From Candidatus Aenigmatarchaeota archaeon (GTDB lineage Archaea > Aenigmatarchaeota > Aenigmatarchaeia > QMZP01), in contig JACPNN010000013.1 of the NCBI GenBank assembly GCA_016185435.1, forward strand, positions 55,156-119,155: 64,000 nucleotides of DNA, in the 5' to 3' direction. The number at the start of each line of letters is the position of its first letter. Position 1 is the first letter of the stretch. Below the pieces are notes generated by a model that was not told where the DNA came from, ran no database searches, and saw nothing but the letters and a program-made list of their open reading frames with translations. Shown in pieces: positions 1-64,000 of the stretch. Position numbers and translations under genes: made by a program.

Positions 1-1
1 C

Positions 2-436
2 ATGCATGCCCTCAGAGAGCTGTTTAAGGAGTATCCAAAGGTTATAATAGCCATAGGCAGCATAAACAGGAGCGGCCCAGATAATCCGTTCACTTTTGGC
101 GAAAGAAAGCAAATGCTTGATGCTGCCCTTAAGAAATACAAAGGCAGATACCGGATAATTGGCCTCAGGGACAGGGGCTCCAATGAGGAATGGGCCAGCA
201 ATGCGATAAAAACGGCCAGGTTCGATGTCGTGGTTACAGGGAATAGTATAGTAAGGGAATGCTTCTTGCCCTTGAATATCGAGATAAGGGAGCCTGATTT
301 CTTTCATCCTGAAAAGTACAATGGGACAAAAATAAGGGGTCTTATTTTCAAAGTGGGAAAATGGAGGCATCTGGTGCCGGAAGAGGTATCAGAAATAATC
401 AGAATCAAGCATAAAAGCCTTCCCCTCTCCAAATAA
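2..436 (+). CDS. Nucleotidyltransferase, nicotinamide-nucleotide adenylyltransferase-like (5' truncated by window edge)
   Basis: Cytidylyltransferase-fold pattern (FTFGERKQMLDAALKK, VVVTGNSIVRECF, NGTKIRGLI); the N-terminal HxGH part lies outside the window. Confidence 0.7.
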   Translation: MHALRELFKEYPKVIIAIGSINRSGPDNPFTFGERKQMLDAALKKYKGRYRIIGLRDRGSNEEWASNAIKTARFDVVVTGNSIVRECFLPLNIEIREPDFFHPEKYNGTKIRGLIFKVGKWRHLVPEEVSEIIRIKHKSLPLSK

Positions 437-464
437 TATGAGAATGCTGATTCAAAGTGGCTGA

Positions 465-3461
465 ATGAGGGATAAAGGAAATATGGCCGAATACAACCAT
501 CTGAAAATCGAAGGTGAAATTCATCAAAAGTGGAAAGCAGAAAGAGTAGCTGAAAAGATAGTCGATACGGACTGGAAAAGGAAGAAATTCTATCTCCTCG
601 ACGGCCCGCCATATGTGAATGGCGTCCCCCATGTCGGCCATGCCAAAACCACGGTATTCAAGGACATCTGGGGGAAGTTCAAATTCATGCAGGGCTTCGG
701 GGTATGGTTCCAGCCGGGTTTCGACTGCGGCGGCCTGCCTATTGAGAACAAGGTGGAAGAGAAATTGGGCATAAGAAGCAAGACTGAAATTGAGACTAAG
801 GTGGGGGTGGACAGGTTTATAGAGGAATGCAAGTCCTTCGCCAAAGGGAATGAGCCTGTATGGCTTGATTTTTACAAAAAGATAGGGGCCTGGAGAGGAT
901 GGATGGAACCCTATCTGACTTCAGAAAACTATTACCTTGAATCAGGCTGGTGGACAGTCAAGCAATGGCATGACAAAGGCCTGTTTTCAGAGGGCCTGAG
1001 GCCGGGCTTCTGGTGCCCCCGCTGCGAGACAGTCCTGGCCGGGATAGAGGTGACTGAGAGCTACAAGAACCTGGAGGACCCCTCCATCTTTGTCAAGTTC
1101 CCAATAGAAGACAAAAAAAATAAGGGCAAGGAATTTCTGCTTGTCTGGACCACTACGCCCTGGACCCTTCCTGCAAATGTTGCAGTTGTCGCCCATCCCG
1201 ATGAGACATATGTAAAGGCTGATGTGAACGGGGAAAAACTGATACTGGCTGAAAAGCTGCTCCCTGAAATTGAAAATAAAGGATTTTCATGTAAGATTCT
1301 GGAAAAATTTTCAGGCAAAAAACTGGATGGAATCAAATACAAGCCTGTACTTGATCTGCCGGTTCAAAAGGAAATATCAGACTCGCCAAAAGCCCATACT
1401 GTATTGCTGTCAATCCCTGTCATGAAGAGGAGGGTGGCCAGCAAGACGCAGGTAAAGAGTGAAATAGGAGAATCGGATGAATTCGGCCACATGGTGACAA
1501 TGGAGGCTGGGACAGGGCTGGTGCATACTGCCCCTGGTCACGGCGATGCGGACAGCAGGGTCGGGAAGCATTATGGGCTTCCAGAACCCTCTCCTGTTGA
1601 TGAGAAAGGAAGATTTACTGAAGAGGCTGGAGATCTGGCTGGAATATTTGTGAAAAAAGCGGATCCTCTGATAATTGAAAAGCTAAGAAAAAACAATCTT
1701 CTGCTATATTCAGGAAAAATAACCCACTCATATCCCCTGTGCTGGAGGTGCAAGACGCCTCTGATATACAGGATGAGCAGGCAGTGGTTCCTGAAGATGG
1801 ATCTGCTGAAGGAAAAGATAATAGACGCCAACAAAAAACTCAGATGGCTGCCTGAATTCGCAAGGGAGCAGTACAATAACCTGATTTCTGAGGCCCCGGA
1901 CTGGGCTGTCACGAGGCAGAGATACTGGGGAATCCCTTTGCCGATATGGAAGTGCGGGAGGTGCAATTCAATGAAAGTAATTGGCTCGAGGGAGGAATTA
2001 AGGAAAAATTCAGTTGAAAAAATTCCCGAAAACTTCGACCTCCACAAGAACCTTGTGGACAGGGTAAAATTGAAGTGCACTAACAAAGGCTGCGAAGGGA
2101 AAATGGCCAGGGAGAAGGACATCATGGACGTCTGGTTCGACTCGGGAATAGCGCCATGGGCCTCGCTTGGCTATCCTTTCAGGAACAAGGAATTATTCGA
2201 AAAGCTGTGGCCTGTAGACCTTGTGAATGAGGGCCAGGACCAGGTAAGGGCGTGGTTCAACACCCTGATGGTGTGCGGCTTTGCCACTTTTGGCAGGGAG
2301 CCGTACCGGACTGTCTGCCTCAACGGCTGGACCCTGGATGAGAAAGGGGAGAAGATGAGCAAGAGCCTGGGGAATGTGATACTGGCCGAAGACGCCTGCA
2401 GGCAGCTCGGAGCAGACGTCATGAGGCTCTATATCTGCCATGATGTGGCCCCATGGGAGACCCAGAAGTTCAGCTTCAGGCAGGCCGGCGATCTGAAGAG
2501 ATTCATGAATGTATTATGGAACACCTATAATTTTGCGGAGACGTATGCTGCAAAGGAAGAGTATGCAGAAAAGGCAGAATTAAAAATAGAGGACAAGTGG
2601 ATAATTTCAAAAATAAATTCCATAAACAAATCAGCCACAAATCATATAGAGAATTTCGAGTTCCATCTGGCCGCGAGGGAGCTGGTAGATTTCCTTCTGA
2701 ATGACCTCTCAAGGTGGTATATCAAAATTATAAGAGACAGGCTCGCCCCAACATATTGGAAGGAAGACAAGAAAGCGGCATCCTTTGCCCTGAGATATGT
2801 CCTTGAGAGATATTCAGTTTTGCTGTCTGTATTTTCCCCCTTCATTTCTGATGCAATATATTCAAAACTCAGGGGAAAAGGCAGCGTGCATCTTGAGGAG
2901 TGGCCAAAGCCTGAGGAAAGCAGGATAGGAAAGGGCCTCGAGGATCATATGGAAAAGGCAAAAGTGGTTGTAGAGGCCATAAATGCCGCAAGGTCTGAGA
3001 AAAAGGTGAAGCTGAGGTGGCCTGTCGAATATGTAAGGATAAAATTCAAGGATAAGGAAGACATCAAATCAATAGATTCTGTAAAGGATGTAATAGCCTT
3101 GCTTTCCAATTCCAAATCAATAGAGATGTCGGACAGATTGAAGGAGCCTTTTGAATTCTCCCTGGGCAAGCTCGAAATAGGCAAAGTCCTGATGGACAAG
3201 GCCGTAATAAGGGAGATAATAAGGCACGTGCAGGAGCTGAGGAAGAAGGCCGGGATGAATGTGCATGAGAAGATTGAGCTTTTCATCAAATCTGACCCTG
3301 AATCAGAAAAACTGGCGGAAAAAAACAGGCAGGAACTTCTTTCAGGGGTGAATGCATCCAAAATAAATATCGGCCAGGTCCCTGAAAAGCACAAAAAGGA
3401 AAGGCTTGAGGTGGAGGGGAAGGTTTTTGAGATTGGTTTTGTCAATACAAATCAAAATTAA
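465..3461 (+). CDS. ileS: Isoleucyl-tRNA synthetase
   Basis: 998 aa; DGPPYVNGVPHVGHA (HIGH region), WTTTPWTLPANVAV, GEKMSKSLGN; start may be 483. Confidence 0.97.
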   Translation: MRDKGNMAEYNHLKIEGEIHQKWKAERVAEKIVDTDWKRKKFYLLDGPPYVNGVPHVGHAKTTVFKDIWGKFKFMQGFGVWFQPGFDCGGLPIENKVEEKLGIRSKTEIETKVGVDRFIEECKSFAKGNEPVWLDFYKKIGAWRGWMEPYLTSENYYLESGWWTVKQWHDKGLFSEGLRPGFWCPRCETVLAGIEVTESYKNLEDPSIFVKFPIEDKKNKGKEFLLVWTTTPWTLPANVAVVAHPDETYVKADVNGEKLILAEKLLPEIENKGFSCKILEKFSGKKLDGIKYKPVLDLPVQKEISDSPKAHTVLLSIPVMKRRVASKTQVKSEIGESDEFGHMVTMEAGTGLVHTAPGHGDADSRVGKHYGLPEPSPVDEKGRFTEEAGDLAGIFVKKADPLIIEKLRKNNLLLYSGKITHSYPLCWRCKTPLIYRMSRQWFLKMDLLKEKIIDANKKLRWLPEFAREQYNNLISEAPDWAVTRQRYWGIPLPIWKCGRCNSMKVIGSREELRKNSVEKIPENFDLHKNLVDRVKLKCTNKGCEGKMAREKDIMDVWFDSGIAPWASLGYPFRNKELFEKLWPVDLVNEGQDQVRAWFNTLMVCGFATFGREPYRTVCLNGWTLDEKGEKMSKSLGNVILAEDACRQLGADVMRLYICHDVAPWETQKFSFRQAGDLKRFMNVLWNTYNFAETYAAKEEYAEKAELKIEDKWIISKINSINKSATNHIENFEFHLAARELVDFLLNDLSRWYIKIIRDRLAPTYWKEDKKAASFALRYVLERYSVLLSVFSPFISDAIYSKLRGKGSVHLEEWPKPEESRIGKGLEDHMEKAKVVVEAINAARSEKKVKLRWPVEYVRIKFKDKEDIKSIDSVKDVIALLSNSKSIEMSDRLKEPFEFSLGKLEIGKVLMDKAVIREIIRHVQELRKKAGMNVHEKIELFIKSDPESEKLAEKNRQELLSGVNASKINIGQVPEKHKKERLEVEGKVFEIGFVNTNQN
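3397..3440 (+). repeat. ileS 3'-end repeat, copy 1 (native)
   Basis: 44 bp, 41/44 identical to 3973-4016; encodes ERLEVEGKVFEIGF. Confidence 0.93.
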
Positions 3462-3526
3462 TGTTCACTCCGCTATCGCCGACAAGGTTACAAATATATA
3501 GCTTACAGTTAAGTTATAAAATTATT

Positions 3527-3985
3527 ATGCAAGACAAAAAAAGCGGATGGGATACACTGCCTATTGCAATAAGAACTGTGATTATAATATTTGTTGCCAA
3601 AGCTCTTCTCGGCGTTTTTGCAATAATGGTTTTGTCAGCTTCAATGCCAAGTGTTACCCTTGGGACTACATCTGGCCAGGAAATGAAGCCCCTTTCATCC
3701 TTCGATTATGTGGGAAGTGCCGTGGCATCTTCAGTTTTTTATGCGCTTATAGCTCTCTATTTCATAGAACCTCTCCTTTATTTAGGTGCGGCGATACTCT
3801 TACAGTCAATGACCAGAATTAGCTTCTATCTGGCCGCATTCTTATCTTTATTGTCACTGCTTAGCATACCATTGGGGACAGTTCTTGGGTTGGTATCACT
3901 CTATCTGCTGATTTCAAGTATGGAATATTTCGGCTTTAAGCAGGTTCACAATAAGCCAGTTACTGAAAAACCAGGAAAGGCTTGA
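3527..3985 (+). CDS. Small multi-TM membrane protein (cargo between two copies of the ileS 3' end)
   Basis: MQDKKSGWDTLP... with about 3-4 hydrophobic segments; internal ATG at 3527. Confidence 0.6.
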   Translation: MQDKKSGWDTLPIAIRTVIIIFVAKALLGVFAIMVLSASMPSVTLGTTSGQEMKPLSSFDYVGSAVASSVFYALIALYFIEPLLYLGAAILLQSMTRISFYLAAFLSLLSLLSIPLGTVLGLVSLYLLISSMEYFGFKQVHNKPVTEKPGKA

Positions 3986-4016
3986 GGTGGAGGGGAAGGT
4001 TTTCGAGATAGGATTT
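3973..4016 (+). repeat. ileS 3'-end repeat, copy 2
   Basis: Encodes QERLEVEGKVFEIGFDKTD* in frame (stop at 4029-4031); the three differences are synonymous. Confidence 0.93.
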
Positions 4017-4102
4017 GATAAAACAGATTAATGCCTATTGAGAGGCTGCACTGCATTACAGCCTGAAAAAGGTATAAATATCTTAGTTTTGATAGATATG
4101 CT

Positions 4103-4669
4103 ATGGGAGTTGGTTCAACTATCTCACGAATGCTAAAAAGAGCGATAGGATTGTACAGGGATGACACGTCTCCGCAATTAGATGCTCCGCAAAGTAAAGG
4201 CACCCCTATCACCCCATATCAGATTCCCTTGGGAGATGCAGCAACATATGCGTGTTTGAAGGAGCGTGAATCCCCTTCAGAAAGCGACTACGGCCTCTTT
4301 GTAGAAGTTGCTGCACAGAGTAACCCTTTTCTTCCCCATTTGCTGTGGACAGCAACGAAAAATGCCGAGGTCTATTTCCTAAAAAGAGGTGTCTGGAAGA
4401 CACCGGAAGACAGAATGTATAGGGAACAATCTGTGCGTGCACAGCTGACAAGAATCTGGAGAGATCCCCAGAAGCAGGAAGATTCGAATGTATTCTATGT
4501 TGAAGTTGGGGGTTTTTGCTCAGGCAGACTGGAATTACGCAAGATGCTGGAAGGTCAGCTTGACGATGAAACTGCCATACTGAAGACGAGCTACCCGCAC
4601 GATGCAGAAAGAATTGACAGGGCCAGAAGACAAATAGGAATAGTTGTACCGATGACACAGGGTGGATAA
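4103..4669 (+). CDS. Hypothetical protein
   Basis: 188-aa ORF directly downstream of the duplicated ileS tail. Confidence 0.55.
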   Translation: MGVGSTISRMLKRAIGLYRDDTSPQLDAPQSKGTPITPYQIPLGDAATYACLKERESPSESDYGLFVEVAAQSNPFLPHLLWTATKNAEVYFLKRGVWKTPEDRMYREQSVRAQLTRIWRDPQKQEDSNVFYVEVGGFCSGRLELRKMLEGQLDDETAILKTSYPHDAERIDRARRQIGIVVPMTQGG

Positions 4670-4676
4670 GCGAAAT

Positions 4677-4799
4677 TCATTCCACTCTCCACTTCTCCAC
4701 CTCGAACGCCTCTGTGCTGCCGCACTTGGGGCACTTCTTGCCTTCCCTGAACATGTTGTCGCAGGAATCGCAGAACATCGCCATGAGGGTCACCTCCAT
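4677..4799 (-). CDS. Mini zinc-ribbon protein
   Basis: Not in ORF track; MEVTLMAMFCDSCDNMFREGKKCPKCGSTEAFEVEKWRVE*; CxxC...CxxC; TFS/RPC10 N-ribbon-like. Confidence 0.6.
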   Translation of the reverse strand: MEVTLMAMFCDSCDNMFREGKKCPKCGSTEAFEVEKWRVE

Positions 4800-4953
4800 C
4801 TTATTTAATGGGGATGCTGTTGGCTATATTATTTATGCCTTGAAAATGCTTTTCAAATCCCTTAAATTAGATACTCTGTTTTGTAGATTTTTTGGCTAAA
4901 TAAGTTTAAATATATGTTTAAACAAATATAAAACAAAGCTGGGGGGATGAATT

Positions 4954-5205
4954 ATGGCGGTCAAAACAATAACCATTACAAAGGATGCATATAATGTCCT
5001 CAGGGGGATGAAGATGGAAAAGGAAAGTTTCAGCGATGTTATCAATAGGATAGCTTTGGAGAAAAAGTCTGTAAAGGATTTCCTGGGGATACTGAAAGAT
5101 ATCGATGCTGAAGCCCTTCAGAAGCGGGCCAGGGAGATCAGGAAATCTGTATCCGGCTCATTTGAGAGGAGACATGATCGTCTTAGACACATCAGCCGTC
5201 ATTGA
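4954..5205 (+). CDS. VapB-type antitoxin
   Basis: MAVKTITITKDAYNVLRGMKMEKESFSDVINRI; overlaps the VapC ORF downstream. Confidence 0.8.
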   Translation: MAVKTITITKDAYNVLRGMKMEKESFSDVINRIALEKKSVKDFLGILKDIDAEALQKRAREIRKSVSGSFERRHDRLRHISRH

Positions 5206-5545
5206 GGTTCTGAAAGGCAGCCAAAAGGGTGAGAAAATAGCTGATCTGATAGGTGCAGATGAAACAGCAGTAACAGCTTTTAGTGTCTATGAGATGCTGG
5301 TTGGGGCCAAGAGCAATGAAATCCCGAAAATCGAGGCATTCTTCAATTCTGTCAGAATCCTGAGCTTCAATCACATAGCAGCCCTTGAAAGCGCCAGGCT
5401 GGAAATGGAGCTGAAAGCCAAGGGCAGGATGATAGAAAAGGTTGACATCTTCATATCATCCATATGTATAGCAAGCAATTCAAGGCTCATAACACTGGAT
5501 AATGATTTCAGGGAAATAGAAAATCTGGAAGTAGAAATAGTGTAA
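5174..5545 (+). CDS. VapC-type PIN-domain toxin
   Basis: MIVLDTSAVIEVLKG ... LITLDNDFREI; PIN acidic residues. Confidence 0.88.
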   Translation: MIVLDTSAVIEVLKGSQKGEKIADLIGADETAVTAFSVYEMLVGAKSNEIPKIEAFFNSVRILSFNHIAALESARLEMELKAKGRMIEKVDIFISSICIASNSRLITLDNDFREIENLEVEIV

Positions 5546-5555
5546 GAGACGTATA

Positions 5556-6467
5556 TCACTGCTTCTTTTCCTTATCCATCTCTCCCAGCCACTTTGTCAC
5601 AATATCCGCCACCTCTTTACCGAAGCCGTTGAAGTTGTGGCCGGCATTGACTATCACTCCCACCCTCGCCTGCCTTGTCTTCTTCTTGAATATCTTTCCC
5701 GCTTCCATCACAGAGGGCAGGATGAAGCTGTCTTTGCTCCCGAACAGGACAAGCATGGGCAGCTCAAGCTCGGTAATTTCCCTGAAACCTTCCTCAGGGC
5801 TATGATAGGGAAAAGTGTTTCCAGGGCCCTTGGGCGTCAGGTATCCGAAATAGGCCTGAGCAGACATGGGGCATATCGGGCTCATATCCTCTCCCAGCAT
5901 CTCCTTTCCCCTGCCTTCCTCTACCATCCTGTAAATCTTTTCATTGGCCTCGTCAAATTTTTCGCTTAAGGCCGACTTCTGCAGGGCGACATCGTTGCAA
6001 GGCGAAAGGAGAATCAGGCCTGCAACTTTAGTGTTCCTCCTCTGGTGCTGGGAGTAGACAATCTTGTTGGGGCCGAGGCCATGCCCTGCAAGAATGAACT
6101 TGTTGAAGCCCCTTGCCTCAAGATAGGAGAGGGCAGCCTCGATGTCATGTATGCACTCCTCGAACCTTTCATACGCTCCGCCGATGGTGACGGCCTTCTC
6201 CTGCTCCCCTGTCCTCTGGATTATGTCGGCAAAGTAGTCGTGGCCCCTGTTGTTGAAGCTCAGGAAGGCGTATCCAGTCTTCAGGGCAGATTCGGCAATG
6301 TAGTTGACAAGCCTGTTCTCATAGAAATTGCCTGCAGTCCCGTGTACATAGACAACGGCCTTTTCCGTCTTCGCTTCAGGCTCGCATAAAAGGCCCTGCA
6401 GCTCCAGCATGTCTGCCGTGAAGAACTTGACTAGTTCGCCTCTGAGCGCCTGATGGATGGGGTCCAT
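5556..6467 (-). CDS. Alpha/beta hydrolase
   Basis: VYVHGTAGNFYENR, FILAGHGLG, LVLFGSKDSF, NAGHNFNG. Confidence 0.8.
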   Translation of the reverse strand: MDPIHQALRGELVKFFTADMLELQGLLCEPEAKTEKAVVYVHGTAGNFYENRLVNYIAESALKTGYAFLSFNNRGHDYFADIIQRTGEQEKAVTIGGAYERFEECIHDIEAALSYLEARGFNKFILAGHGLGPNKIVYSQHQRRNTKVAGLILLSPCNDVALQKSALSEKFDEANEKIYRMVEEGRGKEMLGEDMSPICPMSAQAYFGYLTPKGPGNTFPYHSPEEGFREITELELPMLVLFGSKDSFILPSVMEAGKIFKKKTRQARVGVIVNAGHNFNGFGKEVADIVTKWLGEMDKEKKQ

Positions 6468-6646
6468 ATTAAATATTCGGGGGAGAAGAATTTAAAGAAA
6501 TTTTCTGCCAGCGGAGACGGCCAGTCATCATTTCCTCATCTGGGGCATGGAAGGAAGCTTCTCATTCCCGCATCTGCACCTGTTTCCTGCGACAAGCCTT
6601 CCGCACCTCTCGCATACCCATTTCAGCTGCATACGCAACACAGATT

Positions 6647-6826
6647 TCATTGACCGGCCTGTGATTCTCCTGCCGCATTGCCTGAAGCCTCAGGCTGGCC
6701 GCCAACAGGATTGCCGCAGGACGGGCAAGCGTCATCATCAGGCCCGCAGTATTCATCGCATATGAAGCAGTACCTAAGGCCTGTCTCATCCTTTTCTTCC
6801 CGCTTCTTCTTCGGCTTTCTCTTCAT
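6647..6826 (-). CDS. Small zinc-ribbon protein
   Basis: Not in ORF track in this frame; MKRKPKKKREEKDETGLRYCFICDEYCGPDDDACPSCGNPVGG...; CxxC...CxxC. Confidence 0.6.
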   Translation of the reverse strand: MKRKPKKKREEKDETGLRYCFICDEYCGPDDDACPSCGNPVGGQPEASGNAAGESQAGQ

Positions 6827-6862
6827 AGCTGTAAATTGAAATTGGATGGGTGTTTTAAATCT

Positions 6863-7165
6863 TCAGACGTCCACAAGGATATCCTTCCCTCTCACTTCCA
6901 CCCTGTAAGTCTCGATTTTCAGTCCGGGAACAGTCCTGCATGAGCCTGTCTCGACATCGAACTGCCAGCCGTGGAGGGGGCATGTTATCACATTGTCCTC
7001 AAGGCTCCCTTGCCCCAAAGGTCCCTGCTCATGGGCACATGCGTTTGTCGTGGCAAATATCTTCCCGCTGACATTGTAAAGTGCTATCTCTTTTCCGCTG
7101 ACGATTACTGTTCTCGCTTCTCCCGGCTTCAGATTATCCAGAGTAGCGACCTTTACAAGTGCCAT
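6863..7165 (-). CDS. Rieske-type ferredoxin / NirD-like protein
   Basis: CAHEQGPLGQGSLEDNVITCPLHGWQFD (CxH...CxxH). Confidence 0.92.
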   Translation of the reverse strand: MALVKVATLDNLKPGEARTVIVSGKEIALYNVSGKIFATTNACAHEQGPLGQGSLEDNVITCPLHGWQFDVETGSCRTVPGLKIETYRVEVRGKDILVDV

Positions 7166-7230
7166 AAATCCCCTTGAAATTATGTTCTGATTATTAAAAA
7201 GAACGGTTTCCGGCGCTAAGCAGGAATTCG

Positions 7231-7674
7231 TCAGCCCTTCACCGCAAGCTCCTCCAGCGGCCTTCTTGAGACCGAGCCTGAGCTCAAAGGGTGCCAGTGG
7301 CTTATCCCTGTTTCTCCCCGCTTCCAGCAGAGGAAGACGAGCTCACCGCTCCTGTCGTAATAGAAGTCCACAAGGCCTTTGTCGAGGTCTTTGACTATGC
7401 ATCCATGGCTGCTGATGGCCCCTATCTCTGCCTTGATTGAAAGGGCTGCAGCCTGCTTCTTTTCCATGCTCTGCCTGTACAGCTTATTGTCGATGTTTGC
7501 CTCCTGAAGAAGCTCCTCGCCCCATATCTCGTAAAGAGTCTCCATGTCCCTGTCGAGCTGCTTCATCCTCATCTTGAGGCCTGCTATCTTGTGAAGGGCG
7601 GCCTCGAGAAAAGGGAGGAGCCTGTTGGCCTCTTCAACCGTGAACGTCCTCACAAAGCCTTTCTGGCTGTCCAT
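7231..7674 (-). CDS. DUF2203-family protein
   Basis: FTVEEANRLLPFLE ... DLDKGLVDFYYDRSGELVFLCWKRGETGISHWH. Confidence 0.8.
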   Translation of the reverse strand: MDSQKGFVRTFTVEEANRLLPFLEAALHKIAGLKMRMKQLDRDMETLYEIWGEELLQEANIDNKLYRQSMEKKQAAALSIKAEIGAISSHGCIVKDLDKGLVDFYYDRSGELVFLCWKRGETGISHWHPLSSGSVSRRPLEELAVKG

Positions 7675-7812
7675 ACTGATATATATGGCTGCGAACTTTT
7701 ATATTGGTTTTTGGCGCAGGCCTGCCGCCAAGGAAGATGCCAGTTTTCATATAACATGAAAAACAGCATACAGGATCTTTAATGCGCACATGAAATCATA
7801 ATATAGCGGCCC

Positions 7813-8202
7813 TCATTCGACAGCCCTGCTGAACTTCTTTTTCAGGTCGAAATAGCACTCCACATGCGGGTATTCGAGCATTTCCCTGATGAAGGCCTTT
7901 CCTGTCGTGGCTTCCTTTTTATCAATCGGGATTGCCTTTGCCCTGATATTGTTCCCGACAAGGGTGTCTATTATGGAAGGGTGGGCAGGCATGCCGGAAG
8001 GCATAAATCTTTTGCAGCCCTTTGTTCCGTTGATATCGTAGCTGCCGGCCATGGGAGATATTTTCCTGTAGCGCCCTTCTGCTGTCGCCCTCAGGCCGCA
8101 GCCATAGCGTACTCCGCCTTCCCTATTCATGCCTATGGCCTGATGCCTGCAGAAGTCAGGCAAGATTCTTAACCTTTCCAGGAGGAAATCAGCGCCTTCC
8201 AA
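7813..8202 (-). CDS. Hypothetical protein
   Basis: 129-aa ORF; several conserved-looking Cys/His; no recognised family. Confidence 0.5.
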   Translation of the reverse strand: MEGADFLLERLRILPDFCRHQAIGMNREGGVRYGCGLRATAEGRYRKISPMAGSYDINGTKGCKRFMPSGMPAHPSIIDTLVGNNIRAKAIPIDKKEATTGKAFIREMLEYPHVECYFDLKKKFSRAVE

Positions 8203-8243
8203 TAAATTTAAACCATCCCCGGCAATAATTATACCTGACGGGT

Positions 8244-8585
8244 ATGGAAAAGGAGAAGGTTTTGATTGCGATAAAGGAGGCTGAGGAAAAGGCCAGGAAG
8301 AACGTGGCCGGCGCCGAGACCAGGAAAGCTTCCATTGTCAGCGATGCAGTTGAAAAGTCAATTGAGAGGGAGAAGGCCGAGACAGAATCGTATGTGAAGC
8401 AGCTTGCCATGAAAGAGCAGAAGGAAAAGGAGGCGATAAAAGAGAGCGCCAGGGATATAATCGAAAAGGGCAGGAGAGAGGCTGACAGCTTCTCCAGGCT
8501 TGCGAAAAGGAACTGGGCTTCATCACTCAGCCAGCTCGGGAAGGAATTTGAGGCGTTTTTGAGGCAGATCGCCAGGGAAGGCTGA
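8244..8585 (+). CDS. ahaH: V/A-type ATP synthase subunit H
   Basis: Coiled-coil protein directly upstream of subunit I. Confidence 0.8.
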   Translation: MEKEKVLIAIKEAEEKARKNVAGAETRKASIVSDAVEKSIEREKAETESYVKQLAMKEQKEKEAIKESARDIIEKGRREADSFSRLAKRNWASSLSQLGKEFEAFLRQIAREG

Positions 8586-8590
8586 TTTCT

Positions 8591-10402
8591 ATGTTCTACC
8601 CCGAAGAGATGCAGAAAGCTTTTATCGCCGTGCACAAGTCCAGACAGAAACAGGTGATAGAGGAGCTTTACAGGCTCAGGGCAGTGCACGTGAAAGAGCA
8701 TGAGTCAACAGATGGTTTCCCTATAGGCTTCCCTCTGGAGGGCGCCGAAGAGCTTTCTGAGCTGCTCCTGAGGCTGAAATCCATAAGGGCGGCCCTTGGC
8801 ATAGGCGGCCAGAAGGCAGGCGCAGAAGGCATCAGCATACAGCAGGTAAAGGATCTGGAAAAGGGCCTTTCGGCAAGATTGGGCCCTCTCCTGGAAGAGC
8901 TGAAATCGCTGTCTGACAGCCTTTCTGCTGAGCAGTCGAAGCTTGAGTCGCTGAATTTTCTGCGCAGAGCCGGTATAAAGCGGCTTGACGTGCTGCGCGA
9001 GTATGAGGGGCTTGAAATAATATCAGGATATGCGAGGATTTCTGAATTGAAGGCCAGGGATTGCATAGCCTTCATTGAGAAGGTGGGAAAAGAGAAGGCC
9101 TTTGTCCTTTTTGCAAAAAAAAAGGAATCGGGCAGAATAAAGGAAAGGCTGGCAAAAGCAGGCTTTGCGGAATTCAGGCCGAATCTGGATGCGAGGGGGC
9201 AGGTTTCAGAAGAGATAGTTAAGCAGGAAGAGATCATATCCAGGCTGCTGGAAAAAAAGAGCGAATTGGAAAAAAAGCTTGCCGGGATGCGCGGGGAATA
9301 TCAGGATAGGGTTTCAGATTCGGTCTTCTGGCTCGGGGAAAGGCTGAAGATAGCTGAACTGCCGCTTAAACTGGGGGCAAGCTCAAGCGTCGTGCTCATT
9401 TCAGGATGGATACCCAGGAAAAGCCATGAGGCGGTGTCAAAGGCTTTGCGAAAGGCTGCCCCGAACTCCTATATCCGTTTTGAGGAAACTGATGACGCGC
9501 CTACGAAGATGGACAATCCCGTTCTGGTAAGGCCTTTTGAGTTCTTCGTGAACCTCTATTCAACTCCGGCCTACAGGGAGATCGACCCCAGCTTCCTGAT
9601 TTTCCTCACCTTCCCCCTCTTCTACGGCATGATACTGGGGGACATAGGGTACGGCCTGATTGTCCTTCTCCTGGCCCTCGGGATAAGGCTCGGCACGGGC
9701 AAGGCAAGGCCCATAGCTGACGTGACCATACTTTCAGCCCTTGTGGCCATAGCCTTTGGCTTCCTGTTCGGAGAGTTCTTCGGCCATGAAGAGGTCTTTG
9801 GTTACCCGCTTGAGCCCGTCATAAGCAGGGTTCATGATCTGAACAGCGTATTGCTGCTTTCTGTGGTGATAGGCCTTGCGCACCTGAGCCTTGGCTACAT
9901 ATTTGCCATAAAAAATGAGATAGGGCATAACTGGAAGCACGCGATTTTCGGAAAGACAGGATGGCTGCTGGTTGAAGTCGCTTTCGCTTTCCTGCTGTTT
10001 GACCTTCTGTTCAAAATAAGGTTCCTTGACACAATGGCTTCCTTTGGGATACTTGCCATGGGGGCACTACTTGTCGCTTTAGGGGAAGGCGTGATGTACC
10101 TGATTGAAATTCCTTCTCTTCTCTCCAATATCGTCTCGTACACACGATTGGCTGCCTTCGGCCTCGCAGGCACGAGCATAGCCATAGTCGTGAATACGAC
10201 TGCCGGCCAGATGTTCGAGAGCGGGGGATTTATGACCGTAGCGGGCATATTAGTCCTTGTTGTAGGCCACGCATTCAATCTGGCTCTGGCCATGCTGGAC
10301 TCCTTCCTCCAGTCGCTCCGACTGCACTATGTGGAGATGTTCTCCAAGTTCTATAAGGGGGCCGGGAAGGCTTACAGGCCGTTTGGCGGGGGGCAGGGCT
10401 GA
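8591..10402 (+). CDS. atpI: V/A-type ATP synthase subunit I
   Basis: Soluble N-half plus multi-TM C-half; GDIGYGL, SYTRLAAFGLAG, LHYVEMFSKFYKGAGKAYRPF. Confidence 0.95.
   Translation: MFYPEEMQKAFIAVHKSRQKQVIEELYRLRAVHVKEHESTDGFPIGFPLEGAEELSELLLRLKSIRAALGIGGQKAGAEGISIQQVKDLEKGLSARLGPLLEELKSLSDSLSAEQSKLESLNFLRRAGIKRLDVLREYEGLEIISGYARISELKARDCIAFIEKVGKEKAFVLFAKKKESGRIKERLAKAGFAEFRPNLDARGQVSEEIVKQEEIISRLLEKKSELEKKLAGMRGEYQDRVSDSVFWLGERLKIAELPLKLGASSSVVLISGWIPRKSHEAVSKALRKAAPNSYIRFEETDDAPTKMDNPVLVRPFEFFVNLYSTPAYREIDPSFLIFLTFPLFYGMILGDIGYGLIVLLLALGIRLGTGKARPIADVTILSALVAIAFGFLFGEFFGHEEVFGYPLEPVISRVHDLNSVLLLSVVIGLAHLSLGYIFAIKNEIGHNWKHAIFGKTGWLLVEVAFAFLLFDLLFKIRFLDTMASFGILAMGALLVALGEGVMYLIEIPSLLSNIVSYTRLAAFGLAGTSIAIVVNTTAGQMFESGGFMTVAGILVLVVGHAFNLALAMLDSFLQSLRLHYVEMFSKFYKGAGKAYRPFGGGQG
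10337..10391 (+). repeat. atpI 3'-end repeat, copy 1 (native)
   Basis: 55 bp, 53/55 identical to 11015-11069. Confidence 0.93.
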
Positions 10403-10403
10403 C

Positions 10404-10733
10404 TTATTTCAGCTTCAGGAGGTTCCTGAGAATTTCGTCAATCTTCTCCATAATTTTCGGCTCCAGTTTGCCTATCCTGGTTTTCAGCCTTGCCTTGTCA
10501 ATCGCCCTTATCTGGAACACGAGAGCGACAGATTCATCGCTCAATCCATTTGCAGGAGATGGAGATAAAGTAAGGGTATAGCCAAACCTCAAAGCCTGAA
10601 GGTTTGATGTGACCGGTATGACTATGCATATTGAAGTCTGGGTGTCTGAAATCAAAATTGCGGGTCTTGTGCCAATCTGTTCATGGCCCGAAGTTTCTGC
10701 CAAGTTTACTATCCAGATTTCCCCTTTTTCCAT
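10404..10733 (-). CDS. MazF/PemK-family endoribonuclease toxin
   Basis: MEKGEIWIVNLAETSGHEQIGTRPAILISDTQ... VIPVTSN. Confidence 0.85.
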   Translation of the reverse strand: MEKGEIWIVNLAETSGHEQIGTRPAILISDTQTSICIVIPVTSNLQALRFGYTLTLSPSPANGLSDESVALVFQIRAIDKARLKTRIGKLEPKIMEKIDEILRNLLKLK

Positions 10734-10942
10734 AACTGGCTCTCAAAATTTGCCCAGGCCTCATCGCTGAGATTCTCCCAGGCCTGCAGTTCAAGCTTCA
10801 AACTCAAATTCTTGCTTATTGTGTCCAGATAGAACAGGAGGGCTTGGTTTACCACTTCATTTTCATTCAGGCCCAAAGCATGCGCAGCTTCTCCTACCTT
10901 TTTCTCGACTTCCTGTGAAAGTTTCACTTGCATGGCATTCAC
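10709..10942 (-). CDS. RHH-like antitoxin partner of MazF-like toxin
   Basis: Overlaps the toxin start; MQVKLSQEVEKKVGEAAHALGLNENEVVNQALLFYL. Confidence 0.75.
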   Translation of the reverse strand: MNAMQVKLSQEVEKKVGEAAHALGLNENEVVNQALLFYLDTISKNLSLKLELQAWENLSDEAWANFESQLWKKGKSG

Positions 10943-11014
10943 CTGCTAATAATTGTTTGCCTCCCGCTTTAAATATGCCGATGTATATCTTTTCAATGCC
11001 TGTCAAGTCATCCA

Positions 11015-11069
11015 ATGTTCTCCAAGTTCTACAGGGGGGCCGGGAAGGCTTACAGGCCGTTTGGCGGGG
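11015..11069 (+). repeat. atpI 3'-end repeat, copy 2
   Basis: Encodes MFSKFYRGAGKAYRPFGGE* in frame; 53/55 to copy 1. Confidence 0.93.
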
Positions 11070-11177
11070 AATAAAAGGGCTGCATCTTCTGCATTAAGGC
11101 AAAAATCACTATCATGCCGTCATAAGATTCGGGATTGGCAGGCCAAAGCATATATTTCTTGCCTCCAATGCTTGTCT

Positions 11178-11483
11178 ATGACAGTGGCATACAGAGTCGG
11201 CGACGGCAGCTCCAAGGGCGACGGCTTTGCCCTGACAAGAGGGGAGATACCTGAGGGCGAGAGGGAAGAGTTCCTAAGGCAGTATTTCAGGGGGGAGGAA
11301 GGGAAGCTGTATTCCGAATATAACTGGGGCTCCGGATACCAATGGGATACAGGCACAATGGACAGAATCCCGTTGACGCCAGCATGGAATACCGTCCTCC
11401 GATATGGGCCAGTGACAGAAGCCGAAGTTAATGCCCTGAAGAAATTCCAGTGCCATGTGAGGGACATGACAGAAAGATGGTAA
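11178..11483 (+). CDS. Hypothetical protein
   Basis: Internal ATG at 11178; MTVAYRVGDGSSKGDGFALTRGEIPEGEREEF... Confidence 0.5.
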   Translation: MTVAYRVGDGSSKGDGFALTRGEIPEGEREEFLRQYFRGEEGKLYSEYNWGSGYQWDTGTMDRIPLTPAWNTVLRYGPVTEAEVNALKKFQCHVRDMTERW

Positions 11484-11832
11484 AGCAGAGCCGCGGCTGT
11501 CATGTATATGCGTACGACTTTCGAAAATTCATCTCCCATCATGCATGGCCATCAGTTTCAGGCTGCGTCTTTTGCGTCATCTACCCCTGGAAACAAATAA
11601 AAGCATCGGCATGCAGAATATTCTGTGAAATCCCATCGCTATTTTTTTGTTATACGGCAGCCAAATCTCTGCCGCTTTATTGGCGTTCTGGTGCTGCAAA
11701 GCTGTCAGGAGAAAAACGACGCCAGGAAAGGTACTGAAATTTATTTCAGTAAAACAAAAAAGGTCCGGTCAGGAGACTGCAGCCATGTGCATCTCTACCT
11801 GCTCATAGCTGCAGTCCTGCCGGGCCCCACCT

Positions 11833-12057
11833 TCAGCCATTTTCCTTCTTCTTCTTTCTCCCTTCGGGCGGAAACTTGACGTGAAGATACCAGCCAGATA
11901 GAGTAAAGGACAAGAGGATGGCAATAGCCCATGCTAGGAATATGCCATACTTTGTTGCTTTCCCGAAAGCTGGATTGATTCCGACGCCAAGGGTTAGAAT
12001 CAATCCGAGACCCAAAAGAACCGCCAGAAAGCTTAATAAAGCTGCTGGTTTTGTCAT
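11833..12057 (-). CDS. Small two-TM membrane protein
   Basis: MTKPAALLSFLAVLLGLGLILTLGVGINPAFG...; next to extra subunit K. Confidence 0.6.
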   Translation of the reverse strand: MTKPAALLSFLAVLLGLGLILTLGVGINPAFGKATKYGIFLAWAIAILLSFTLSGWYLHVKFPPEGRKKKKENG

Positions 12058-12084
12058 TGTCTCCTCCTTTGCACTCCTTTGCAG

Positions 12085-12393
12085 CTACATGAGAAAGACC
12101 AACACAAAACCCAGGATGACGAGAGTCTCGGGTATCGTCAACACTATCAATCCCGGCCCCAGGTTCTTTTCGTTTTCGGCAATTGCACCAATCAGAGCCG
12201 CCCCGATCTTACTTTGGGCATGCCCGGTTCCGAGGGCCCCGCCTAGAAAAGCCAGCCCTCCAGCTACTGCTTTTGCAGCTTTCAGCCACCACTCTTGACC
12301 TTGGGCCTGGACGGGTTCCTGCGCACTGGCGACAACAACAGTTGCCAGCACAGCCAATACGACAGCCAATACGAACCGCAACAGATTTTTCAC
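12085..12393 (-). CDS. Second V-ATPase proteolipid (subunit K/c) paralogue with signal-like leader
   Basis: GTG start inferred; QSKIGAALIGAIAENEKNLGPGLIVLTIPETLVILGFVL aligns to AtpK; extra N-terminal hydrophobic leader ending near VVASAQ. Confidence 0.82.
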   Translation of the reverse strand: MKNLLRFVLAVVLAVLATVVVASAQEPVQAQGQEWWLKAAKAVAGGLAFLGGALGTGHAQSKIGAALIGAIAENEKNLGPGLIVLTIPETLVILGFVLVFLM

Positions 12394-12538
12394 TTCTACC
12401 ACTCTCCTTTTTTCTTGTAAAATTGCCAAAGACTTGCCATCCAAATAACTTATTCTGTCTTTATCACATCCCAAGACATTTTTGTATGCATAAATTTCAT
12501 GATGTCATGGGAGCGCTTATTGTGGCCTTCAGCCTATA

Positions 12539-12564
12539 GACTACTAACCTATAGGTCAATAGTC
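12539..12564. promoter_or_regulatory. 26-bp imperfect palindrome in the divergent intergenic region between the two K genes
   Basis: gactactaacctataggtcaatagtc; 11 of 13 base pairs symmetric. Confidence 0.5.
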
Positions 12565-12777
12565 GTGTCATCAAGCTGTCATTAAAATTGTGTGTATCAG
12601 AGGAACATGAATATGATATTTTATAGGAAAGAAATTTAAAGAGCGCTTATTCTGCATTACAGAAAAAACAGCTATTTTTAGCCTGAAATGTGGTCGAAAG
12701 CTTCAAAAGCGTGTGAAACAATATTAGGAGCATCAGGCATAATATTATCTTAACCCTAAAGAGGAGGGACACTAAAT

Positions 12778-13011
12778 ATGGCAATAGAAGTGACAGCTGA
12801 CATAGCCTTGGGCGCTGCGCTTGCAATAGGTCTCAGTGCCATCGGGACAGCCATTGCCCAGGCCAAGATAGGCCCAGCGGCTGTGGGGGCCATTGCCGAG
12901 AACGAGGGCTTCTTTGCCAAGGGGCTCATATTCACGGTCATACCAGAGACCCTTGTCATATTCGGCCTCATCATAGCGCTTCAGATACTCGGCCTTGCCG
13001 GTGGAAAATAA
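12778..13011 (+). CDS. atpK: V/A-type ATP synthase subunit K (proteolipid)
   Basis: AIGTAIAQAKIGPAAVGAIAENEGFFAKGLIFTVIPETLVIFGLI. Confidence 0.93.
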   Translation: MAIEVTADIALGAALAIGLSAIGTAIAQAKIGPAAVGAIAENEGFFAKGLIFTVIPETLVIFGLIIALQILGLAGGK

Positions 13012-13040
13012 GCGCCTGAAGGCAATGGAAGGCAACAGGA

Positions 13041-13589
13041 GTGAAGAAGATGTCCCTTGAAAAGCTTGCTGAAGACATATCAAAGGAGTCGAAGTCAGAG
13101 GCGGAAAAGCACATCAAAGAAGCCAGGCAGGAGGCCTTGAGGCTTGAGTCCGAGTCAAAAAACAGGCTAGAGGAGAAAAAGGCGGAGCTGAAAAGGGAGC
13201 ATGATGAGATGCTTTCCAGGGCCATGGCAAAGGAGATGGGCCTGGCAGAGATCGGGAGGAGGAAAATAGTCCTCCAGGAGAAGAGGAAACTGGTTGACAG
13301 CCTTTACAGGGATTTTTTGTCGTCAAGAAAGGCCCAGGCATTTGAAAAGCTCTGCGAAATCGGGAAGAAGCTTTTTCCTCAGGCAAAGGCCGCTTATGTC
13401 TCCAGGTCAGATATGAAGCATGCTGCAAGGCTTTTGCCCCGGATTAAGATAAAGGAGTCTGCCATGCAGGGCCTCGTGCTCGAGAGCGGCGATGGAAAAG
13501 AGTCGCTCAACCTGAGCATGGACGTCATCATGGAGGCCTTCAAGGCAAGGACAATAAAGAAAGCCTACCAGAGCCTTTTCTCCAGGTGA
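13041..13589 (+). CDS. atpE: V/A-type ATP synthase subunit E
   Basis: Coiled-coil E-subunit pattern and operon position. Confidence 0.88.
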   Translation: MKKMSLEKLAEDISKESKSEAEKHIKEARQEALRLESESKNRLEEKKAELKREHDEMLSRAMAKEMGLAEIGRRKIVLQEKRKLVDSLYRDFLSSRKAQAFEKLCEIGKKLFPQAKAAYVSRSDMKHAARLLPRIKIKESAMQGLVLESGDGKESLNLSMDVIMEAFKARTIKKAYQSLFSR

Positions 13590-13593
13590 TATT

Positions 13594-14604
13594 ATGGTCT
13601 TCACTGACGCTGATTACCCGTACACAGCGACTCGGGCAAAGGTCATGCGCTCCAGGCTTCTTAAAAAAGGCGACTATGAAAGGCTCGAGAAGGTGCAGCT
13701 TTTCGAGATGATACAGGGCCTCTCCTCCTTCGGGTATGACGCGACCGAGCTGTCGAAGGAATACAACGGGCTGGAGCTCCTCAACCTTGCCCTGAACAGA
13801 GGTCTTGCTTCCACTGTCCAGAAGCTCCTGAAGATAGCCATAGACCCTGAGCTTGCGGAAGTCATCGGAAGCTATTCGAAAAAATGGATTGCCGTCAACA
13901 TCAAGACAGGGTTAAGGGCCAGGGCTTATAATCTACCGGAAAAGGACATCAAATATGCCTGCATACCTGTCGGAGGCTATGGACAGGAGTTTGCGAGGCA
14001 GCTAGTTTCTGCCCCTGCAGACAGCATTGTCAGGATGATCGGGAAAATACTGCCTGTGGACAAGGCAAAGCTCAGGGAAGCCTTGGAAAAGAAGGACATG
14101 ACGGCGGCTGAAAACGAGGTGGAGAAGGCTTATTATTCCCATCTGCTGGTGCTTTCGAAAGGGCTGGCAGAAGGCATGCAGCCTATCAGGGCTTTTCTCA
14201 ATCAGGTCATCATGCTGGTGAACATAAGGAATGCGTTCAAGTTCAGGCTTGCAGGCATGGACGCGAGGCAGGCCGCCGGCCTCATGGCAGGAGATGACAG
14301 GCTTCCCCTTGAAATACTGAATGCGGACAGCCCCAAAGCCGCCATAGAAGCCCTGAAGGCAAGCAAATACAGGCAGTTTGCGGAAGGGATTGAGTCTGAT
14401 ATATCAAGGCTTGAAATAAATATAGAGAAATACCTGCTCGTCTACACGAGCGGCCTGGTGAAAGAAGAGCCCCTCTCCATATTTCCCGTAATAAACTTCC
14501 TTCTGGCAAAGGAGGCCGAGATAAGGAACCTGAGGCTCTATGGCGCATGGAAGGCGGGCCTGCTGGATGAGAAGTTCGTGAGGGAGAATGTGGTTGTGGT
14601 TTAG
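13594..14604 (+). CDS. atpC: V/A-type ATP synthase subunit C
   Basis: YPYTATRAKVMRSRLL ... AKEAEIRNLRLYGAWKAGLL. Confidence 0.92.
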   Translation: MVFTDADYPYTATRAKVMRSRLLKKGDYERLEKVQLFEMIQGLSSFGYDATELSKEYNGLELLNLALNRGLASTVQKLLKIAIDPELAEVIGSYSKKWIAVNIKTGLRARAYNLPEKDIKYACIPVGGYGQEFARQLVSAPADSIVRMIGKILPVDKAKLREALEKKDMTAAENEVEKAYYSHLLVLSKGLAEGMQPIRAFLNQVIMLVNIRNAFKFRLAGMDARQAAGLMAGDDRLPLEILNADSPKAAIEALKASKYRQFAEGIESDISRLEINIEKYLLVYTSGLVKEEPLSIFPVINFLLAKEAEIRNLRLYGAWKAGLLDEKFVRENVVVV

Positions 14605-14612
14605 ATTTCACC

Positions 14613-14714
14613 ATGAAAAAGAACAAATATTCAAATGAGATGAAAAGCTTGTTTGGAAAGCTGAAAAGGATGAATCTTGAAAATCTGAGAGAAGAAGAAG
14701 ATCGAAATTATTGA
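14613..14714 (+). CDS. Candidate 33-aa small ORF between atpC and atpF
   Basis: MKKNKYSNEMKSLFGKLKRMNLENLREEEDRNY*; begins just after the atpC stop; no homology evidence. Confidence 0.3.
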   Translation: MKKNKYSNEMKSLFGKLKRMNLENLREEEDRNY

Positions 14715-14774
14715 CTCAAAAACGGTTCGCAGCTTCTCTAAAGCTAATATATCCAATATATACAATTTACTCAT

Positions 14775-15098
14775 ATGCAAATCGCAGCAGTCGGTGACGA
14801 GGCATTCGTGACGGGCTGGCACCTGGCCGGAGTGAGCAGGACGCACATAGCCACCCAGGAGAATGCCGGCAGGCTGTTCCAAGAGCTTCTGGAGGACAAG
14901 GAACTTGCAGTCGTCATCACGAACACAGACACGACAGGCATGCTTTCCGAGAGGCTGAGGGAGAAGGCAGCCACCCAGGTAAGGCCGATAGTTGTGACTC
15001 TCTCAAAAGGAGCTGAAGAGGATTCAAGCATAAGGCTGCTGATCCGGAGGGCCCTGGGGATTGATTTGTGGGCGAATGAAAGAGAGGAAAAGAAATAA
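14775..15098 (+). CDS. atpF: V/A-type ATP synthase subunit F
   Basis: IAAVGDEAFVTGWHLAGV ... VVITNTD. Confidence 0.92.
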   Translation: MQIAAVGDEAFVTGWHLAGVSRTHIATQENAGRLFQELLEDKELAVVITNTDTTGMLSERLREKAATQVRPIVVTLSKGAEEDSSIRLLIRRALGIDLWANEREEKK

Positions 15099-15122
15099 TG
15101 CTATGGCTCCAAAAAGGGCAAT

Positions 15123-15139
15123 AATAAAAGCATTCGAAC
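15123..15139 (+). repeat. Direct repeat flanking AbiEii-like insertion, left
   Basis: aataaaagcattcgaac, identical to 16266-16282. Confidence 0.85.
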
Positions 15140-15157
15140 GCAGAGTCCCGCTATCCG

Positions 15158-16234
15158 TCAGCTATCACTCTCGGGATCGACACTGACCTTCCACTGCTGT
15201 TTTTCCTTTTCCCTCTTTTTCTTGAAGGAGTGCCAAATCTCCCCAAAATCCCCTCCCATTTCTGCCATTTGCACGGTATCTCTCTGTTTTGCCACAGATC
15301 TCATAAGGTCGCCCAGCTCGCCTTCCAGTTCAGCCGCAATCACATCAATCATCTGGCCTGCCGCTGGATTCCAAGCCTCCATTGTGCGGAGAAAAAGCTC
15401 TTCGCTTTCCCAGTCCCTTCCGATATGGTCTCTCCATGTTTTGCTGAGATATTTCTTGTCGATAGATGCATATCCCCAGAGCACCATTGCGTCGTAGAGA
15501 TCGCAGGCGGACCTGAGGAAAGTCTTGAACCTCCTGAATTCCGCATCCTTCCCCTCGCTTTCAAAACGCTTCTTCTCAGCCTTGTGAAGCTCCTCTCTCA
15601 TCTTCCATATTTCTTCGAGCCACTCTTCATAAGAGGGTGGTGGAACATATATCAGTCCCCTGTTGCCCTCGAAAAATTTCATCAGCCTGTAATGCTTGAA
15701 AGCTATAATATCTTCTGGAGACATCAGACGAACATTAACTGAATAGCCGCTGTTCAGTGCATATTCCATATGCCTTGCATGTGCAAATTCCCTTCTAAGC
15801 CTTCTGCCCATTCTCTCGAAATACGCTTTGCCCATATTCGGCACATTGACTCCTACATCTGCCTTTTCGTTTTCACTGTCACCCAGCTGGATGCCCTTTA
15901 TCGTCAGAATATAGTTCCATCCTGTCTCACGGAATTCATGCCCAAAGCCCATTCCAGATGCCGTATCTGCCAGCTGCTGGAATTCTGCCCTGAACTCCTC
16001 CTTTGTGATGCGCCTTTTGGCTGCAAGGTCAAGATCAGACGTTCCTCTCTTAAGATGCTCCGGGAAATAGAATTCGCATGCAGAGCCTCCTCTCAGGTAC
16101 AGGCCCCTCTCTTCGGAAAAGAGGAAGCCGAATATGGCTTCGGCAAGATACTCTGGAAGGGCAGCGATTTTCTTGTACCTTGCTTGGGGAGAGGGTATAT
16201 ACGAAATTTCTGTCATACTAGTGATTTCGAGCAA
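15158..16234 (-). CDS. AbiEii/AbiGii-like nucleotidyltransferase
   Basis: YLRGGSACEFYFPEHLKRGTSDLDL (GGS...D.D); lone gene inside the ATPase operon. Confidence 0.75.
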   Translation of the reverse strand: MLEITSMTEISYIPSPQARYKKIAALPEYLAEAIFGFLFSEERGLYLRGGSACEFYFPEHLKRGTSDLDLAAKRRITKEEFRAEFQQLADTASGMGFGHEFRETGWNYILTIKGIQLGDSENEKADVGVNVPNMGKAYFERMGRRLRREFAHARHMEYALNSGYSVNVRLMSPEDIIAFKHYRLMKFFEGNRGLIYVPPPSYEEWLEEIWKMREELHKAEKKRFESEGKDAEFRRFKTFLRSACDLYDAMVLWGYASIDKKYLSKTWRDHIGRDWESEELFLRTMEAWNPAAGQMIDVIAAELEGELGDLMRSVAKQRDTVQMAEMGGDFGEIWHSFKKKREKEKQQWKVSVDPESDS

Positions 16235-16265
16235 AGTGATTTATAGCCATAACAAGAAAACAACA

Positions 16266-16282
16266 AATAAAAGCATTCGAAC
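16266..16282 (+). repeat. Direct repeat flanking AbiEii-like insertion, right
   Basis: aataaaagcattcgaac. Confidence 0.85.
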
Positions 16283-16311
16283 CCATATTTGCTTAATTAT
16301 AAGCGTTCTTT

Positions 16312-18048
16312 ATGCAAGGCAAGATATACCGTGTTGCTGGGCCTGTGGTGGTTGCGGAAGGACTTGAGGCCAGCATGTACGATGTTGTGAAGGTGGGAGA
16401 AGAAAAGCTCATCGGGGAGGTCATCCAGATAAAGCCCGATAAGATAGTGATCCAGGTTTATGAATCCACTGAAGGCCTGAAGCCCGGAGAGCCCGTCGAG
16501 AACACATTCAGGCCTCTTTCTGTCCAGCTTGGGCCCGGTCTCATGACAAGCATATACGACGGCATACAGAGGCCCCTGCCTGAGCTCAAGGAGCTGATGG
16601 GCGACTTCATCAGGAGAGGAGCGACAGCCCCGGCCATTGACATGAAGAAAAAATGGGCATTCAGGCCCCTGGCCGGGAAAGGGGAGAAAGTATCGGGAGG
16701 CATGATTATTGGGGAAGTGCAGGAAACCTCCACAGTGGTCCATAAAGTCATGGTTCCGCCTGGAATTGAGGGCAAAATAAAAACTATACACTCCGGAAGC
16801 TTCAGGGCTGAGGAGACAGTGGCAGCGCTTGAAAGCGGGAAGGAAATAAAGCTCATGCAGAACTGGCCCATCAGGAAGCCCAGGCCGGTGACAAAAAAGC
16901 TTTACCCTGAGCTGCCGCTGGTGACGGGCCAGAGGATACTGGACGGCCTCTTTCCGATAGCGAAAGGAGGGACGGCAGCCATACCGGGGCCCTTTGGGTC
17001 CGGAAAAACCGTAACCCAGCAATCCCTTGCCAAGTGGTCTGATGCGGATATAATCGTTTATGTCGGATGCGGGGAAAGGGGGAATGAGATGACAGAAGTG
17101 CTGAAGGAGTTTCCTGAACTGATAGACCCGAAGTCAGGAAAGCCGCTGATGGAAAGGACGACCCTGATAGCCAACACAAGCAACATGCCAGTGGCGGCAA
17201 GGGAAGCCAGCATTTATACAGGCATCACAATGGCCGAGTATTACAGGGACATGGGTTATGATGTCGCCCTGATGGCAGACTCGACATCCAGATGGGCCGA
17301 GGCCATGAGGGAAATTTCCTCAAGATTGGAGGAGATGCCGGGGGAAGAAGGATACCCTGCCTATTTGTCTTCAAGGCTTTCAGAGTTTTATGAGAGAGCA
17401 GGGAGAGTTGAGGCTTTGTCAGGGAAAACAGGAAGCGTGACAGTCATAGGAGCAGTATCGCCTCCGGGAGGCGACTTTTCAGAGCCTGTCACCCAGTCCA
17501 CCCTGAGGGTGGTGAAGGTCTTCTGGGGGCTTGACGCAAAGCTTGCAAGCAGGCGCCACTTCCCTGCCATAAACTGGCTCAGCAGCTACAGCCAGTACGA
17601 GAGCATGCTTGCCCCCTACTACAGGAAGAATGTGGCTCCTGACTGGCCGGAGCTTATAAAGACTGTCGACAGGATTTTAACCGAAGAGGAGAAGCTCCAG
17701 GAGATTGTGCAGCTTGTCGGCTCCGACTCCCTGCCTGAAAAGGAGCAGCTTACGCTCGAAATTGCAAGAATGATAAGGGAGTTCTTCCTTCAGCAGAACG
17801 CATACCATGAAATTGACGCCTATTCAAGCCTTGCCAAGAGCCACAGGCTGCTGAAATCCATTCTGCTTTTTGCCGAAAAGGCGAAGAAAGCTGTGAAAGA
17901 GGGCGTGAAAGTGGGGCAGATAGCTTCCATGAAATCCAAGTCAAAGATAGCTGACGCCAAGTTTGCCAAGGATTTCGGCCATGCCCTGCAGGATGCTGAA
18001 AAGGAAATAGGGAAGGAACTGGAGGGGCTTGTAGCGGCCTCAAGGTGA
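16312..18048 (+). CDS. atpA: V/A-type ATP synthase subunit A
   Basis: [35 protein letters not shown]. Confidence 0.98.
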
Positions 18049-18051
18049 GAT

Positions 18052-19431
18052 ATGCAGGCATTCAAGCAGTACAGGACAATCAGGGGCATTGAAGGCCCGT
18101 TGATCTTTGTTGAGAAGACGCATTCTGTAGGCTATGGCGAGATAGTGAAGATGCAGCTGTCGAACGGGGAGGAGAGGATGGGGCAGGTGCTCGACACGAG
18201 CAGGGACCTGGTGGTTGTGCAGAGCTTTGAAGGCACCTCAGGCATGGACAGGAACGCAAGCGTAAGGTTCCTGGGAGACATAATAAGGCTCAGGGTGAGC
18301 AATGACATGCTTGGGAGGATATTCGATGGGAAGGGAAATCCGATAGACGGCCTTGCTGAAATAATCCCTGAAGATGAGCTTGACGTCACAGGGGCTGCGA
18401 TAAATCCCTATTCACGTGCTCCTCCGTCAGACTTCATCCAGACAGGCATTTCCACAATAGACGGCATGAACACACTTGTCAGAGGGCAGAAGCTTCCCAT
18501 ATTCTCCGGGTCAGGGATGCCGCATAATGATATAGCCCTTCAGATCGCCAGGCAGGCCAAGGTCCGTAACCAGAACGAGCCCTTCGCTGTCGTATTTGCC
18601 GCCATGGGGATAACCCATGAGGAGTCCAAGAAATTCATTTCGAGCTTTGAGGAGACAGGGGCGATTGAGAGGTCTGTCGTGTTCCTGAATCTTGCCGACG
18701 ACCCTGCCATAGAGAGGCTCATCACCCCGAGGCTGGCCCTGACAGCAGCTGAATTTTTGGCCTACAGGCATGGCCTCCATGTGCTTGTAATACTTACGGA
18801 CATGACCAACTATTGCGAGTCCCTGAGGCAGGTCAGCTCTGCTAGGAATGAGATACCAGCAAGAAGGGGATATCCGGGCTACATGTACACGGATTTGTCC
18901 ACGATATATGAGAGGGCCGGAATGATAAAGGGGAAGAAGGGAAGCATAACTCAGTTTCCAATCCTGAGCATGGTGGGGGATGACATAACGCACCCGATAC
19001 CTGATCTGACAGGCTATATCACCGAAGGCCAGATAGTCCTCAGCAGGGAATTGCACAGGAAAGGCATATACCCTCCAATAGATGTCCTCCCGTCTTTGTC
19101 TAGGCTGATGAATTCAGGCATAGGCAAGACGAAGACGAGGGATGACCACAAGCAGGTCTCGGATCAGGCATACGCAGGCTATGCTGAAGGAAGGGACTTG
19201 AGGGGCCTGGTGGCCATCGTCGGTGAAGAGGCTTTGTCTGAAAGGGACAGGCTTCTGCTGGGCTTTGCGAACAGCTTTGAGGAGCAGTTTGTGAGGCAAG
19301 GATTGAATGAAGACAGGAGCATTGAAAGGACGCTTGAGATAGCATGGAGCCTGCTGGGTTCCCTTCCGGAAGAGCTGCTTACAAGGATAAGCCCTGAGAC
19401 GAGGCAGAAATATTACAAAAAAGCGAAGTAA
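18052..19431 (+). CDS. atpB: V/A-type ATP synthase subunit B
   Basis: [55 protein letters not shown]. Confidence 0.98.
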
Positions 19432-19521
19432 AAGGAGAGCTGGAAATTATTGATTTTTATTTTCGGAATAAAGTTACATGGTCACAATATGCAAAAAGAA
19501 AGGGGCAAAAAAGGATAACAT

Positions 19522-20145
19522 ATGCCGGACGTAAAGACGACAAGGAGCGAGCTCATAGGTCTCAAGAAGAAGGTGAAGCTGGCCGAGTCAGGCCACAAGC
19601 TCCTCAAGAAGAAGCGTGACGGGCTTATACTCGAATTCTTCGCAGTCCTGAAAGACGCAAAGGACGTAAGGAAAATCCTGTCGGAGAATTATGCCCATGC
19701 ATCCTCCCTGCTCAGCCAGACGATAGCCCTCGATGGCAGCGTTGAGATCAAGAGCCTTTCCATGGCCCTGAAGGAAAAGCCGTCAGTTGAGCTGAAAATA
19801 AGGAACATAATGGGGGTGACGATCCCCGAAGTCAGAACGTCAAGGATAAGGAAAGGCATGGCCGAGAGGGGCTATGGACTCATCGGAACTTCAATAAGGA
19901 TGGAGCAGACGATAACGGCTTATGAGGAGCTTCTGGAAGCAATACTCAGGGCCGCTGAAACAGAGACCAAGCTGAGGAAAATACTTCTGGAAATAGAAAA
20001 AACCAAGAGAAGGGTCAATAGCCTGGAATTTGTTTTGATCCCCAGGCTGAAGGAACAGGCAAGCTTCATACGCTTCAGGCTCGAGGAGATGGAGAGGGAA
20101 AACATCTTCAAGATGAAGATGGTGAAGGCGAAGATCGCGGAATGA
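19522..20145 (+). CDS. atpD: V/A-type ATP synthase subunit D
   Basis: TRSELIGLKKKVKLAESGHKLLKKKRDGLI ... RRVNSLEFVLIPRL. Confidence 0.96.
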   Translation: MPDVKTTRSELIGLKKKVKLAESGHKLLKKKRDGLILEFFAVLKDAKDVRKILSENYAHASSLLSQTIALDGSVEIKSLSMALKEKPSVELKIRNIMGVTIPEVRTSRIRKGMAERGYGLIGTSIRMEQTITAYEELLEAILRAAETETKLRKILLEIEKTKRRVNSLEFVLIPRLKEQASFIRFRLEEMERENIFKMKMVKAKIAE

Positions 20146-20203
20146 CAGCAGCGATGATAACCGGCAAATTATGCTCTGTTTCATTGGCAAGAAAATATGA
20201 ATT

Positions 20204-21220
20204 CTATAGCCTCTTTACCACAAAATAGCTTGCAATGGCAAATATGGCAAGGCAAATCAGCAGGCCTATATATATCAGCCTCACGAAACCTATAGACTCT
20301 ATAGACACTCCTTTCGCAATCATCAGGCTTGTGATGTTCCTGTCTCCTGTCCCGCTATTTTCTGTTTCATCCGGTTGCACGAAATCAGGGCAGCTGATGT
20401 TTTCGTCTATCAGGCCATTGCAGTTGTTATCTATGTCATCGCATATCTCTTTTGCCGCCGGGTTTACAAAAAAGTTCCTATCATCGCAGTCTGCAGGCGA
20501 GCATTTCAGCTCCACATTAAGTTCGAAAAAACCGTCCTTGTCCGCATCCATGCATGCGGATATCTGAACCACAACCTGTTGTGACGAATTCCCGTATGAG
20601 GCGGAAATGGAGTAAGACTTTTCAGGCTTATCAGGGACCGTTTCCATTAATGTGAAATAGCCGTTATTGTTGCTCTCCACGTTCCTGCTTCCTGATATGC
20701 CGGATTTATATGCAATCTCATCAGTCGATCTGGGCTTGCAGTCATAGGTTACAAAGCCGGAAACCTTTATCTTCTCGCCCGGCTTGTATGCCCACTTGTC
20801 CGTGACTATTTGCACCTCCTCCCCCTGCTTCTCGCACCCTGAAATGAATTCAGAAGGAGCTGTAAAGGCGGACAGGTCAAGCTTCTGAAAGGATCCCTCT
20901 TTCCAGTTTATGCTCTCTATGGACTTGTAGCCGCCAACGAGGAATGATATCCTTTCCCCCGCCTTTGCGCCTTCCGCCCTCGCTGTTTCGGGGTTGTCCC
21001 CATATATGTACAGGAGGCTGTAATATCCTGCCTGCCTTGACTTCAGAACTCCCGCTATTGCCTCGTTCTCGCCTAATGCAAGTATTGATGTCCCATTAGG
21101 AGCGTCAGTACCGTCAAGCATCAGCCTGCCCTCAAGAACCATGGGCACAGGCGAGGCAAGGGAAAATGGGATCAGTATCATTGCGGCAAACGCTGCTATG
21201 GAAGCTCCTTTCAGCAACAT
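20204..21220 (-). CDS. Secreted/membrane-anchored surface protein with MopRP-type metal-binding motif
   Basis: Signal peptide; DCDDRNFFVNPAAKEICDDIDNNCNGLIDE; C-terminal TM ending VVKRL. Confidence 0.75.
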   Translation of the reverse strand: MLLKGASIAAFAAMILIPFSLASPVPMVLEGRLMLDGTDAPNGTSILALGENEAIAGVLKSRQAGYYSLLYIYGDNPETARAEGAKAGERISFLVGGYKSIESINWKEGSFQKLDLSAFTAPSEFISGCEKQGEEVQIVTDKWAYKPGEKIKVSGFVTYDCKPRSTDEIAYKSGISGSRNVESNNNGYFTLMETVPDKPEKSYSISASYGNSSQQVVVQISACMDADKDGFFELNVELKCSPADCDDRNFFVNPAAKEICDDIDNNCNGLIDENISCPDFVQPDETENSGTGDRNITSLMIAKGVSIESIGFVRLIYIGLLICLAIFAIASYFVVKRL

Positions 21221-21284
21221 GAGAATCTATTGGACAAAAGGTTTTTATAGCCGGAACTTGTGCATTACAGAAAGGATACGGGCA

Positions 21285-24200
21285 TTAGCTGAGCGTATCA
21301 GGCACAGGGCTCTGGTTGGAAAGCCAGTCTGCCGGAGAATCAGTGTCGACAGTCTTGCTCTTTCTCAGTATGCTTTTGCCTTCTATTGCCACAATGCTCC
21401 AGCCTGCCACATAATTCTCCCATGCCACCATATCCACTTCCGTGTCATTCCTGTTGAAAAGCCTCAGGACATCACCGTTGTTTCCCAAAGGCAGCGGGAA
21501 GCTTCCGATATCCGGCTCGAAGCCGTATCTCGACTCAAAGAGGGCGGTATTGGCCGCGATCAAAAGTGTTCTCCCGGAATCTATATGAGTCCCTATAGGA
21601 ATGGTGTATGATCCCCTGTTGTCCCTTATCTTCCAGCCTGAGATATCTATAGAAATCTCAGTCGGATTATAGATCTCGAACCATTCTGTGGAGTTGTCGT
21701 CGTTTGGGGCGTCATACATGACCTGGGTGAAGAGTGTCCTGGCTGTAGCATTGGAGGGCTGTGTGTCGCATGCATTCCCTATGCCGTCGCTGTCTGAATC
21801 TTCCTGATTGCTATTCGCAACAGAAGGGCAGTTGTCATCAGCATCAGCCACGCCGTCCGAATCCGAGTCAGGTCTGTAGAGGCAGGCCGCTGTAGACGGG
21901 TTGCAGCTGTCTGTCGTGCTGGCATTGCCGTCGCTGCATGTCTTCTGGGTGCAGCTGCATCCTGCCTGATCTGTCACAGACCCTGCTGCCGTGCCGGGGC
22001 AGGCATCGTTCTGGTTCGTTATGCCATCTCCATCATCATCGATCGAGGTGTAGGCGCACTGTGCGGTCTGCGCATTGCAGGAATCCGATGTCCTTGGATC
22101 GCCGTCTCCGCATGTCTTCTGGTAGCAGCTGCATCCCTGGTTGTCGACAACGCTCGAAGCTGTCGTGTTCGGGCATGAGTCGATGCTGTCATCCACTCCG
22201 TCGTGATCATGGTCATGCATGCTGCATGAGGCATTCAGCGGATTGGGCATATGAAGGCAGAGGTCCAGCGTCTCAGAGCATCCGTCGAGTGTGCACACGT
22301 CTGAGTCTTCGCATATCCTTGGAAGGCCTATGCATCTGCCATTGGAGCATGTCTCATTGGTTGTGCAGAAAAGGCTGTCGTCGCATGCCAGCCCTTCTGT
22401 CACCCTTGTTTCAGTGGCGTTCTCCTGCTGCGCTTCCTTTATCTGGCTGCAGAAAGCGTCAAGGGTGCCTGGCCTGTTGCACACATGCTTTGTCACGTTC
22501 CTCTCCTTTATGCAGGCTGCTGATGTGTCGCATGAATCAGCGAAAGGCTCGCATGATCTGGTCTGCCATGCCCCGAAGTCCGTGTGGTCGTCTCCTCCGC
22601 CGCAGTCTGAGTGCTGCCTGCACGCTATCTGGGAAGGACTCGTTAGTCTGCAGGCCTCTATCCTCAGGTCGCTGAGCTGGACTGTTCCGCCTGCTTTTGA
22701 TGACGTCCTGAAGGTGAATGTGCAGTTTGTATCAGAGGGTGAGCAGCCATTGAGAAGATTGTTCAGCGGAGAGGCAAGGTTTTCCGCTTTTACAGTTGCT
22801 CCGAGCTCTCCGGGTATGAAGATGTCTGTAACACCGTCAGTGCTGATGTCAACCGAAACGTTTCTCGGCAGCGATGATGCCATCTCTATCGCTATTTCCC
22901 TGTATATGCTCACTATCGTGCTTCCATTTGCCACAAAGTGCTTCCCATTGCCGCAGGCTGCTATGGCCATCATGGTCGGTATGTCGACCTCGTCGACAAA
23001 GGAGACTGCAAAGACCCTTGCCTTGTGGACATTCCATGCTTCGCATGCCTTGCCTATGGCCTCCTGCTTGGCCTTTGTCGCATTGCAGTAGCCTGAAAGG
23101 CACCTGTTTGCAACGCCGTCGCTCATCAGGACAATGGTCCTCACATCGTTCTTGCCGTCCTTTATGAGGTCTATGGCCTTCTGAAGGCCGCAGGAGATGC
23201 ATGTGAAGCCGTTGGGGCTGTATGAGTTCACTTCGCTGATAAGCTTGGCTTTGTCATTGGTCAGCGGGACAGAGCTCATCAGCCTGCCTGAGTAGCTTGC
23301 CAGGCCAATCCTGTTCCTGTCGGACTGCATGACGAGATTGATGAATTCCTTGTCAGCCGCTTTGGCACGGTCCATCTTTGTTCCAAGCGACGGGGGATCT
23401 TCAAGCTCCATGCTCTGGGACACGTCAGTCACGACTATGGAGTCGAGTGTCCTGTCGAATGTGAACTCTTTCTGGTAGCCTGTGAGGTTGAGGGACGCCT
23501 TTGTGACCTTCACCTTCTCCACCTTTCCTGAGACATTCACAAACTTGGGGACACTGACCTTCGGCTCATCGCTGAACCCTCCGCCCGCATTGAATGTGAG
23601 ATTCTTTTGGGTCGAGCTGTCTGCAAACCTGTCTATAGTGCCTATAGGCTCGCATATAAGGTCGACGCATCCTCTTGAAGCATCGCATTCCTGGTTCTCC
23701 CTCAGCGCGCAGGACTGTATCGGGCAGCCGTTTTGTGTGCAGGCCTGGGTCCCATAGTAGCATGTATTGCTTGCCACTTTTCCCGGGACAGGGCAGGCCT
23801 GCTGGCTGTATCTGCACACGCCATCAGTGCACGCGCCATTGAAGTTGCACTGGCTCCCTATCAGCAGGTTCGGGCAGTCCGCATCGTTAAGGCATTCTGC
23901 GCCGCATACTGAGCTGGGGCCTTTCGAGATGACATTCGATATCAAGGTCGTTCTGCATGCCCCTGACTGGCAGAAGCCGTCTGTTGTGGTTGTGTTCTCT
24001 TTCAGTATCTTGCCGTCGCAGAACTCCCTCTTTGCCTGGCCGTCAAGCTGGCTGCAGTCCTGAAGTGATGTATCCTCTGTCCTCACTTCTTCCCTGCAGC
24101 CTGATGCTGAACAGGAGAATGTGTGGAAGACCTTCCTCCTTGTCGCCTTGTCACCAATACATATGGTAGACTCTTCCGCAAAATTCATTGCAGAGCAGTT

Positions 24201-27200
24201 CTGCTGCTGGAACACTGCGCCTGATGCCGTGCATGCGGCCGAATGATAAAATATTGCATTATCGGAAGAGCAGAACGGAGCCATTGGTTCCTGACGTGTG
24301 AAACCGCAGGTGTTCTGGGCATCGCATCCTGATAAACATGCGGTCCCTGAAACTTTAAAGTCATCAGGCGAATTGCACACAGCTCCGCAGGAATTTTCCA
24401 CGCAGCTGTAAGAGAATGAATCTTCCACGCAGCTGCACGCGAAGGAGCATGAGCCAAGCGAGTCTCTCGTTCCAGTCTTGTTTCCCAAGCATGCGCTTGC
24501 CGTCTGCGGGCAGTTGCTGTTGTCAGGAGTATTAGGAAGCTCGCAAGTCTCGTTCTGCTGGTTTACAGCCCCATCGCCGCAGGTTGCAGGGGGAAGCTTC
24601 TGTTTGTCTTTGAACAGTACGGCAGAGCAGATGCTTCCCGGTTCCACCAGAACCCTGCCGTCAGATGGGGTCTTTTGGATAAGGTCCCAGCCTTCAGGAA
24701 GAATTTCTGAGACTGTATGCCACCCTATCGGCACATCGCTGAACTTTGCCGCCCCTGATCCGTCATTGTATTTTGTCTGGTTTCCGTCAAGCTTGAATCC
24801 GAACTGAGGCACAGGCCTTATCTCGTGGTTCTGGGGGTTAAACGCTTCTTTCTTCACCTCGATGCAGCCGAAGGGCTTCGGTATGTTCAGGCAGCCGCAT
24901 GCATCAAGGTTGCACGTGTCTATCGTATCCTCGTTCTGGTCGTTGCACTGGGCATCATTTGTGCATGTCGCCCCGCAGGCAAGGCTGCAGCCGTTTACAG
25001 TGTCCCGCGAGGATGCAGTCTGCGTGCATGCCCCATTGGAGCAGAAGAAGTCATGGCTTGTTGTCCTGTTGCCAGACCTCTTGTCACTACATATGCTTTC
25101 TGTCTCAGAGAAGTCAAGCGAATTGCAGTTTTGCGTCACATTTTCATATATTCTCTGCCCGACTTCTGCACACGCCGCATCCCGGCAGGAGAAGTCATGT
25201 TCATTGATTCTTGTGACAACATTGTCTCCTGAACAGATATTTGATAGGCTTTCATTGAAATCCCTTCCATTGCAGTTCTCAAGAAGAGTTATGTTGACTA
25301 TCCTTGTTTCCTCCCTGCAGCCATCAGGCGCGCATGAGAAGTCATGGAACAGCCTCTTTTTCTTCAGGCTGGAGCCGTCGCAGAAGTCTATATCCTCATA
25401 GAAGTCCCTTGAATTGCAGTCCTCTTCCTGGAAGACAGCTCCGGAAGATGTGCATGCCCCATTGAAGTGCCTCACATCGTTCTGGCAGAAGCTGTCAAGG
25501 CTGATTGATGAAGAGAAGCCGCATGTTTCCTGTGTGTCGCAGCCGAATATGCAGGCATTGTTCACCACCTTGAAATCATCTGCAGAGTCGCATATTGCCC
25601 CGCAGGCGCCTTCTACGCAGCTTGTCGCAGGAGACGGAGGCAGGCAGGCGGCCTGCTCTGATGTGCAGATGAAATCAGTTGAACAGAAGTTCATGGTGGA
25701 GTTCTGGACATTTACAGAATCCGTTATCCTGTTCCTGTTGTAGTCTGTCAGTTTGGCCCCGGCACAGAAATCCGTGAATGTCACATTGCAGAAGCTGCCG
25801 GGACAGAATCCATTCTCTGAGCTGACGTTTGCAAGCGCACAGCTGGCGGGGCTGCTCTGTCTGCATGTCCAGTCCTCTATGCCGCATGCGCCTGTCAGAT
25901 CGCCGTCCCTTGAGTTGCAGTTTTCCACAACTGTTTCGTTTACAATAGAAACTGTTTCAGTGCATGCGGAAGGTGTACAAGAGAAGTCGTGGAGATCTCT
26001 TGATTGTCTCACCTCATCTCCTGAACAGAATTGTGAAAAGTTGCCGAAGAAGTCCAGGGCATTGCAGTTCTGCTTCTGGTACTCGCAGGTGAAATTCCTG
26101 CTATTGCATGTCCCGTTGAAATTCCTTGTTTCTCCTTGGCAGAAATTGCCGCTGCACCTGCTGCTGTCAGGTTTCACGTCAGTGACAACGCAGTCCACCC
26201 TGTTCAGTTCCTCTGAACAGCTCCAGTCAAGAAGACCGCACTGGTTCAGCTGCTGGCCGTCCCTTGAATCGCAGTTGTCTATCAGTTCATCCCTGAATGT
26301 CACGTTTTCCCTGCAGCCTTCCGGGGCGCATGTGAAGTTGTGGAATATGAATCTTTTTGTTATATTATTTCCGCTGCAGACTGTCACATTCTCAACATAA
26401 TTCCTGTCAGCGCAGTTTTCAGTGGTGAACGAGCACCCATTGGCCGAGCATGCGCCATTGAACTTCCTTACAGTCCCGTCGCAGAAATTGCTGAGAGGGC
26501 ATGAGTTCCCATATCCGCAGGCCTCTGTATTACAGCCGAAGAAGCATGTATTGTCTCTTATTGTGGAATTATCCCTTCCGTCGCAGAAGTTTACAGGGGC
26601 AGATGATGTCGAATTGATCTTGTACGTCTGGCTTTCCACGTCTTCAGTATTGCCGTACCTGTCCCTGCTGAAGAAGCAAACCTTCTTTTCACAGGTGCCT
26701 GATGCGCACTCTATAGTTCCATTGAGGCCTTGCCTATAGAATGCGCTGAAACCATATAGCTGCTGGATCTGTGAAGCGCTGAGGGCCAGATTGTATATCC
26801 TGGCCTCGTCAATCCTGCCGAAAAACGGCTCGTATATTGAAGATGGGCCATAGCCCGAAGAGTAGACTGTCGCAGTTACGTTCCCCTGATAGCCTGGAAC
26901 AGGATTGGTGGTGCCTGAAAGGGAGGAATACTCAAGTCGTATTCTCCCGTCTCCCCCTGCGGCACCATTGTGATCAGAACCAGTACCTCCTGCTCCACCT
27001 GTGCCATCAACTAAGTTGCTTCCCAATGTTAGTGAAAAACCGCCTAGATAAATTGATCCGCCGCTTCCTCCCCCTCCGCTGGCATGCTGGAAACAGCTTA
27101 TGCCTTGCCCGTCGTTGCCTTTCGCTGAAATACTTCCACTCACCGTAATTGTTTTGCCTGTGATAAAAATGGCTCCGCCGCCACTGCCACCTGCCCCGCT

Positions 27201-30200
27201 CGTCGTGCCACAGACATTAGTGTTATCAGTGCCTCCGCTACCGCCGCCCGAACCCAAGAACAATGTTGTAATACCTGCGGATCCATAGGTTGAACCGCCA
27301 GTTGAAGTGCCTTGTTCGCCGCTTGTGTTGCCCCCGTTTGCACTGTATCCGCCGCCAGTTCCTCCCCCTGGCCTGCCAGCACCTATGCTTGCCGAACCTC
27401 CTCCTCCGCCTCCTTGATTATTAGAACGAGACTGCGCTTGAGGATTACCATTAAAGGACTCGCCTTGCTTGCCTATCTGGGCGAGACTTGTCATTGCCGC
27501 CCCGCCGCGATAACCTTTGCCTTTTACGGTTACGCCTACACTCCCGATTATATTGACAGTTCCCGTTGCCCTGAATGCAATAATGCCGCCTTTATACCCG
27601 TTCCATACAGCGGCAGTTATGCTTCCGCCGCTGGTCACTGTCACATTGGCATATTGCGGAATCCTCACAATCTGGGTGGCTTTTGCATTGGCTATATTGA
27701 AAATACCGGAGGTGTAGCTGCTGTTAAGAGACGATGTGAGCGTGATTGCGTTCCCGCTCTTTGAGGCTATTCTCCTGAATTCATATGTGCCCGCATTTGC
27801 CGCATCCTGCATCTGTATAATCAGGATTTCATTCCCAGGAGAGAAGGCTGCAGCATTGTCCACGTTAAGCGTAATGCTGCCTGCAGCCAGGCCGCTGTCT
27901 GTAACATATGCATAGTCATTCACGACAACATTGGGCGAACTCACAGTCAGCGGGCCATCAGAGCCATCACCAAATATTGTTGCAAGACCGCCTGTAGGCC
28001 CTCCTGCATAGCTGTTCCCTATCGTCAGGCCAGCATCAGATGCCAGCCCCGCTCCGGGATTCGGCACGCTTCTGTCAAGCACGCCGTTTATGTAAATGGA
28101 TGTTACATTCGGATCCCATACGGCAGCCACATGCGTCCATGTCCCCGCAGGAATTATTGAATTGGAGAATATGGGTCCGGGGTTGCTGAAGCCCTGAAAA
28201 GTTACCCCTATTCTGCCGTTCGAGTGTAGGAACAATGAGTAGGCACCTTCTTTCTTGATTATCCTTGCGAAATCGCTGTGCGCAGAGGGGTTTATCCATG
28301 CCTCTAGAGTGATCTGGTGCCTTATGTCCAGGTTGTCCGAATCGGGCACAAATACCCTTGTAAGATTATGCCCAAAGGTTACTGCATTCCCTATCTGCCC
28401 TCCGGCCCAGAAATCCTCAGAGCAGATGCCTGCTGAAGAGATTGAGAAGGCCTTCCATTCCGGCGAACTGATGGGCCTGAAGTATGCTTTCGCAAGCTGC
28501 TGGCCTGCAAGCTCCGCATGCCTGTAAGCAAGCCTGTGCCAGCCTTTTGTGAGGTTTATGCCGCCATTGTGGTCTGTGCAGTTGCAGGCTGAATGGGGCC
28601 CGTACCAGTTCGCAACAACGGATCCGTCTATCTCTATCTCCGAGGCCTCGTCAGAATCCGTTGCAAAGAGCCATACTCCAGGCGCGCTCACATAGAACAG
28701 GGCTGAATAGTTTGAGGTATAGAAATCATCGTTGCCGTGGATGTTCTCGTTCTGGCTGATCGAGTCGACATAGCTTACTCCCCTCCATCCGCTCTCATTC
28801 AGCGCATTGCTCAGGCAGCTCATCAGTTCATCATGCGAATTTGGCACTGTCAGGCATGTGTTCCTTTTCGTCTCGAGCCTGATGCCCGACAGGAGCGTGC
28901 CGTTGTTCAGGTCGAATGTGTCCTTTGCAAAGCAGCCTTTGCCCTCATCAAGCTTCCATTCGCTCACTATGCCCCAGTCGAATTTCGGCACAGGATCGGG
29001 GCAACTCTGGCTGCCGTCTATCACTCTGGAGAATGTTGTCGCATCGCCGCAGTTGTCAGAGGCATTCAGGGTGAAATCCAGCTTTCCAAGGGGGCAGAAC
29101 GGTGCCTGAATGTCCGTCTCAGGCGGCTGCCTTTCAGGGAAGCACTCAATAAACAGGTCTTTCAGCCTGAACCTCTCGGGAACAACGCTTCCCAGGACCA
29201 CGTCTATTGTGCATGTATTTCTGGCCTCATTGAATGTGCAGCCCGGGCAGTCGCAGCTCGGAAGGATGCTATTGAGCTCCTCTGTGAAGTCGACAGTCGC
29301 AGTGCCGTTGAAGAAGCCGTCAATGAACCATTCCCAAACTCCATTATTTCCTACGTCGATGTTCGGCGTGCTAATCGGCGGCCTGTCTATGTTCACACTG
29401 CATAGAACCCAGTCCTTTTTCCCCTCATTGTCTGTGACAGTCAGGTTTGCAGTATGGACGCCAGCAGTTGAGAAGCTCTTGGTGACAGCCTGGCCTGACA
29501 ATGTGCTGCTGTCATCGAATTTCCAGATCCAGCTCACTATATATCCGTCAGGATCAAAGCTTTTGGAGCCGTTGAAAGTGGCAGGATTGTTTGTCAATAC
29601 GGAGATGGGATTGACCTCACAGATTGCCAGAGGCGGCTGGTTGAGGGGAAAGCCTACTATCGTGATTTCGGCCCTCCTGCAGAAATAGCCTGCTGGCACC
29701 TCTATTTTTGTTGTGGTGTCGTTTCTTAGCGTCTCCCTTTCAAAAACTATCAGCCGCTCAGAACTGTTGTCGGCAAACTTCGTAATCACCACCGGCGGCC
29801 CGCAGACAAGCCTGTTGCCGTCAAGGCAGCCGTAATTGATGACAAAACTGTCATTATCCGGGCCTGTAACCCTCATCTTGATGCCCACTGACCTCCTGTT
29901 TGGCGATATTGTCACCTCATCATCGTTTCCCGTGTCATCGAAATTGCTGTCGCCCTGGTTTTCCAGGCCCTCATTCTCAATGCTGAAGATGGTGACGTTC
30001 CTGAAACTCAGGACGGCATCTATAATCTCCTTCGAGCCGACATCACCTGTCCCCTCGAGCTTTATCCTTAACTTTCCCGCAAGCCTCTGGACGGCAAGCC
30101 CCTGCACGCCATTGCCAATGCTGCTGTCAGCTATGAAATTCCCGCTGTCATCTGACAGCCTTATTTCAGATCCATTTGAATAGGCTGTCCCGTTTGCAAA

Positions 30201-30377
30201 GAACTGAGGAAGCGAATTTCCGCTCCCCAGATTCTGCACCCTGGAAAAATTTATGCCCATGAATACGTTTGAGGAGCCGCATGCATCACCGCTGACTGCG
30301 GACGCGAGAGGAAGAGACATAGCTGCAACTAGAAGAAACGATAGGCCTGCAGCAACCCGACAGGAGCTTCTTTTCAT
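21285..30377 (-). CDS. Giant multidomain secreted protein (3030 aa): PKD, PA14-like, LamG-like, Gly-rich, Cys-rich repeat array, VWA, TSP3-like repeats, lamin-tail domain
   Basis: Signal peptide; FNGSKSFDPDGYIVSWIWKFDD (PKD); VTDVSQSM (VWA MIDAS); TEWFEIYNPTEISIDISGWKIRD (LTD); DSDSDGIGNACD (TSP3). Confidence 0.88.
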   Translation of the reverse strand: MKRSSCRVAAGLSFLLVAAMSLPLASAVSGDACGSSNVFMGINFSRVQNLGSGNSLPQFFANGTAYSNGSEIRLSDDSGNFIADSSIGNGVQGLAVQRLAGKLRIKLEGTGDVGSKEIIDAVLSFRNVTIFSIENEGLENQGDSNFDDTGNDDEVTISPNRRSVGIKMRVTGPDNDSFVINYGCLDGNRLVCGPPVVITKFADNSSERLIVFERETLRNDTTTKIEVPAGYFCRRAEITIVGFPLNQPPLAICEVNPISVLTNNPATFNGSKSFDPDGYIVSWIWKFDDSSTLSGQAVTKSFSTAGVHTANLTVTDNEGKKDWVLCSVNIDRPPISTPNIDVGNNGVWEWFIDGFFNGTATVDFTEELNSILPSCDCPGCTFNEARNTCTIDVVLGSVVPERFRLKDLFIECFPERQPPETDIQAPFCPLGKLDFTLNASDNCGDATTFSRVIDGSQSCPDPVPKFDWGIVSEWKLDEGKGCFAKDTFDLNNGTLLSGIRLETKRNTCLTVPNSHDELMSCLSNALNESGWRGVSYVDSISQNENIHGNDDFYTSNYSALFYVSAPGVWLFATDSDEASEIEIDGSVVANWYGPHSACNCTDHNGGINLTKGWHRLAYRHAELAGQQLAKAYFRPISSPEWKAFSISSAGICSEDFWAGGQIGNAVTFGHNLTRVFVPDSDNLDIRHQITLEAWINPSAHSDFARIIKKEGAYSLFLHSNGRIGVTFQGFSNPGPIFSNSIIPAGTWTHVAAVWDPNVTSIYINGVLDRSVPNPGAGLASDAGLTIGNSYAGGPTGGLATIFGDGSDGPLTVSSPNVVVNDYAYVTDSGLAAGSITLNVDNAAAFSPGNEILIIQMQDAANAGTYEFRRIASKSGNAITLTSSLNSSYTSGIFNIANAKATQIVRIPQYANVTVTSGGSITAAVWNGYKGGIIAFRATGTVNIIGSVGVTVKGKGYRGGAAMTSLAQIGKQGESFNGNPQAQSRSNNQGGGGGGSASIGAGRPGGGTGGGYSANGGNTSGEQGTSTGGSTYGSAGITTLFLGSGGGSGGTDNTNVCGTTSGAGGSGGGAIFITGKTITVSGSISAKGNDGQGISCFQHASGGGGSGGSIYLGGFSLTLGSNLVDGTGGAGGTGSDHNGAAGGDGRIRLEYSSLSGTTNPVPGYQGNVTATVYSSGYGPSSIYEPFFGRIDEARIYNLALSASQIQQLYGFSAFYRQGLNGTIECASGTCEKKVCFFSRDRYGNTEDVESQTYKINSTSSAPVNFCDGRDNSTIRDNTCFFGCNTEACGYGNSCPLSNFCDGTVRKFNGACSANGCSFTTENCADRNYVENVTVCSGNNITKRFIFHNFTCAPEGCRENVTFRDELIDNCDSRDGQQLNQCGLLDWSCSEELNRVDCVVTDVKPDSSRCSGNFCQGETRNFNGTCNSRNFTCEYQKQNCNALDFFGNFSQFCSGDEVRQSRDLHDFSCTPSACTETVSIVNETVVENCNSRDGDLTGACGIEDWTCRQSSPASCALANVSSENGFCPGSFCNVTFTDFCAGAKLTDYNRNRITDSVNVQNSTMNFCSTDFICTSEQAACLPPSPATSCVEGACGAICDSADDFKVVNNACIFGCDTQETCGFSSSISLDSFCQNDVRHFNGACTSSGAVFQEEDCNSRDFYEDIDFCDGSSLKKKRLFHDFSCAPDGCREETRIVNITLLENCNGRDFNESLSNICSGDNVVTRINEHDFSCRDAACAEVGQRIYENVTQNCNSLDFSETESICSDKRSGNRTTSHDFFCSNGACTQTASSRDTVNGCSLACGATCTNDAQCNDQNEDTIDTCNLDACGCLNIPKPFGCIEVKKEAFNPQNHEIRPVPQFGFKLDGNQTKYNDGSGAAKFSDVPIGWHTVSEILPEGWDLIQKTPSDGRVLVEPGSICSAVLFKDKQKLPPATCGDGAVNQQNETCELPNTPDNSNCPQTASACLGNKTGTRDSLGSCSFACSCVEDSFSYSCVENSCGAVCNSPDDFKVSGTACLSGCDAQNTCGFTRQEPMAPFCSSDNAIFYHSAACTASGAVFQQQNCSAMNFAEESTICIGDKATRRKVFHTFSCSASGCREEVRTEDTSLQDCSQLDGQAKREFCDGKILKENTTTTDGFCQSGACRTTLISNVISKGPSSVCGAECLNDADCPNLLIGSQCNFNGACTDGVCRYSQQACPVPGKVASNTCYYGTQACTQNGCPIQSCALRENQECDASRGCVDLICEPIGTIDRFADSSTQKNLTFNAGGGFSDEPKVSVPKFVNVSGKVEKVKVTKASLNLTGYQKEFTFDRTLDSIVVTDVSQSMELEDPPSLGTKMDRAKAADKEFINLVMQSDRNRIGLASYSGRLMSSVPLTNDKAKLISEVNSYSPNGFTCISCGLQKAIDLIKDGKNDVRTIVLMSDGVANRCLSGYCNATKAKQEAIGKACEAWNVHKARVFAVSFVDEVDIPTMMAIAACGNGKHFVANGSTIVSIYREIAIEMASSLPRNVSVDISTDGVTDIFIPGELGATVKAENLASPLNNLLNGCSPSDTNCTFTFRTSSKAGGTVQLSDLRIEACRLTSPSQIACRQHSDCGGGDDHTDFGAWQTRSCEPFADSCDTSAACIKERNVTKHVCNRPGTLDAFCSQIKEAQQENATETRVTEGLACDDSLFCTTNETCSNGRCIGLPRICEDSDVCTLDGCSETLDLCLHMPNPLNASCSMHDHDHDGVDDSIDSCPNTTASSVVDNQGCSCYQKTCGDGDPRTSDSCNAQTAQCAYTSIDDDGDGITNQNDACPGTAAGSVTDQAGCSCTQKTCSDGNASTTDSCNPSTAACLYRPDSDSDGVADADDNCPSVANSNQEDSDSDGIGNACDTQPSNATARTLFTQVMYDAPNDDNSTEWFEIYNPTEISIDISGWKIRDNRGSYTIPIGTHIDSGRTLLIAANTALFESRYGFEPDIGSFPLPLGNNGDVLRLFNRNDTEVDMVAWENYVAGWSIVAIEGKSILRKSKTVDTDSPADWLSNQSPVPDTLS

Positions 30378-30596
30378 TATATTCCGCTTGAAAAGTAGTG
30401 AAAAATCTTTTAAGGGTATCGGGAAAAACAGTACCGAAGGATTACGGTTTCAGTTATTAGTCACTTGAAAGTCATACCTCAGCCTGGTGCCGCCTGCATA
30501 TAAACGGCATCAATAGAACTCATTAATTTCCCCGTAAAAACATTTGCCTCCATAACATGATGAGTTAAGGATCATTCCTATAGGTTCAGATATATG

Positions 30597-33512
30597 CTAT
30601 CTTCCATATTTCCTTATTGCCGCATGCCAGGGCGGAAGCTTTTGCCTCCTGCTCCAGAAGGAATAGGCAGCCAGGCCTGCGATGGAGAAGGCTATGACCA
30701 GAGCTATTGCGGCCTTGTTGGAATCTATCATGCCTGACAGCATTCCTGTCATGTCAAAGCTTTTCTGGGCCTGTATTTCTATTTCTTTCTCGACCTTCTG
30801 CGTCTCTCCGGCGAATGTGAATGTGATGTTCAGCTTCTTCTTTCCCTTTGCGTTCATATCTGCGGACAGGGGGAATATGGACACTATGCTCTCGTTTTTC
30901 CTTATCGTCATGTTTTCCTTTGGCCTGCCTGGCCTTAATCCGTCTTCAGCCTCTATGCCGACCTCTATAGCCCCATCAGCCTCTCCCTCATTCCTGATGG
31001 ATATATTGATAGTCGAATTGCCGCCTGCATAAAGCTCCCCTATAGAGATGTCCTCAATGGCCATCTTTGCCCTCTTTTCCAGCCTCTCCTTCACGATTAG
31101 CCTTGTCTTCTCTGTGTCCATCCTCTCCCCGTTGGCCTCGAGACTGAACGCAATTTCATATTCCTTTGCAGTGTCATTGGGAGGGACTTTGACAGTTACA
31201 TTAAATTCCTTTGCCTGGCCTTCGAATGCTGCGGCAATTTCTCCCGGCGAAATTGAGATCCATTCCCTGTTTATTCCCGAAGAATTTATCGAAATCCTGT
31301 ACAGGGAGACGGTTCCTGTGTTCTTTGCGCTGGCCTTGAAGCTGGCCGTTTCTCCCCTGAACATCTCAATTTTATTCGGCACAAAAAGCTCAAGCTTCCT
31401 GACCCTTATTGACGGCGCTCCTGAGCTGCCGCCTCCGGAGCTGCCCGAGGCAGTTCCTGAAGAGGCTGTGCTAACGGTCTGCTCCTGCTGGGCAGGGCTT
31501 ATGGAAAATGTTATGGTGGCATTGTTGTTCGCCTCGTCAGACTCTTCAATCCTGCCTGTTTTGTCGCCTATGGCTGTGGCTGTATGCTGGCCCTGCGCCC
31601 TCTGGCCTGCGTCAAACTCAAGCCTTTGTTCCTGGCCGCCGCTCAGGCTTATGGTTCTGTTTCCTATTGAAGCGCCGTCAAAAAGCATATCGACAGTGAA
31701 GTTGAATGCAGCCATCTGGCCATTGTTCCTTATTGTTGGCATCAGCTTGAATGCAGCCGAAGGCGTTACGGATGCCGGGTCTGTCGCAATTGACGGCACA
31801 GTGATGTCGGGCAATGTGAGAAGCGTATTGCTTAGCCACGCCCTGTCATTGGAGTCCATGATGCTGTTGCTGTTTATATCAAATACTGTATCATTGGTTC
31901 CGTCGTTATTGATATCCCTTACGATCTCCCTCAGGCCTGAAAGCTGGCCATTGTAGTATACCTTGTCGGGCCTGCTGTTATTGTTCGAGTCAAATATGTG
32001 ATAGCCGCTTATGCTGAACACATCTGCCAGAAATATGCCGTCAGGGTCCCAGTATTTTTCGAATATGCCGTTATTTCCTATATCGATAAGGAAATCAGCT
32101 TTCCCGTCAGAGTCCCCGTCTATCCTTGTCGCGGCCGTATTGTTGTTCTCATCCGAATAGTCCTCATAGCCGTCCGCCATATTGCCATTCGCGTTCCTTG
32201 CCTTCTCCAGTATGCCGTCATTATCGACATCCATTGCCCTCTGGCTGGCAAGATTCACAGTGAAGCGATAGACATTGTCGCTCTGGTTTATGTCAGCGAC
32301 GGGGGATACAAGCGCGACCACGAAGGCTTTTGATGATGTGCTGCCCATGCATGTCTCGGGCGAGCTGAGGACTAGGCTGATGTTTCTTGTTGAATTTGCC
32401 CCGAATGATTCATTATAATCAAAGGATTTCGCGAACTGTCCGTTCACTGTTATATTTACCCTGTAGCTTCCTGCATCCTTCGCCCCCTTGTTTCTGGCAG
32501 TCATGTTGACAGTCATCTGCTCGCATTCATAGCCTGTGGATGAAAAAACAAGGCTGGCTATAGCCAGATCAACCCTGTCGTCAGTTGCATCGCACAAGTC
32601 TCCCAGGCCGTCCCCGTCTGTGTCAGCCTGGCCGGGGTTTGAGTCACTGGGGCAGTTATCTATGTTTCCGCATATGCCGTCCCCGTCAGCGTCATTGGAG
32701 CTGTCATTTGGGCATGCATCGCAGGCATTGCCGATATTGTCGCCATCCGAGTCCTCCTGCTCGGGATTTGATATCAGAGGGCAGTTGTCCAGCCTGTCAA
32801 TTAGAGCATCACCATCCGTGTCAAGGACTCCCATGGTCCACTTGACTGCCTTCCTGAAGAGGTTAAGCGTGTCGTCCGACCAGTAGACAGGGTAAGGGAC
32901 GCCGAAAAAGGTGTTTCTGGCAAGGGTCACATTGCCGTTCGAATACCCTGTGTTTGCTTCCGCGGTTGCAAGCGTGAACAGCCTTGATGTGGCATCCCCG
33001 TATGCTACAGGGCTGAAAGTGGTCGCAGCCCTGTCAAGGCCCATTATGGGCTTCGAGATGACATGGGCATCCACCCTCTGGCCTATAGAGTAGCCCGCAG
33101 CTATGCCTGTGGAGTTGTCGGCTATATAGAGCTTCTGGACATTGCTGGATTTCTGGTTTGAAATTCCCTGCGATGTCCAGCCCCAGATTTTCGGATAGAT
33201 GGTGTCTATGGCCAGCGTGGGTCTGCTCCTCACTGGAAGGCTGCCGGCAAAGCTGTCAAGCAGCTGGTAGGAGTAGACATCCAGGGGCCTTCCGGCCACA
33301 ACGATGAGATCGAATTTGGCGTAGTCCGGGGAGGAAAGCCTGTCAATGGTCGTGACATTGTAGCCCATGTCGGCAAGGGTGTTGAAGATTCTGCTTTCAT
33401 GCGTGGAGTCAAGCCTTGTCGAATTCTTGACAACAAGGGCAATGCTCTCCGCATCTGCGAAGTGGGAGCCAAGCGCTATTAGCAATACAGCAAGAATAAA
33501 GATGTTCCTCAT
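30597..33512 (-). CDS. Large surface protein with TSP3-like Ca-binding repeats and CARDB-like domains, C-terminal TM
   Basis: NCPLISNPEQEDSDGDNIGNACDACPND...; VDLAIASLVF...; TM plus basic tail FWSRRQK. Confidence 0.82.
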   Translation of the reverse strand: MRNIFILAVLLIALGSHFADAESIALVVKNSTRLDSTHESRIFNTLADMGYNVTTIDRLSSPDYAKFDLIVVAGRPLDVYSYQLLDSFAGSLPVRSRPTLAIDTIYPKIWGWTSQGISNQKSSNVQKLYIADNSTGIAAGYSIGQRVDAHVISKPIMGLDRAATTFSPVAYGDATSRLFTLATAEANTGYSNGNVTLARNTFFGVPYPVYWSDDTLNLFRKAVKWTMGVLDTDGDALIDRLDNCPLISNPEQEDSDGDNIGNACDACPNDSSNDADGDGICGNIDNCPSDSNPGQADTDGDGLGDLCDATDDRVDLAIASLVFSSTGYECEQMTVNMTARNKGAKDAGSYRVNITVNGQFAKSFDYNESFGANSTRNISLVLSSPETCMGSTSSKAFVVALVSPVADINQSDNVYRFTVNLASQRAMDVDNDGILEKARNANGNMADGYEDYSDENNNTAATRIDGDSDGKADFLIDIGNNGIFEKYWDPDGIFLADVFSISGYHIFDSNNNSRPDKVYYNGQLSGLREIVRDINNDGTNDTVFDINSNSIMDSNDRAWLSNTLLTLPDITVPSIATDPASVTPSAAFKLMPTIRNNGQMAAFNFTVDMLFDGASIGNRTISLSGGQEQRLEFDAGQRAQGQHTATAIGDKTGRIEESDEANNNATITFSISPAQQEQTVSTASSGTASGSSGGGSSGAPSIRVRKLELFVPNKIEMFRGETASFKASAKNTGTVSLYRISINSSGINREWISISPGEIAAAFEGQAKEFNVTVKVPPNDTAKEYEIAFSLEANGERMDTEKTRLIVKERLEKRAKMAIEDISIGELYAGGNSTINISIRNEGEADGAIEVGIEAEDGLRPGRPKENMTIRKNESIVSIFPLSADMNAKGKKKLNITFTFAGETQKVEKEIEIQAQKSFDMTGMLSGMIDSNKAAIALVIAFSIAGLAAYSFWSRRQKLPPWHAAIRKYGR

Positions 33513-35125
33513 AAGCCACCTCTCGACCTGATAATCACCAGGGCAAAGCCTACAATGACAACAAGGGCCCCAATCGCGGCGAAAACTATGGAAGGTATTT
33601 CGCCTGAAACAGCTTTGCCGGTAATGCTTGCGTTTGAGCCTGCGCTTGCGTTCTTTGCCTTGTCCTTTATTACAAGCCCCGGGCCAGCTGCTGTTTTTTC
33701 TCCGCCATCGCTGCCTGTTTCATATGAAGGCGTATCAGAAGTGTTTGGAGCCGCGGCAGAAGGCAGAGGAGACTGGACAGACGTCCCTGATGATCCTGAT
33801 CCTCCTGACTGGCCGCCAGATTGCTGTGTGGGAACTGGAGTGGCCTGGGATGAAGGCGAAGGAGGTGGTGCAGCTGTTGGGGTGGCAGCAGGCGAAGGCA
33901 TAGGGCTTGGCGCAGGCGTGGGGGAAGGCGAAGCCGCTGAACCCGCGGAAAATGTGACTGTCTTCCTGTTGTTGGCCCTGTTGACATCCTTCACGAACTC
34001 GTTGTTGTTCGCATCTGCCTCAAGCGTGTGGTTTCCCATTGTGGCATTCACAGCCACAAGGAACGTCCTGCTTGAATTGCCTGCCAGCTCAGGGACAAGC
34101 TGCCTGAAGATTTCGCTTGAATCGAGCTTCACCTGAAGGAAGAACTGCTTTGCCCCATATGTCCCCAGATTGTTGAGTATGACTGTCGCATTGAACGGGA
34201 CCCTCCCGGCCGGCGCTGTGGGAATATGCACATTTGTCTCTATGTCTGGGAGCGTGTACAGCGAGCCTTCCCATACCCTGTCTTCTGCATCGAAAATATT
34301 ATTTGAATTGATGTCGAGCCAGTATTCCTGGTCCCCGTCCCCGTCTATGTCAGCAAGCTCTGACTTTATCTGCCTCAGCGTGCCATTGTACTGCCTGTCG
34401 GGCCTCAGGTCCCCGTTGCCGTCAAAGAGGTAATAGCTGCCTGCGGCATAAGCATCGGCCAGATAAATCCTGTCGGGGTCCCAGTATTTCTCGAATACGC
34501 CATCTTTCCCGATATCTATCAGCCAGTCTGCCTTGCCATCACCGTCCCCGTCTGCTTTTATGGCATTTGTGTTTCCGTTTGGATCCGCATAGCTTTCATA
34601 TCCGTCGCCTGCATCGTAATTCTGGTCAGAGGCCTCTTCCTGCCTTCCGTCGCCGTCCACGTCTGCCTGCCTGAAGTCAGGCGCCGGCTTTCCATCAGGT
34701 CTGGCATCGACCCATAACCTTGACTCGAGTGTCCAGCTGCTTCCGGGCTTCCTATAAGTCGTGATTATGCTGCCGGAATGATATGCTATCGAGCTTATCG
34801 CTATGGTGTAATTCACCCTCCTGTTTGTCCCTGTGGCAAGCGTGACATTTCTCTGGCTGAAAGATATCTTGTCCGCGATGTTCCCTGTAGCCGAAAAGGA
34901 TATGTTCACATCCCCCGGGGCCTTGTTCTCGACATAAATGTAGGTCTTTATTATCTTTGTCTCATTGGCCTTCAGGTAAGTGGTTATGCCCCATGGGGCT
35001 CCGGCTGAATGGCCGGGGTAATAGACTTCAGTAAGGTATGCATAGGCCTGGGAGGCCAGGAAAACTGCCAAAAGCATACCCAAAACAGCCACTCTGCAGC
35101 CCTTTACACTCATATAACACCACAT
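33509..35125 (-). CDS. Surface protein with Asp-rich repeats, Pro/Ser linker, C-terminal TM
   Basis: Signal peptide; VDGDGRQEEASDQNYDAGDGYESYADPNGNTNA; PSPTPAPSPMPSPAATP linker; TM IVFAAIGALVVIVGFALVIIRSR. Confidence 0.8.
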   Translation of the reverse strand: MWCYMSVKGCRVAVLGMLLAVFLASQAYAYLTEVYYPGHSAGAPWGITTYLKANETKIIKTYIYVENKAPGDVNISFSATGNIADKISFSQRNVTLATGTNRRVNYTIAISSIAYHSGSIITTYRKPGSSWTLESRLWVDARPDGKPAPDFRQADVDGDGRQEEASDQNYDAGDGYESYADPNGNTNAIKADGDGDGKADWLIDIGKDGVFEKYWDPDRIYLADAYAAGSYYLFDGNGDLRPDRQYNGTLRQIKSELADIDGDGDQEYWLDINSNNIFDAEDRVWEGSLYTLPDIETNVHIPTAPAGRVPFNATVILNNLGTYGAKQFFLQVKLDSSEIFRQLVPELAGNSSRTFLVAVNATMGNHTLEADANNNEFVKDVNRANNRKTVTFSAGSAASPSPTPAPSPMPSPAATPTAAPPPSPSSQATPVPTQQSGGQSGGSGSSGTSVQSPLPSAAAPNTSDTPSYETGSDGGEKTAAGPGLVIKDKAKNASAGSNASITGKAVSGEIPSIVFAAIGALVVIVGFALVIIRSRGGL

Positions 35126-35223
35126 TTTAATCCCTATTTAGAGATAAATTTTAAATAATAATGCGCAAACGCATTACGCCTGTACCTCCCCTGAAGTTTT
35201 GCGGGCAGGAGCGGGTACATCGC

Positions 35224-35802
35224 TCATCCCTTCAGCAGGTAAAACTTCAGGAGAAGGATTGCTGAGATAAGGATGACGGCGGCAGCTATTATCATCTTAT
35301 CCGGCTTTCCGCCATTTCCGGCGCCCATGTCTTGAGATGATGCCGCCGACTCATTCCTCAGCGCTGTTTTTGCATAAATAATGATCTCGCTTGAAAGGCC
35401 TGCATAAGCGCTCCTCGCGCTGAGGTTTTCAGGCTTTATGAGTATGTCAAGCTGGTAGCTGCCATTGCCCGGGATTGCCAGCTCGAAATCGACATATTTC
35501 GTCTCGTCAGGCTGGAGAAGGAAATTCGTTTCCTGAAGTTTTATCGAATTTGCAAGGCTGCCCTTGGGTATCAAGGTGATATTCACACTCGAGTTTGTGG
35601 GGTTTCTGACCCCTATAGGCCTGAAGTAAATGCCATTGACATCGCACCTCGTCTTTTCCGCAGTGCTGAGCACCTTTGGCTCGTCTCCTACAGACATCCA
35701 GCACACCTGCCTTGCAGTAAGAAGCTGGAAGCCTGCATTGGCAGCAGAGGCTGACAAAATCAGCGCAGCAAGACCCATCAGGAGTAAGTTTTGAGCCTTC
35801 AT
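35224..35802 (-). CDS. Small secreted/membrane-anchored protein
   Basis: Signal peptide MKAQNLLLMGLAALILSASAANA; C-terminal TM. Confidence 0.7.
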   Translation of the reverse strand: MKAQNLLLMGLAALILSASAANAGFQLLTARQVCWMSVGDEPKVLSTAEKTRCDVNGIYFRPIGVRNPTNSSVNITLIPKGSLANSIKLQETNFLLQPDETKYVDFELAIPGNGSYQLDILIKPENLSARSAYAGLSSEIIIYAKTALRNESAASSQDMGAGNGGKPDKMIIAAAVILISAILLLKFYLLKG

Positions 35803-36116
35803 TTATTCCACCTTTGTTATCCCTATATGGAAGTAACTTTTAAATACCTTTATGCTTTTGTTGGCCACAGGCAGAAGCAAAACTGTCGGATATGAATCCC
35901 TATGCTTTCCTGTTGCGACTATAGAGGGATTAACTACATATCACTCTGAAGTTCGCAAACAATTTATTCGCGCAATTGGAAAATAAGTTTTCCGCCGGAA
36001 AAATCGCATCGTATGTGTTTAGCTCAAAAATGGTCTATGTGTTGTAGCGTAACGACATGTACGGAGGAGATATATATCAATAGAAGAGCAGAAAGCAAGG
36101 GATTTTCTTAGCCAAA

Positions 36117-36536
36117 TCAAAGATCCTTATTTGCAAGCGATTTCAGATTTGATATTGTTCTTTTTATGTCCATCTCTCTCCTTGACATGTAGCCGCTGTC
36201 GATATTGCGGCCATAATATTTGATGCCATTTCTCATCTGCCTGAGATTGTCAATCAGATGCATTTCATGCTGGCTTATTTCGGGATATTTGCTGAGGTAG
36301 CTGATTGCGATTTTATGGGACCCTAGGGCATCGCTTCTGATTTTAAAGCCGTCTTTGGACATTATGGCTGTAATAATTTCAAGAAGCGTCTCATAGTACT
36401 CTTCCACTATTTTTGGCGCAAATTTTTCCGCATCCTTTCTTCTCATGAGCTCGATTGACTCCATTCTTATCCCAGCCATAGACATGAGACTTCTCGCCCT
36501 TTCCTTGTCCGGCGTTATTTTGATAATGTCATCCAT
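36117..36536 (-). CDS. HEPN-domain protein
   Basis: Helical HEPN-like, HLIDNLRQMRNGIKYYGRN (Rx4-6H-like region degenerate); directly follows an MNT gene. Confidence 0.7.
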   Translation of the reverse strand: MDDIIKITPDKERARSLMSMAGIRMESIELMRRKDAEKFAPKIVEEYYETLLEIITAIMSKDGFKIRSDALGSHKIAISYLSKYPEISQHEMHLIDNLRQMRNGIKYYGRNIDSGYMSRREMDIKRTISNLKSLANKDL

Positions 36537-37087
36537 CAGAACACCCTGATATAACCTCTCAATATAACGCCATTTATTATGTTGTTTTTCAATTCCTTCG
36601 GCATTTTGCGGAAATTCTCGCAGAAGTGGAGGCTTATCCCCCTTTTTAGCACAGACTCGTATTTCTTCATATCCAGCTTTTTCTCTTGTGAAACGATTAA
36701 GATGTCCACATCGCTTCCCGCCACATCTTCCCCTCTGGCTGCAGAGCCGAACAGCACGATGGCATCAGGAGAGCATCTTTCTTCAAGCATTCTCAGAAAA
36801 CCAGACTCTTCAAGCCTGAATATAATATCCATTTTTTTGTAGAATCTGAAGAGATTGCTTGCCCTGTTTGCCCAGTATGTGGGATATATTCTCCCCTTTG
36901 ACCTTATAACAAGCGGGTAGCCGTATTCCCCTTCCTTTGAAAGCTTATCAAGGTGAAGCATCACAGAAGTAGACGAGAGTCCTATTTCCCTTGATACCCA
37001 TCTGATAGTAAATCCTTCCTTCGGGTTCGGATCGTCAAAGAAGGGCCTCAGCACAAGCCAGACGCTATAATTTTGTATCATATGCAA
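36536..37087 (-). CDS. wHTH-MNT (minimal nucleotidyltransferase)
   Basis: VLFGSAARGEDVAGSDVDILIVS. Confidence 0.85.
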   Translation of the reverse strand: MHMIQNYSVWLVLRPFFDDPNPKEGFTIRWVSREIGLSSTSVMLHLDKLSKEGEYGYPLVIRSKGRIYPTYWANRASNLFRFYKKMDIIFRLEESGFLRMLEERCSPDAIVLFGSAARGEDVAGSDVDILIVSQEKKLDMKKYESVLKRGISLHFCENFRKMPKELKNNIINGVILRGYIRVF

Positions 37088-37135
37088 TATTTTTGTTACA
37101 GGTGCTATATAAATGTTACACCTTTCATGGAACCG

Positions 37136-38251
37136 TCAGACAGGCTTCCCGAATGCCCAGATGATGGCCGTGTCAAAGCTGCCTATGCAGAACCGGGGGA
37201 ACTTCATCTTGAACTCCACCTCTGCTGTCGAGAGGGGATAGAGGACATTGTCTGCCCAGCCTGTGAGGCCTCCTGCTGAAGAAAGGAAATTATTCGTGAA
37301 CAATGGCCTTGCGCCTGAGCAGAGCCCCTGAAGAAGCACGCTGCTCAGGCTGCACCCAAGATTCTGGTTCGGGTTGGTCATATGCGCCCAGCCTTCATCC
37401 GGGTTGTCGCCGGCCATGCCTGTCAAAGATGTCTTTATTGTCCCTGTTCTGGCCCTGTAATACAATCCATCAAGGGCACTTATCGCATTGCCCTCCACAT
37501 CTATCTTATTTGAAACCGGGCACTTTGCAGGCGTATAATGGTCGAAGAAGTCAGTCGAGGCGATGAAAACCCAAAGCGAGACAGACCTGGCTGTATTTGT
37601 TATAAGCAGCCGGTTTTGGGAGTGGGCATACTGGCCCGGCAAAGCGCGCTCGAAGCTGATCAGATTCCCGTCCGATGTCTCAATCGACATGCTGACCGCA
37701 GGATTGAAGACCCAGCCTTCCCTGTAAAGGGAATCATGAAGAATGCCTGCAGAATCTTCAAAGGCCAGTGAAATCTCGGCCCTCTCCTCCTGTATGAACG
37801 GCTCGACAGTGTATATGCATTCGAACTTCCTGTCGGTTGCTGAATCAAGGAATGCATCTATCAGCCCATCGGCTGATTTCCTCAGGCCGTCGCATTTCTC
37901 ATCTTTTCCTGTTTCCAACTCATTGCATATCACCCTTCTCTGCCCGTTGACAAGCAAAAATGCCTTCCCGATATCGACAGCGCCTTCGTCATCCCTTATG
38001 GCAATGGTAAAATTGAGCCTTTCCCCTATGAACGCATAGCTTGAGGGCCTCAGGTTGAGGAAGTTTATCGTCAGCCCGTCCGCGCCGAGCTTGTCAGGCG
38101 TAATGTCTATAGACCTGTTCAGCACGCAGATCTGGTAGCCGGAGCCTGGCCCTGAAGAGGCCTTCACGCCATCAACAGCCACATCAGCAGTGACCATGCC
38201 TATAGAAATCAGGGCTACAAGAGGTATCACAAGATAGTAATGACTGTACAT
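37136..38251 (-). CDS. Secreted GKPV-family surface protein (paralogue A)
   Basis: SVSMSIETSDGNLISFERALPGQYAHSQNRLLI...VEFKMKFPRFCIGSFDTAIIWAFGKPV; paralogous to 42008-43273 and 46255-47496. Confidence 0.75.
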   Translation of the reverse strand: MYSHYYLVIPLVALISIGMVTADVAVDGVKASSGPGSGYQICVLNRSIDITPDKLGADGLTINFLNLRPSSYAFIGERLNFTIAIRDDEGAVDIGKAFLLVNGQRRVICNELETGKDEKCDGLRKSADGLIDAFLDSATDRKFECIYTVEPFIQEERAEISLAFEDSAGILHDSLYREGWVFNPAVSMSIETSDGNLISFERALPGQYAHSQNRLLITNTARSVSLWVFIASTDFFDHYTPAKCPVSNKIDVEGNAISALDGLYYRARTGTIKTSLTGMAGDNPDEGWAHMTNPNQNLGCSLSSVLLQGLCSGARPLFTNNFLSSAGGLTGWADNVLYPLSTAEVEFKMKFPRFCIGSFDTAIIWAFGKPV

Positions 38252-38418
38252 GAAAAAAGATTGTAATGAACTTATAAATTCATGCGTCGTGCAGGGGTAG
38301 TGCTGCAGACGGAAACCATAGCGCAGGAAACATGAGTTCCTCTTTCATGCTGTATATGATAAATTCGACGGATAAGTGGCGGTATTCTTCGCAAACAGCC
38401 AAATAGTTTTCTTCCCCG

Positions 38419-39009
38419 CTACTCTGAAAATCCTCGCTTCAGCACCATTTCTTTCAAGTCGCTTATCTCTTTTCCTATAACCCTGACTATTTCCTCATCC
38501 AGCTGGCTGGCCACCAGTTTTATTTTGCTCACAAATTCCCTTGCATTTTTCATTACAACGTCAGTTTCCTTGTATGTCACTGAAATCCCATACTGAACTG
38601 TTTCTCTGGCCCATTTGGCTTTCCAAAGGTTATCTATGTATTCTTCTTTTATTGTTATGGCCTCTATCCTGTCCTTTTGAACCTTCATCTCATTGAATTT
38701 CTCTATCAGCTCTCTGCCGATATGTTCCCCAAAGAAATACTCCAGCACGGACGCTGTTGTTGCATGCTCCTTGCTTTCCAGGCCTATTTTTGCTAATATG
38801 GCCAGTGCAGACTGATACATCGCATAATAAGCGGCAATGACAACCCAGTCTTCGTGGCCGAGGCTGCTCAAATCTGTCATGACTACAAGGTTATGATCAG
38901 CTTTTTTGATATGACCGTCGCTCATGTGAACATTTGGTTTTGCTGTCCTGAGCCCCCTTTCTCCCTTCGCCCTTCTCAGTGCCTTTATAAGTACTCCTTT
39001 TGCCTTCAT
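38419..39009 (-). CDS. HEPN-domain protein
   Basis: Internal ATG at 39009; AAYYAMYQSALAILAKIGLESKEHATTASVLEYFF; overlaps the MNT stop. Confidence 0.72.
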   Translation of the reverse strand: MKAKGVLIKALRRAKGERGLRTAKPNVHMSDGHIKKADHNLVVMTDLSSLGHEDWVVIAAYYAMYQSALAILAKIGLESKEHATTASVLEYFFGEHIGRELIEKFNEMKVQKDRIEAITIKEEYIDNLWKAKWARETVQYGISVTYKETDVVMKNAREFVSKIKLVASQLDEEIVRVIGKEISDLKEMVLKRGFSE

Positions 39010-39596
39010 TTTCCGAACACCAGATTCACGAAATTTTTTGCCCCGTACAGGACGCAATGGCCGCTGATGATTTCCTTTATTATTGCCTTTTCCTTCTGTT
39101 TTCTGAATTCCTGAGAGGTTATTATCACCGGATTTATCTCCTTTCCGTATTTTGCATACATCTCTTTTGCTGTTCTGCCGATTTCTGCCTTCCTGCCTGC
39201 CACAACAAGGATATCAACATCGCTCTCCTTTGTTGCGGCACCTTTGGCATATGAGCCGAATAAGACGATGGCATCTACGCCCGGCTGTGTGGACAGGGAT
39301 TTTACCAGGTCTTCAAGCATAAGCCCCAGTTCCCTGTTTCTTCCGTAAAACTCATCCTTTTTTTCGATTTCGCCGAGCACCATCAGAGCCAGAGTCTTTT
39401 CATTTTCCATGTTAAGGGAGCAGATATAGGATTTGCCGACCCTGCTTTTGTCTATCACATCATCTTTGGCCAGTCTGCCTGCTGTTCTGTGGACAAAGGA
39501 GTAATATTCTTCCAGCTCCCTTGCAATTTCATTTATCGTAAATTTCCTTCCAGGGTTTCTGGCCAGCAGATCAACAATCCTCAGTTCAAGATCCAT
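39006..39596 (-). CDS. wHTH-MNT nucleotidyltransferase
   Basis: VLFGSYAKGAATKESDVDILVVAGRK. Confidence 0.85.
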   Translation of the reverse strand: MDLELRIVDLLARNPGRKFTINEIARELEEYYSFVHRTAGRLAKDDVIDKSRVGKSYICSLNMENEKTLALMVLGEIEKKDEFYGRNRELGLMLEDLVKSLSTQPGVDAIVLFGSYAKGAATKESDVDILVVAGRKAEIGRTAKEMYAKYGKEINPVIITSQEFRKQKEKAIIKEIISGHCVLYGAKNFVNLVFGK

Positions 39597-39799
39597 ATTA
39601 TCACTTTTTATGATAATATTATCACTATTAGTGATATATAAGCCTTTTGTCCTACATTCTACAGCCTGGTTTCCGGCCAAGGGAGAAACAGAGGCTGTAC
39701 ATAACCAGACATATGGTTATGGGCTATTTAAGCCTCAGCAGAGGGCGCCATGCCGCTTGCCGCTATGCAAATTAGAAAAAAAGAAAATCGCGTCAGTCT

Positions 39800-39862
39800 T
39801 ACCAACAGCCTTGGACAGGCCTGCCGAAGACCAAAATCTGTCCAGCCTCCCGATGCATGGCC
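39800..39862 (-). pseudogene. GKPV-family 3'-end remnant B
   Basis: Reverse-strand frame encodes AGQILVFGRPV; stop codon lost. Confidence 0.65.
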
Positions 39863-39898
39863 TCCGGCATTTTTAAGCCCAAGCACGAAAAACATCCA

Positions 39899-40351
39899 AT
39901 GCTCAGACACCATATGGATTCCAATGTTGTGATAGGTGTCTTCATATTCAAGGACGATGACACACGGGAAGCCTGCAAAAATTACTGCACAGCCATTGGG
40001 CACAGGTACGAGGGCTTTTTGTCTATTGTTTCCGCAGGAGAAATCGCCAAGATTTTCGGCTCAATCCCCGAAAGGCTCGCAAGGGAGGAAGCCTTCATCT
40101 TCCTGTCGGATTTCATTTTCAGGCAGAAAGTGAGGATAGTTGGCATAGAGGAGAGCGACATCATTCTTGCGAGAGAGCTGAAACCAATGAATCACCTGTG
40201 TGATATCCCCGAACTGGTTTCGCTGGCCGTTGCCATACGACAAAATGCGGAAGTTTTTATGACGCTGGACGAAGAAATGCTGAACGAGCGCTTCAGAGGC
40301 GAGGTGCAGAAGCTCTATAGGATAGCTATTCAAAAGCCGAGATATGACTAA
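39899..40351 (+). CDS. PIN-domain protein
   Basis: MDSNVVIGVFIFKDDDTREA ... VFMTLDEEMLNERF. Confidence 0.75.
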   Translation: MLRHHMDSNVVIGVFIFKDDDTREACKNYCTAIGHRYEGFLSIVSAGEIAKIFGSIPERLAREEAFIFLSDFIFRQKVRIVGIEESDIILARELKPMNHLCDIPELVSLAVAIRQNAEVFMTLDEEMLNERFRGEVQKLYRIAIQKPRYD

Positions 40352-40473
40352 TGTTTCCTGGAATGCCTCTCATATCTGAGATCAATTCCGGCCTCCATTA
40401 TTGCCTTCAGGGCGCGCTGGTAAGAGGCCTCCAATTCCGGATCTGCGAACTGGATCTCCTTTTTTGCGTTCAT
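40348..40473 (-). CDS. 41-aa small ORF convergent with PIN gene; candidate antitoxin
   Basis: MNAKKEIQFADPELEASYQRALKAIMEAGIDLRYERHSRKH*; 4-bp stop overlap. Confidence 0.45.
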   Translation of the reverse strand: MNAKKEIQFADPELEASYQRALKAIMEAGIDLRYERHSRKH

Positions 40474-40635
40474 AGTGAATATTTTGCACCTATCTTTATA
40501 AAAGCACCGTCGATAGAGTTTTTCGATAAAAAGTGCAATTTTCAGCCTCCCCATTGAGCCAAATCGTGATATCTGCTTCTGTTAAGCAAAAACAAAGAGA
40601 AAAAAAGCAATTCGTGTTCAGCCCAAACAGCCTCA

Positions 40636-40810
40636 GACAGGCCTGCCGAAGACCAGGATCTGTCCAGCGTCGTACGTTCCGATGCATGGCTTGGGGTAGA
40701 ACAGCTTGAACTCAACTTCAGCCTGTCCTGTCGGAACCAGCGTGTTAAGTGCCCAGCCATTTAATTGGCCAGGTTTGCCTGGGTTAAAGAAGCTGCCATA
40801 AAAATTTTCG
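40636..40810 (-). pseudogene. GKPV-family 3'-end remnant C (about 57 codons)
   Basis: Reverse-strand frame: SENFYGSFFNPGKPGQLNGWALNTLVPTGQAEVEFKLFYPKPCIGTYDAGQILVFGRPV*. Confidence 0.85.
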
Positions 40811-40837
40811 GATCACAATCGCTCAGCCAGTCAGCCA

Positions 40838-41482
40838 CTAAATTTTGGACCCGCCATTGCCATGCAGGCTCTGGCTCATCATATTATGGATCAGCGTCTG
40901 AAGGACATAGGGAGCCTCCAGTTCCTTGCTTCCCATGAATTTCCCTATCCATTTTCTGAAAGCATTCTGTGACATCCTGAACGATTCTTTTGCATCATTC
41001 CCTTTGACAAGAGAAATCCCAACCTGATTGCTCGAATCCAGATTTGGGGCCGCGATGGCGTCGGACAATGGCCTGCTGAGCCTATTGGGATCATAGTAAA
41101 AGGCGAAATCCTCTTCATAGCCGATGAAGGCGGAGCAGTTTGCTGAGTCCGTGCATTTTCTCCCCAGCTCCTTTGCAGAGCTGCATGCCACCGAATAGAC
41201 TATTTTCCTGTCAAGAAGATTTTCGTTGTGCCCCAGCGATATCAGCGTGTCATCGTTGTATCCTGCGATCTCCTTCTCATTTCCATGGCCGTTGAAAAGC
41301 ACAAGAACCGGTTGTTTGTCCCTTATAATCGATTCCATATCCTTCCTGTTCGCTCTTTCACCTTTGAGATCGAAGATCTCCAAGCCGTGCCTTCTTGCCT
41401 CTTCAATCACTTTTCCTGACCACGCATGCAAATATGCTGTCACATCGTCATGGTCAGGCCTCGTTATCAGCAGTCTGCTCAT
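40838..41482 (-). CDS. CHAT/caspase-like cysteine protease (copy 1)
   Basis: PVLVLFNGHGNEKEIAGY ... KIVYSVACSSAKELG; His/Cys dyad spacing typical of CHAT/C25 clan. Confidence 0.75.
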   Translation of the reverse strand: MSRLLITRPDHDDVTAYLHAWSGKVIEEARRHGLEIFDLKGERANRKDMESIIRDKQPVLVLFNGHGNEKEIAGYNDDTLISLGHNENLLDRKIVYSVACSSAKELGRKCTDSANCSAFIGYEEDFAFYYDPNRLSRPLSDAIAAPNLDSSNQVGISLVKGNDAKESFRMSQNAFRKWIGKFMGSKELEAPYVLQTLIHNMMSQSLHGNGGSKI

Positions 41483-41696
41483 GCGCCAGTTTCTCCATCT
41501 CCCTCTTGAAAAACTTCAGGTAGCCTATCTGCATTTCAACCATTTTCCTGCCTATAGCATCCCGTTTTTCCAGATGGGTCAGCATGTCGTCCCTGCTCAA
41601 TGACCCGTAGGATCCGAGGGCAAGCTTTATATGGGCCGGCATAGACTCAACCCTGTGCTTCACAACCTCCCAGTCCTCTTCAGCTATTTCTGTCAT
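41454..41696 (-). CDS. Small conserved protein B of CHAT cassette (copy 1)
   Basis: SLSRDDMLTHLEKRDAIGRKMVEMQIGYLKFFKREME; similar to 51455-51670. Confidence 0.7.
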   Translation of the reverse strand: MTEIAEEDWEVVKHRVESMPAHIKLALGSYGSLSRDDMLTHLEKRDAIGRKMVEMQIGYLKFFKREMEKLAHEQTADNEA

Positions 41697-41872
41697 ATTA
41701 TGTCTTTCTCCGCCATCTTCCTGAGTATTTTATCCCCAAGCCCGGTTTTATCCCTTATCTCCTTGTACGCCCTTGCCCAGCTTATGGGCTCGCCATCCAT
41801 AACGAGAACAGTCAGCTTCCTTTCCTCCAGCGGCAGATAGGAATAAACCTTCATGAACCTCTCCATGCTCAT
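41693..41872 (-). CDS. Small conserved protein A of CHAT cassette (copy 1)
   Basis: MSMERFMKVYSYLPLEERKLTVLVMDGEPISWARAYKEIRDKTGLGDKILRKMAEKDII; similar to 51663-51863. Confidence 0.7.
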   Translation of the reverse strand: MSMERFMKVYSYLPLEERKLTVLVMDGEPISWARAYKEIRDKTGLGDKILRKMAEKDII

Positions 41873-41950
41873 AATTGATATATCTTTATGAGGGTTTAAA
41901 TGCTGAATGCCGCTGTCACGCCATCCTACAGATGCCTTGCTCTGCCTTTC

Positions 41951-41981
41951 AAACAAAAACAAAGAGAAAAAGAAAAAAAGG
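41951..41981 (-). terminator. T-rich terminator-like motif downstream of GKPV gene
   Basis: aaacaaaaacaaagagaaaaagaaaaaaagg (reverse strand T-rich); related motif at 40586-40608, 43371-43393, 44144-44173, 46201-46231. Confidence 0.6.
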
Positions 41982-42007
41982 AAACCGCGTCTCTTATCCC
42001 AACAGCC

Positions 42008-43273
42008 TTAGACAGGCTTGCCGAAGACTAGGATCTGTCCAGCGTCGTACGTTCCGATGCATGGCTTGGGGTAATGGAGCTTGAACTCGACCTCAGCCTG
42101 TCCTGTCGGAACCAGCACATTGTTTGCCCAGCCAGTCAGTATGGCTGGTAATCCTGGCTGCAAGAAGCTGTCATCGAACAATGGCCTTGCGCCAGTGCAA
42201 AGTCCTTGCGTAACGATGCTTCCCCAGCTGCACTCAAAGTTCTGGTTCGGGTTGGTTATATGCGCCCATCCTTCGTCCGGATTGTCACCCGGGAAACCGA
42301 CAAGCTGTGTTATAAGCGTTCCAGACCTTGCCCTGTAGTAGACTCCTGTAAGGCTATTCAAGCCGCTACCTTCAACGTCAATTTTGTTCGTCTCCGGACA
42401 CTTGCTAGGGCCGTTTGAGTCGAAAAGGTCGGTCATGGCTATGAATACCCACAAAGAGACCTTCTGTGCCGTGTTCTCTATGAACAGCCTGTTAAGGCTG
42501 TGTGCATATTGTTCAGGCATGACTCCTGACTCGAATGTTATCGGCAGGCCGTCGCTTGTCCTGACGTCCATGCTTACGGATGGATTAAGCCTCCACCTCT
42601 CCGCATAAAGGCTGTCCGCGAGGTTGCCTACTGCATCCTTCACGCCTATCCTCAGGGTCACGTCCCTGTCCGGGCTGGTCGGCTCAACCGTATACATGCA
42701 CAGGAATCCCCTGTCGGTGTTGGGGTCTGTATCCCCGTTCTCAATCGGAACTGTAATTATTGTGCAGACCACGTTTCCATTACTGTCAGTTATGCATACT
42801 TGCTTTTCCTTCACATTGTTCCCGGTCGGCCTTAATCCATCGCACCTGCATTTTTCCTCGTCCCCGCCAACCTGCGGGTTGCAGGCCCTCTCTAGAGGTA
42901 TCTCATTGCAGACAGCCTCCAGGCCGTCATCTATCCTGACAAAGGCATGGCCGATATCAAGCGCCCCATTGGGGTCTCTCACAATAACCTTGAACTGTAT
43001 CATCTCCCCGTTCCACGCATAGTCCCCCGGCCTCAGGTCCAGCACATTTATCGTCGGCGCATCGGCGCCAAGCTTCTCCTCTCCGGGCGGCACAAACGGG
43101 AAGAAGTCTCCGGGGCTTATGTTGATGATCCTCTTGTGTATGCATACCTGGGTGTCAAAGTTTCCTGGCTGCGCTGAAGTCCCTGCGCTTCCTGCAACAG
43201 CGTCGGCAGAGGCAAAGCCGGAAATTCCTAAAATAAATATGCCAGCCAGGAGCAGAAGCATTAAGCCTTTCAT
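42008..43273 (-). CDS. Secreted GKPV-family surface protein (paralogue D)
   Basis: Start MKGLMLLLLAGIFILGISG; SVSMDVRTSDGLPITFESGVMPEQYAHSLNRLFIENTAQ ... GKPV. Confidence 0.8.
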   Translation of the reverse strand: MKGLMLLLLAGIFILGISGFASADAVAGSAGTSAQPGNFDTQVCIHKRIINISPGDFFPFVPPGEEKLGADAPTINVLDLRPGDYAWNGEMIQFKVIVRDPNGALDIGHAFVRIDDGLEAVCNEIPLERACNPQVGGDEEKCRCDGLRPTGNNVKEKQVCITDSNGNVVCTIITVPIENGDTDPNTDRGFLCMYTVEPTSPDRDVTLRIGVKDAVGNLADSLYAERWRLNPSVSMDVRTSDGLPITFESGVMPEQYAHSLNRLFIENTAQKVSLWVFIAMTDLFDSNGPSKCPETNKIDVEGSGLNSLTGVYYRARSGTLITQLVGFPGDNPDEGWAHITNPNQNFECSWGSIVTQGLCTGARPLFDDSFLQPGLPAILTGWANNVLVPTGQAEVEFKLHYPKPCIGTYDAGQILVFGKPV

Positions 43274-43496
43274 ATCCACAGAAGCCTGAAGAATTCTTTC
43301 TTCAAAACAATTAAAAACAGCATGCCCTTGGCGTAATGCGTCCGGCATCCCTGCATCAATTCTTCTCAGGGAAAAAACAAAGAGAAAAAGAAGGGACATG
43401 CCTCAAGGGCCTTTATGACTTCTTTTCTTATCATGTCAATCACGGTTTTCTGGGAAAGCGGGAGCCTCTTTATTAATCTCAAAAATACCCATAATT

Positions 43497-44006
43497 ATGG
43501 AAAAAATCAGGCTATATTTGGATACAAATATGATCCATGACATGTTCACAAATCAGGCAGATGCCCTCAAAACAGGCGCAGAGAAAGAAACACCGAAGAA
43601 ATTCGAATTCATGCTCGAACACCAGGACAAGTTCGAATTCATCATATCCTTTCTGACCAAAGCGGAAATCATGCGAGAACTGGTGTCGTCTCACAGCTTA
43701 GAGCAAGAGAGAGTAGAGAAATTTTGGCTAGAATTCGTTCAAGCACTGAACCCACAATACGTCAAAGAGTTCACATTTGATGAAAGGATCGTAGAGATTG
43801 TAGGAAAGGTTAGAATGAGGCTAAGGACGATGGTAAACTTCTTTCATCTTTTCATAGCAATGAGGGAACAGGCGTATTTTGTCTCCGGAGATAAGCAAAT
43901 TGTTGATAAGATACAGGAAGCAAAAGTATATGACAAGATATTGACGTACATAGACCTGCAGAAACTAGCCGCTAATCCTCATCATCATTCTTATGGGGAG
44001 TCCTAG
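43497..44006 (+). CDS. PIN-domain protein
   Basis: MEKIRLYLDTNMIHDMF ... AYFVSGDKQIVDKIQEA. Confidence 0.7.
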   Translation: MEKIRLYLDTNMIHDMFTNQADALKTGAEKETPKKFEFMLEHQDKFEFIISFLTKAEIMRELVSSHSLEQERVEKFWLEFVQALNPQYVKEFTFDERIVEIVGKVRMRLRTMVNFFHLFIAMREQAYFVSGDKQIVDKIQEAKVYDKILTYIDLQKLAANPHHHSYGES

Positions 44007-44076
44007 CTATTTGTTCGAAAACATCCCTATTTCTCCTTACAAATTCCTTCCAAGCTAAAAGCTTGCTGTTTTCCAT
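43972..44076 (-). CDS. 34-aa small ORF convergent with PIN gene; candidate antitoxin
   Basis: Not in ORF track; MENSKLLAWKEFVRRNRDVFEQIARTPHKNDDED*; overlaps the PIN 3' end by 35 bp. Confidence 0.4.
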   Translation of the reverse strand: MENSKLLAWKEFVRRNRDVFEQIARTPHKNDDED

Positions 44077-44143
44077 AATTAAAGAGTCATTTCGATATTT
44101 ATATACTTTCAAGGCTGCACAATAAGGCTTCGCCTGCCTTTCA

Positions 44144-44173
44144 ACAAAAACAAAGAGAAAAAGAAAAAAAAGG
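44144..44173 (-). terminator. T-rich terminator-like motif downstream of Cys-rich protein gene
   Basis: caaaaacaaagagaaaaagaaaaaaaagga; shares an upstream ctgcctttcaa block with the 41951 copy. Confidence 0.55.
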
Positions 44174-44194
44174 AATTATTGATGAGGCACTGCG

Positions 44195-45964
44195 TTACAA
44201 AATTCCGCCATGATTGCCATTGAATGACTGGCAGCCGCACTGCAGACTACAGATTCCCGGCGCTCCTGTGAATGGATCAACACAAGGGAACCCAGGGGGA
44301 TCGCATGTCTCTGGCGGGAACTCAATCACATTGTTTCCGCAGAACGGACCTCCGCCACCGCCTGTCTGGCACTGGCACTGGCTGTCGCATATGCCGACAG
44401 CTCCTGCATTCTGGCAGAGTCCTCCCGGCGGATCGCACTGCTCAGGCGGCTGGACTACCAAGTCTCCGCAGAATTGCTTCGGAGGCACAGGCAGCAGACA
44501 GACATTAAGCTCGAACTGGTTCTGCAGAACTGCGTGCGTGAGGTTGCAGCCCCTTGTCTCAAGGCACTTCTGGATGCCGAACTTCTCCCCGACAGCCTTG
44601 CACGACTGAGGCGTTCCTGTGCAGCCTTCCTTTATTGAGCAGCCGCGTATTCTCCTGCACTGGTCAAGGTTGTAATTCTCGCATGCATTTTCTTGAGGCG
44701 TGCCGTCACAGACCTTCTGGAATGTGCAGCCTCTCTTCGCCTTGCACGCAGCCTCATTGTTGTCGAACTGGGAGCAGGAAGATGTGCCAAGACAAAGTTG
44801 TACTCCGCCTCTCTGGATGAGCCTGCATCCTGGTGTGTTTAAGCATTGGCCTACTGGAATCTGGCTGCATAGGAAAGAACCCAAACACTGCCCTTTCAAA
44901 AAGCAGCCCTTTGTTTCCAGACATTTGTTCTCCCCAAAGACGAGGCCAAGCTGCCTACAACTGAGACGCGGCGTGCCTTCGCACCGGCTGTCAAGCTTGC
45001 AGCCCAAATTCTGCTCCTGAATCAATCTGCACTGTTCCTTAGTATAGGCCTTGCATGCATCAGGTTCGGGAGTTCCAGAACAGCCGTTGGCTGTGTCCTC
45101 TGCAGCAACAACTACTGTATAATGGCCCAGATCTTTTGACTTCACCCTGAATGTGCCGTTGAATACGTCGCATTCTGTCCATGAGCATCCTCGTGTTTCC
45201 TCGCACTTGTTCCTGCCAAAGCCTGTCAATAGTGGACAGGAAATTGGCTGGCCGGTGCATGTCACAAAGCTGCCTGTATTAGGATCAATTACAGGAGTAC
45301 AGCCCGGTATCCCTGTGCACTGGGTTTCATTATACACGCTGCAGGAATTAACGCCAGGTTCGCCCCTGCACTTCCCCATCTCTGCATCATTGTATTCCGG
45401 ATCGAATATAGGAGATGTTCTCCTGCATACATGGTTCTGAGGAGCAACTGTGAGCTCCTGCTCGCTGATCTTCACCCCTTCCTTGTCGCAGAGCCTCAGC
45501 ACACATTCCTTGCAGACAGCAGTGTTTATGCCGTTCCGGCAGGCATTGGAGCAGGTGCCAGCAATCGCATCAAGTTCGCATCGCTTGAACTCAGGCTTGA
45601 ACTCGAGAGCTGACACGCGCCTGATATCCTGCTTGCCGTCCTCGTCGCAGACCACTGCGCATTTCACAATATCAACTTTCTCGTCTGTAACCGGACAAAG
45701 CTGAATCGGAAGTATTATGTTGGCGGCAGGAGAAGGCAGGTTGCAGAACTCCCACTTATTCTCTATAAATGGCGGCGTGCATCCTGGACCTGGAACCCTG
45801 TTGTGAGCGCAGACACCTTCCGTACATATGTCTTCAGTGCACCTGTCGTTGTCATCGCAGCCTGCATTTTCGATGCAGACATGATTACTGGAAAAGACAG
45901 GCTTCGCTGTTACTAAGAAGAGAGCTAGAAAAATTAGAGCTGCCATGATTATATAGTTTTTCAT
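44195..45964 (-). CDS. Secreted Cys-rich repeat protein
   Basis: Signal peptide; repeated CxGTP..C..YN..QCR.I.GC and FG.NKCLETKGC units. Confidence 0.75.
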   Translation of the reverse strand: MKNYIIMAALIFLALFLVTAKPVFSSNHVCIENAGCDDNDRCTEDICTEGVCAHNRVPGPGCTPPFIENKWEFCNLPSPAANIILPIQLCPVTDEKVDIVKCAVVCDEDGKQDIRRVSALEFKPEFKRCELDAIAGTCSNACRNGINTAVCKECVLRLCDKEGVKISEQELTVAPQNHVCRRTSPIFDPEYNDAEMGKCRGEPGVNSCSVYNETQCTGIPGCTPVIDPNTGSFVTCTGQPISCPLLTGFGRNKCEETRGCSWTECDVFNGTFRVKSKDLGHYTVVVAAEDTANGCSGTPEPDACKAYTKEQCRLIQEQNLGCKLDSRCEGTPRLSCRQLGLVFGENKCLETKGCFLKGQCLGSFLCSQIPVGQCLNTPGCRLIQRGGVQLCLGTSSCSQFDNNEAACKAKRGCTFQKVCDGTPQENACENYNLDQCRRIRGCSIKEGCTGTPQSCKAVGEKFGIQKCLETRGCNLTHAVLQNQFELNVCLLPVPPKQFCGDLVVQPPEQCDPPGGLCQNAGAVGICDSQCQCQTGGGGGPFCGNNVIEFPPETCDPPGFPCVDPFTGAPGICSLQCGCQSFNGNHGGIL

Positions 45965-46200
45965 AGAGTCCTTTCATCGTCCGTTTTCAGGGAGTTAACA
46001 GAAAACCCTTGGAATGTCGTCCGGTTCCCATCTGCCGCAAAATGGCCGAAATAAATCTGTCAATTAGAAAGGAATGAATTAAGGTTTTAAAAGCTTTACA
46101 AAAAGAAAGCATCGAAAAATATCTGAGATGAGTACACAGGTAATTGATGGATTAATAGACAGATATAGACACATGGACATTCGTTCATCTGAATCATGCA

Positions 46201-46231
46201 AGAAAAAACAAAGAAAAAAAGAAAAAAAAGG
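46201..46231 (-). terminator. T-rich terminator-like motif downstream of paralogue E
   Basis: agaaaaaacaaagaaaaaaagaaaaaaaagg. Confidence 0.5.
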
Positions 46232-46254
46232 AAACCGTTTCTAGCCCTACAGAT

Positions 46255-47496
46255 TTAGATAGGCTTGCCGAAGATCAAGATCTGCCCCGTGTCGTATGTC
46301 CCGATGCATGGCTTGGGGTAGAACAGCTTGAACTCAACTTCAGCCTGTCCTGTCGGAACCAGCACATTGTTTGCCCAGCCTGTAAGTATTGCAGGCTGGC
46401 CTGGTTCCAAGAACGTGCTGTTGAACAGCGGTCTTGCGCCAGTGCAAAGCCCTTGCGTAACGATGCTTCCCCAGCTGCACTCAAAGTTCTGGTTCGGGTT
46501 GGTTATGTGCGCCCAGCCTTCAACAGGGTTGTCTCCTGGGAAGCCGTTAAGCTGTGTTATAAGTGTTCCCGACCTTGCCCTGTAGTAGACTCCGGTAAGG
46601 GTGTTTACTCCGCTTCCCTCAACGTCAATCTTGTTCGTCTCAGGACACTTGCTCGGGCCGTTTGAGTCGAAAAGGTCGGTCATGGCTATGAATACCCACA
46701 ACGAAACCTTCTGTGCCGTGTTCTCTATGAACAGCCTGTTAAGGCTGTGTGCATATTGTTCAGGCATGACTCCCGGTTCGAATGTTATCGGAAGGCCGTC
46801 GCTTGTCCTGACGTCCATGCTGACAGTGGGGTTAAGTCTCCACCTCTCAGCGTATAGGCTGTTTGTAAGCACATTGCTTGCGTCCCTGACACCTATCTTG
46901 ATTGTGACGTTTGTGTCCGGGTCTGTCGGCTCTACTGTGTAAAGGCAGTGGAATGCCTTGTCTGTGTCTGGATCTGTATCACCTGCATTTATCGGAACTA
47001 ATTTTGTACCTGGACCTGTTGGGTTATTACGATCATTTGGAATACAGGCTGGGTCTTGGGCACCGGTACATGTCACATTCTTTTCCGTGTCTCCTGTCGC
47101 CCTAAGACCATCGCACTTGCTTGGAAGGAACGCAGGGTTACACACGACTTCAAGGCCTTCGTCGACCTTGACGTATGCGTGTCCGATGTCAAGTTCTCCG
47201 TTAGGATCCCTAACGACAACGAACCACTCCAGCTGCTCGCCGTTCCATGCGTAGTCTCCTGGCCTAAGGTTAAGGACGTTTATTGTCGGCGCGTCTGCAC
47301 CCAATATTGTTGGGGTGCCTGCACCATTGCTGAAAAAGTCACCAGGGCTTATGATCACTGACCTGTTGTAAACGCAGATCTGCGGATCAAAGTTTCCTGG
47401 CTGTGCCGCAACTCCTGCGCCGCCGACGACTACGTCAGCTGCGACAAAAGCTGAAAGCAATGCTGCAACCAATGGGACGAATATCAGATTTTTCAT
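46255..47496 (-). CDS. Secreted GKPV-family surface protein (paralogue E)
   Basis: Signal peptide MKNLIFVPLVAALLSAFVAA; ends YDTGQILIFGKPI. Confidence 0.8.
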   Translation of the reverse strand: MKNLIFVPLVAALLSAFVAADVVVGGAGVAAQPGNFDPQICVYNRSVIISPGDFFSNGAGTPTILGADAPTINVLNLRPGDYAWNGEQLEWFVVVRDPNGELDIGHAYVKVDEGLEVVCNPAFLPSKCDGLRATGDTEKNVTCTGAQDPACIPNDRNNPTGPGTKLVPINAGDTDPDTDKAFHCLYTVEPTDPDTNVTIKIGVRDASNVLTNSLYAERWRLNPTVSMDVRTSDGLPITFEPGVMPEQYAHSLNRLFIENTAQKVSLWVFIAMTDLFDSNGPSKCPETNKIDVEGSGVNTLTGVYYRARSGTLITQLNGFPGDNPVEGWAHITNPNQNFECSWGSIVTQGLCTGARPLFNSTFLEPGQPAILTGWANNVLVPTGQAEVEFKLFYPKPCIGTYDTGQILIFGKPI

Positions 47497-48189
47497 AATT
47501 TAGTTTTCCTCCTTTAATTGGGTATTTAGAAGTACCGCTTCTGGCGATACAGCCAAAGCTCGCACAGCTGCTTTGTTATAGCGCCCCTCGCTCGGCGCTG
47601 CGAGATCTCTGTTCTGCCTTTCGGCAAAATAGACAGAGCATGAAACAGTTCTTCCTGTAAAAAATTCCCCCAAAATATCCGTGATTCCCTCTGTGTTTTT
47701 GTCTTCAAGAATATGTACAAAAGTGCTGCTCGGAGAGCGTGCATTCATTTTTTCACCACAACCCTGTAAATGTTTCAATCAAGTTTAACAAACTAAATTA
47801 TAAAAGATTATGTAATACGATTGTAGTGCAGCGTGCTGATTTTTGTAGTGCGTATTTTTGAAATCGCTATCAATAGACCATATCCTATCCGAGTGAAACA
47901 GTCAGGAATTTAAAGCAGAAAATAATTTTGATGACCTGAGAGTGAAATGAATTTGTGAAACATTCTTAAAGAGGCATATATCAAGGCTGAAATAATCGGA
48001 TGCAGCAGAAAATTATTTTTTGCTGGAAAAAAACAAAGTGCAAAATTTTCTGTACTCTTATATATTACAATTAATCGACACTGTGATCTACAGGCCAAAC
48101 ACGGAAGCTTACGGGCGTAATTGAAAAAATAAAGGTTTATAAAATTTTTCCAGACAAGCTTATATTTCTTACTGTCCAATAGTTTATTC

Positions 48190-48330
48190 ATGGTGCCAGT
48201 ACAGGTGCGCGTGACGAGGCAATTATTGGAAAGGCTGGATGACCTGGTTGCAAAGGGGATTTACTCGAACAGAAGCGAGGCAATAAGGGACGCAATCAGG
48301 ACGCATGTGACCAATTTCACAGTCCAATAA
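48190..48330 (+). CDS. 46-aa ribbon-helix-helix (CopG-like) DNA-binding protein
   Basis: Not in ORF track; MVPVQVRVTRQLLERLDDLVAKGIYSNRSEAIRDAIRTHVTNFTVQ*. Confidence 0.8.
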   Translation: MVPVQVRVTRQLLERLDDLVAKGIYSNRSEAIRDAIRTHVTNFTVQ

Positions 48331-48454
48331 TCTGTTTCGGCGTCAAGTGGTCTGAAGAGATGATTTTTATCGGCTACAGCTGATGATGTTCTTCTGGAAT
48401 CGCTTTATTCTTCTCATTGAGGGATTTTTAAGGGGGCGAGGAGAAATTAATCTT

Positions 48455-48982
48455 ATGGCCAAAGGCGCAAAGGAAGAAAAGCCAAAACTGTCAAGGTTGG
48501 CTCTTATTGTAGCAGCTTCCCTCGTGATTGGAATCATAATCGGCTTCTATGCCTCAGGCATGGCAGAAAAAAAGGACGACACGAAGGAGAAGATGAGGGA
48601 GATGTTTCCAGAATTTCTACAAAATATTGCTTTTGAAGAGAAGTCGATAAATTTGTTAGAGAATTATTGCGACTCTAAGCCAAATCAATCAATGTTACTG
48701 CATCTTATTCTTTTCAGATCCGAGACAGAAGCAAAAATTGATCAAGGGTACAGTACTTTATACATTTATTGTGATAAAATGAAAATTATTTCTGATTCTG
48801 AGTGCAACCAATTTTCTTCGTTATTATCGGTATATGATTCTATTTTTTTGATATCTTCAAAAACAATGGCTCAATTCCTCAACAACAGCTTTACCAACCA
48901 GCAAAAACTCTGCGACCTGGCTGGGTACATTAGAAACAAGGATTATGAGGCCATAAAAAAACTAAGGAATGAAATTGGTTGA
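48455..48982 (+). CDS. Membrane-anchored hypothetical protein
   Basis: Internal ATG 48455; single N-terminal TM LALIVAASLVIGIIIGFYASG. Confidence 0.6.
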   Translation: MAKGAKEEKPKLSRLALIVAASLVIGIIIGFYASGMAEKKDDTKEKMREMFPEFLQNIAFEEKSINLLENYCDSKPNQSMLLHLILFRSETEAKIDQGYSTLYIYCDKMKIISDSECNQFSSLLSVYDSIFLISSKTMAQFLNNSFTNQQKLCDLAGYIRNKDYEAIKKLRNEIG

Positions 48983-50707
48983 CTTGCCCTTGATGAGTGT
49001 TGATCCGTCTGTGCTGACTCCTTTTACTTTTGTTTCTGTCGTTATCGGGCCATTCTTGAAATTGATGAAATTATAATATCTTACAATGATGTGCCGGTCG
49101 CCCTCAAGCTTGTAGATGGTGTTCTCTCTGAGCGCCTCCTCCTTGGCATTCTGCATGCACTCTTTCATTGTTCTTGGATCAGTGCCTCTCTTATAACATT
49201 CTCTCGTCTTATCGTTGATTTTTTTCAATATTTTGCCGTAATCATCAGTAAAGATGCCCTTGCTGAAATCGATAATTATCTGAGTAAGTCCGTTAGAGGA
49301 TTTGACCGCTGCCTCTTTGTATAATTGAACCTCTTTCTGGCCGTTGCTGAGAAAGACCTGTATCATGCTGGCCCTTGAGCCATTAAGCGAATCATTGATC
49401 TCAAGATAGGAGATATCCTTGCCCTTTGGCTTCACTTTAACTTCCATTATTCCGAAAACATCCTTCAAGAATGGCTTGTTTCGCTTTCTGATCTCCCTCA
49501 GGGATTTCAGTATATCGAAATCAAGGACGTCAAGCGGATCATCATTTTCGGCCACTGTCAGGCTATAAGGTTCGCCCCCAGGAGGCACATCCCTGTTTAT
49601 CACTTCTATCTTCCATTCGCCTGGCATAGCGTTGTTTATTGTTACAGCTTCAGCATTGTCTCCCGCTGGCGAGCCGTAATAGATATTGCCTTCAGGATCT
49701 ATTACCCTCATGTCAAGATCGCTGCCGCCGAACTTCAGGCTGATGGTTATTGTCTTGACAATAGATTCAAAGAAGCTCCATATCTGCTGGCCTATGTCCT
49801 GAGGCATGTTGCCGAGGAATTCATTAGTGATGACTGATGGCACTGCTTTATCGACTATCTGTGCGCTTTTGAAAGGGAATTCTGGAAAATCTAAGTCAGA
49901 GCCTAATCCTGAGTTAAATGCATTTACATTGATATTCCATTTTTCTAATTGTTTCCTTTCACCTAGGCTTGCATTGATTTTAGTATCCATCATCCTGTAC
50001 TCCTTCAGCATAACACTGTACGACGGATTTCCGGCCTTTTGTTTCACAGGTATTTTGATAATCAGGGCGCTTGACGGCGGCAGTATCCAGTGGCTCTTGC
50101 CCCTGTCGATTGGAAGCTGCTTGTCTGGCTTCTGAAGCGTCGTGATTATGCTGATGAAGTGGCCCATGGCAGCCGCTCTCAAGTTGTCCCTGCTAGTCTT
50201 GTACACATCCAGAATCTTCTCCACCTGCCCCTCGCCGCTGGCGCCGGACACCATGACTGCGGCCTTGGCAGGGTTGGCGCTGTTCACGATTACGGCTATC
50301 TCCACGACCTTGACATATTTCATTATCTCGTCCACGCCCCTCTCGAAAGCATCGCCTATCCAGTCGGGATAAATCTCCGGCTGGCCGGTCTGCTCGAAGC
50401 CGTCCCCAAGCGTCACTTCTATGTTTGTGCCGTTGGGGATGAAAGCTGCTGTGCCGTCGGGAAGTGTCAGATCCCCTCCGTGCTCGAACTTCTCCGGGAT
50501 ATAGATATAGGAGTTTGTCTCGACATCAGGAGAGGAGGGGTTGCTTATCCTGATCTCAAGGAAGCCTGACTTGTACTCGCCATTTATCACCAGAGGCCCG
50601 TCCTGCTCATATGGCGTGGACAGGAATGCGCCGGCAATAGCGGCATAGGAATCCGGCGCCAGCAGGGAAAAGGCAAGAAAAGCAAGCATGAAGGAAATTC
50701 TGGCCAT
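48962..50707 (-). CDS. Secreted protein with PPC-like beta domain
   Basis: Signal peptide; LKFGGSDLDMRVIDPEGNIYYGSPAGDNAEAVTINNAMPGEWKIEVINRD. Confidence 0.7.
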   Translation of the reverse strand: MARISFMLAFLAFSLLAPDSYAAIAGAFLSTPYEQDGPLVINGEYKSGFLEIRISNPSSPDVETNSYIYIPEKFEHGGDLTLPDGTAAFIPNGTNIEVTLGDGFEQTGQPEIYPDWIGDAFERGVDEIMKYVKVVEIAVIVNSANPAKAAVMVSGASGEGQVEKILDVYKTSRDNLRAAAMGHFISIITTLQKPDKQLPIDRGKSHWILPPSSALIIKIPVKQKAGNPSYSVMLKEYRMMDTKINASLGERKQLEKWNINVNAFNSGLGSDLDFPEFPFKSAQIVDKAVPSVITNEFLGNMPQDIGQQIWSFFESIVKTITISLKFGGSDLDMRVIDPEGNIYYGSPAGDNAEAVTINNAMPGEWKIEVINRDVPPGGEPYSLTVAENDDPLDVLDFDILKSLREIRKRNKPFLKDVFGIMEVKVKPKGKDISYLEINDSLNGSRASMIQVFLSNGQKEVQLYKEAAVKSSNGLTQIIIDFSKGIFTDDYGKILKKINDKTRECYKRGTDPRTMKECMQNAKEEALRENTIYKLEGDRHIIVRYYNFINFKNGPITTETKVKGVSTDGSTLIKGKSTNFIP

Positions 50708-50782
50708 CCATAAGTTTCACTCATGCCTTTAAATTCTTTTCAGAAAGATTCAATTTGCTTTGGCAGGGAAGTGAAAATTAAA
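50528..50782 (-). repeat. Promoter plus N-terminus repeat of the 48962-50707 gene, copy 1 (native)
   Basis: 255 bp, about 94% identical and ungapped to 51944-52198. Confidence 0.93.
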
Positions 50783-50815
50783 GCCAGGCGCGTCTTTTTT
50801 CCCGCTCAACTGTTT

Positions 50816-51451
50816 TCATACTCTGGCATGCGGGTTTCCATGAAGCATCTGACAGTTTTTGTTAAAATGGAGAAGCGGCAGTATCACCTGCAGCTCCTCT
50901 GCCGTATGCTTCGAGCTGCTCAAGGTCAGCTCATCTATCCATTTCTGGTATTTCCTCTGTGACTCTGCAAATGCTTCTCCTGCAGTTTTCTTTTTGGCAA
51001 GCTGCCTGGGCGCTTCTATGGCCGATTCCATAAAAGGCCTGGCAAGCTCATCTTCAAGCGGTTTTGCTGTCCTGTTCCTGTCCATATACAGCCAGAACAA
51101 GTCGCCATAGCCGATAAAGGCTGAAGAGTTGCATTCTTTCCCGAGTCTGGCCGCAGAGCTGCATGTGAAGGCGTGGACGATTTTTGATGCAAGCAAAGAT
51201 TCATTTTCGCCGAGAACTATCAGCGGCTCATTGTCATGCCCGCAAATGACGGTGTCTGACCCGTGACCGACAAACGATAAAAACTTCGGGTTTTTGGATT
51301 TTATATTGGTCTCGATGCTGGACTTTGTCACATTCCTGCCATTTATGGCAGTTATTTTCATGCCATTCCTTTCAGCAATATCTATCACTTCTGCGCTCCA
51401 GGCACTGGCATAGGATGTTACCAGATCGAAATCAGGCAGAGTTATGAACAT
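50816..51451 (-). CDS. CHAT/caspase-like cysteine protease (copy 2)
   Basis: PKFLSFVGHGSDTVICGHD ... KIVHAFTCSSAARLGKECNSSAFIGY. Confidence 0.75.
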   Translation of the reverse strand: MFITLPDFDLVTSYASAWSAEVIDIAERNGMKITAINGRNVTKSSIETNIKSKNPKFLSFVGHGSDTVICGHDNEPLIVLGENESLLASKIVHAFTCSSAARLGKECNSSAFIGYGDLFWLYMDRNRTAKPLEDELARPFMESAIEAPRQLAKKKTAGEAFAESQRKYQKWIDELTLSSSKHTAEELQVILPLLHFNKNCQMLHGNPHARV

Positions 51452-51454
51452 TTC

Positions 51455-51670
51455 TTACCCCTTTACTACAGACCTCAGGTAGGATAAATGCGCCTCAACA
51501 ATCTTGATGCCTATTTTGTCGCCCTTCTCAGCATTCATGACATGCATTATTATCTCTTCTCTTCCCATTGGAGAAAAGCCCATGCCTGCGGCTATTAAAG
51601 CATTGTCAGGCATTGATCTCAGCCTTGCCACCACCAGTTCTATTGCGGCTTTTTCTACCATATCAGTCAA
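51455..51670 (-). CDS. Small conserved protein B of CHAT cassette (copy 2)
   Basis: MGREEIIMHVMNAEKGDKIGIKIVEAHLSYLRSVVKG. Confidence 0.7.
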   Translation of the reverse strand: MTDMVEKAAIELVVARLRSMPDNALIAAGMGFSPMGREEIIMHVMNAEKGDKIGIKIVEAHLSYLRSVVKG

Positions 51671-51863
51671 TTATTCCGAGCTTTTTAAGAGTTTTGAGAA
51701 TTCTCTCGCCCAATTCTGTGCCATTGGTGATTTCAGCGTAAGCTATTTTCCAGCTTATAGGCTCGCCATTCACAACCGCCACGATTTCATCCCGTATTTT
51801 TATGGGCAGGTTTGAATAAGCCCTGGTAAATTTCTGGGCAAGCCTTGAATATATCTTTTCCAT
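51663..51863 (-). CDS. Small conserved protein A of CHAT cassette (copy 2)
   Basis: IKIRDEIVAVVNGEPISWKIAYAEITNGTELGERILKTLKKLGIID. Confidence 0.7.
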   Translation of the reverse strand: MEKIYSRLAQKFTRAYSNLPIKIRDEIVAVVNGEPISWKIAYAEITNGTELGERILKTLKKLGIID

Positions 51864-51943
51864 TGCTTATTATTTGGGGCAATTAATTAATAGGCTTAAT
51901 GCCCTGCCTGTCTGCTTGGTTCAAGGGCCAAAGGCAACCGCTA

Positions 51944-52198
51944 AGGAGAGGAGGGGTTGCTTATCCTGATCTCGAGGAAGCCTGATTTGTACTCGCCATT
52001 TATCACAACGGGCCCGTCCTGCTCGTATGGCGTGGACAGGAATGCGCCGGCAATAGCTGCATAGGAATCCGGCGCCAGCAGGGAAAAGGCAAGAAAAGCA
52101 AGCATGAAGGAAATTCTGGCCATCTATAAGTTTCACTCATATCCTTAAATTATTTTCAGCCGGATTCAATTTGCTTTGGCAGGGAAGTGAAAATTAAA
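51944..52198 (-). repeat. Promoter plus N-terminus repeat, copy 2 (truncated gene remnant, MARISFMLAF...SNPSSP)
   Basis: About 94% identical to 50528-50782; N-terminal 60 aa has one substitution. Confidence 0.93.
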
Positions 52199-52247
52199 TT
52201 TTCATCTGCCTGGAATTACAGCAGTGTCAGGCATTTGCCGCAGCATT

Positions 52248-53177
52248 TCACTCTGGAAGGCTGGCCGCCCTTATTTCTTCAAGAAGAGCGGGCAGCTTGC
52301 TGGTAAACATCTCAAAATCCTTCCTGTCGATTTCAGCGAGCATTATATGGCTCACATCTTCCAGAAGAAGGCCTTTTTCAGAGAATGCCGCTCCTGCCAT
52401 AATGTTCCTTTTGTATCTCTCATAGTTTTTGACGGCAAAATCCACTTTTTCGGCGCAGATATCCTTGAGCGAATCAAGGCTGATTTTATGCATCTCCACA
52501 GTAAAATACAAATCAACGATGTCACGCGTTTTGATCCCTCTTCTTGTCAGCAGTGCGCGTATCTTTTCGGAAGCAATCTCACGCAAGTCATAGGCAAGAC
52601 ATTTCTGCTGTTTGTATAAGCCAACATAGTCCGAGAAATACACACGCTCAGTCTCTGAAAATGTGTCTGTATCTGCAAGCGGCAGCATTGTTTTTTCAGT
52701 TATCGGGTACTTTATAACCTCGAGAAAAGTTATCTGGATTTTTATGAATGACTCGGCACCTGTGAATACTGAACGATACCAGATTTTGAAAGTTGCAAGC
52801 TTGTTGTTGCTTCCATGCTCGACATACCTTCTGCTGCCTTTCTGGAGCTTGAAGTCAAAGCCATATTCCGCCGAAAACTCCTCCAAGGTTTTGCCAAAAA
52901 GATTTATCTTTTCAGAGCATATCTTTTTTATCTGGTTCGCAGTTTTATTCCCGAAAATCTCTTGGTTGACAAAAGTAAAGTCGATGTCCCCTGAAATCCT
53001 GTGATAATTCAGGTATACTTTTGAAAGACAGGTGCCGCCTTTGAAGGCATATCCTCTCCATCCTATTCCATGGAGAAGCATGCTCATATAAAAATCCTTT
53101 TCCAGAAGCTCCTCTGACTTCAGCGATGTTTTGCCCTTCAAAAAAGCAATGAATTCCCTCAGCTTTTCCTTGTTCAT
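52248..53177 (-). CDS. AbiEii-family nucleotidyltransferase toxin
   Basis: FKGGTCLSKVYLNYHRISGDIDFTF. Confidence 0.87.
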   Translation of the reverse strand: MNKEKLREFIAFLKGKTSLKSEELLEKDFYMSMLLHGIGWRGYAFKGGTCLSKVYLNYHRISGDIDFTFVNQEIFGNKTANQIKKICSEKINLFGKTLEEFSAEYGFDFKLQKGSRRYVEHGSNNKLATFKIWYRSVFTGAESFIKIQITFLEVIKYPITEKTMLPLADTDTFSETERVYFSDYVGLYKQQKCLAYDLREIASEKIRALLTRRGIKTRDIVDLYFTVEMHKISLDSLKDICAEKVDFAVKNYERYKRNIMAGAAFSEKGLLLEDVSHIMLAEIDRKDFEMFTSKLPALLEEIRAASLPE

Positions 53178-53827
53178 TTCAGCACCTCAAATATCGTATT
53201 TTTAACGGTTTTGGGATAATTTCTTGCATAATCAGCCGCCTTTCTTTTGCTTATGGCACCTTTGTAGTCGCTTAATAACATAACCACAGATTCTTTGGGC
53301 TTTCCTGAAAGCCTGTACAGATAAACCATGTCAAGCAGTGTTTTTTCGGCATCGCTATATTTTAGCACTGCAGTGTTTGAAGTTTTTGCTTCCCTGATTC
53401 CGAATGAAAACAACCCCTTTTTTATTTTTCTGAACAGGAATTTGGATCCAAGAATATCCATTGGTCTCGTCCTGTTAAAACTGTCATTCAGCACATAATT
53501 TACGGCAAAAATCTCATGAGTGAGATTCAGCATCTTCAGGGCGGTGTTCAGGCCAAAATACCAGTTTTTTATTCCTTTTGCCGCCAGGCCAAGGGAAAGA
53601 AGCTCATTCGCAGAGTATTTTATTGCTCCGGTTTTCTTCTCGTTGTAATCCTTCAGATAATATATCCCGCGGAATATTGTTAGAAGATACCCTTTATTCA
53701 TAAGTCCGACCTTTGTTTTCCTGAAATCAAAGCCGTATTTATCGCATAAATTTTTGAAGTCATGTGTGCTTATTATCTTTTTACCTTTCAGAGAAAATTC
53801 CCGAATTACAATCTCGCCTTTTTTCAT
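53174..53827 (-). CDS. AbiEi-like antitoxin / transcriptional regulator
   Basis: Overlaps AbiEii by 4 bp; KGYLLTIFRGIYYLKD; YSDAEKTLLDMVYLYRLSGKP. Confidence 0.8.
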   Translation of the reverse strand: MKKGEIVIREFSLKGKKIISTHDFKNLCDKYGFDFRKTKVGLMNKGYLLTIFRGIYYLKDYNEKKTGAIKYSANELLSLGLAAKGIKNWYFGLNTALKMLNLTHEIFAVNYVLNDSFNRTRPMDILGSKFLFRKIKKGLFSFGIREAKTSNTAVLKYSDAEKTLLDMVYLYRLSGKPKESVVMLLSDYKGAISKRKAADYARNYPKTVKNTIFEVLK

Positions 53828-53905
53828 ATTATAAATCACCTGATAAGTTGATTTCTAATATATAATGAATTCAGGAATTTATAAAGGTTTGATTGCTTCC
53901 TTCAG

Positions 53906-54073
53906 GAAAAAGGCGTAATAGGCCAGAATGGCACAAAAAGCCTGCTGAAATCCATGGGCATATACGGCCTGAAAAAGGGCATATTGGTGACCAGAAACAC
54001 CATCGGGAAAAGGAGAATAAAGGGGAAGGATGTTCTTTTCGTCCCGGCATGGCTGTTCCTGCTTGCTGCATGA
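53906..54073 (+). pseudogene. C-terminal remnant of a probable AAA ATPase (DUF4143-like tail)
   Basis: EKGVIGQNGTKSLLKSMGIYGLKKGILVTRNTIGKRRIKGKDVLFVPAWLFLLAA*. Confidence 0.5.
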
Positions 54074-54099
54074 TTTAAATTTTTGCTACAAGTATACTT

Positions 54100-54963
54100 A
54101 TGAAAAACCTGGACCTTCAGAAGCTTCATGCAGGCAAGAGGTTAGAGGTTGCCGTTACAGGCTACGATAGGGGCACTTCGCATCCTTATTCCATGCCCCC
54201 AACGAAACGCGGACAATACAGGATAATCATGGCGCAATATGAAACCATGCCCCAGATAGGCGACAGGATTACAATAGAACTGGTAACCTGTGCGAGAAGG
54301 GAAGCGGTAGGAAAAATTTTGGATAACCATGGCTGCCGGTTTAAGGAAGGCGACAAATTCCACATAGATGTGTCATCGCCTTACCTTGAGGATGCAAGGG
54401 ACAGGTATTCTCCCCATATCAATTTCGGGGACCCGCCTAACGGGATATGCGAATTGAGCGCTATCATAAAGCGTGTCAGGCGCTCCAAATTGGAAATGAC
54501 TGGCAGGTATGGTCACAAGAAAATTGAGGCTGAGATAGAGCAGAAAATAAAAAAAGCTGGCAAAGGGCCCCTGCTCATAGCCTCGCCCTCCCACAGGGCA
54601 TACAGGCTCAATGGCAATGAAATCTTCATCGGCCTGGCTGGCAGGGAAGCCGAAAATATTTCCCTTGATGATGTGAAAAAGCGGTATTATGGGATAGGAG
54701 CATCAGGAGGCGTTCTCATAATAGCCGATGAATCGCATTCAGTGACTCTGGGCAGAGATGGAAGCAGATGGAAGCAATTGAACAGAAATGTACAGGAAGC
54801 TGTGGCTGCTCATGCTGAAGCGAGGAAGGGGGACATACCTATAGTATTGGTCCGGGATTGTTTGGACGGCTTCAGGAAAGAGCTTGAAGGTTACGGATTC
54901 GAAATGGAGCTTCTTGAGGAGAAAGGAATGAGAGGCGCTATAAGAGCATATTCCTCTGATTGA
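54100..54963 (+). CDS. Hypothetical protein
   Basis: 287-aa ORF, soluble; no firm family assignment. Confidence 0.6.
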   Translation: MKNLDLQKLHAGKRLEVAVTGYDRGTSHPYSMPPTKRGQYRIIMAQYETMPQIGDRITIELVTCARREAVGKILDNHGCRFKEGDKFHIDVSSPYLEDARDRYSPHINFGDPPNGICELSAIIKRVRRSKLEMTGRYGHKKIEAEIEQKIKKAGKGPLLIASPSHRAYRLNGNEIFIGLAGREAENISLDDVKKRYYGIGASGGVLIIADESHSVTLGRDGSRWKQLNRNVQEAVAAHAEARKGDIPIVLVRDCLDGFRKELEGYGFEMELLEEKGMRGAIRAYSSD

Positions 54964-55032
54964 TGTCCCGGGTTTTGCTTTCTCAACCTTTTTATCCCCC
55001 ATTCCAATACTTAACCATCGCATGAGGCAAGG

Positions 55033-55527
55033 ATGGAAAAGCTGCTGATTGTAGGGATAGATCCAGGAACAACAACGGCCATTGCATGCTTAGACATACA
55101 TGGCAGCCTTGTCCTCTCCCGGAGCGGCAGGAATATGACAAGGGGTGAGGTTGTAAAAATGGTCAACAGGACTGGAAAGCCTTTCATAGTCGCTTCAGAC
55201 ATCTTCCCCCCGCCCAAAAAGGTGGAAAAGATAGCCGCTTCCTTCTCGGCCATGCTGATACACCCGGAAGAGAATCCTAAAAGAAAGAAAAAGGTGGAAA
55301 AGATAAAGGAAATGGATATTAGGAAGCATCCGAACAAGCACGAAAAGGATGCGATGGCCGCGGCCCTTTATGCCTACAAGAGGATAAGGCCCGAGATAAA
55401 CAAGATCGAGCAGGAACTGAAGAGGAGAAGGATGAAGGCAGACCTGGAGCACATTGTCTTCCGTGTGCTTGCGCGCCGCGAAAGGATATCATCAGTCCTC
55501 GAAGCCATATCCTCCGCAGAGCTATAA
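55033..55527 (+). CDS. DUF460-like RNase H-fold protein, short form
   Basis: IVGIDPGTTTAIACLDIHGSLV ... KHEKDAMAAALYAYKRI. Confidence 0.75.
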   Translation: MEKLLIVGIDPGTTTAIACLDIHGSLVLSRSGRNMTRGEVVKMVNRTGKPFIVASDIFPPPKKVEKIAASFSAMLIHPEENPKRKKKVEKIKEMDIRKHPNKHEKDAMAAALYAYKRIRPEINKIEQELKRRRMKADLEHIVFRVLARRERISSVLEAISSAEL

Positions 55528-55625
55528 AGCCTGTGAAGGATGGGTGAAGCCTGCGTGAAGAGCCGAGTCATGCTTTCAGGAGAAAAAGCTCAAGTAAAGG
55601 ACATAAGCAGGCTTGCATAAATCTA

Positions 55626-56204
55626 ATGATGGCAGGCATTTCTCCGGGCAAAAGGAACAGGGCCCTCTATGAGACTCTGGCATTTCTTTTGAGGCTCCTG
55701 ATACTTGTCATGCCTCTCTATCTAATACTCTACTTTTCTGTGGATCTGACTTCACTTACAAACCTGGTCGCATGGGAAGCTTCAGTCGTGCTCGAAACGA
55801 TGGGCTATCAAGTGGAGAGGACAGGCTCATTCATGTTAGTCCACGGCGGCAGCTATCCCCAGCCCTTCAGGTTCTACATATCCCCTGACTCCAGCGGCTG
55901 GAAAAGCCTCCTCCTGCTCTCGGCCCTCATCATCGCCGTGCCTAAGGTCAGCTGGAAAAAGAGGTCTATAGGCCTTGCTATAGGCCTCCCTATAGTCTGG
56001 CTCGGCAACCTGGCGAGGGTCGTTTCCATAGTCGTGATAGAGAGGTCATACGGCCTCGAAGCAGGCATGCTCGCCCATGATATGCTGTGGAGGTTCGGCC
56101 TCTCCATATTGGTCCTTTCCATATGGCTGGGTTGGATGCATTATTTGCCGGAACAGCACAGATGGCAGAGGCCAAAAAGGGGTATAAGCCAGCGTGACAA
56201 ATAA
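55626..56204 (+). CDS. Archaeosortase/exosortase-family protein
   Basis: Multi-TM; DSSGWKSLLLLSALI, NLARVVSIVVI, AHDMLWRFG. Confidence 0.8.
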   Translation: MMAGISPGKRNRALYETLAFLLRLLILVMPLYLILYFSVDLTSLTNLVAWEASVVLETMGYQVERTGSFMLVHGGSYPQPFRFYISPDSSGWKSLLLLSALIIAVPKVSWKKRSIGLAIGLPIVWLGNLARVVSIVVIERSYGLEAGMLAHDMLWRFGLSILVLSIWLGWMHYLPEQHRWQRPKRGISQRDK

Positions 56205-56209
56205 TAATC

Positions 56210-56869
56210 ATGCACATAGACTGGATAGTCAGCATAACCATATTCCTTGTTGCCATTGCATATGCGTTTTCATACTATGTGTCCTTCTTCGATACGGGTC
56301 TTGAAGCGGACCCGGATGCGGCATTTGAAGCCATTATGAAGGAATTGAAAACAGAGGTGATAGAGACGCCGGCCATATTCGAAACCAGTGAGCCGGAGGG
56401 GTTCAGGCTCATTTATTCTCCTTTCCCGTTTGAGGCCCCGCAAGAAGACATAAGGGTGCATGATTCGGAAGGAAAGAAACTGGGCTGCATGCTTGCAGGG
56501 GGAAGATTATACTGGCTGGCAAACACATCGATAGGCAGGAACCGTTACAGGGTTTCCTTTGCCAACGGGACGGCTGGAGGCTGCAGCTCCTTCTTCCAGG
56601 CTGCTAACGAATCTCTTGCTTCCCTTATGCTGCAGGAAAGGGGCATGGAGTTTTCCAGGGAGAAAATAGAAAGGCTGATGGCCTCTGGCTATGAATCCCT
56701 CAAGAAAAGCCTTGGGCTTCCTGATTTCAGGCTTGAGCTTGAGGCAGGAGGCAGCAGAAGCTCTTATGGACAGGCCTTGCCCGGGAACAGGAACATATTT
56801 TCAAGGGAGTCAAAAGGCCGGGTTTATGAGACCGGGGAAAAGGTTTCCTTAAGGATGATGGTCTGGTAG
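56210..56869 (+). CDS. Membrane-anchored hypothetical protein, likely coupled to the archaeosortase gene
   Basis: N-terminal TM; starts 5 nt after the archaeosortase stop. Confidence 0.65.
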   Translation: MHIDWIVSITIFLVAIAYAFSYYVSFFDTGLEADPDAAFEAIMKELKTEVIETPAIFETSEPEGFRLIYSPFPFEAPQEDIRVHDSEGKKLGCMLAGGRLYWLANTSIGRNRYRVSFANGTAGGCSSFFQAANESLASLMLQERGMEFSREKIERLMASGYESLKKSLGLPDFRLELEAGGSRSSYGQALPGNRNIFSRESKGRVYETGEKVSLRMMVW

Positions 56870-57655
56870 CTGCCTGTAATAGCCCTTCCTGAGAAGGTTC
56901 ATCACTTTTGATGCGTATTCTTTCTTACCATTATATGCTTCAAGCATCTCTCGCTCGGTTTTCATTCCAGTCACATTGCAGTTTGCATCGAATTTCATTC
57001 TCTTGTGCCCGTCCCAATCAATTCCAGACTCTATGCTTAATCCGGCATCTATTCCCGTCCCTCTGTAATCCCATTCGCCGGCATGCTTCCCGGCAGGGCT
57101 GACTTCCCTGAGCTCAGGGTAGCCACCCTCAGGTATCCCGCATTCCCGCTTCTCTCTGCCTGACATGACGCCGAGGGCCCCTTTTGGGAAGCTGTCCTTG
57201 TTCGATATCTGCATGGGATCGTTCAGCCATGCATGGAAAGGATCTTCTTTCCATTCCTTTTCCCTGTATTTGCCCCCTGACTCTGTCAGTGCCTGGGCCT
57301 TGATGAGGTTCGGGCTGATGCAGGTGTAGCCCGGAAGGCCCTCATTCAGCCTGTTCAGGGAATCTGTGTAATCGATAATCAGGCCGTCATGGACAGAGTA
57401 TATGGGATTTTCGAACCCGGGGAATGTCATAAGCTTCCTCTCCTTCTGCTTCCTCTGATCCTCCTCTGAGCCGCAATATCCTGCTGCCTGGGTTTGCAGC
57501 CTGGCGCTGGCTCCAGGAAGCTGTATGGAGCCTGACAAATAGGCCCCAACGGAAGCTGCTGCAAGGCCTATGCCTATGGCTGCCCCTGCAACTCTCCCTA
57601 TCCTCCTGGCCCTGTCGGCATCCCTATGGATGGCCATCTGCCTTTTCCCGAACAT
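56849..57655 (-). CDS. Lysozyme/SLT-like secreted protein
   Basis: N-terminal TM; LIKAQALTESGGKYREKEW...DPMQISN...LSIESGIDW...EMLEAYNGKKEYASKVMNLLRKGY. Confidence 0.65.
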   Translation of the reverse strand: MFGKRQMAIHRDADRARRIGRVAGAAIGIGLAAASVGAYLSGSIQLPGASARLQTQAAGYCGSEEDQRKQKERKLMTFPGFENPIYSVHDGLIIDYTDSLNRLNEGLPGYTCISPNLIKAQALTESGGKYREKEWKEDPFHAWLNDPMQISNKDSFPKGALGVMSGREKRECGIPEGGYPELREVSPAGKHAGEWDYRGTGIDAGLSIESGIDWDGHKRMKFDANCNVTGMKTEREMLEAYNGKKEYASKVMNLLRKGYYRQLPDHHP

Positions 57656-57794
57656 AATCAGCCTATAGATTTATCATATAGTAGTGACAAGGGTTTAAAT
57701 ACTTTGCCCTATAGGTAGACGTGCCATCTATACTACTTTTGCCTATAAACCGGCTCTATAGAAAGCCATTCTCTGCCCAGAATATGAAATCATA

Positions 57795-58079
57795 TCAGCG
57801 TATGGCACGCGAGTATGTCACAAAGCTGTTATCTATTTTTTCTGCAAGGTCGGCTTGCACTGCAATTTTGTAGACCTCTCTATACTGATCATTCTCAAAA
57901 AATTCCTTAATTTTGCGAGGGCCAATATTATCAAATTTGTGCTGGTATTTTTCAAGATGAACGCGCGGATCTTCTCCTCCTTTCAGCGCTCTAAGCAGCT
58001 GGGGGTCGTCTTTGAATACTTCTTCCGCTTGCTCAAGAAGTTCCGTCTCCGGAGAATATGGCCTCTTGACTGATGTCAT
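57795..58079 (-). CDS. Small hypothetical protein
   Basis: MTSVKRPYSPETELLEQAEEVFKDDPQLLRALKGGEDPRVHLEKYQHKF... Confidence 0.5.
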   Translation of the reverse strand: MTSVKRPYSPETELLEQAEEVFKDDPQLLRALKGGEDPRVHLEKYQHKFDNIGPRKIKEFFENDQYREVYKIAVQADLAEKIDNSFVTYSRAIR

Positions 58080-58092
58080 ATAGCACCTTCGC

Positions 58093-58341
58093 ATGAATAC
58101 ATATAAAGTTTTTGGCGGCGTATACACAGCTCACATACCGCACCGGGGCGACAAACGGAAACGCAGGAAGGTGCCAGGCTATCGCAAGCGTGCAAGGAGA
58201 TGGGTTGTCGAGAGGACTCACTCGTGGATGAACAGGTTCAGGCGGCTCCTCGTGAGATGGGAGAAGAAGCTGAACAACTACACGGCAATGCTGCACCTTG
58301 CATGCGCCTGGATAACCTTCAGCCAGTCGGGATTGTTTTGA
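58093..58341 (+). pseudogene. IS5-family transposase C-terminal fragment
   Basis: YRKRARRWVVERTHSWMNRFRRLLVRWEKKLNNYTAMLHLACAWITFSQSGLF; no N-terminal DDE part upstream. Confidence 0.88.
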
Positions 58342-58671
58342 CAGCGCTTGGCATGCCATAAAGCACGGCAATGATTAGGCGCACCTATGCGGAAACCTCA
58401 TAAAATGCCATGGATAGCGACAGCACAAATATCTGTTGATTGGTTTTATCTGTTTTTCAGAAATATTATGGGTCGATTGTTGATAATTGGTGGGTTACCA
58501 AGGGGGATTTTTTCCTGAGATGGAGGATGATTGCCAAAGGAAGGGCTATCAACGCTATTCCGAGTATAATGTGCGCTAAAAGAGCAAAATCCCTGGTAAG
58601 AGCAAACCCTGCGGCCATGCTTGGCGTCACCCAATAGAAATTTAGCCTCAAGCCTCTAAATAAGCAGAGCA

Positions 58672-58687
58672 GTTTCCAAAAGGATAG
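58672..58687 (+). promoter_or_regulatory. Putative HxlR operator half 1
   Basis: gtttccaaaaggatag; 15/16 to 58725-58740. Confidence 0.5.
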
Positions 58688-58724
58688 CTAGGAAATTTAA
58701 CTCCGGCCTGCAAATAAATAACTG

Positions 58725-58740
58725 GTTTCCAAAAAGATAG
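58725..58740 (+). promoter_or_regulatory. Putative HxlR operator half 2
   Basis: gtttccaaaaagatag, 12 bp upstream of the HxlR ATG. Confidence 0.5.
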
Positions 58741-58752
58741 TAATGGTTTTGT

Positions 58753-59106
58753 ATGTCAAAATGCCCGGTTTTCGATGTTGCAGGCCTTGTAGGCAAGAAG
58801 TGGACAATAGCCCTCATTCAGGAAGTGGATTTCTATGGCAATGAAGGCTTCAACTCCCTCTTCAGGAGGATGGGGAAGATCAGCCCCAAGGTGCTGACAA
58901 TGAGGCTGAGGGGCCTTGAAAGGAGAGGGATAATAGAGAGGGCCGTGAACAACGGAGGCGGCCTTGAGAGAACATCATACAGGCTGACAGGGAGAGGCAG
59001 GGAGCTGCAGGGTATTATATCCTCCCTGAAAAAATGGAACTCGGCCAATGGGGAAACGGCTGCAGACTGCTACAAGAAGGAGTGTGCTGCCTGCGCCTAT
59101 TACTGA
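58753..59106 (+). CDS. HxlR-family winged-helix transcriptional regulator
   Basis: CPVFDVAGLVGKKWTIALIQEV...FNSLFRRMGKISPKVLTMRLRGLERRGIIER. Confidence 0.92.
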   Translation: MSKCPVFDVAGLVGKKWTIALIQEVDFYGNEGFNSLFRRMGKISPKVLTMRLRGLERRGIIERAVNNGGGLERTSYRLTGRGRELQGIISSLKKWNSANGETAADCYKKECAACAYY

Positions 59107-59161
59107 GGCCTGCTGCTCTCAAAAATCATTGGAATTTGGAGTGAATAAGCAAGTGGCGAAA

Positions 59162-59677
59162 ATGAATAATATTGACCTTGAAAAAGTAGAGAAGTTTGTC
59201 AAAGAAGTGAGTCAGGACAGGACCAAAGCCATCAAAGAAAAGAAGATTGAAGGCATCTGGAATTTTACCGAAGGGGAGCCGCAGTTCAGGGCAGAGCCTG
59301 AACATGGGCAAGGGAAAACAGTAATAGAGGCAGACGCTCCGACTTTTCTGGGAGGCTCCGGCATAAGGCCTGACCCTGTGCAGTACTGCCTTTACGGACT
59401 GGCAGCGTGCTTCGCCCAGACGTTTGCTTCAGTGGCCGCTGAGAAGGGGGTTGAGCTGAAGTCCCTGAAAGTCGCTGCCGAGAACAGGGTTAATCTTGCC
59501 AAATCCCTTGGCCTGGGGGATGAGCCCATTGTCGAGAAAGCCAAATTGACATTCTCTGCCAGCGCCGGCGACATGTCGAGAATGAAGGAAATAGGGGAGG
59601 AGGCAAGGGAAAGGTGCCCTGGAGTTTACTGCCTCACCAATCCTATAAAACTGGAGATAGAAATGAAGGAGATATGA
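59162..59677 (+). CDS. OsmC-family protein
   Basis: FLGGSGIRPDPVQYCLYGLAACFAQTFASVAAEKGVELKSLKV... Confidence 0.88.
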   Translation: MNNIDLEKVEKFVKEVSQDRTKAIKEKKIEGIWNFTEGEPQFRAEPEHGQGKTVIEADAPTFLGGSGIRPDPVQYCLYGLAACFAQTFASVAAEKGVELKSLKVAAENRVNLAKSLGLGDEPIVEKAKLTFSASAGDMSRMKEIGEEARERCPGVYCLTNPIKLEIEMKEI

Positions 59678-59678
59678 T

Positions 59679-60200
59679 ATGATAAAGCCTGCCTCTTTTG
59701 CTGCTTTGGTTTTCATGATTGCAGGTGTTCTTTTTCAGGCAGCTTCTGCCGACTCGATGGCCGAAAAACCATATGAACAGGTAATGCAGGAGATGCTCGA
59801 TAGGCAGGGATCAAAATCAGTTGATGCCGTGGACTGCAAAAAGGTTTCAGAGGCCGATTTCGAGGAGCTTGGCGACGCCCTAATGGAAAAGATGGTAGGA
59901 AGTCATATGCTCCATGAACAAATGGATGAAATGATGGGTGGGGAGGAATCAGAAAGCCTGAGAAGCGTGCATATCCTTATGGGCAAAAACTGGCTCGGCT
60001 GCCAGACTTCATACGGAATGATGGGCGGCATGAGGCCCATGATGATGGGGATGATGGGGAACTATTATCCGGCCTACTATTCGGGATATGACACATTGCT
60101 TCTGATAGCCGTGATAGGATGGGTTATGGCCTTGATATTGTTTGTCACGTACCTGATGAATAGAAAGAACATAACTGGAGACAGGAAAGGGAGGAAATAA
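59679..60200 (+). CDS. Secreted/membrane Met-rich protein
   Basis: Signal peptide; MMGGMRPMMMGMMGNYYP; C-terminal TM. Confidence 0.7.
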   Translation: MIKPASFAALVFMIAGVLFQAASADSMAEKPYEQVMQEMLDRQGSKSVDAVDCKKVSEADFEELGDALMEKMVGSHMLHEQMDEMMGGEESESLRSVHILMGKNWLGCQTSYGMMGGMRPMMMGMMGNYYPAYYSGYDTLLLIAVIGWVMALILFVTYLMNRKNITGDRKGRK

Positions 60201-60214
60201 CACACAAAGCTTTC

Positions 60215-62710
60215 CTACAATCCGGCTTCCTTCCTCAGCACAGCAGCCTTGTCCGTCCTCTCCCAGGTAAAATCAGGATCATCCCTCCCGAAGTGGCCGT
60301 ATGCGGCAGTCTTCCTGAATATGGGCCTCCTAAGGCTGAGGTATTCAATCATCTCCTTTGGCTTCAGGGGGAAATGCTTCCTCACCATTTCTTCTATCTT
60401 TCCGATGGGGACTTTGTTTGTCCTGAAGGTGTCTATCATGAGGCTTATCGGATCAACGCCGCCGATCACATAGGAGAGCTGTATCTCGCACTTTTCGCAG
60501 AGGCCTGCAGCGACAAGGTTCTTGGCTATGTGCCTGGCCATGTAGCTTGCAGTCCTGTCCACCTTTGTGGGGTCCTTTCCTGAATTGTGGCAAACAAAAC
60601 CATTTGCAGTGAATGTATGGGAAAATGGGATGTTTAAATCATAAGTGGGGGCAAAGGACGGAATTTTCAGTTTAACAGGAGAATAGTAATGATTCATGTA
60701 AAACAACTGCTGCAAATAGGCGAACTCTGACTCGTTTTGAAGCAAAGGTTCATATGCCTCCACGAACTCTTTCAATTTTTCATAGGTAAGTTCCTTTGTC
60801 GCCTTCCTTCTAGAAATCCTTGTGAAGCGGCTTATTTTGCATACATCCTTTTTCTGAATCTCAAAGGAGAGTTTACCGAATATCCTTATAACTCTTTCTC
60901 TTTGATGGGGGATTAACCTGAGATCCCTTTTGATCGGCACTCTTAGGCCCAGTACTGTTTGCTTGCGGGAAAGAGAAAACCCTATGTTTTCCCTGAACAA
61001 AAGGACGCTTCTGCTGCCTTTTATGGTCACATCATAGCGGAAATGTTTGGAATTTATTTTTCTGCCTCTAATGAAGGCCTTGGTTTCTGAAACTGGAACA
61101 GTTCTGATTGCTGAAATGATGCCAAAGTTAAGCAGCAGCAATTGCACATGTTGGGCAAGCTTCTGACTGGTTGTGGCTAAATGTATCCTTACTGTATTTT
61201 TGTTTCTGCCATCGATTCTCACGCTGCCGTCTGTGTCAAACAGCCCCCTCAGAAAAGCGGCGCAGTTCTGCTTGGAGGCTGAAAAGATAGCTTTTGGGAC
61301 TGTTTTTTCGAATGATTTTGCATACGTAAGCCCCAAATGTTTCAGATATGCTCTAAGCTCAATGCCGCCCAAATATGCCCAATGTCCGTATGTTTTTCCG
61401 ATTTCTCCGGCTATTTTCCGAAAAATATTCTGGACTATTTCACGCATTTCACTTTCGCAAATGCAAATCTTTATGCATCCTTCATCCGTGCAGTCGCCAT
61501 CGCCTATCAGCAGCCCTAATAGATAAGCAAAATCCTCCGTCAGTTTGACAGGGAATGTATATTTCTTTTTCCTTCCTTCGGCTGTTCCAGGCCTGTACTT
61601 ATATTTGAACTCTTCTATCTCATCGTTCCCAAACAGTCTGCCATTCGTTTGGATAGCTACCAAGTCCCCTTTTTCTAATTTTCCAGCAGGTTTCCAGACA
61701 TAGTTGCCACGCTTGTCGATAATTCTGACATGGTGGTTCAAGGTCGCTTCTAGCTGGTAACCATCTTCGGTTATAATTATTTGGGTGGGCTTAAGGCCGT
61801 TGTCATACCATGCACCGCAAGGCATCGGATGGACATCTGTCTTAATAAGGATGCTTTCTCGGCCTGCCTTTTTGAATTCGTCGATCCTTATCAGGCCTTT
61901 TTCTGTGTTAATAAGAGAATCGCCAGCAAGACAAAAAGCGCCGCCTCCGTGGCCCCCTGTCCCTCCATACGTGTCGCAGATCACCTTCCTGCCTGTCATG
62001 CCTGAGTCGGCAACAGGCCCGCCTACAACAAACCTGCCGGTGTTGTTGACATAAATCTTCGTCTTCTCATCGAGCCATTTTCCGCATACAGGCCTTATCG
62101 CAAGCTCTGTCAGGTCCTTTCTTATCCGCTCCTGCGTGACATCAGGGTCGTGCTGGGCCGCCAGCACCACGGCCTCAACCCTCTTGGGCGTGGAATTGTC
62201 ATATTCCACTGTCACCTGGCTCTTGCCGTCGGGCCTAAGGTATTTCAGTTTGCCGCTTTTCCTTAATTCGGCAAGTTTTCTGGTAAGGTTATGAGCGAGC
62301 AGGATGGCCAATGGCATCATCTCAGGGGTCTCGTTCGTCGCGAAACCCGACATCATCCCCTGGTCCCCCGCCCCTCCGGTATCGACTCCCAGGGCTATGT
62401 CCGGGGACTGCTCGTCTATGGCCGTTATCACGGCGCATCCCTGGTAATCGAAGCCATATTCAGGCCTGATGTATCCTATTTCCCTGATTGTGCTCCTCAC
62501 GATCTTGGATATGTGGGCATAGCCTTTTGTGGTTATCTCGCCTGTGACTATCACCATGCCCGTCTTTACCAGGGTCTCGCAGGCCACTCTTGAGGCCGGG
62601 TCCTGCCTGAGAAGATCGTCCAGAATGGCATCGCTGATCTGGTCGCATATCTTGTCCGGATGGCCTTCTGTCACGCTTTCTGACGTGAAAAGGAACCTGC
62701 CTGAGCGCAT
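60215..62710 (-). CDS. metK: S-adenosylmethionine synthetase, bacterial type, intein-containing precursor
   Basis: [35 protein letters not shown] | intein | [27 protein letters not shown]. Confidence 0.97.
60584..61933 (-). mobile_element. 450-aa LAGLIDADG intein in MetK
   Basis: Starts [13 protein letters not shown], ends FVCHN with +1 Ser; DOD motifs [13 protein letters not shown] and [11 protein letters not shown]. Confidence 0.95.
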
Positions 62711-62793
62711 ATTTAATCAAGCTGCTTTTGGTTTTAAGGCTTTATGATGAATTTATTCTTATAGGAATATTTGGATTTCCTGGTCAGTCCTCG

Positions 62794-63816
62794 TTATTCC
62801 TTTTTCTCCATCCTGCTGATGATTGCCAGCGCCTCTTTCTTCGGATCAGCAGGCTCGGCATCCGAAACGAGCATCTCCAGATCGCCTGTGAACTCGCTTC
62901 TCTTGACTCTGCCCCTGATTATGTAATCCTTCCCTATAAGCTCCTCTGAATTGAATGCCCTTGCTATGTCTTTCTTCTCCTCGAATGTCCTGAGCACCTC
63001 TTCGGTTGTCTTTCCGATGAGCCTTTCAGCGGCATTCCTGAAGAAGACTGCCCTTATTGTTCCTGTGCCGTCATCCGCAAAGCCGGAAAGTATCAGGTTA
63101 TAGGAGGGCTTCACAGCGCCGTGGCCGGAGCATGTCCATTCCACCCCATTGCCTGTCAGCCTTGAGCCGCACTGGGGGCAGACCTCATAGAAAGGCTGCC
63201 TCGAGAAGATCTGGACAACTGCCGCCCTTATTTCCGCATGCGAGTTCTCCTTGAGGTCTGAAATGTGGTTCCTGCCTCCGGATGGAAGTGAAAAAGGGGT
63301 TTGGATATTTGAGACAGCCCCTGAGACGCCTTCAAGCTTTTTCAGCATCCCTCTCCCGATCCTGAGCTCAGGCATGCCGGTATTATCAACCTTCACATAG
63401 CCATTCCTCAGCTCTATCACATCCCCCGGCTGCAGGCTCAATTCTTTCAGCTTCTCCACCTCGTCGTTCCAGAGGCTTAGCCTGCAGCTGCCTGTCTCAT
63501 CCCCGACAAGTATATTGGCGACCTGCCCCTTCCTGCCGTTCTTGTCAAAGGCCCTGGGCTCAAAGACGCTTATCACTGTGGGGGAAATGGTGACAGAATA
63601 CAGGCCGGAGACGAGGTGCTTTATCTTCAGTTCCCTTTTTGTCTCTTCCTTTATGAGGTTCAGGCCAAGCTCCCTTGACACAATATAAGCTGCCCCTTCC
63701 CTGCTCACAAGGCCTGACAGCTCCTCCTGCTTTTCTGTGACCATTTTGTCTATCTCTTCCGTCGTAAGCTTGGCATGATCAGAAAGCTTTGAGACGATCT
63801 CCGGGTAGGGGAGCAT
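62794..63816 (-). CDS. Archaeal replication protein A / ssDNA-binding OB-fold protein
   Basis: Tandem OB-like segments; VCPQCGSRLTGNGVEWTCSGHG zinc motif. Confidence 0.85.
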   Translation of the reverse strand: MLPYPEIVSKLSDHAKLTTEEIDKMVTEKQEELSGLVSREGAAYIVSRELGLNLIKEETKRELKIKHLVSGLYSVTISPTVISVFEPRAFDKNGRKGQVANILVGDETGSCRLSLWNDEVEKLKELSLQPGDVIELRNGYVKVDNTGMPELRIGRGMLKKLEGVSGAVSNIQTPFSLPSGGRNHISDLKENSHAEIRAAVVQIFSRQPFYEVCPQCGSRLTGNGVEWTCSGHGAVKPSYNLILSGFADDGTGTIRAVFFRNAAERLIGKTTEEVLRTFEEKKDIARAFNSEELIGKDYIIRGRVKRSEFTGDLEMLVSDAEPADPKKEALAIISRMEKKE

Positions 63817-63868
63817 GGGAATATATTATATCTGCGCTTTAAATCAGCTTCTGTTTACTGGAGCGTGT

Positions 63869-64000
63869 CTAATTATTCACCCACCAGCCATTCCCAGCCA
63901 GCCTGACTCTCAGATATATCTTAACCTGATAAGCGATGACCCTCAGTACGCTCCTCACATAAGTTGTTCTCCTCAGCCTCGTGTCCAATCTGTCCCCAAA
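63869..64000 (-). CDS. 3' end of an unidentified ORF running off the window
   Basis: Open reverse frame: GDRLDTRLRRTTYVRSVLRVIAYQVKIYLRVRLAGNGWWVNN*. Confidence 0.35.
   Translation of the reverse strand, partial: FGDRLDTRLRRTTYVRSVLRVIAYQVKIYLRVRLAGNGWWVNN

Follow-up and report, generated by a model that had tools for sequence, protein, structure and literature searches.

Small modules, mostly toxin–antitoxin pairs, beside a second gene end in an Aenigmatarchaeota-like archaeon: possible insertion by host homologous recombination

Results

The window, i.e. the whole stretch of 64,000 nucleotides that was analysed, derives from the 1.35 Mb genome of an ultra-small Aenigmatarchaeota-like (DPANN) archaeon, assembled in 23 contigs and probably metagenome-derived (a MAG). 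The nearest genomes belong to the same family only, with ileS about 58–59% identical. The ileS gene (465–3461, plus strand; Pfam tRNA-synt_1) terminates in end copy A (3397–3461), which encodes the tail EIGFVNTNQN-stop. It is followed on the same strand by cargo 1 (3526–3985), a small membrane protein as read from its sequence, for which the ORF spans 3461–3985 with a likely start at 3526; a Pfam search with this ORF returned no family. A second ileS end, copy B (3973–4034, plus strand), is recognizable from its repeat match to copy A and encodes EIGFDKTD-stop. The two ends are 86% identical (3397–3455 against 3973–4031), the initial 31 bp being identical. Copy B retains the F-D/E-K tail common in relatives, and the VNTNQN tail of copy A is unlike the family.

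The same arrangement is found at atpI (8591–10402, plus strand; Pfam V_ATPase_I; end copy A, 10337–10391). Here cargo 2 (10404–10934, minus strand) comprises a MazF/PemK toxin (10404–10733; PF02452, E=1.4e-25) and, judged from the sequence, a small antitoxin-like ORF upstream of it. The second atpI end, copy B (11015–11072, plus strand; ..FGGE-stop), matches copy A with 2 mismatches in 55 positions (10337–10391 against 11015–11069). Within the A-ATPase operon, an AbiEii-like ORF (15158–16234, minus strand; weak PADLOC AbiEii match, E=0.0038) is flanked by two copies of a 17-bp direct repeat, AATAAAAGCATTCGAAC, at 15123–15139 and 16266–16282. No such repeat surrounds the other AbiEii gene of the window (52248–53177); it belongs to the ORF at 15158–16234.

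Further along, a GKPV-family secreted protein gene (42008–43399, minus strand; end region 41957–42174) is accompanied by a cargo of a putative caspase/CHAT-like ORF (40838–41482) and small ORFs including 41693–41962 (in all 40838–41962, minus strand). GKPV end remnant B (40584–40799, minus strand; 80% to 41957–42174) comes next, then a putative PIN-like ORF (39857–40351, plus strand) and end remnant C (39774–39861, minus strand; 79% to 41971–42065). Beyond remnant C lies an MNT nucleotidyltransferase and HEPN pair (38419–39680, minus strand; NTP_transf_2, and HEPN with E=1.5e-6). Since GKPV is a tandem paralog family in the window (37136, 42008, 46255), these remnants constitute weaker evidence than the single-copy genes. 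Conversely, at a secreted-protein gene with a weak PPC domain (48962–50707, minus strand) it is the 5' end and upstream region that recur: copy A (50528–50782) and copy B (51944–52198, minus strand) are 94% identical over 255 bp. They enclose a putative caspase/CHAT-like ORF (50816–51451, minus strand), a region related to 41116–41887 (56% at the DNA level). Copy B adjoins a type IV toxin–antitoxin (TA) pair (52248–53839, minus strand), consisting of AbiEii (52248–53177; PF08843, E=5e-26) and AbiEi (53174–53839; PADLOC AbiEi, 8e-42).

The repeats named in a preliminary description of this DNA, at ileS, atpI, the 255-bp 5' end, the GKPV genes and the 17-bp site, were thus each found in the window. 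Its cargo identities were borne out for MazF/PemK and weakly for AbiEii, but not for the PIN and CHAT assignments. Neither the PIN ORF nor either CHAT ORF gave a Pfam match, and a structure model of one CHAT-like protein was too poor for use (pLDDT 44), so both labels are kept as putative. A count of exact direct repeats (≥17 bp, within 3 kb) gave 21 for the window, some of which stem from tandem repeats and paralogs, and none for five first-order Markov sequences. Bacterial ileS loci, which served as background for such counts, gave 15 direct and 4 inverted repeats per 1.2 Mb, and it is consequently normal to find a few such direct repeats locally. The argument below is based on gene ends and their association with TA genes, not on repeat counts alone.

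Genome-wide numbers were obtained from sampled stretches covering about half of the genome together with TA-centred loci. In this sample at least eight further cases were found at unrelated genes of the host, including rad50, an Lhr-type helicase, RtcB, NrdD, a TIM-like gene and UPF0047. The 3' end is duplicated in ileS, atpI, rad50, the Lhr-type helicase, RtcB and NrdD, and the 5' end in the TIM-like gene, UPF0047 and the 48962–50707 gene. The cargo of the further cases consists of MNT-HEPN, VapBC or AbiE-like pairs or DUF4143/DUF234 ATPases; overall, TA, ATPase and membrane-protein genes make up the cargo, and not restriction-modification genes. The flanking direct repeats of host DNA are long and variable (27–432 bp), and loci L050 and L063 carry arrays of small TA cassettes with repeats between them. 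Local direct repeats bracket 15 of 53 TA/ATPase genes, the corresponding figure for control ORFs being 25 of 424 (p = 3.5e-6); duplications are accordingly commoner beside cargo than elsewhere, the opposite of what had been proposed as refutation, while 72% of the tested TA/ATPase genes lack detectable flanking repeats. Likewise, in relatives of the same family, a prepilin-peptidase end (genome G002) and two gene ends (genome G003) flank NTase/HEPN-type modules. The central claim of the preliminary description, a second, diverged gene end beside non-autonomous cargo, is supported at many genes.

No recombinase was detected among the cargo proteins scanned, in agreement with the earlier claim, and genome-wide only two tyrosine-recombinase loci were found; an extra enzyme of this class (211 aa) is located on contig C6. 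The cassettes lack the terminal inverted repeats and short target duplication of a transposon or MITE and have no common cargo-end sequence, and the arms share no 6–8-mer beyond the level of random windows. Comparison of cargo ends and arm motifs likewise gave no shared attC-like site at the sequence level. An AGGCTT core seen in three of the window repeats was rejected as a candidate, its sharing being no greater than in random windows.

The differences between the two gene ends are not uniformly distributed. In single-copy genes, after trimming of the diverged edges in ileS, rad50, TIM and RtcB, codon position 3 holds 30 of 46 mismatches (p = 1e-5 against 1/3), and across all window and own-genome pairs, paralogs included, it holds 92 of 167. 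The stop codon is swapped but a stop kept in rad50 (TAG/TGA), G002 (TAG/TGA) and G003 (TAA/TGA). In most diverged pairs the similarity breaks off at the stop or start codon or close to it, and the mismatches are clustered around a long exact block; these blocks exceed the expectation from shuffled mismatches (combined p = 4e-6). Boundary alignments display a homologous anchor on one side and an abrupt non-homologous join on the other. Taken together, the synonymous divergence, the exchanged stop codons and the exact blocks indicate that one gene end came from another lineage. In the Lhr pair (30/30 identical) and the L152 and UPF0047 pairs (97.6%) there is hardly any or no trace of a foreign source, and these pairs fit simple target duplication. 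Near-identical pairs are uninformative on one target versus two lineages, whereas the diverged pairs look like two lineages.

Discussion

With a probability of roughly 0.55, we propose that the modules, mostly TA pairs, were inserted beside gene ends by host homologous recombination with DNA of a diverged lineage. The incoming DNA would be a module joined to the terminus of the same gene from that lineage, and the crossover would fall in a short exact block (about 20–90 bp) of the terminus, leaving the native gene body with a rebuilt terminus, then the cargo, the leftover second terminus and finally the native neighbour. A circular donor may have entered by a single crossover; alternatively, the donor may have been a linear fragment that was closed illegitimately. 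Because the gene remains intact no integrase would be needed, and addictive cargo would be retained at the gene end and enriched there, as non-addictive cargo would be lost by recombination across the direct repeats. Two known models come closest, Kobayashi's "insertion with long target duplication" and homology-facilitated illegitimate recombination, and the architecture is best read as a variant of one or the other. Some observations run against homologous import: the exact blocks may also stem from gene conversion at a later stage or from constraint on the local protein sequence, the tail of ileS copy A is unlike the family, as would not be expected of a functional end newly imported, most tested TA/ATPase genes (72%) are without detectable repeats, and the codon test comprises 46 mismatches. 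A more tentative extension, which we hold to be doubtful, is a recombinase-free mobile life style in which TA cassettes leave as circles via their flanking gene ends and re-enter the same gene elsewhere. The excised cassette would take one gene end with it and enter the same gene of another lineage by single crossover; every insertion would re-create the repeats for the next round, and the toxin would punish loss.

The same architecture, repeat lengths and addictive cargo would result from insertion with long target duplication as for restriction-modification genes, where the host gene end is duplicated over 30–430 bp as the module inserts and the dead copy drifts from identity, and several pairs are indeed 97–100% identical. 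However, drift in a dead copy should neither favour third codon positions (30/46) nor exchange one stop codon for another, and the clustered mismatches and, in most diverged pairs, the loss of similarity at the stop or start codon argue in the same direction, making this a rather unlikely account. Fusion of strain variants of one locus in a chimeric contig (end A, strain-specific cargo, end B) has to be considered for a 23-contig assembly that is probably a MAG, as strain variants also differ mainly at synonymous sites. We judge it improbable, given that the cargo passes abruptly into copy B within a coding sequence, without overlap or N's, a junction that assemblers seldom make, that many cases occur within one genome and more in other assemblies, and that the cargo is specifically TA-type.

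Ordinary tandem paralogy, in which the second "end" is left over from an adjacent gene duplicate and small genes have gathered in the gap, does apply to the GKPV array, to the PQQ-repeat-like genes of L154 and to the secreted-protein family of L050/L060. It is refuted for the single-copy genes ileS, rad50, RtcB, atpI, NrdD and Lhr, in which only the last 30–85 bp recur, directly against the cargo, and as a general explanation it is very unlikely. Site-specific integration by a trans-acting recombinase at att sites in gene ends, the attP of the element rebuilding the gene, would accommodate the gene-end location, the rebuilt genes, the 30–60 bp repeats at ileS, atpI and Lhr and the extra recombinase on contig C6. 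Yet the arm sequence differs at every site, with neither a 6–8-mer shared beyond random windows nor a common cargo end, and the arms range from 30 to >250 bp and include 5' ends, so that this route seems highly improbable. Of the two entry modes offered in the preliminary description, att-like ends used by an integrase are thus disfavoured by the missing shared motif, the mere two tyrosine-recombinase loci and the different arm at every site, while a carried homology arm is favoured by the synonymous divergence, stop swaps and exact blocks.

Entry by host homologous recombination would bear on the question of how TA genes come to occupy "ordinary" chromosomal positions, and persist there, when no mobile element carries them. 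The host genome has about a dozen sites at which what would be the entry trace, the second gene end, is still readable, and the signature of gene end, small module and diverged gene end is testable by search in any well-sampled species.

Several known systems are similar in part. Tyrosine-recombinase gene-end elements also insert at gene ends and have the gene rebuilt by the incoming copy, but here the cargo encodes no integrase, no core is shared and the arms vary by site. Integron TA cassettes likewise form small arrays separated by repeats, as in L050 and L063, whereas the present repeats are protein-coding gene ends that differ per locus, with no common attC-like site found. In the T6SS immunity-gene arrays of Vibrio cholerae, homology-facilitated illegitimate recombination acts at dedicated effector loci, and it has also been proposed for Rhs loci (PMC5361080). 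There too, a module is anchored by homology on one side and joined illegitimately on the other, the older 3' end is displaced downstream, and repeated events build arrays that retain the old ends. Those events recur at effector loci, while the present cases are scattered over unrelated housekeeping genes and include 5' ends. Insertion with long target duplication (Nobusato et al. 2000; Furuta et al. 2010, both as cited in the review PMC3874152) shares the addictive module without its own recombinase and the long, variable host direct repeats, those of restriction-modification insertions being about 100 bp (PMC3874152). It was described for restriction-modification genes and involves one duplicated target, whereas the diverged copies here look like ends from different lineages and the cargo is TA and DUF4143/DUF234 ATPase genes in DPANN archaea. 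The present cases would add TA modules and DPANN archaea to the reach of a mechanism that has been suggested for restriction-modification genes.

Gene-end repeats in the window and elsewhere in the host genome

All repeats claimed in the preliminary description were found in the sequence. The second copy of the ileS 3' end lies 576 bp downstream (59 bp, 86%) and begins with a 31-bp exact block; for the atpI end (55 bp, 96%) the distance downstream is 678 bp. The 5' end and upstream region of the minus-strand gene at 48962-50707 are repeated 1,416 bp away (255 bp, 94%), and a gene end of the GKPV family, secreted-protein tandem paralogs at 37136, 42008 and 46255, has two further copies (80% and 79%). 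The 17-bp repeat brackets the AbiEii-like ORF at 15158-16234, as described; it does not flank the AbiEi/AbiEii pair at 52248-53839, the AbiE system with the better support, which lies directly past the second copy of the 5' end. The window contains 21 exact direct repeats of at least 17 bp and at most 3 kb apart, arising partly from tandem repeats and paralogs, vs 0 in five first-order Markov sequences. Two further features of the window were observed. An ATP synthase subunit-c-like gene (12085-12474, minus strand; ATP-synt_C, E=5e-11) is reversed between atpI and the next plus-strand A-ATPase genes, beside a second small membrane ORF (about 11826-12058, minus strand), and, as judged from the sequence, an intein-like stretch with LAGLIDADG-like motifs splits an S-adenosylmethionine synthetase ORF (60215-62710, minus strand).

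The window forms the end of contig C7 in an archaeal genome of 1.35 Mb (23 contigs, 95% complete). The Aenigmatarchaeota sequences nearest to the ileS of this genome show 58-59% identity to it. By fixed criteria, a content-blind sample of 38 pieces (680 kb, about half of the genome) and the window together yielded 24 local direct repeats and no inverted ones; stretches from eight relatives gave 2 direct repeats in 400 kb (p = 0.0015 vs the host's 24). Sigma-70 proteins of bacterial type, with regions 2 and 4, were also observed in the host (stretch L068, 14216-15361 and 15551-17836, both minus strand; contig C20, 20166-20369). Region 2 is present in 13 of 61 genomes searched, host included, and one other genome, G010, has three matches on the same contig as an archaeal-type ileS, which argues against contamination.

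Many of the 24 repeats have the described architecture, at unrelated genes. Repeated 3' ends enclose a DUF234 ATPase at rad50 (stretch L051), an MNT-HEPN module at an Lhr-type helicase (L151) and VapBC-like genes at a small gene (L152), and repeated 5' ends enclose AbrB/PIN genes at a TIM-like gene (L155) and a nucleotidyltransferase pair at a UPF0047 gene (L156). Likewise, nucleotidyltransferase and HEPN-like genes lie between PQQ-repeat-like gene ends (L154), and secreted-protein gene-end arrays separate AbiE, ATPase and other modules (L050, L060, L063). In a second sample, 15 pieces centred on toxin-antitoxin (TA)-type genes, the 3' ends of RtcB and NrdD each enclose a nucleotidyltransferase-HEPN-type module. 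Some names, for example Rad50, PQQ-like and AbrB, were read from the sequence, the remainder being Pfam-supported; the GKPV, PQQ and L050/L060 families are paralogous and carry lesser weight as evidence.

Further repeats were observed in addition to these loci. A single secreted-protein gene end is found at three loci on contigs C1, C9 and C13 (L233-L239), each close to AbiE, DUF4143 ATPase or nucleotidyltransferase genes, with the full gene observed on C1 only. Direct repeats of 41 bp (95%; L065, 7758-7798 and 8609-8649) surround a LAGLIDADG-like ORF that stands alone, an instance of this layout in which the cargo is of homing-endonuclease type, and 43-bp direct repeats (L066, 10307-10349 and 14921-14963) surround a cluster resembling SagB/YcaO peptide modification genes. 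A 5496-bp contig (C10, L061) has a 139-bp perfect terminal inverted repeat at its ends, which may mark a linear element or stem from the assembly.

Association with toxin-antitoxin and ATPase genes

The genome has matches to NTP_transf_2 (n=29), PIN (n=17) and DUF4143 (n=12); four large NTP_transf_2 proteins (at least 360 aa) and one sub-threshold DUF4143 match were left out of the TA set. Bracketing was defined as a direct-repeat pair of at least 70% identity and at most 450 bp, with a gap of 150-4000 bp and a tolerance of 30 bp. By this definition 15 of 53 TA/ATPase genes are bracketed, against 25 of 424 control ORFs (odds ratio 6.3, p = 3.5e-6), a set still including paralog arrays and cargo of other types; no such repeats surround 38 of the 53. 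The pattern that would have spoken against the preliminary description, gene-end duplications no commoner beside cargo genes than elsewhere, was therefore not observed. Several of 40 loci around nucleotidyltransferase genes in relatives are also bracketed, among them the end of a prepilin-peptidase gene in genome G002 (L260) and, in genome G003, two further gene ends (L264, L269); the feature thus occurs in more than one assembly.

Origin of the second gene end

In a drifting duplicate, mismatches would show no preference for any codon position or part of the repeat, and mutation of the stop codon would in most cases abolish it. In twelve gene ends outside paralog families, four of them with diverged edges trimmed, 30 of 46 mismatches fall at third positions (p = 1e-5 vs one third; p = 0.01 vs 0.47, a rough expectation with only one copy constrained); across 17 pairs including paralog families, the count is 92/167. 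Stop codons are exchanged between copies at rad50 (TAG, TGA), in the G002 (TAG/TGA) and G003 (TAA/TGA) pairs, and, at slightly different positions, at atpI (TGA, TAA). The stop or start codon, or a position close to it, marks the limit of similarity in most diverged pairs, as would be the case for two lineages that have a coding end in common and differ in their intergenic DNA. An exact block of 21-92 bp has mismatches clustered around it beyond the level reached by shuffling (combined p = 4e-6), a pattern expected after a crossover with heteroduplex correction. Taken together, the four observations favour evolution of the second gene end in another lineage. The Lhr, L152 and UPF0047 pairs are near-identical, and foreign and duplicated origins are indistinguishable for these ends.

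The att-like ends proposed in the preliminary description are not supported. Cargo ends have no common sequence and no inverted repeats, the arms (the repeated gene ends) have no common motif beyond the random-window level, the scanned cargo proteins include no recombinase, as had been stated, and the genome holds only two tyrosine-recombinase loci. These results count against transposons, integron-type attC sites and a single att system.

Proposed mechanism and known systems

Incoming DNA would carry a module joined to the end of a gene from a diverged lineage and recombine at that gene's end, so that the incoming end restores the gene and the module and then the left-over older end follow it. 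The donor could be circular, entering by a single crossover, or linear, with illegitimate closure. Gene termini would be the preferred sites because insertion elsewhere would break the gene. Direct repeats would make inserts deletion-prone, and the inserts still seen would therefore be modules that carry a penalty on their own loss; such a survivor effect would explain the TA bias with no TA-specific insertion machinery.

No report of this architecture in DPANN archaea, or of TA modules at gene ends, was found, with most subscription journals outside the search. The closest known systems are insertion with long target duplication, which a review (PMC3874152, citing Nobusato 2000 and Furuta 2010) describes for restriction-modification genes, and homology-facilitated illegitimate recombination, proposed for Vibrio cholerae T6SS immunity arrays, in which each new module shifts old effector 3' ends downstream (PMC5361080).
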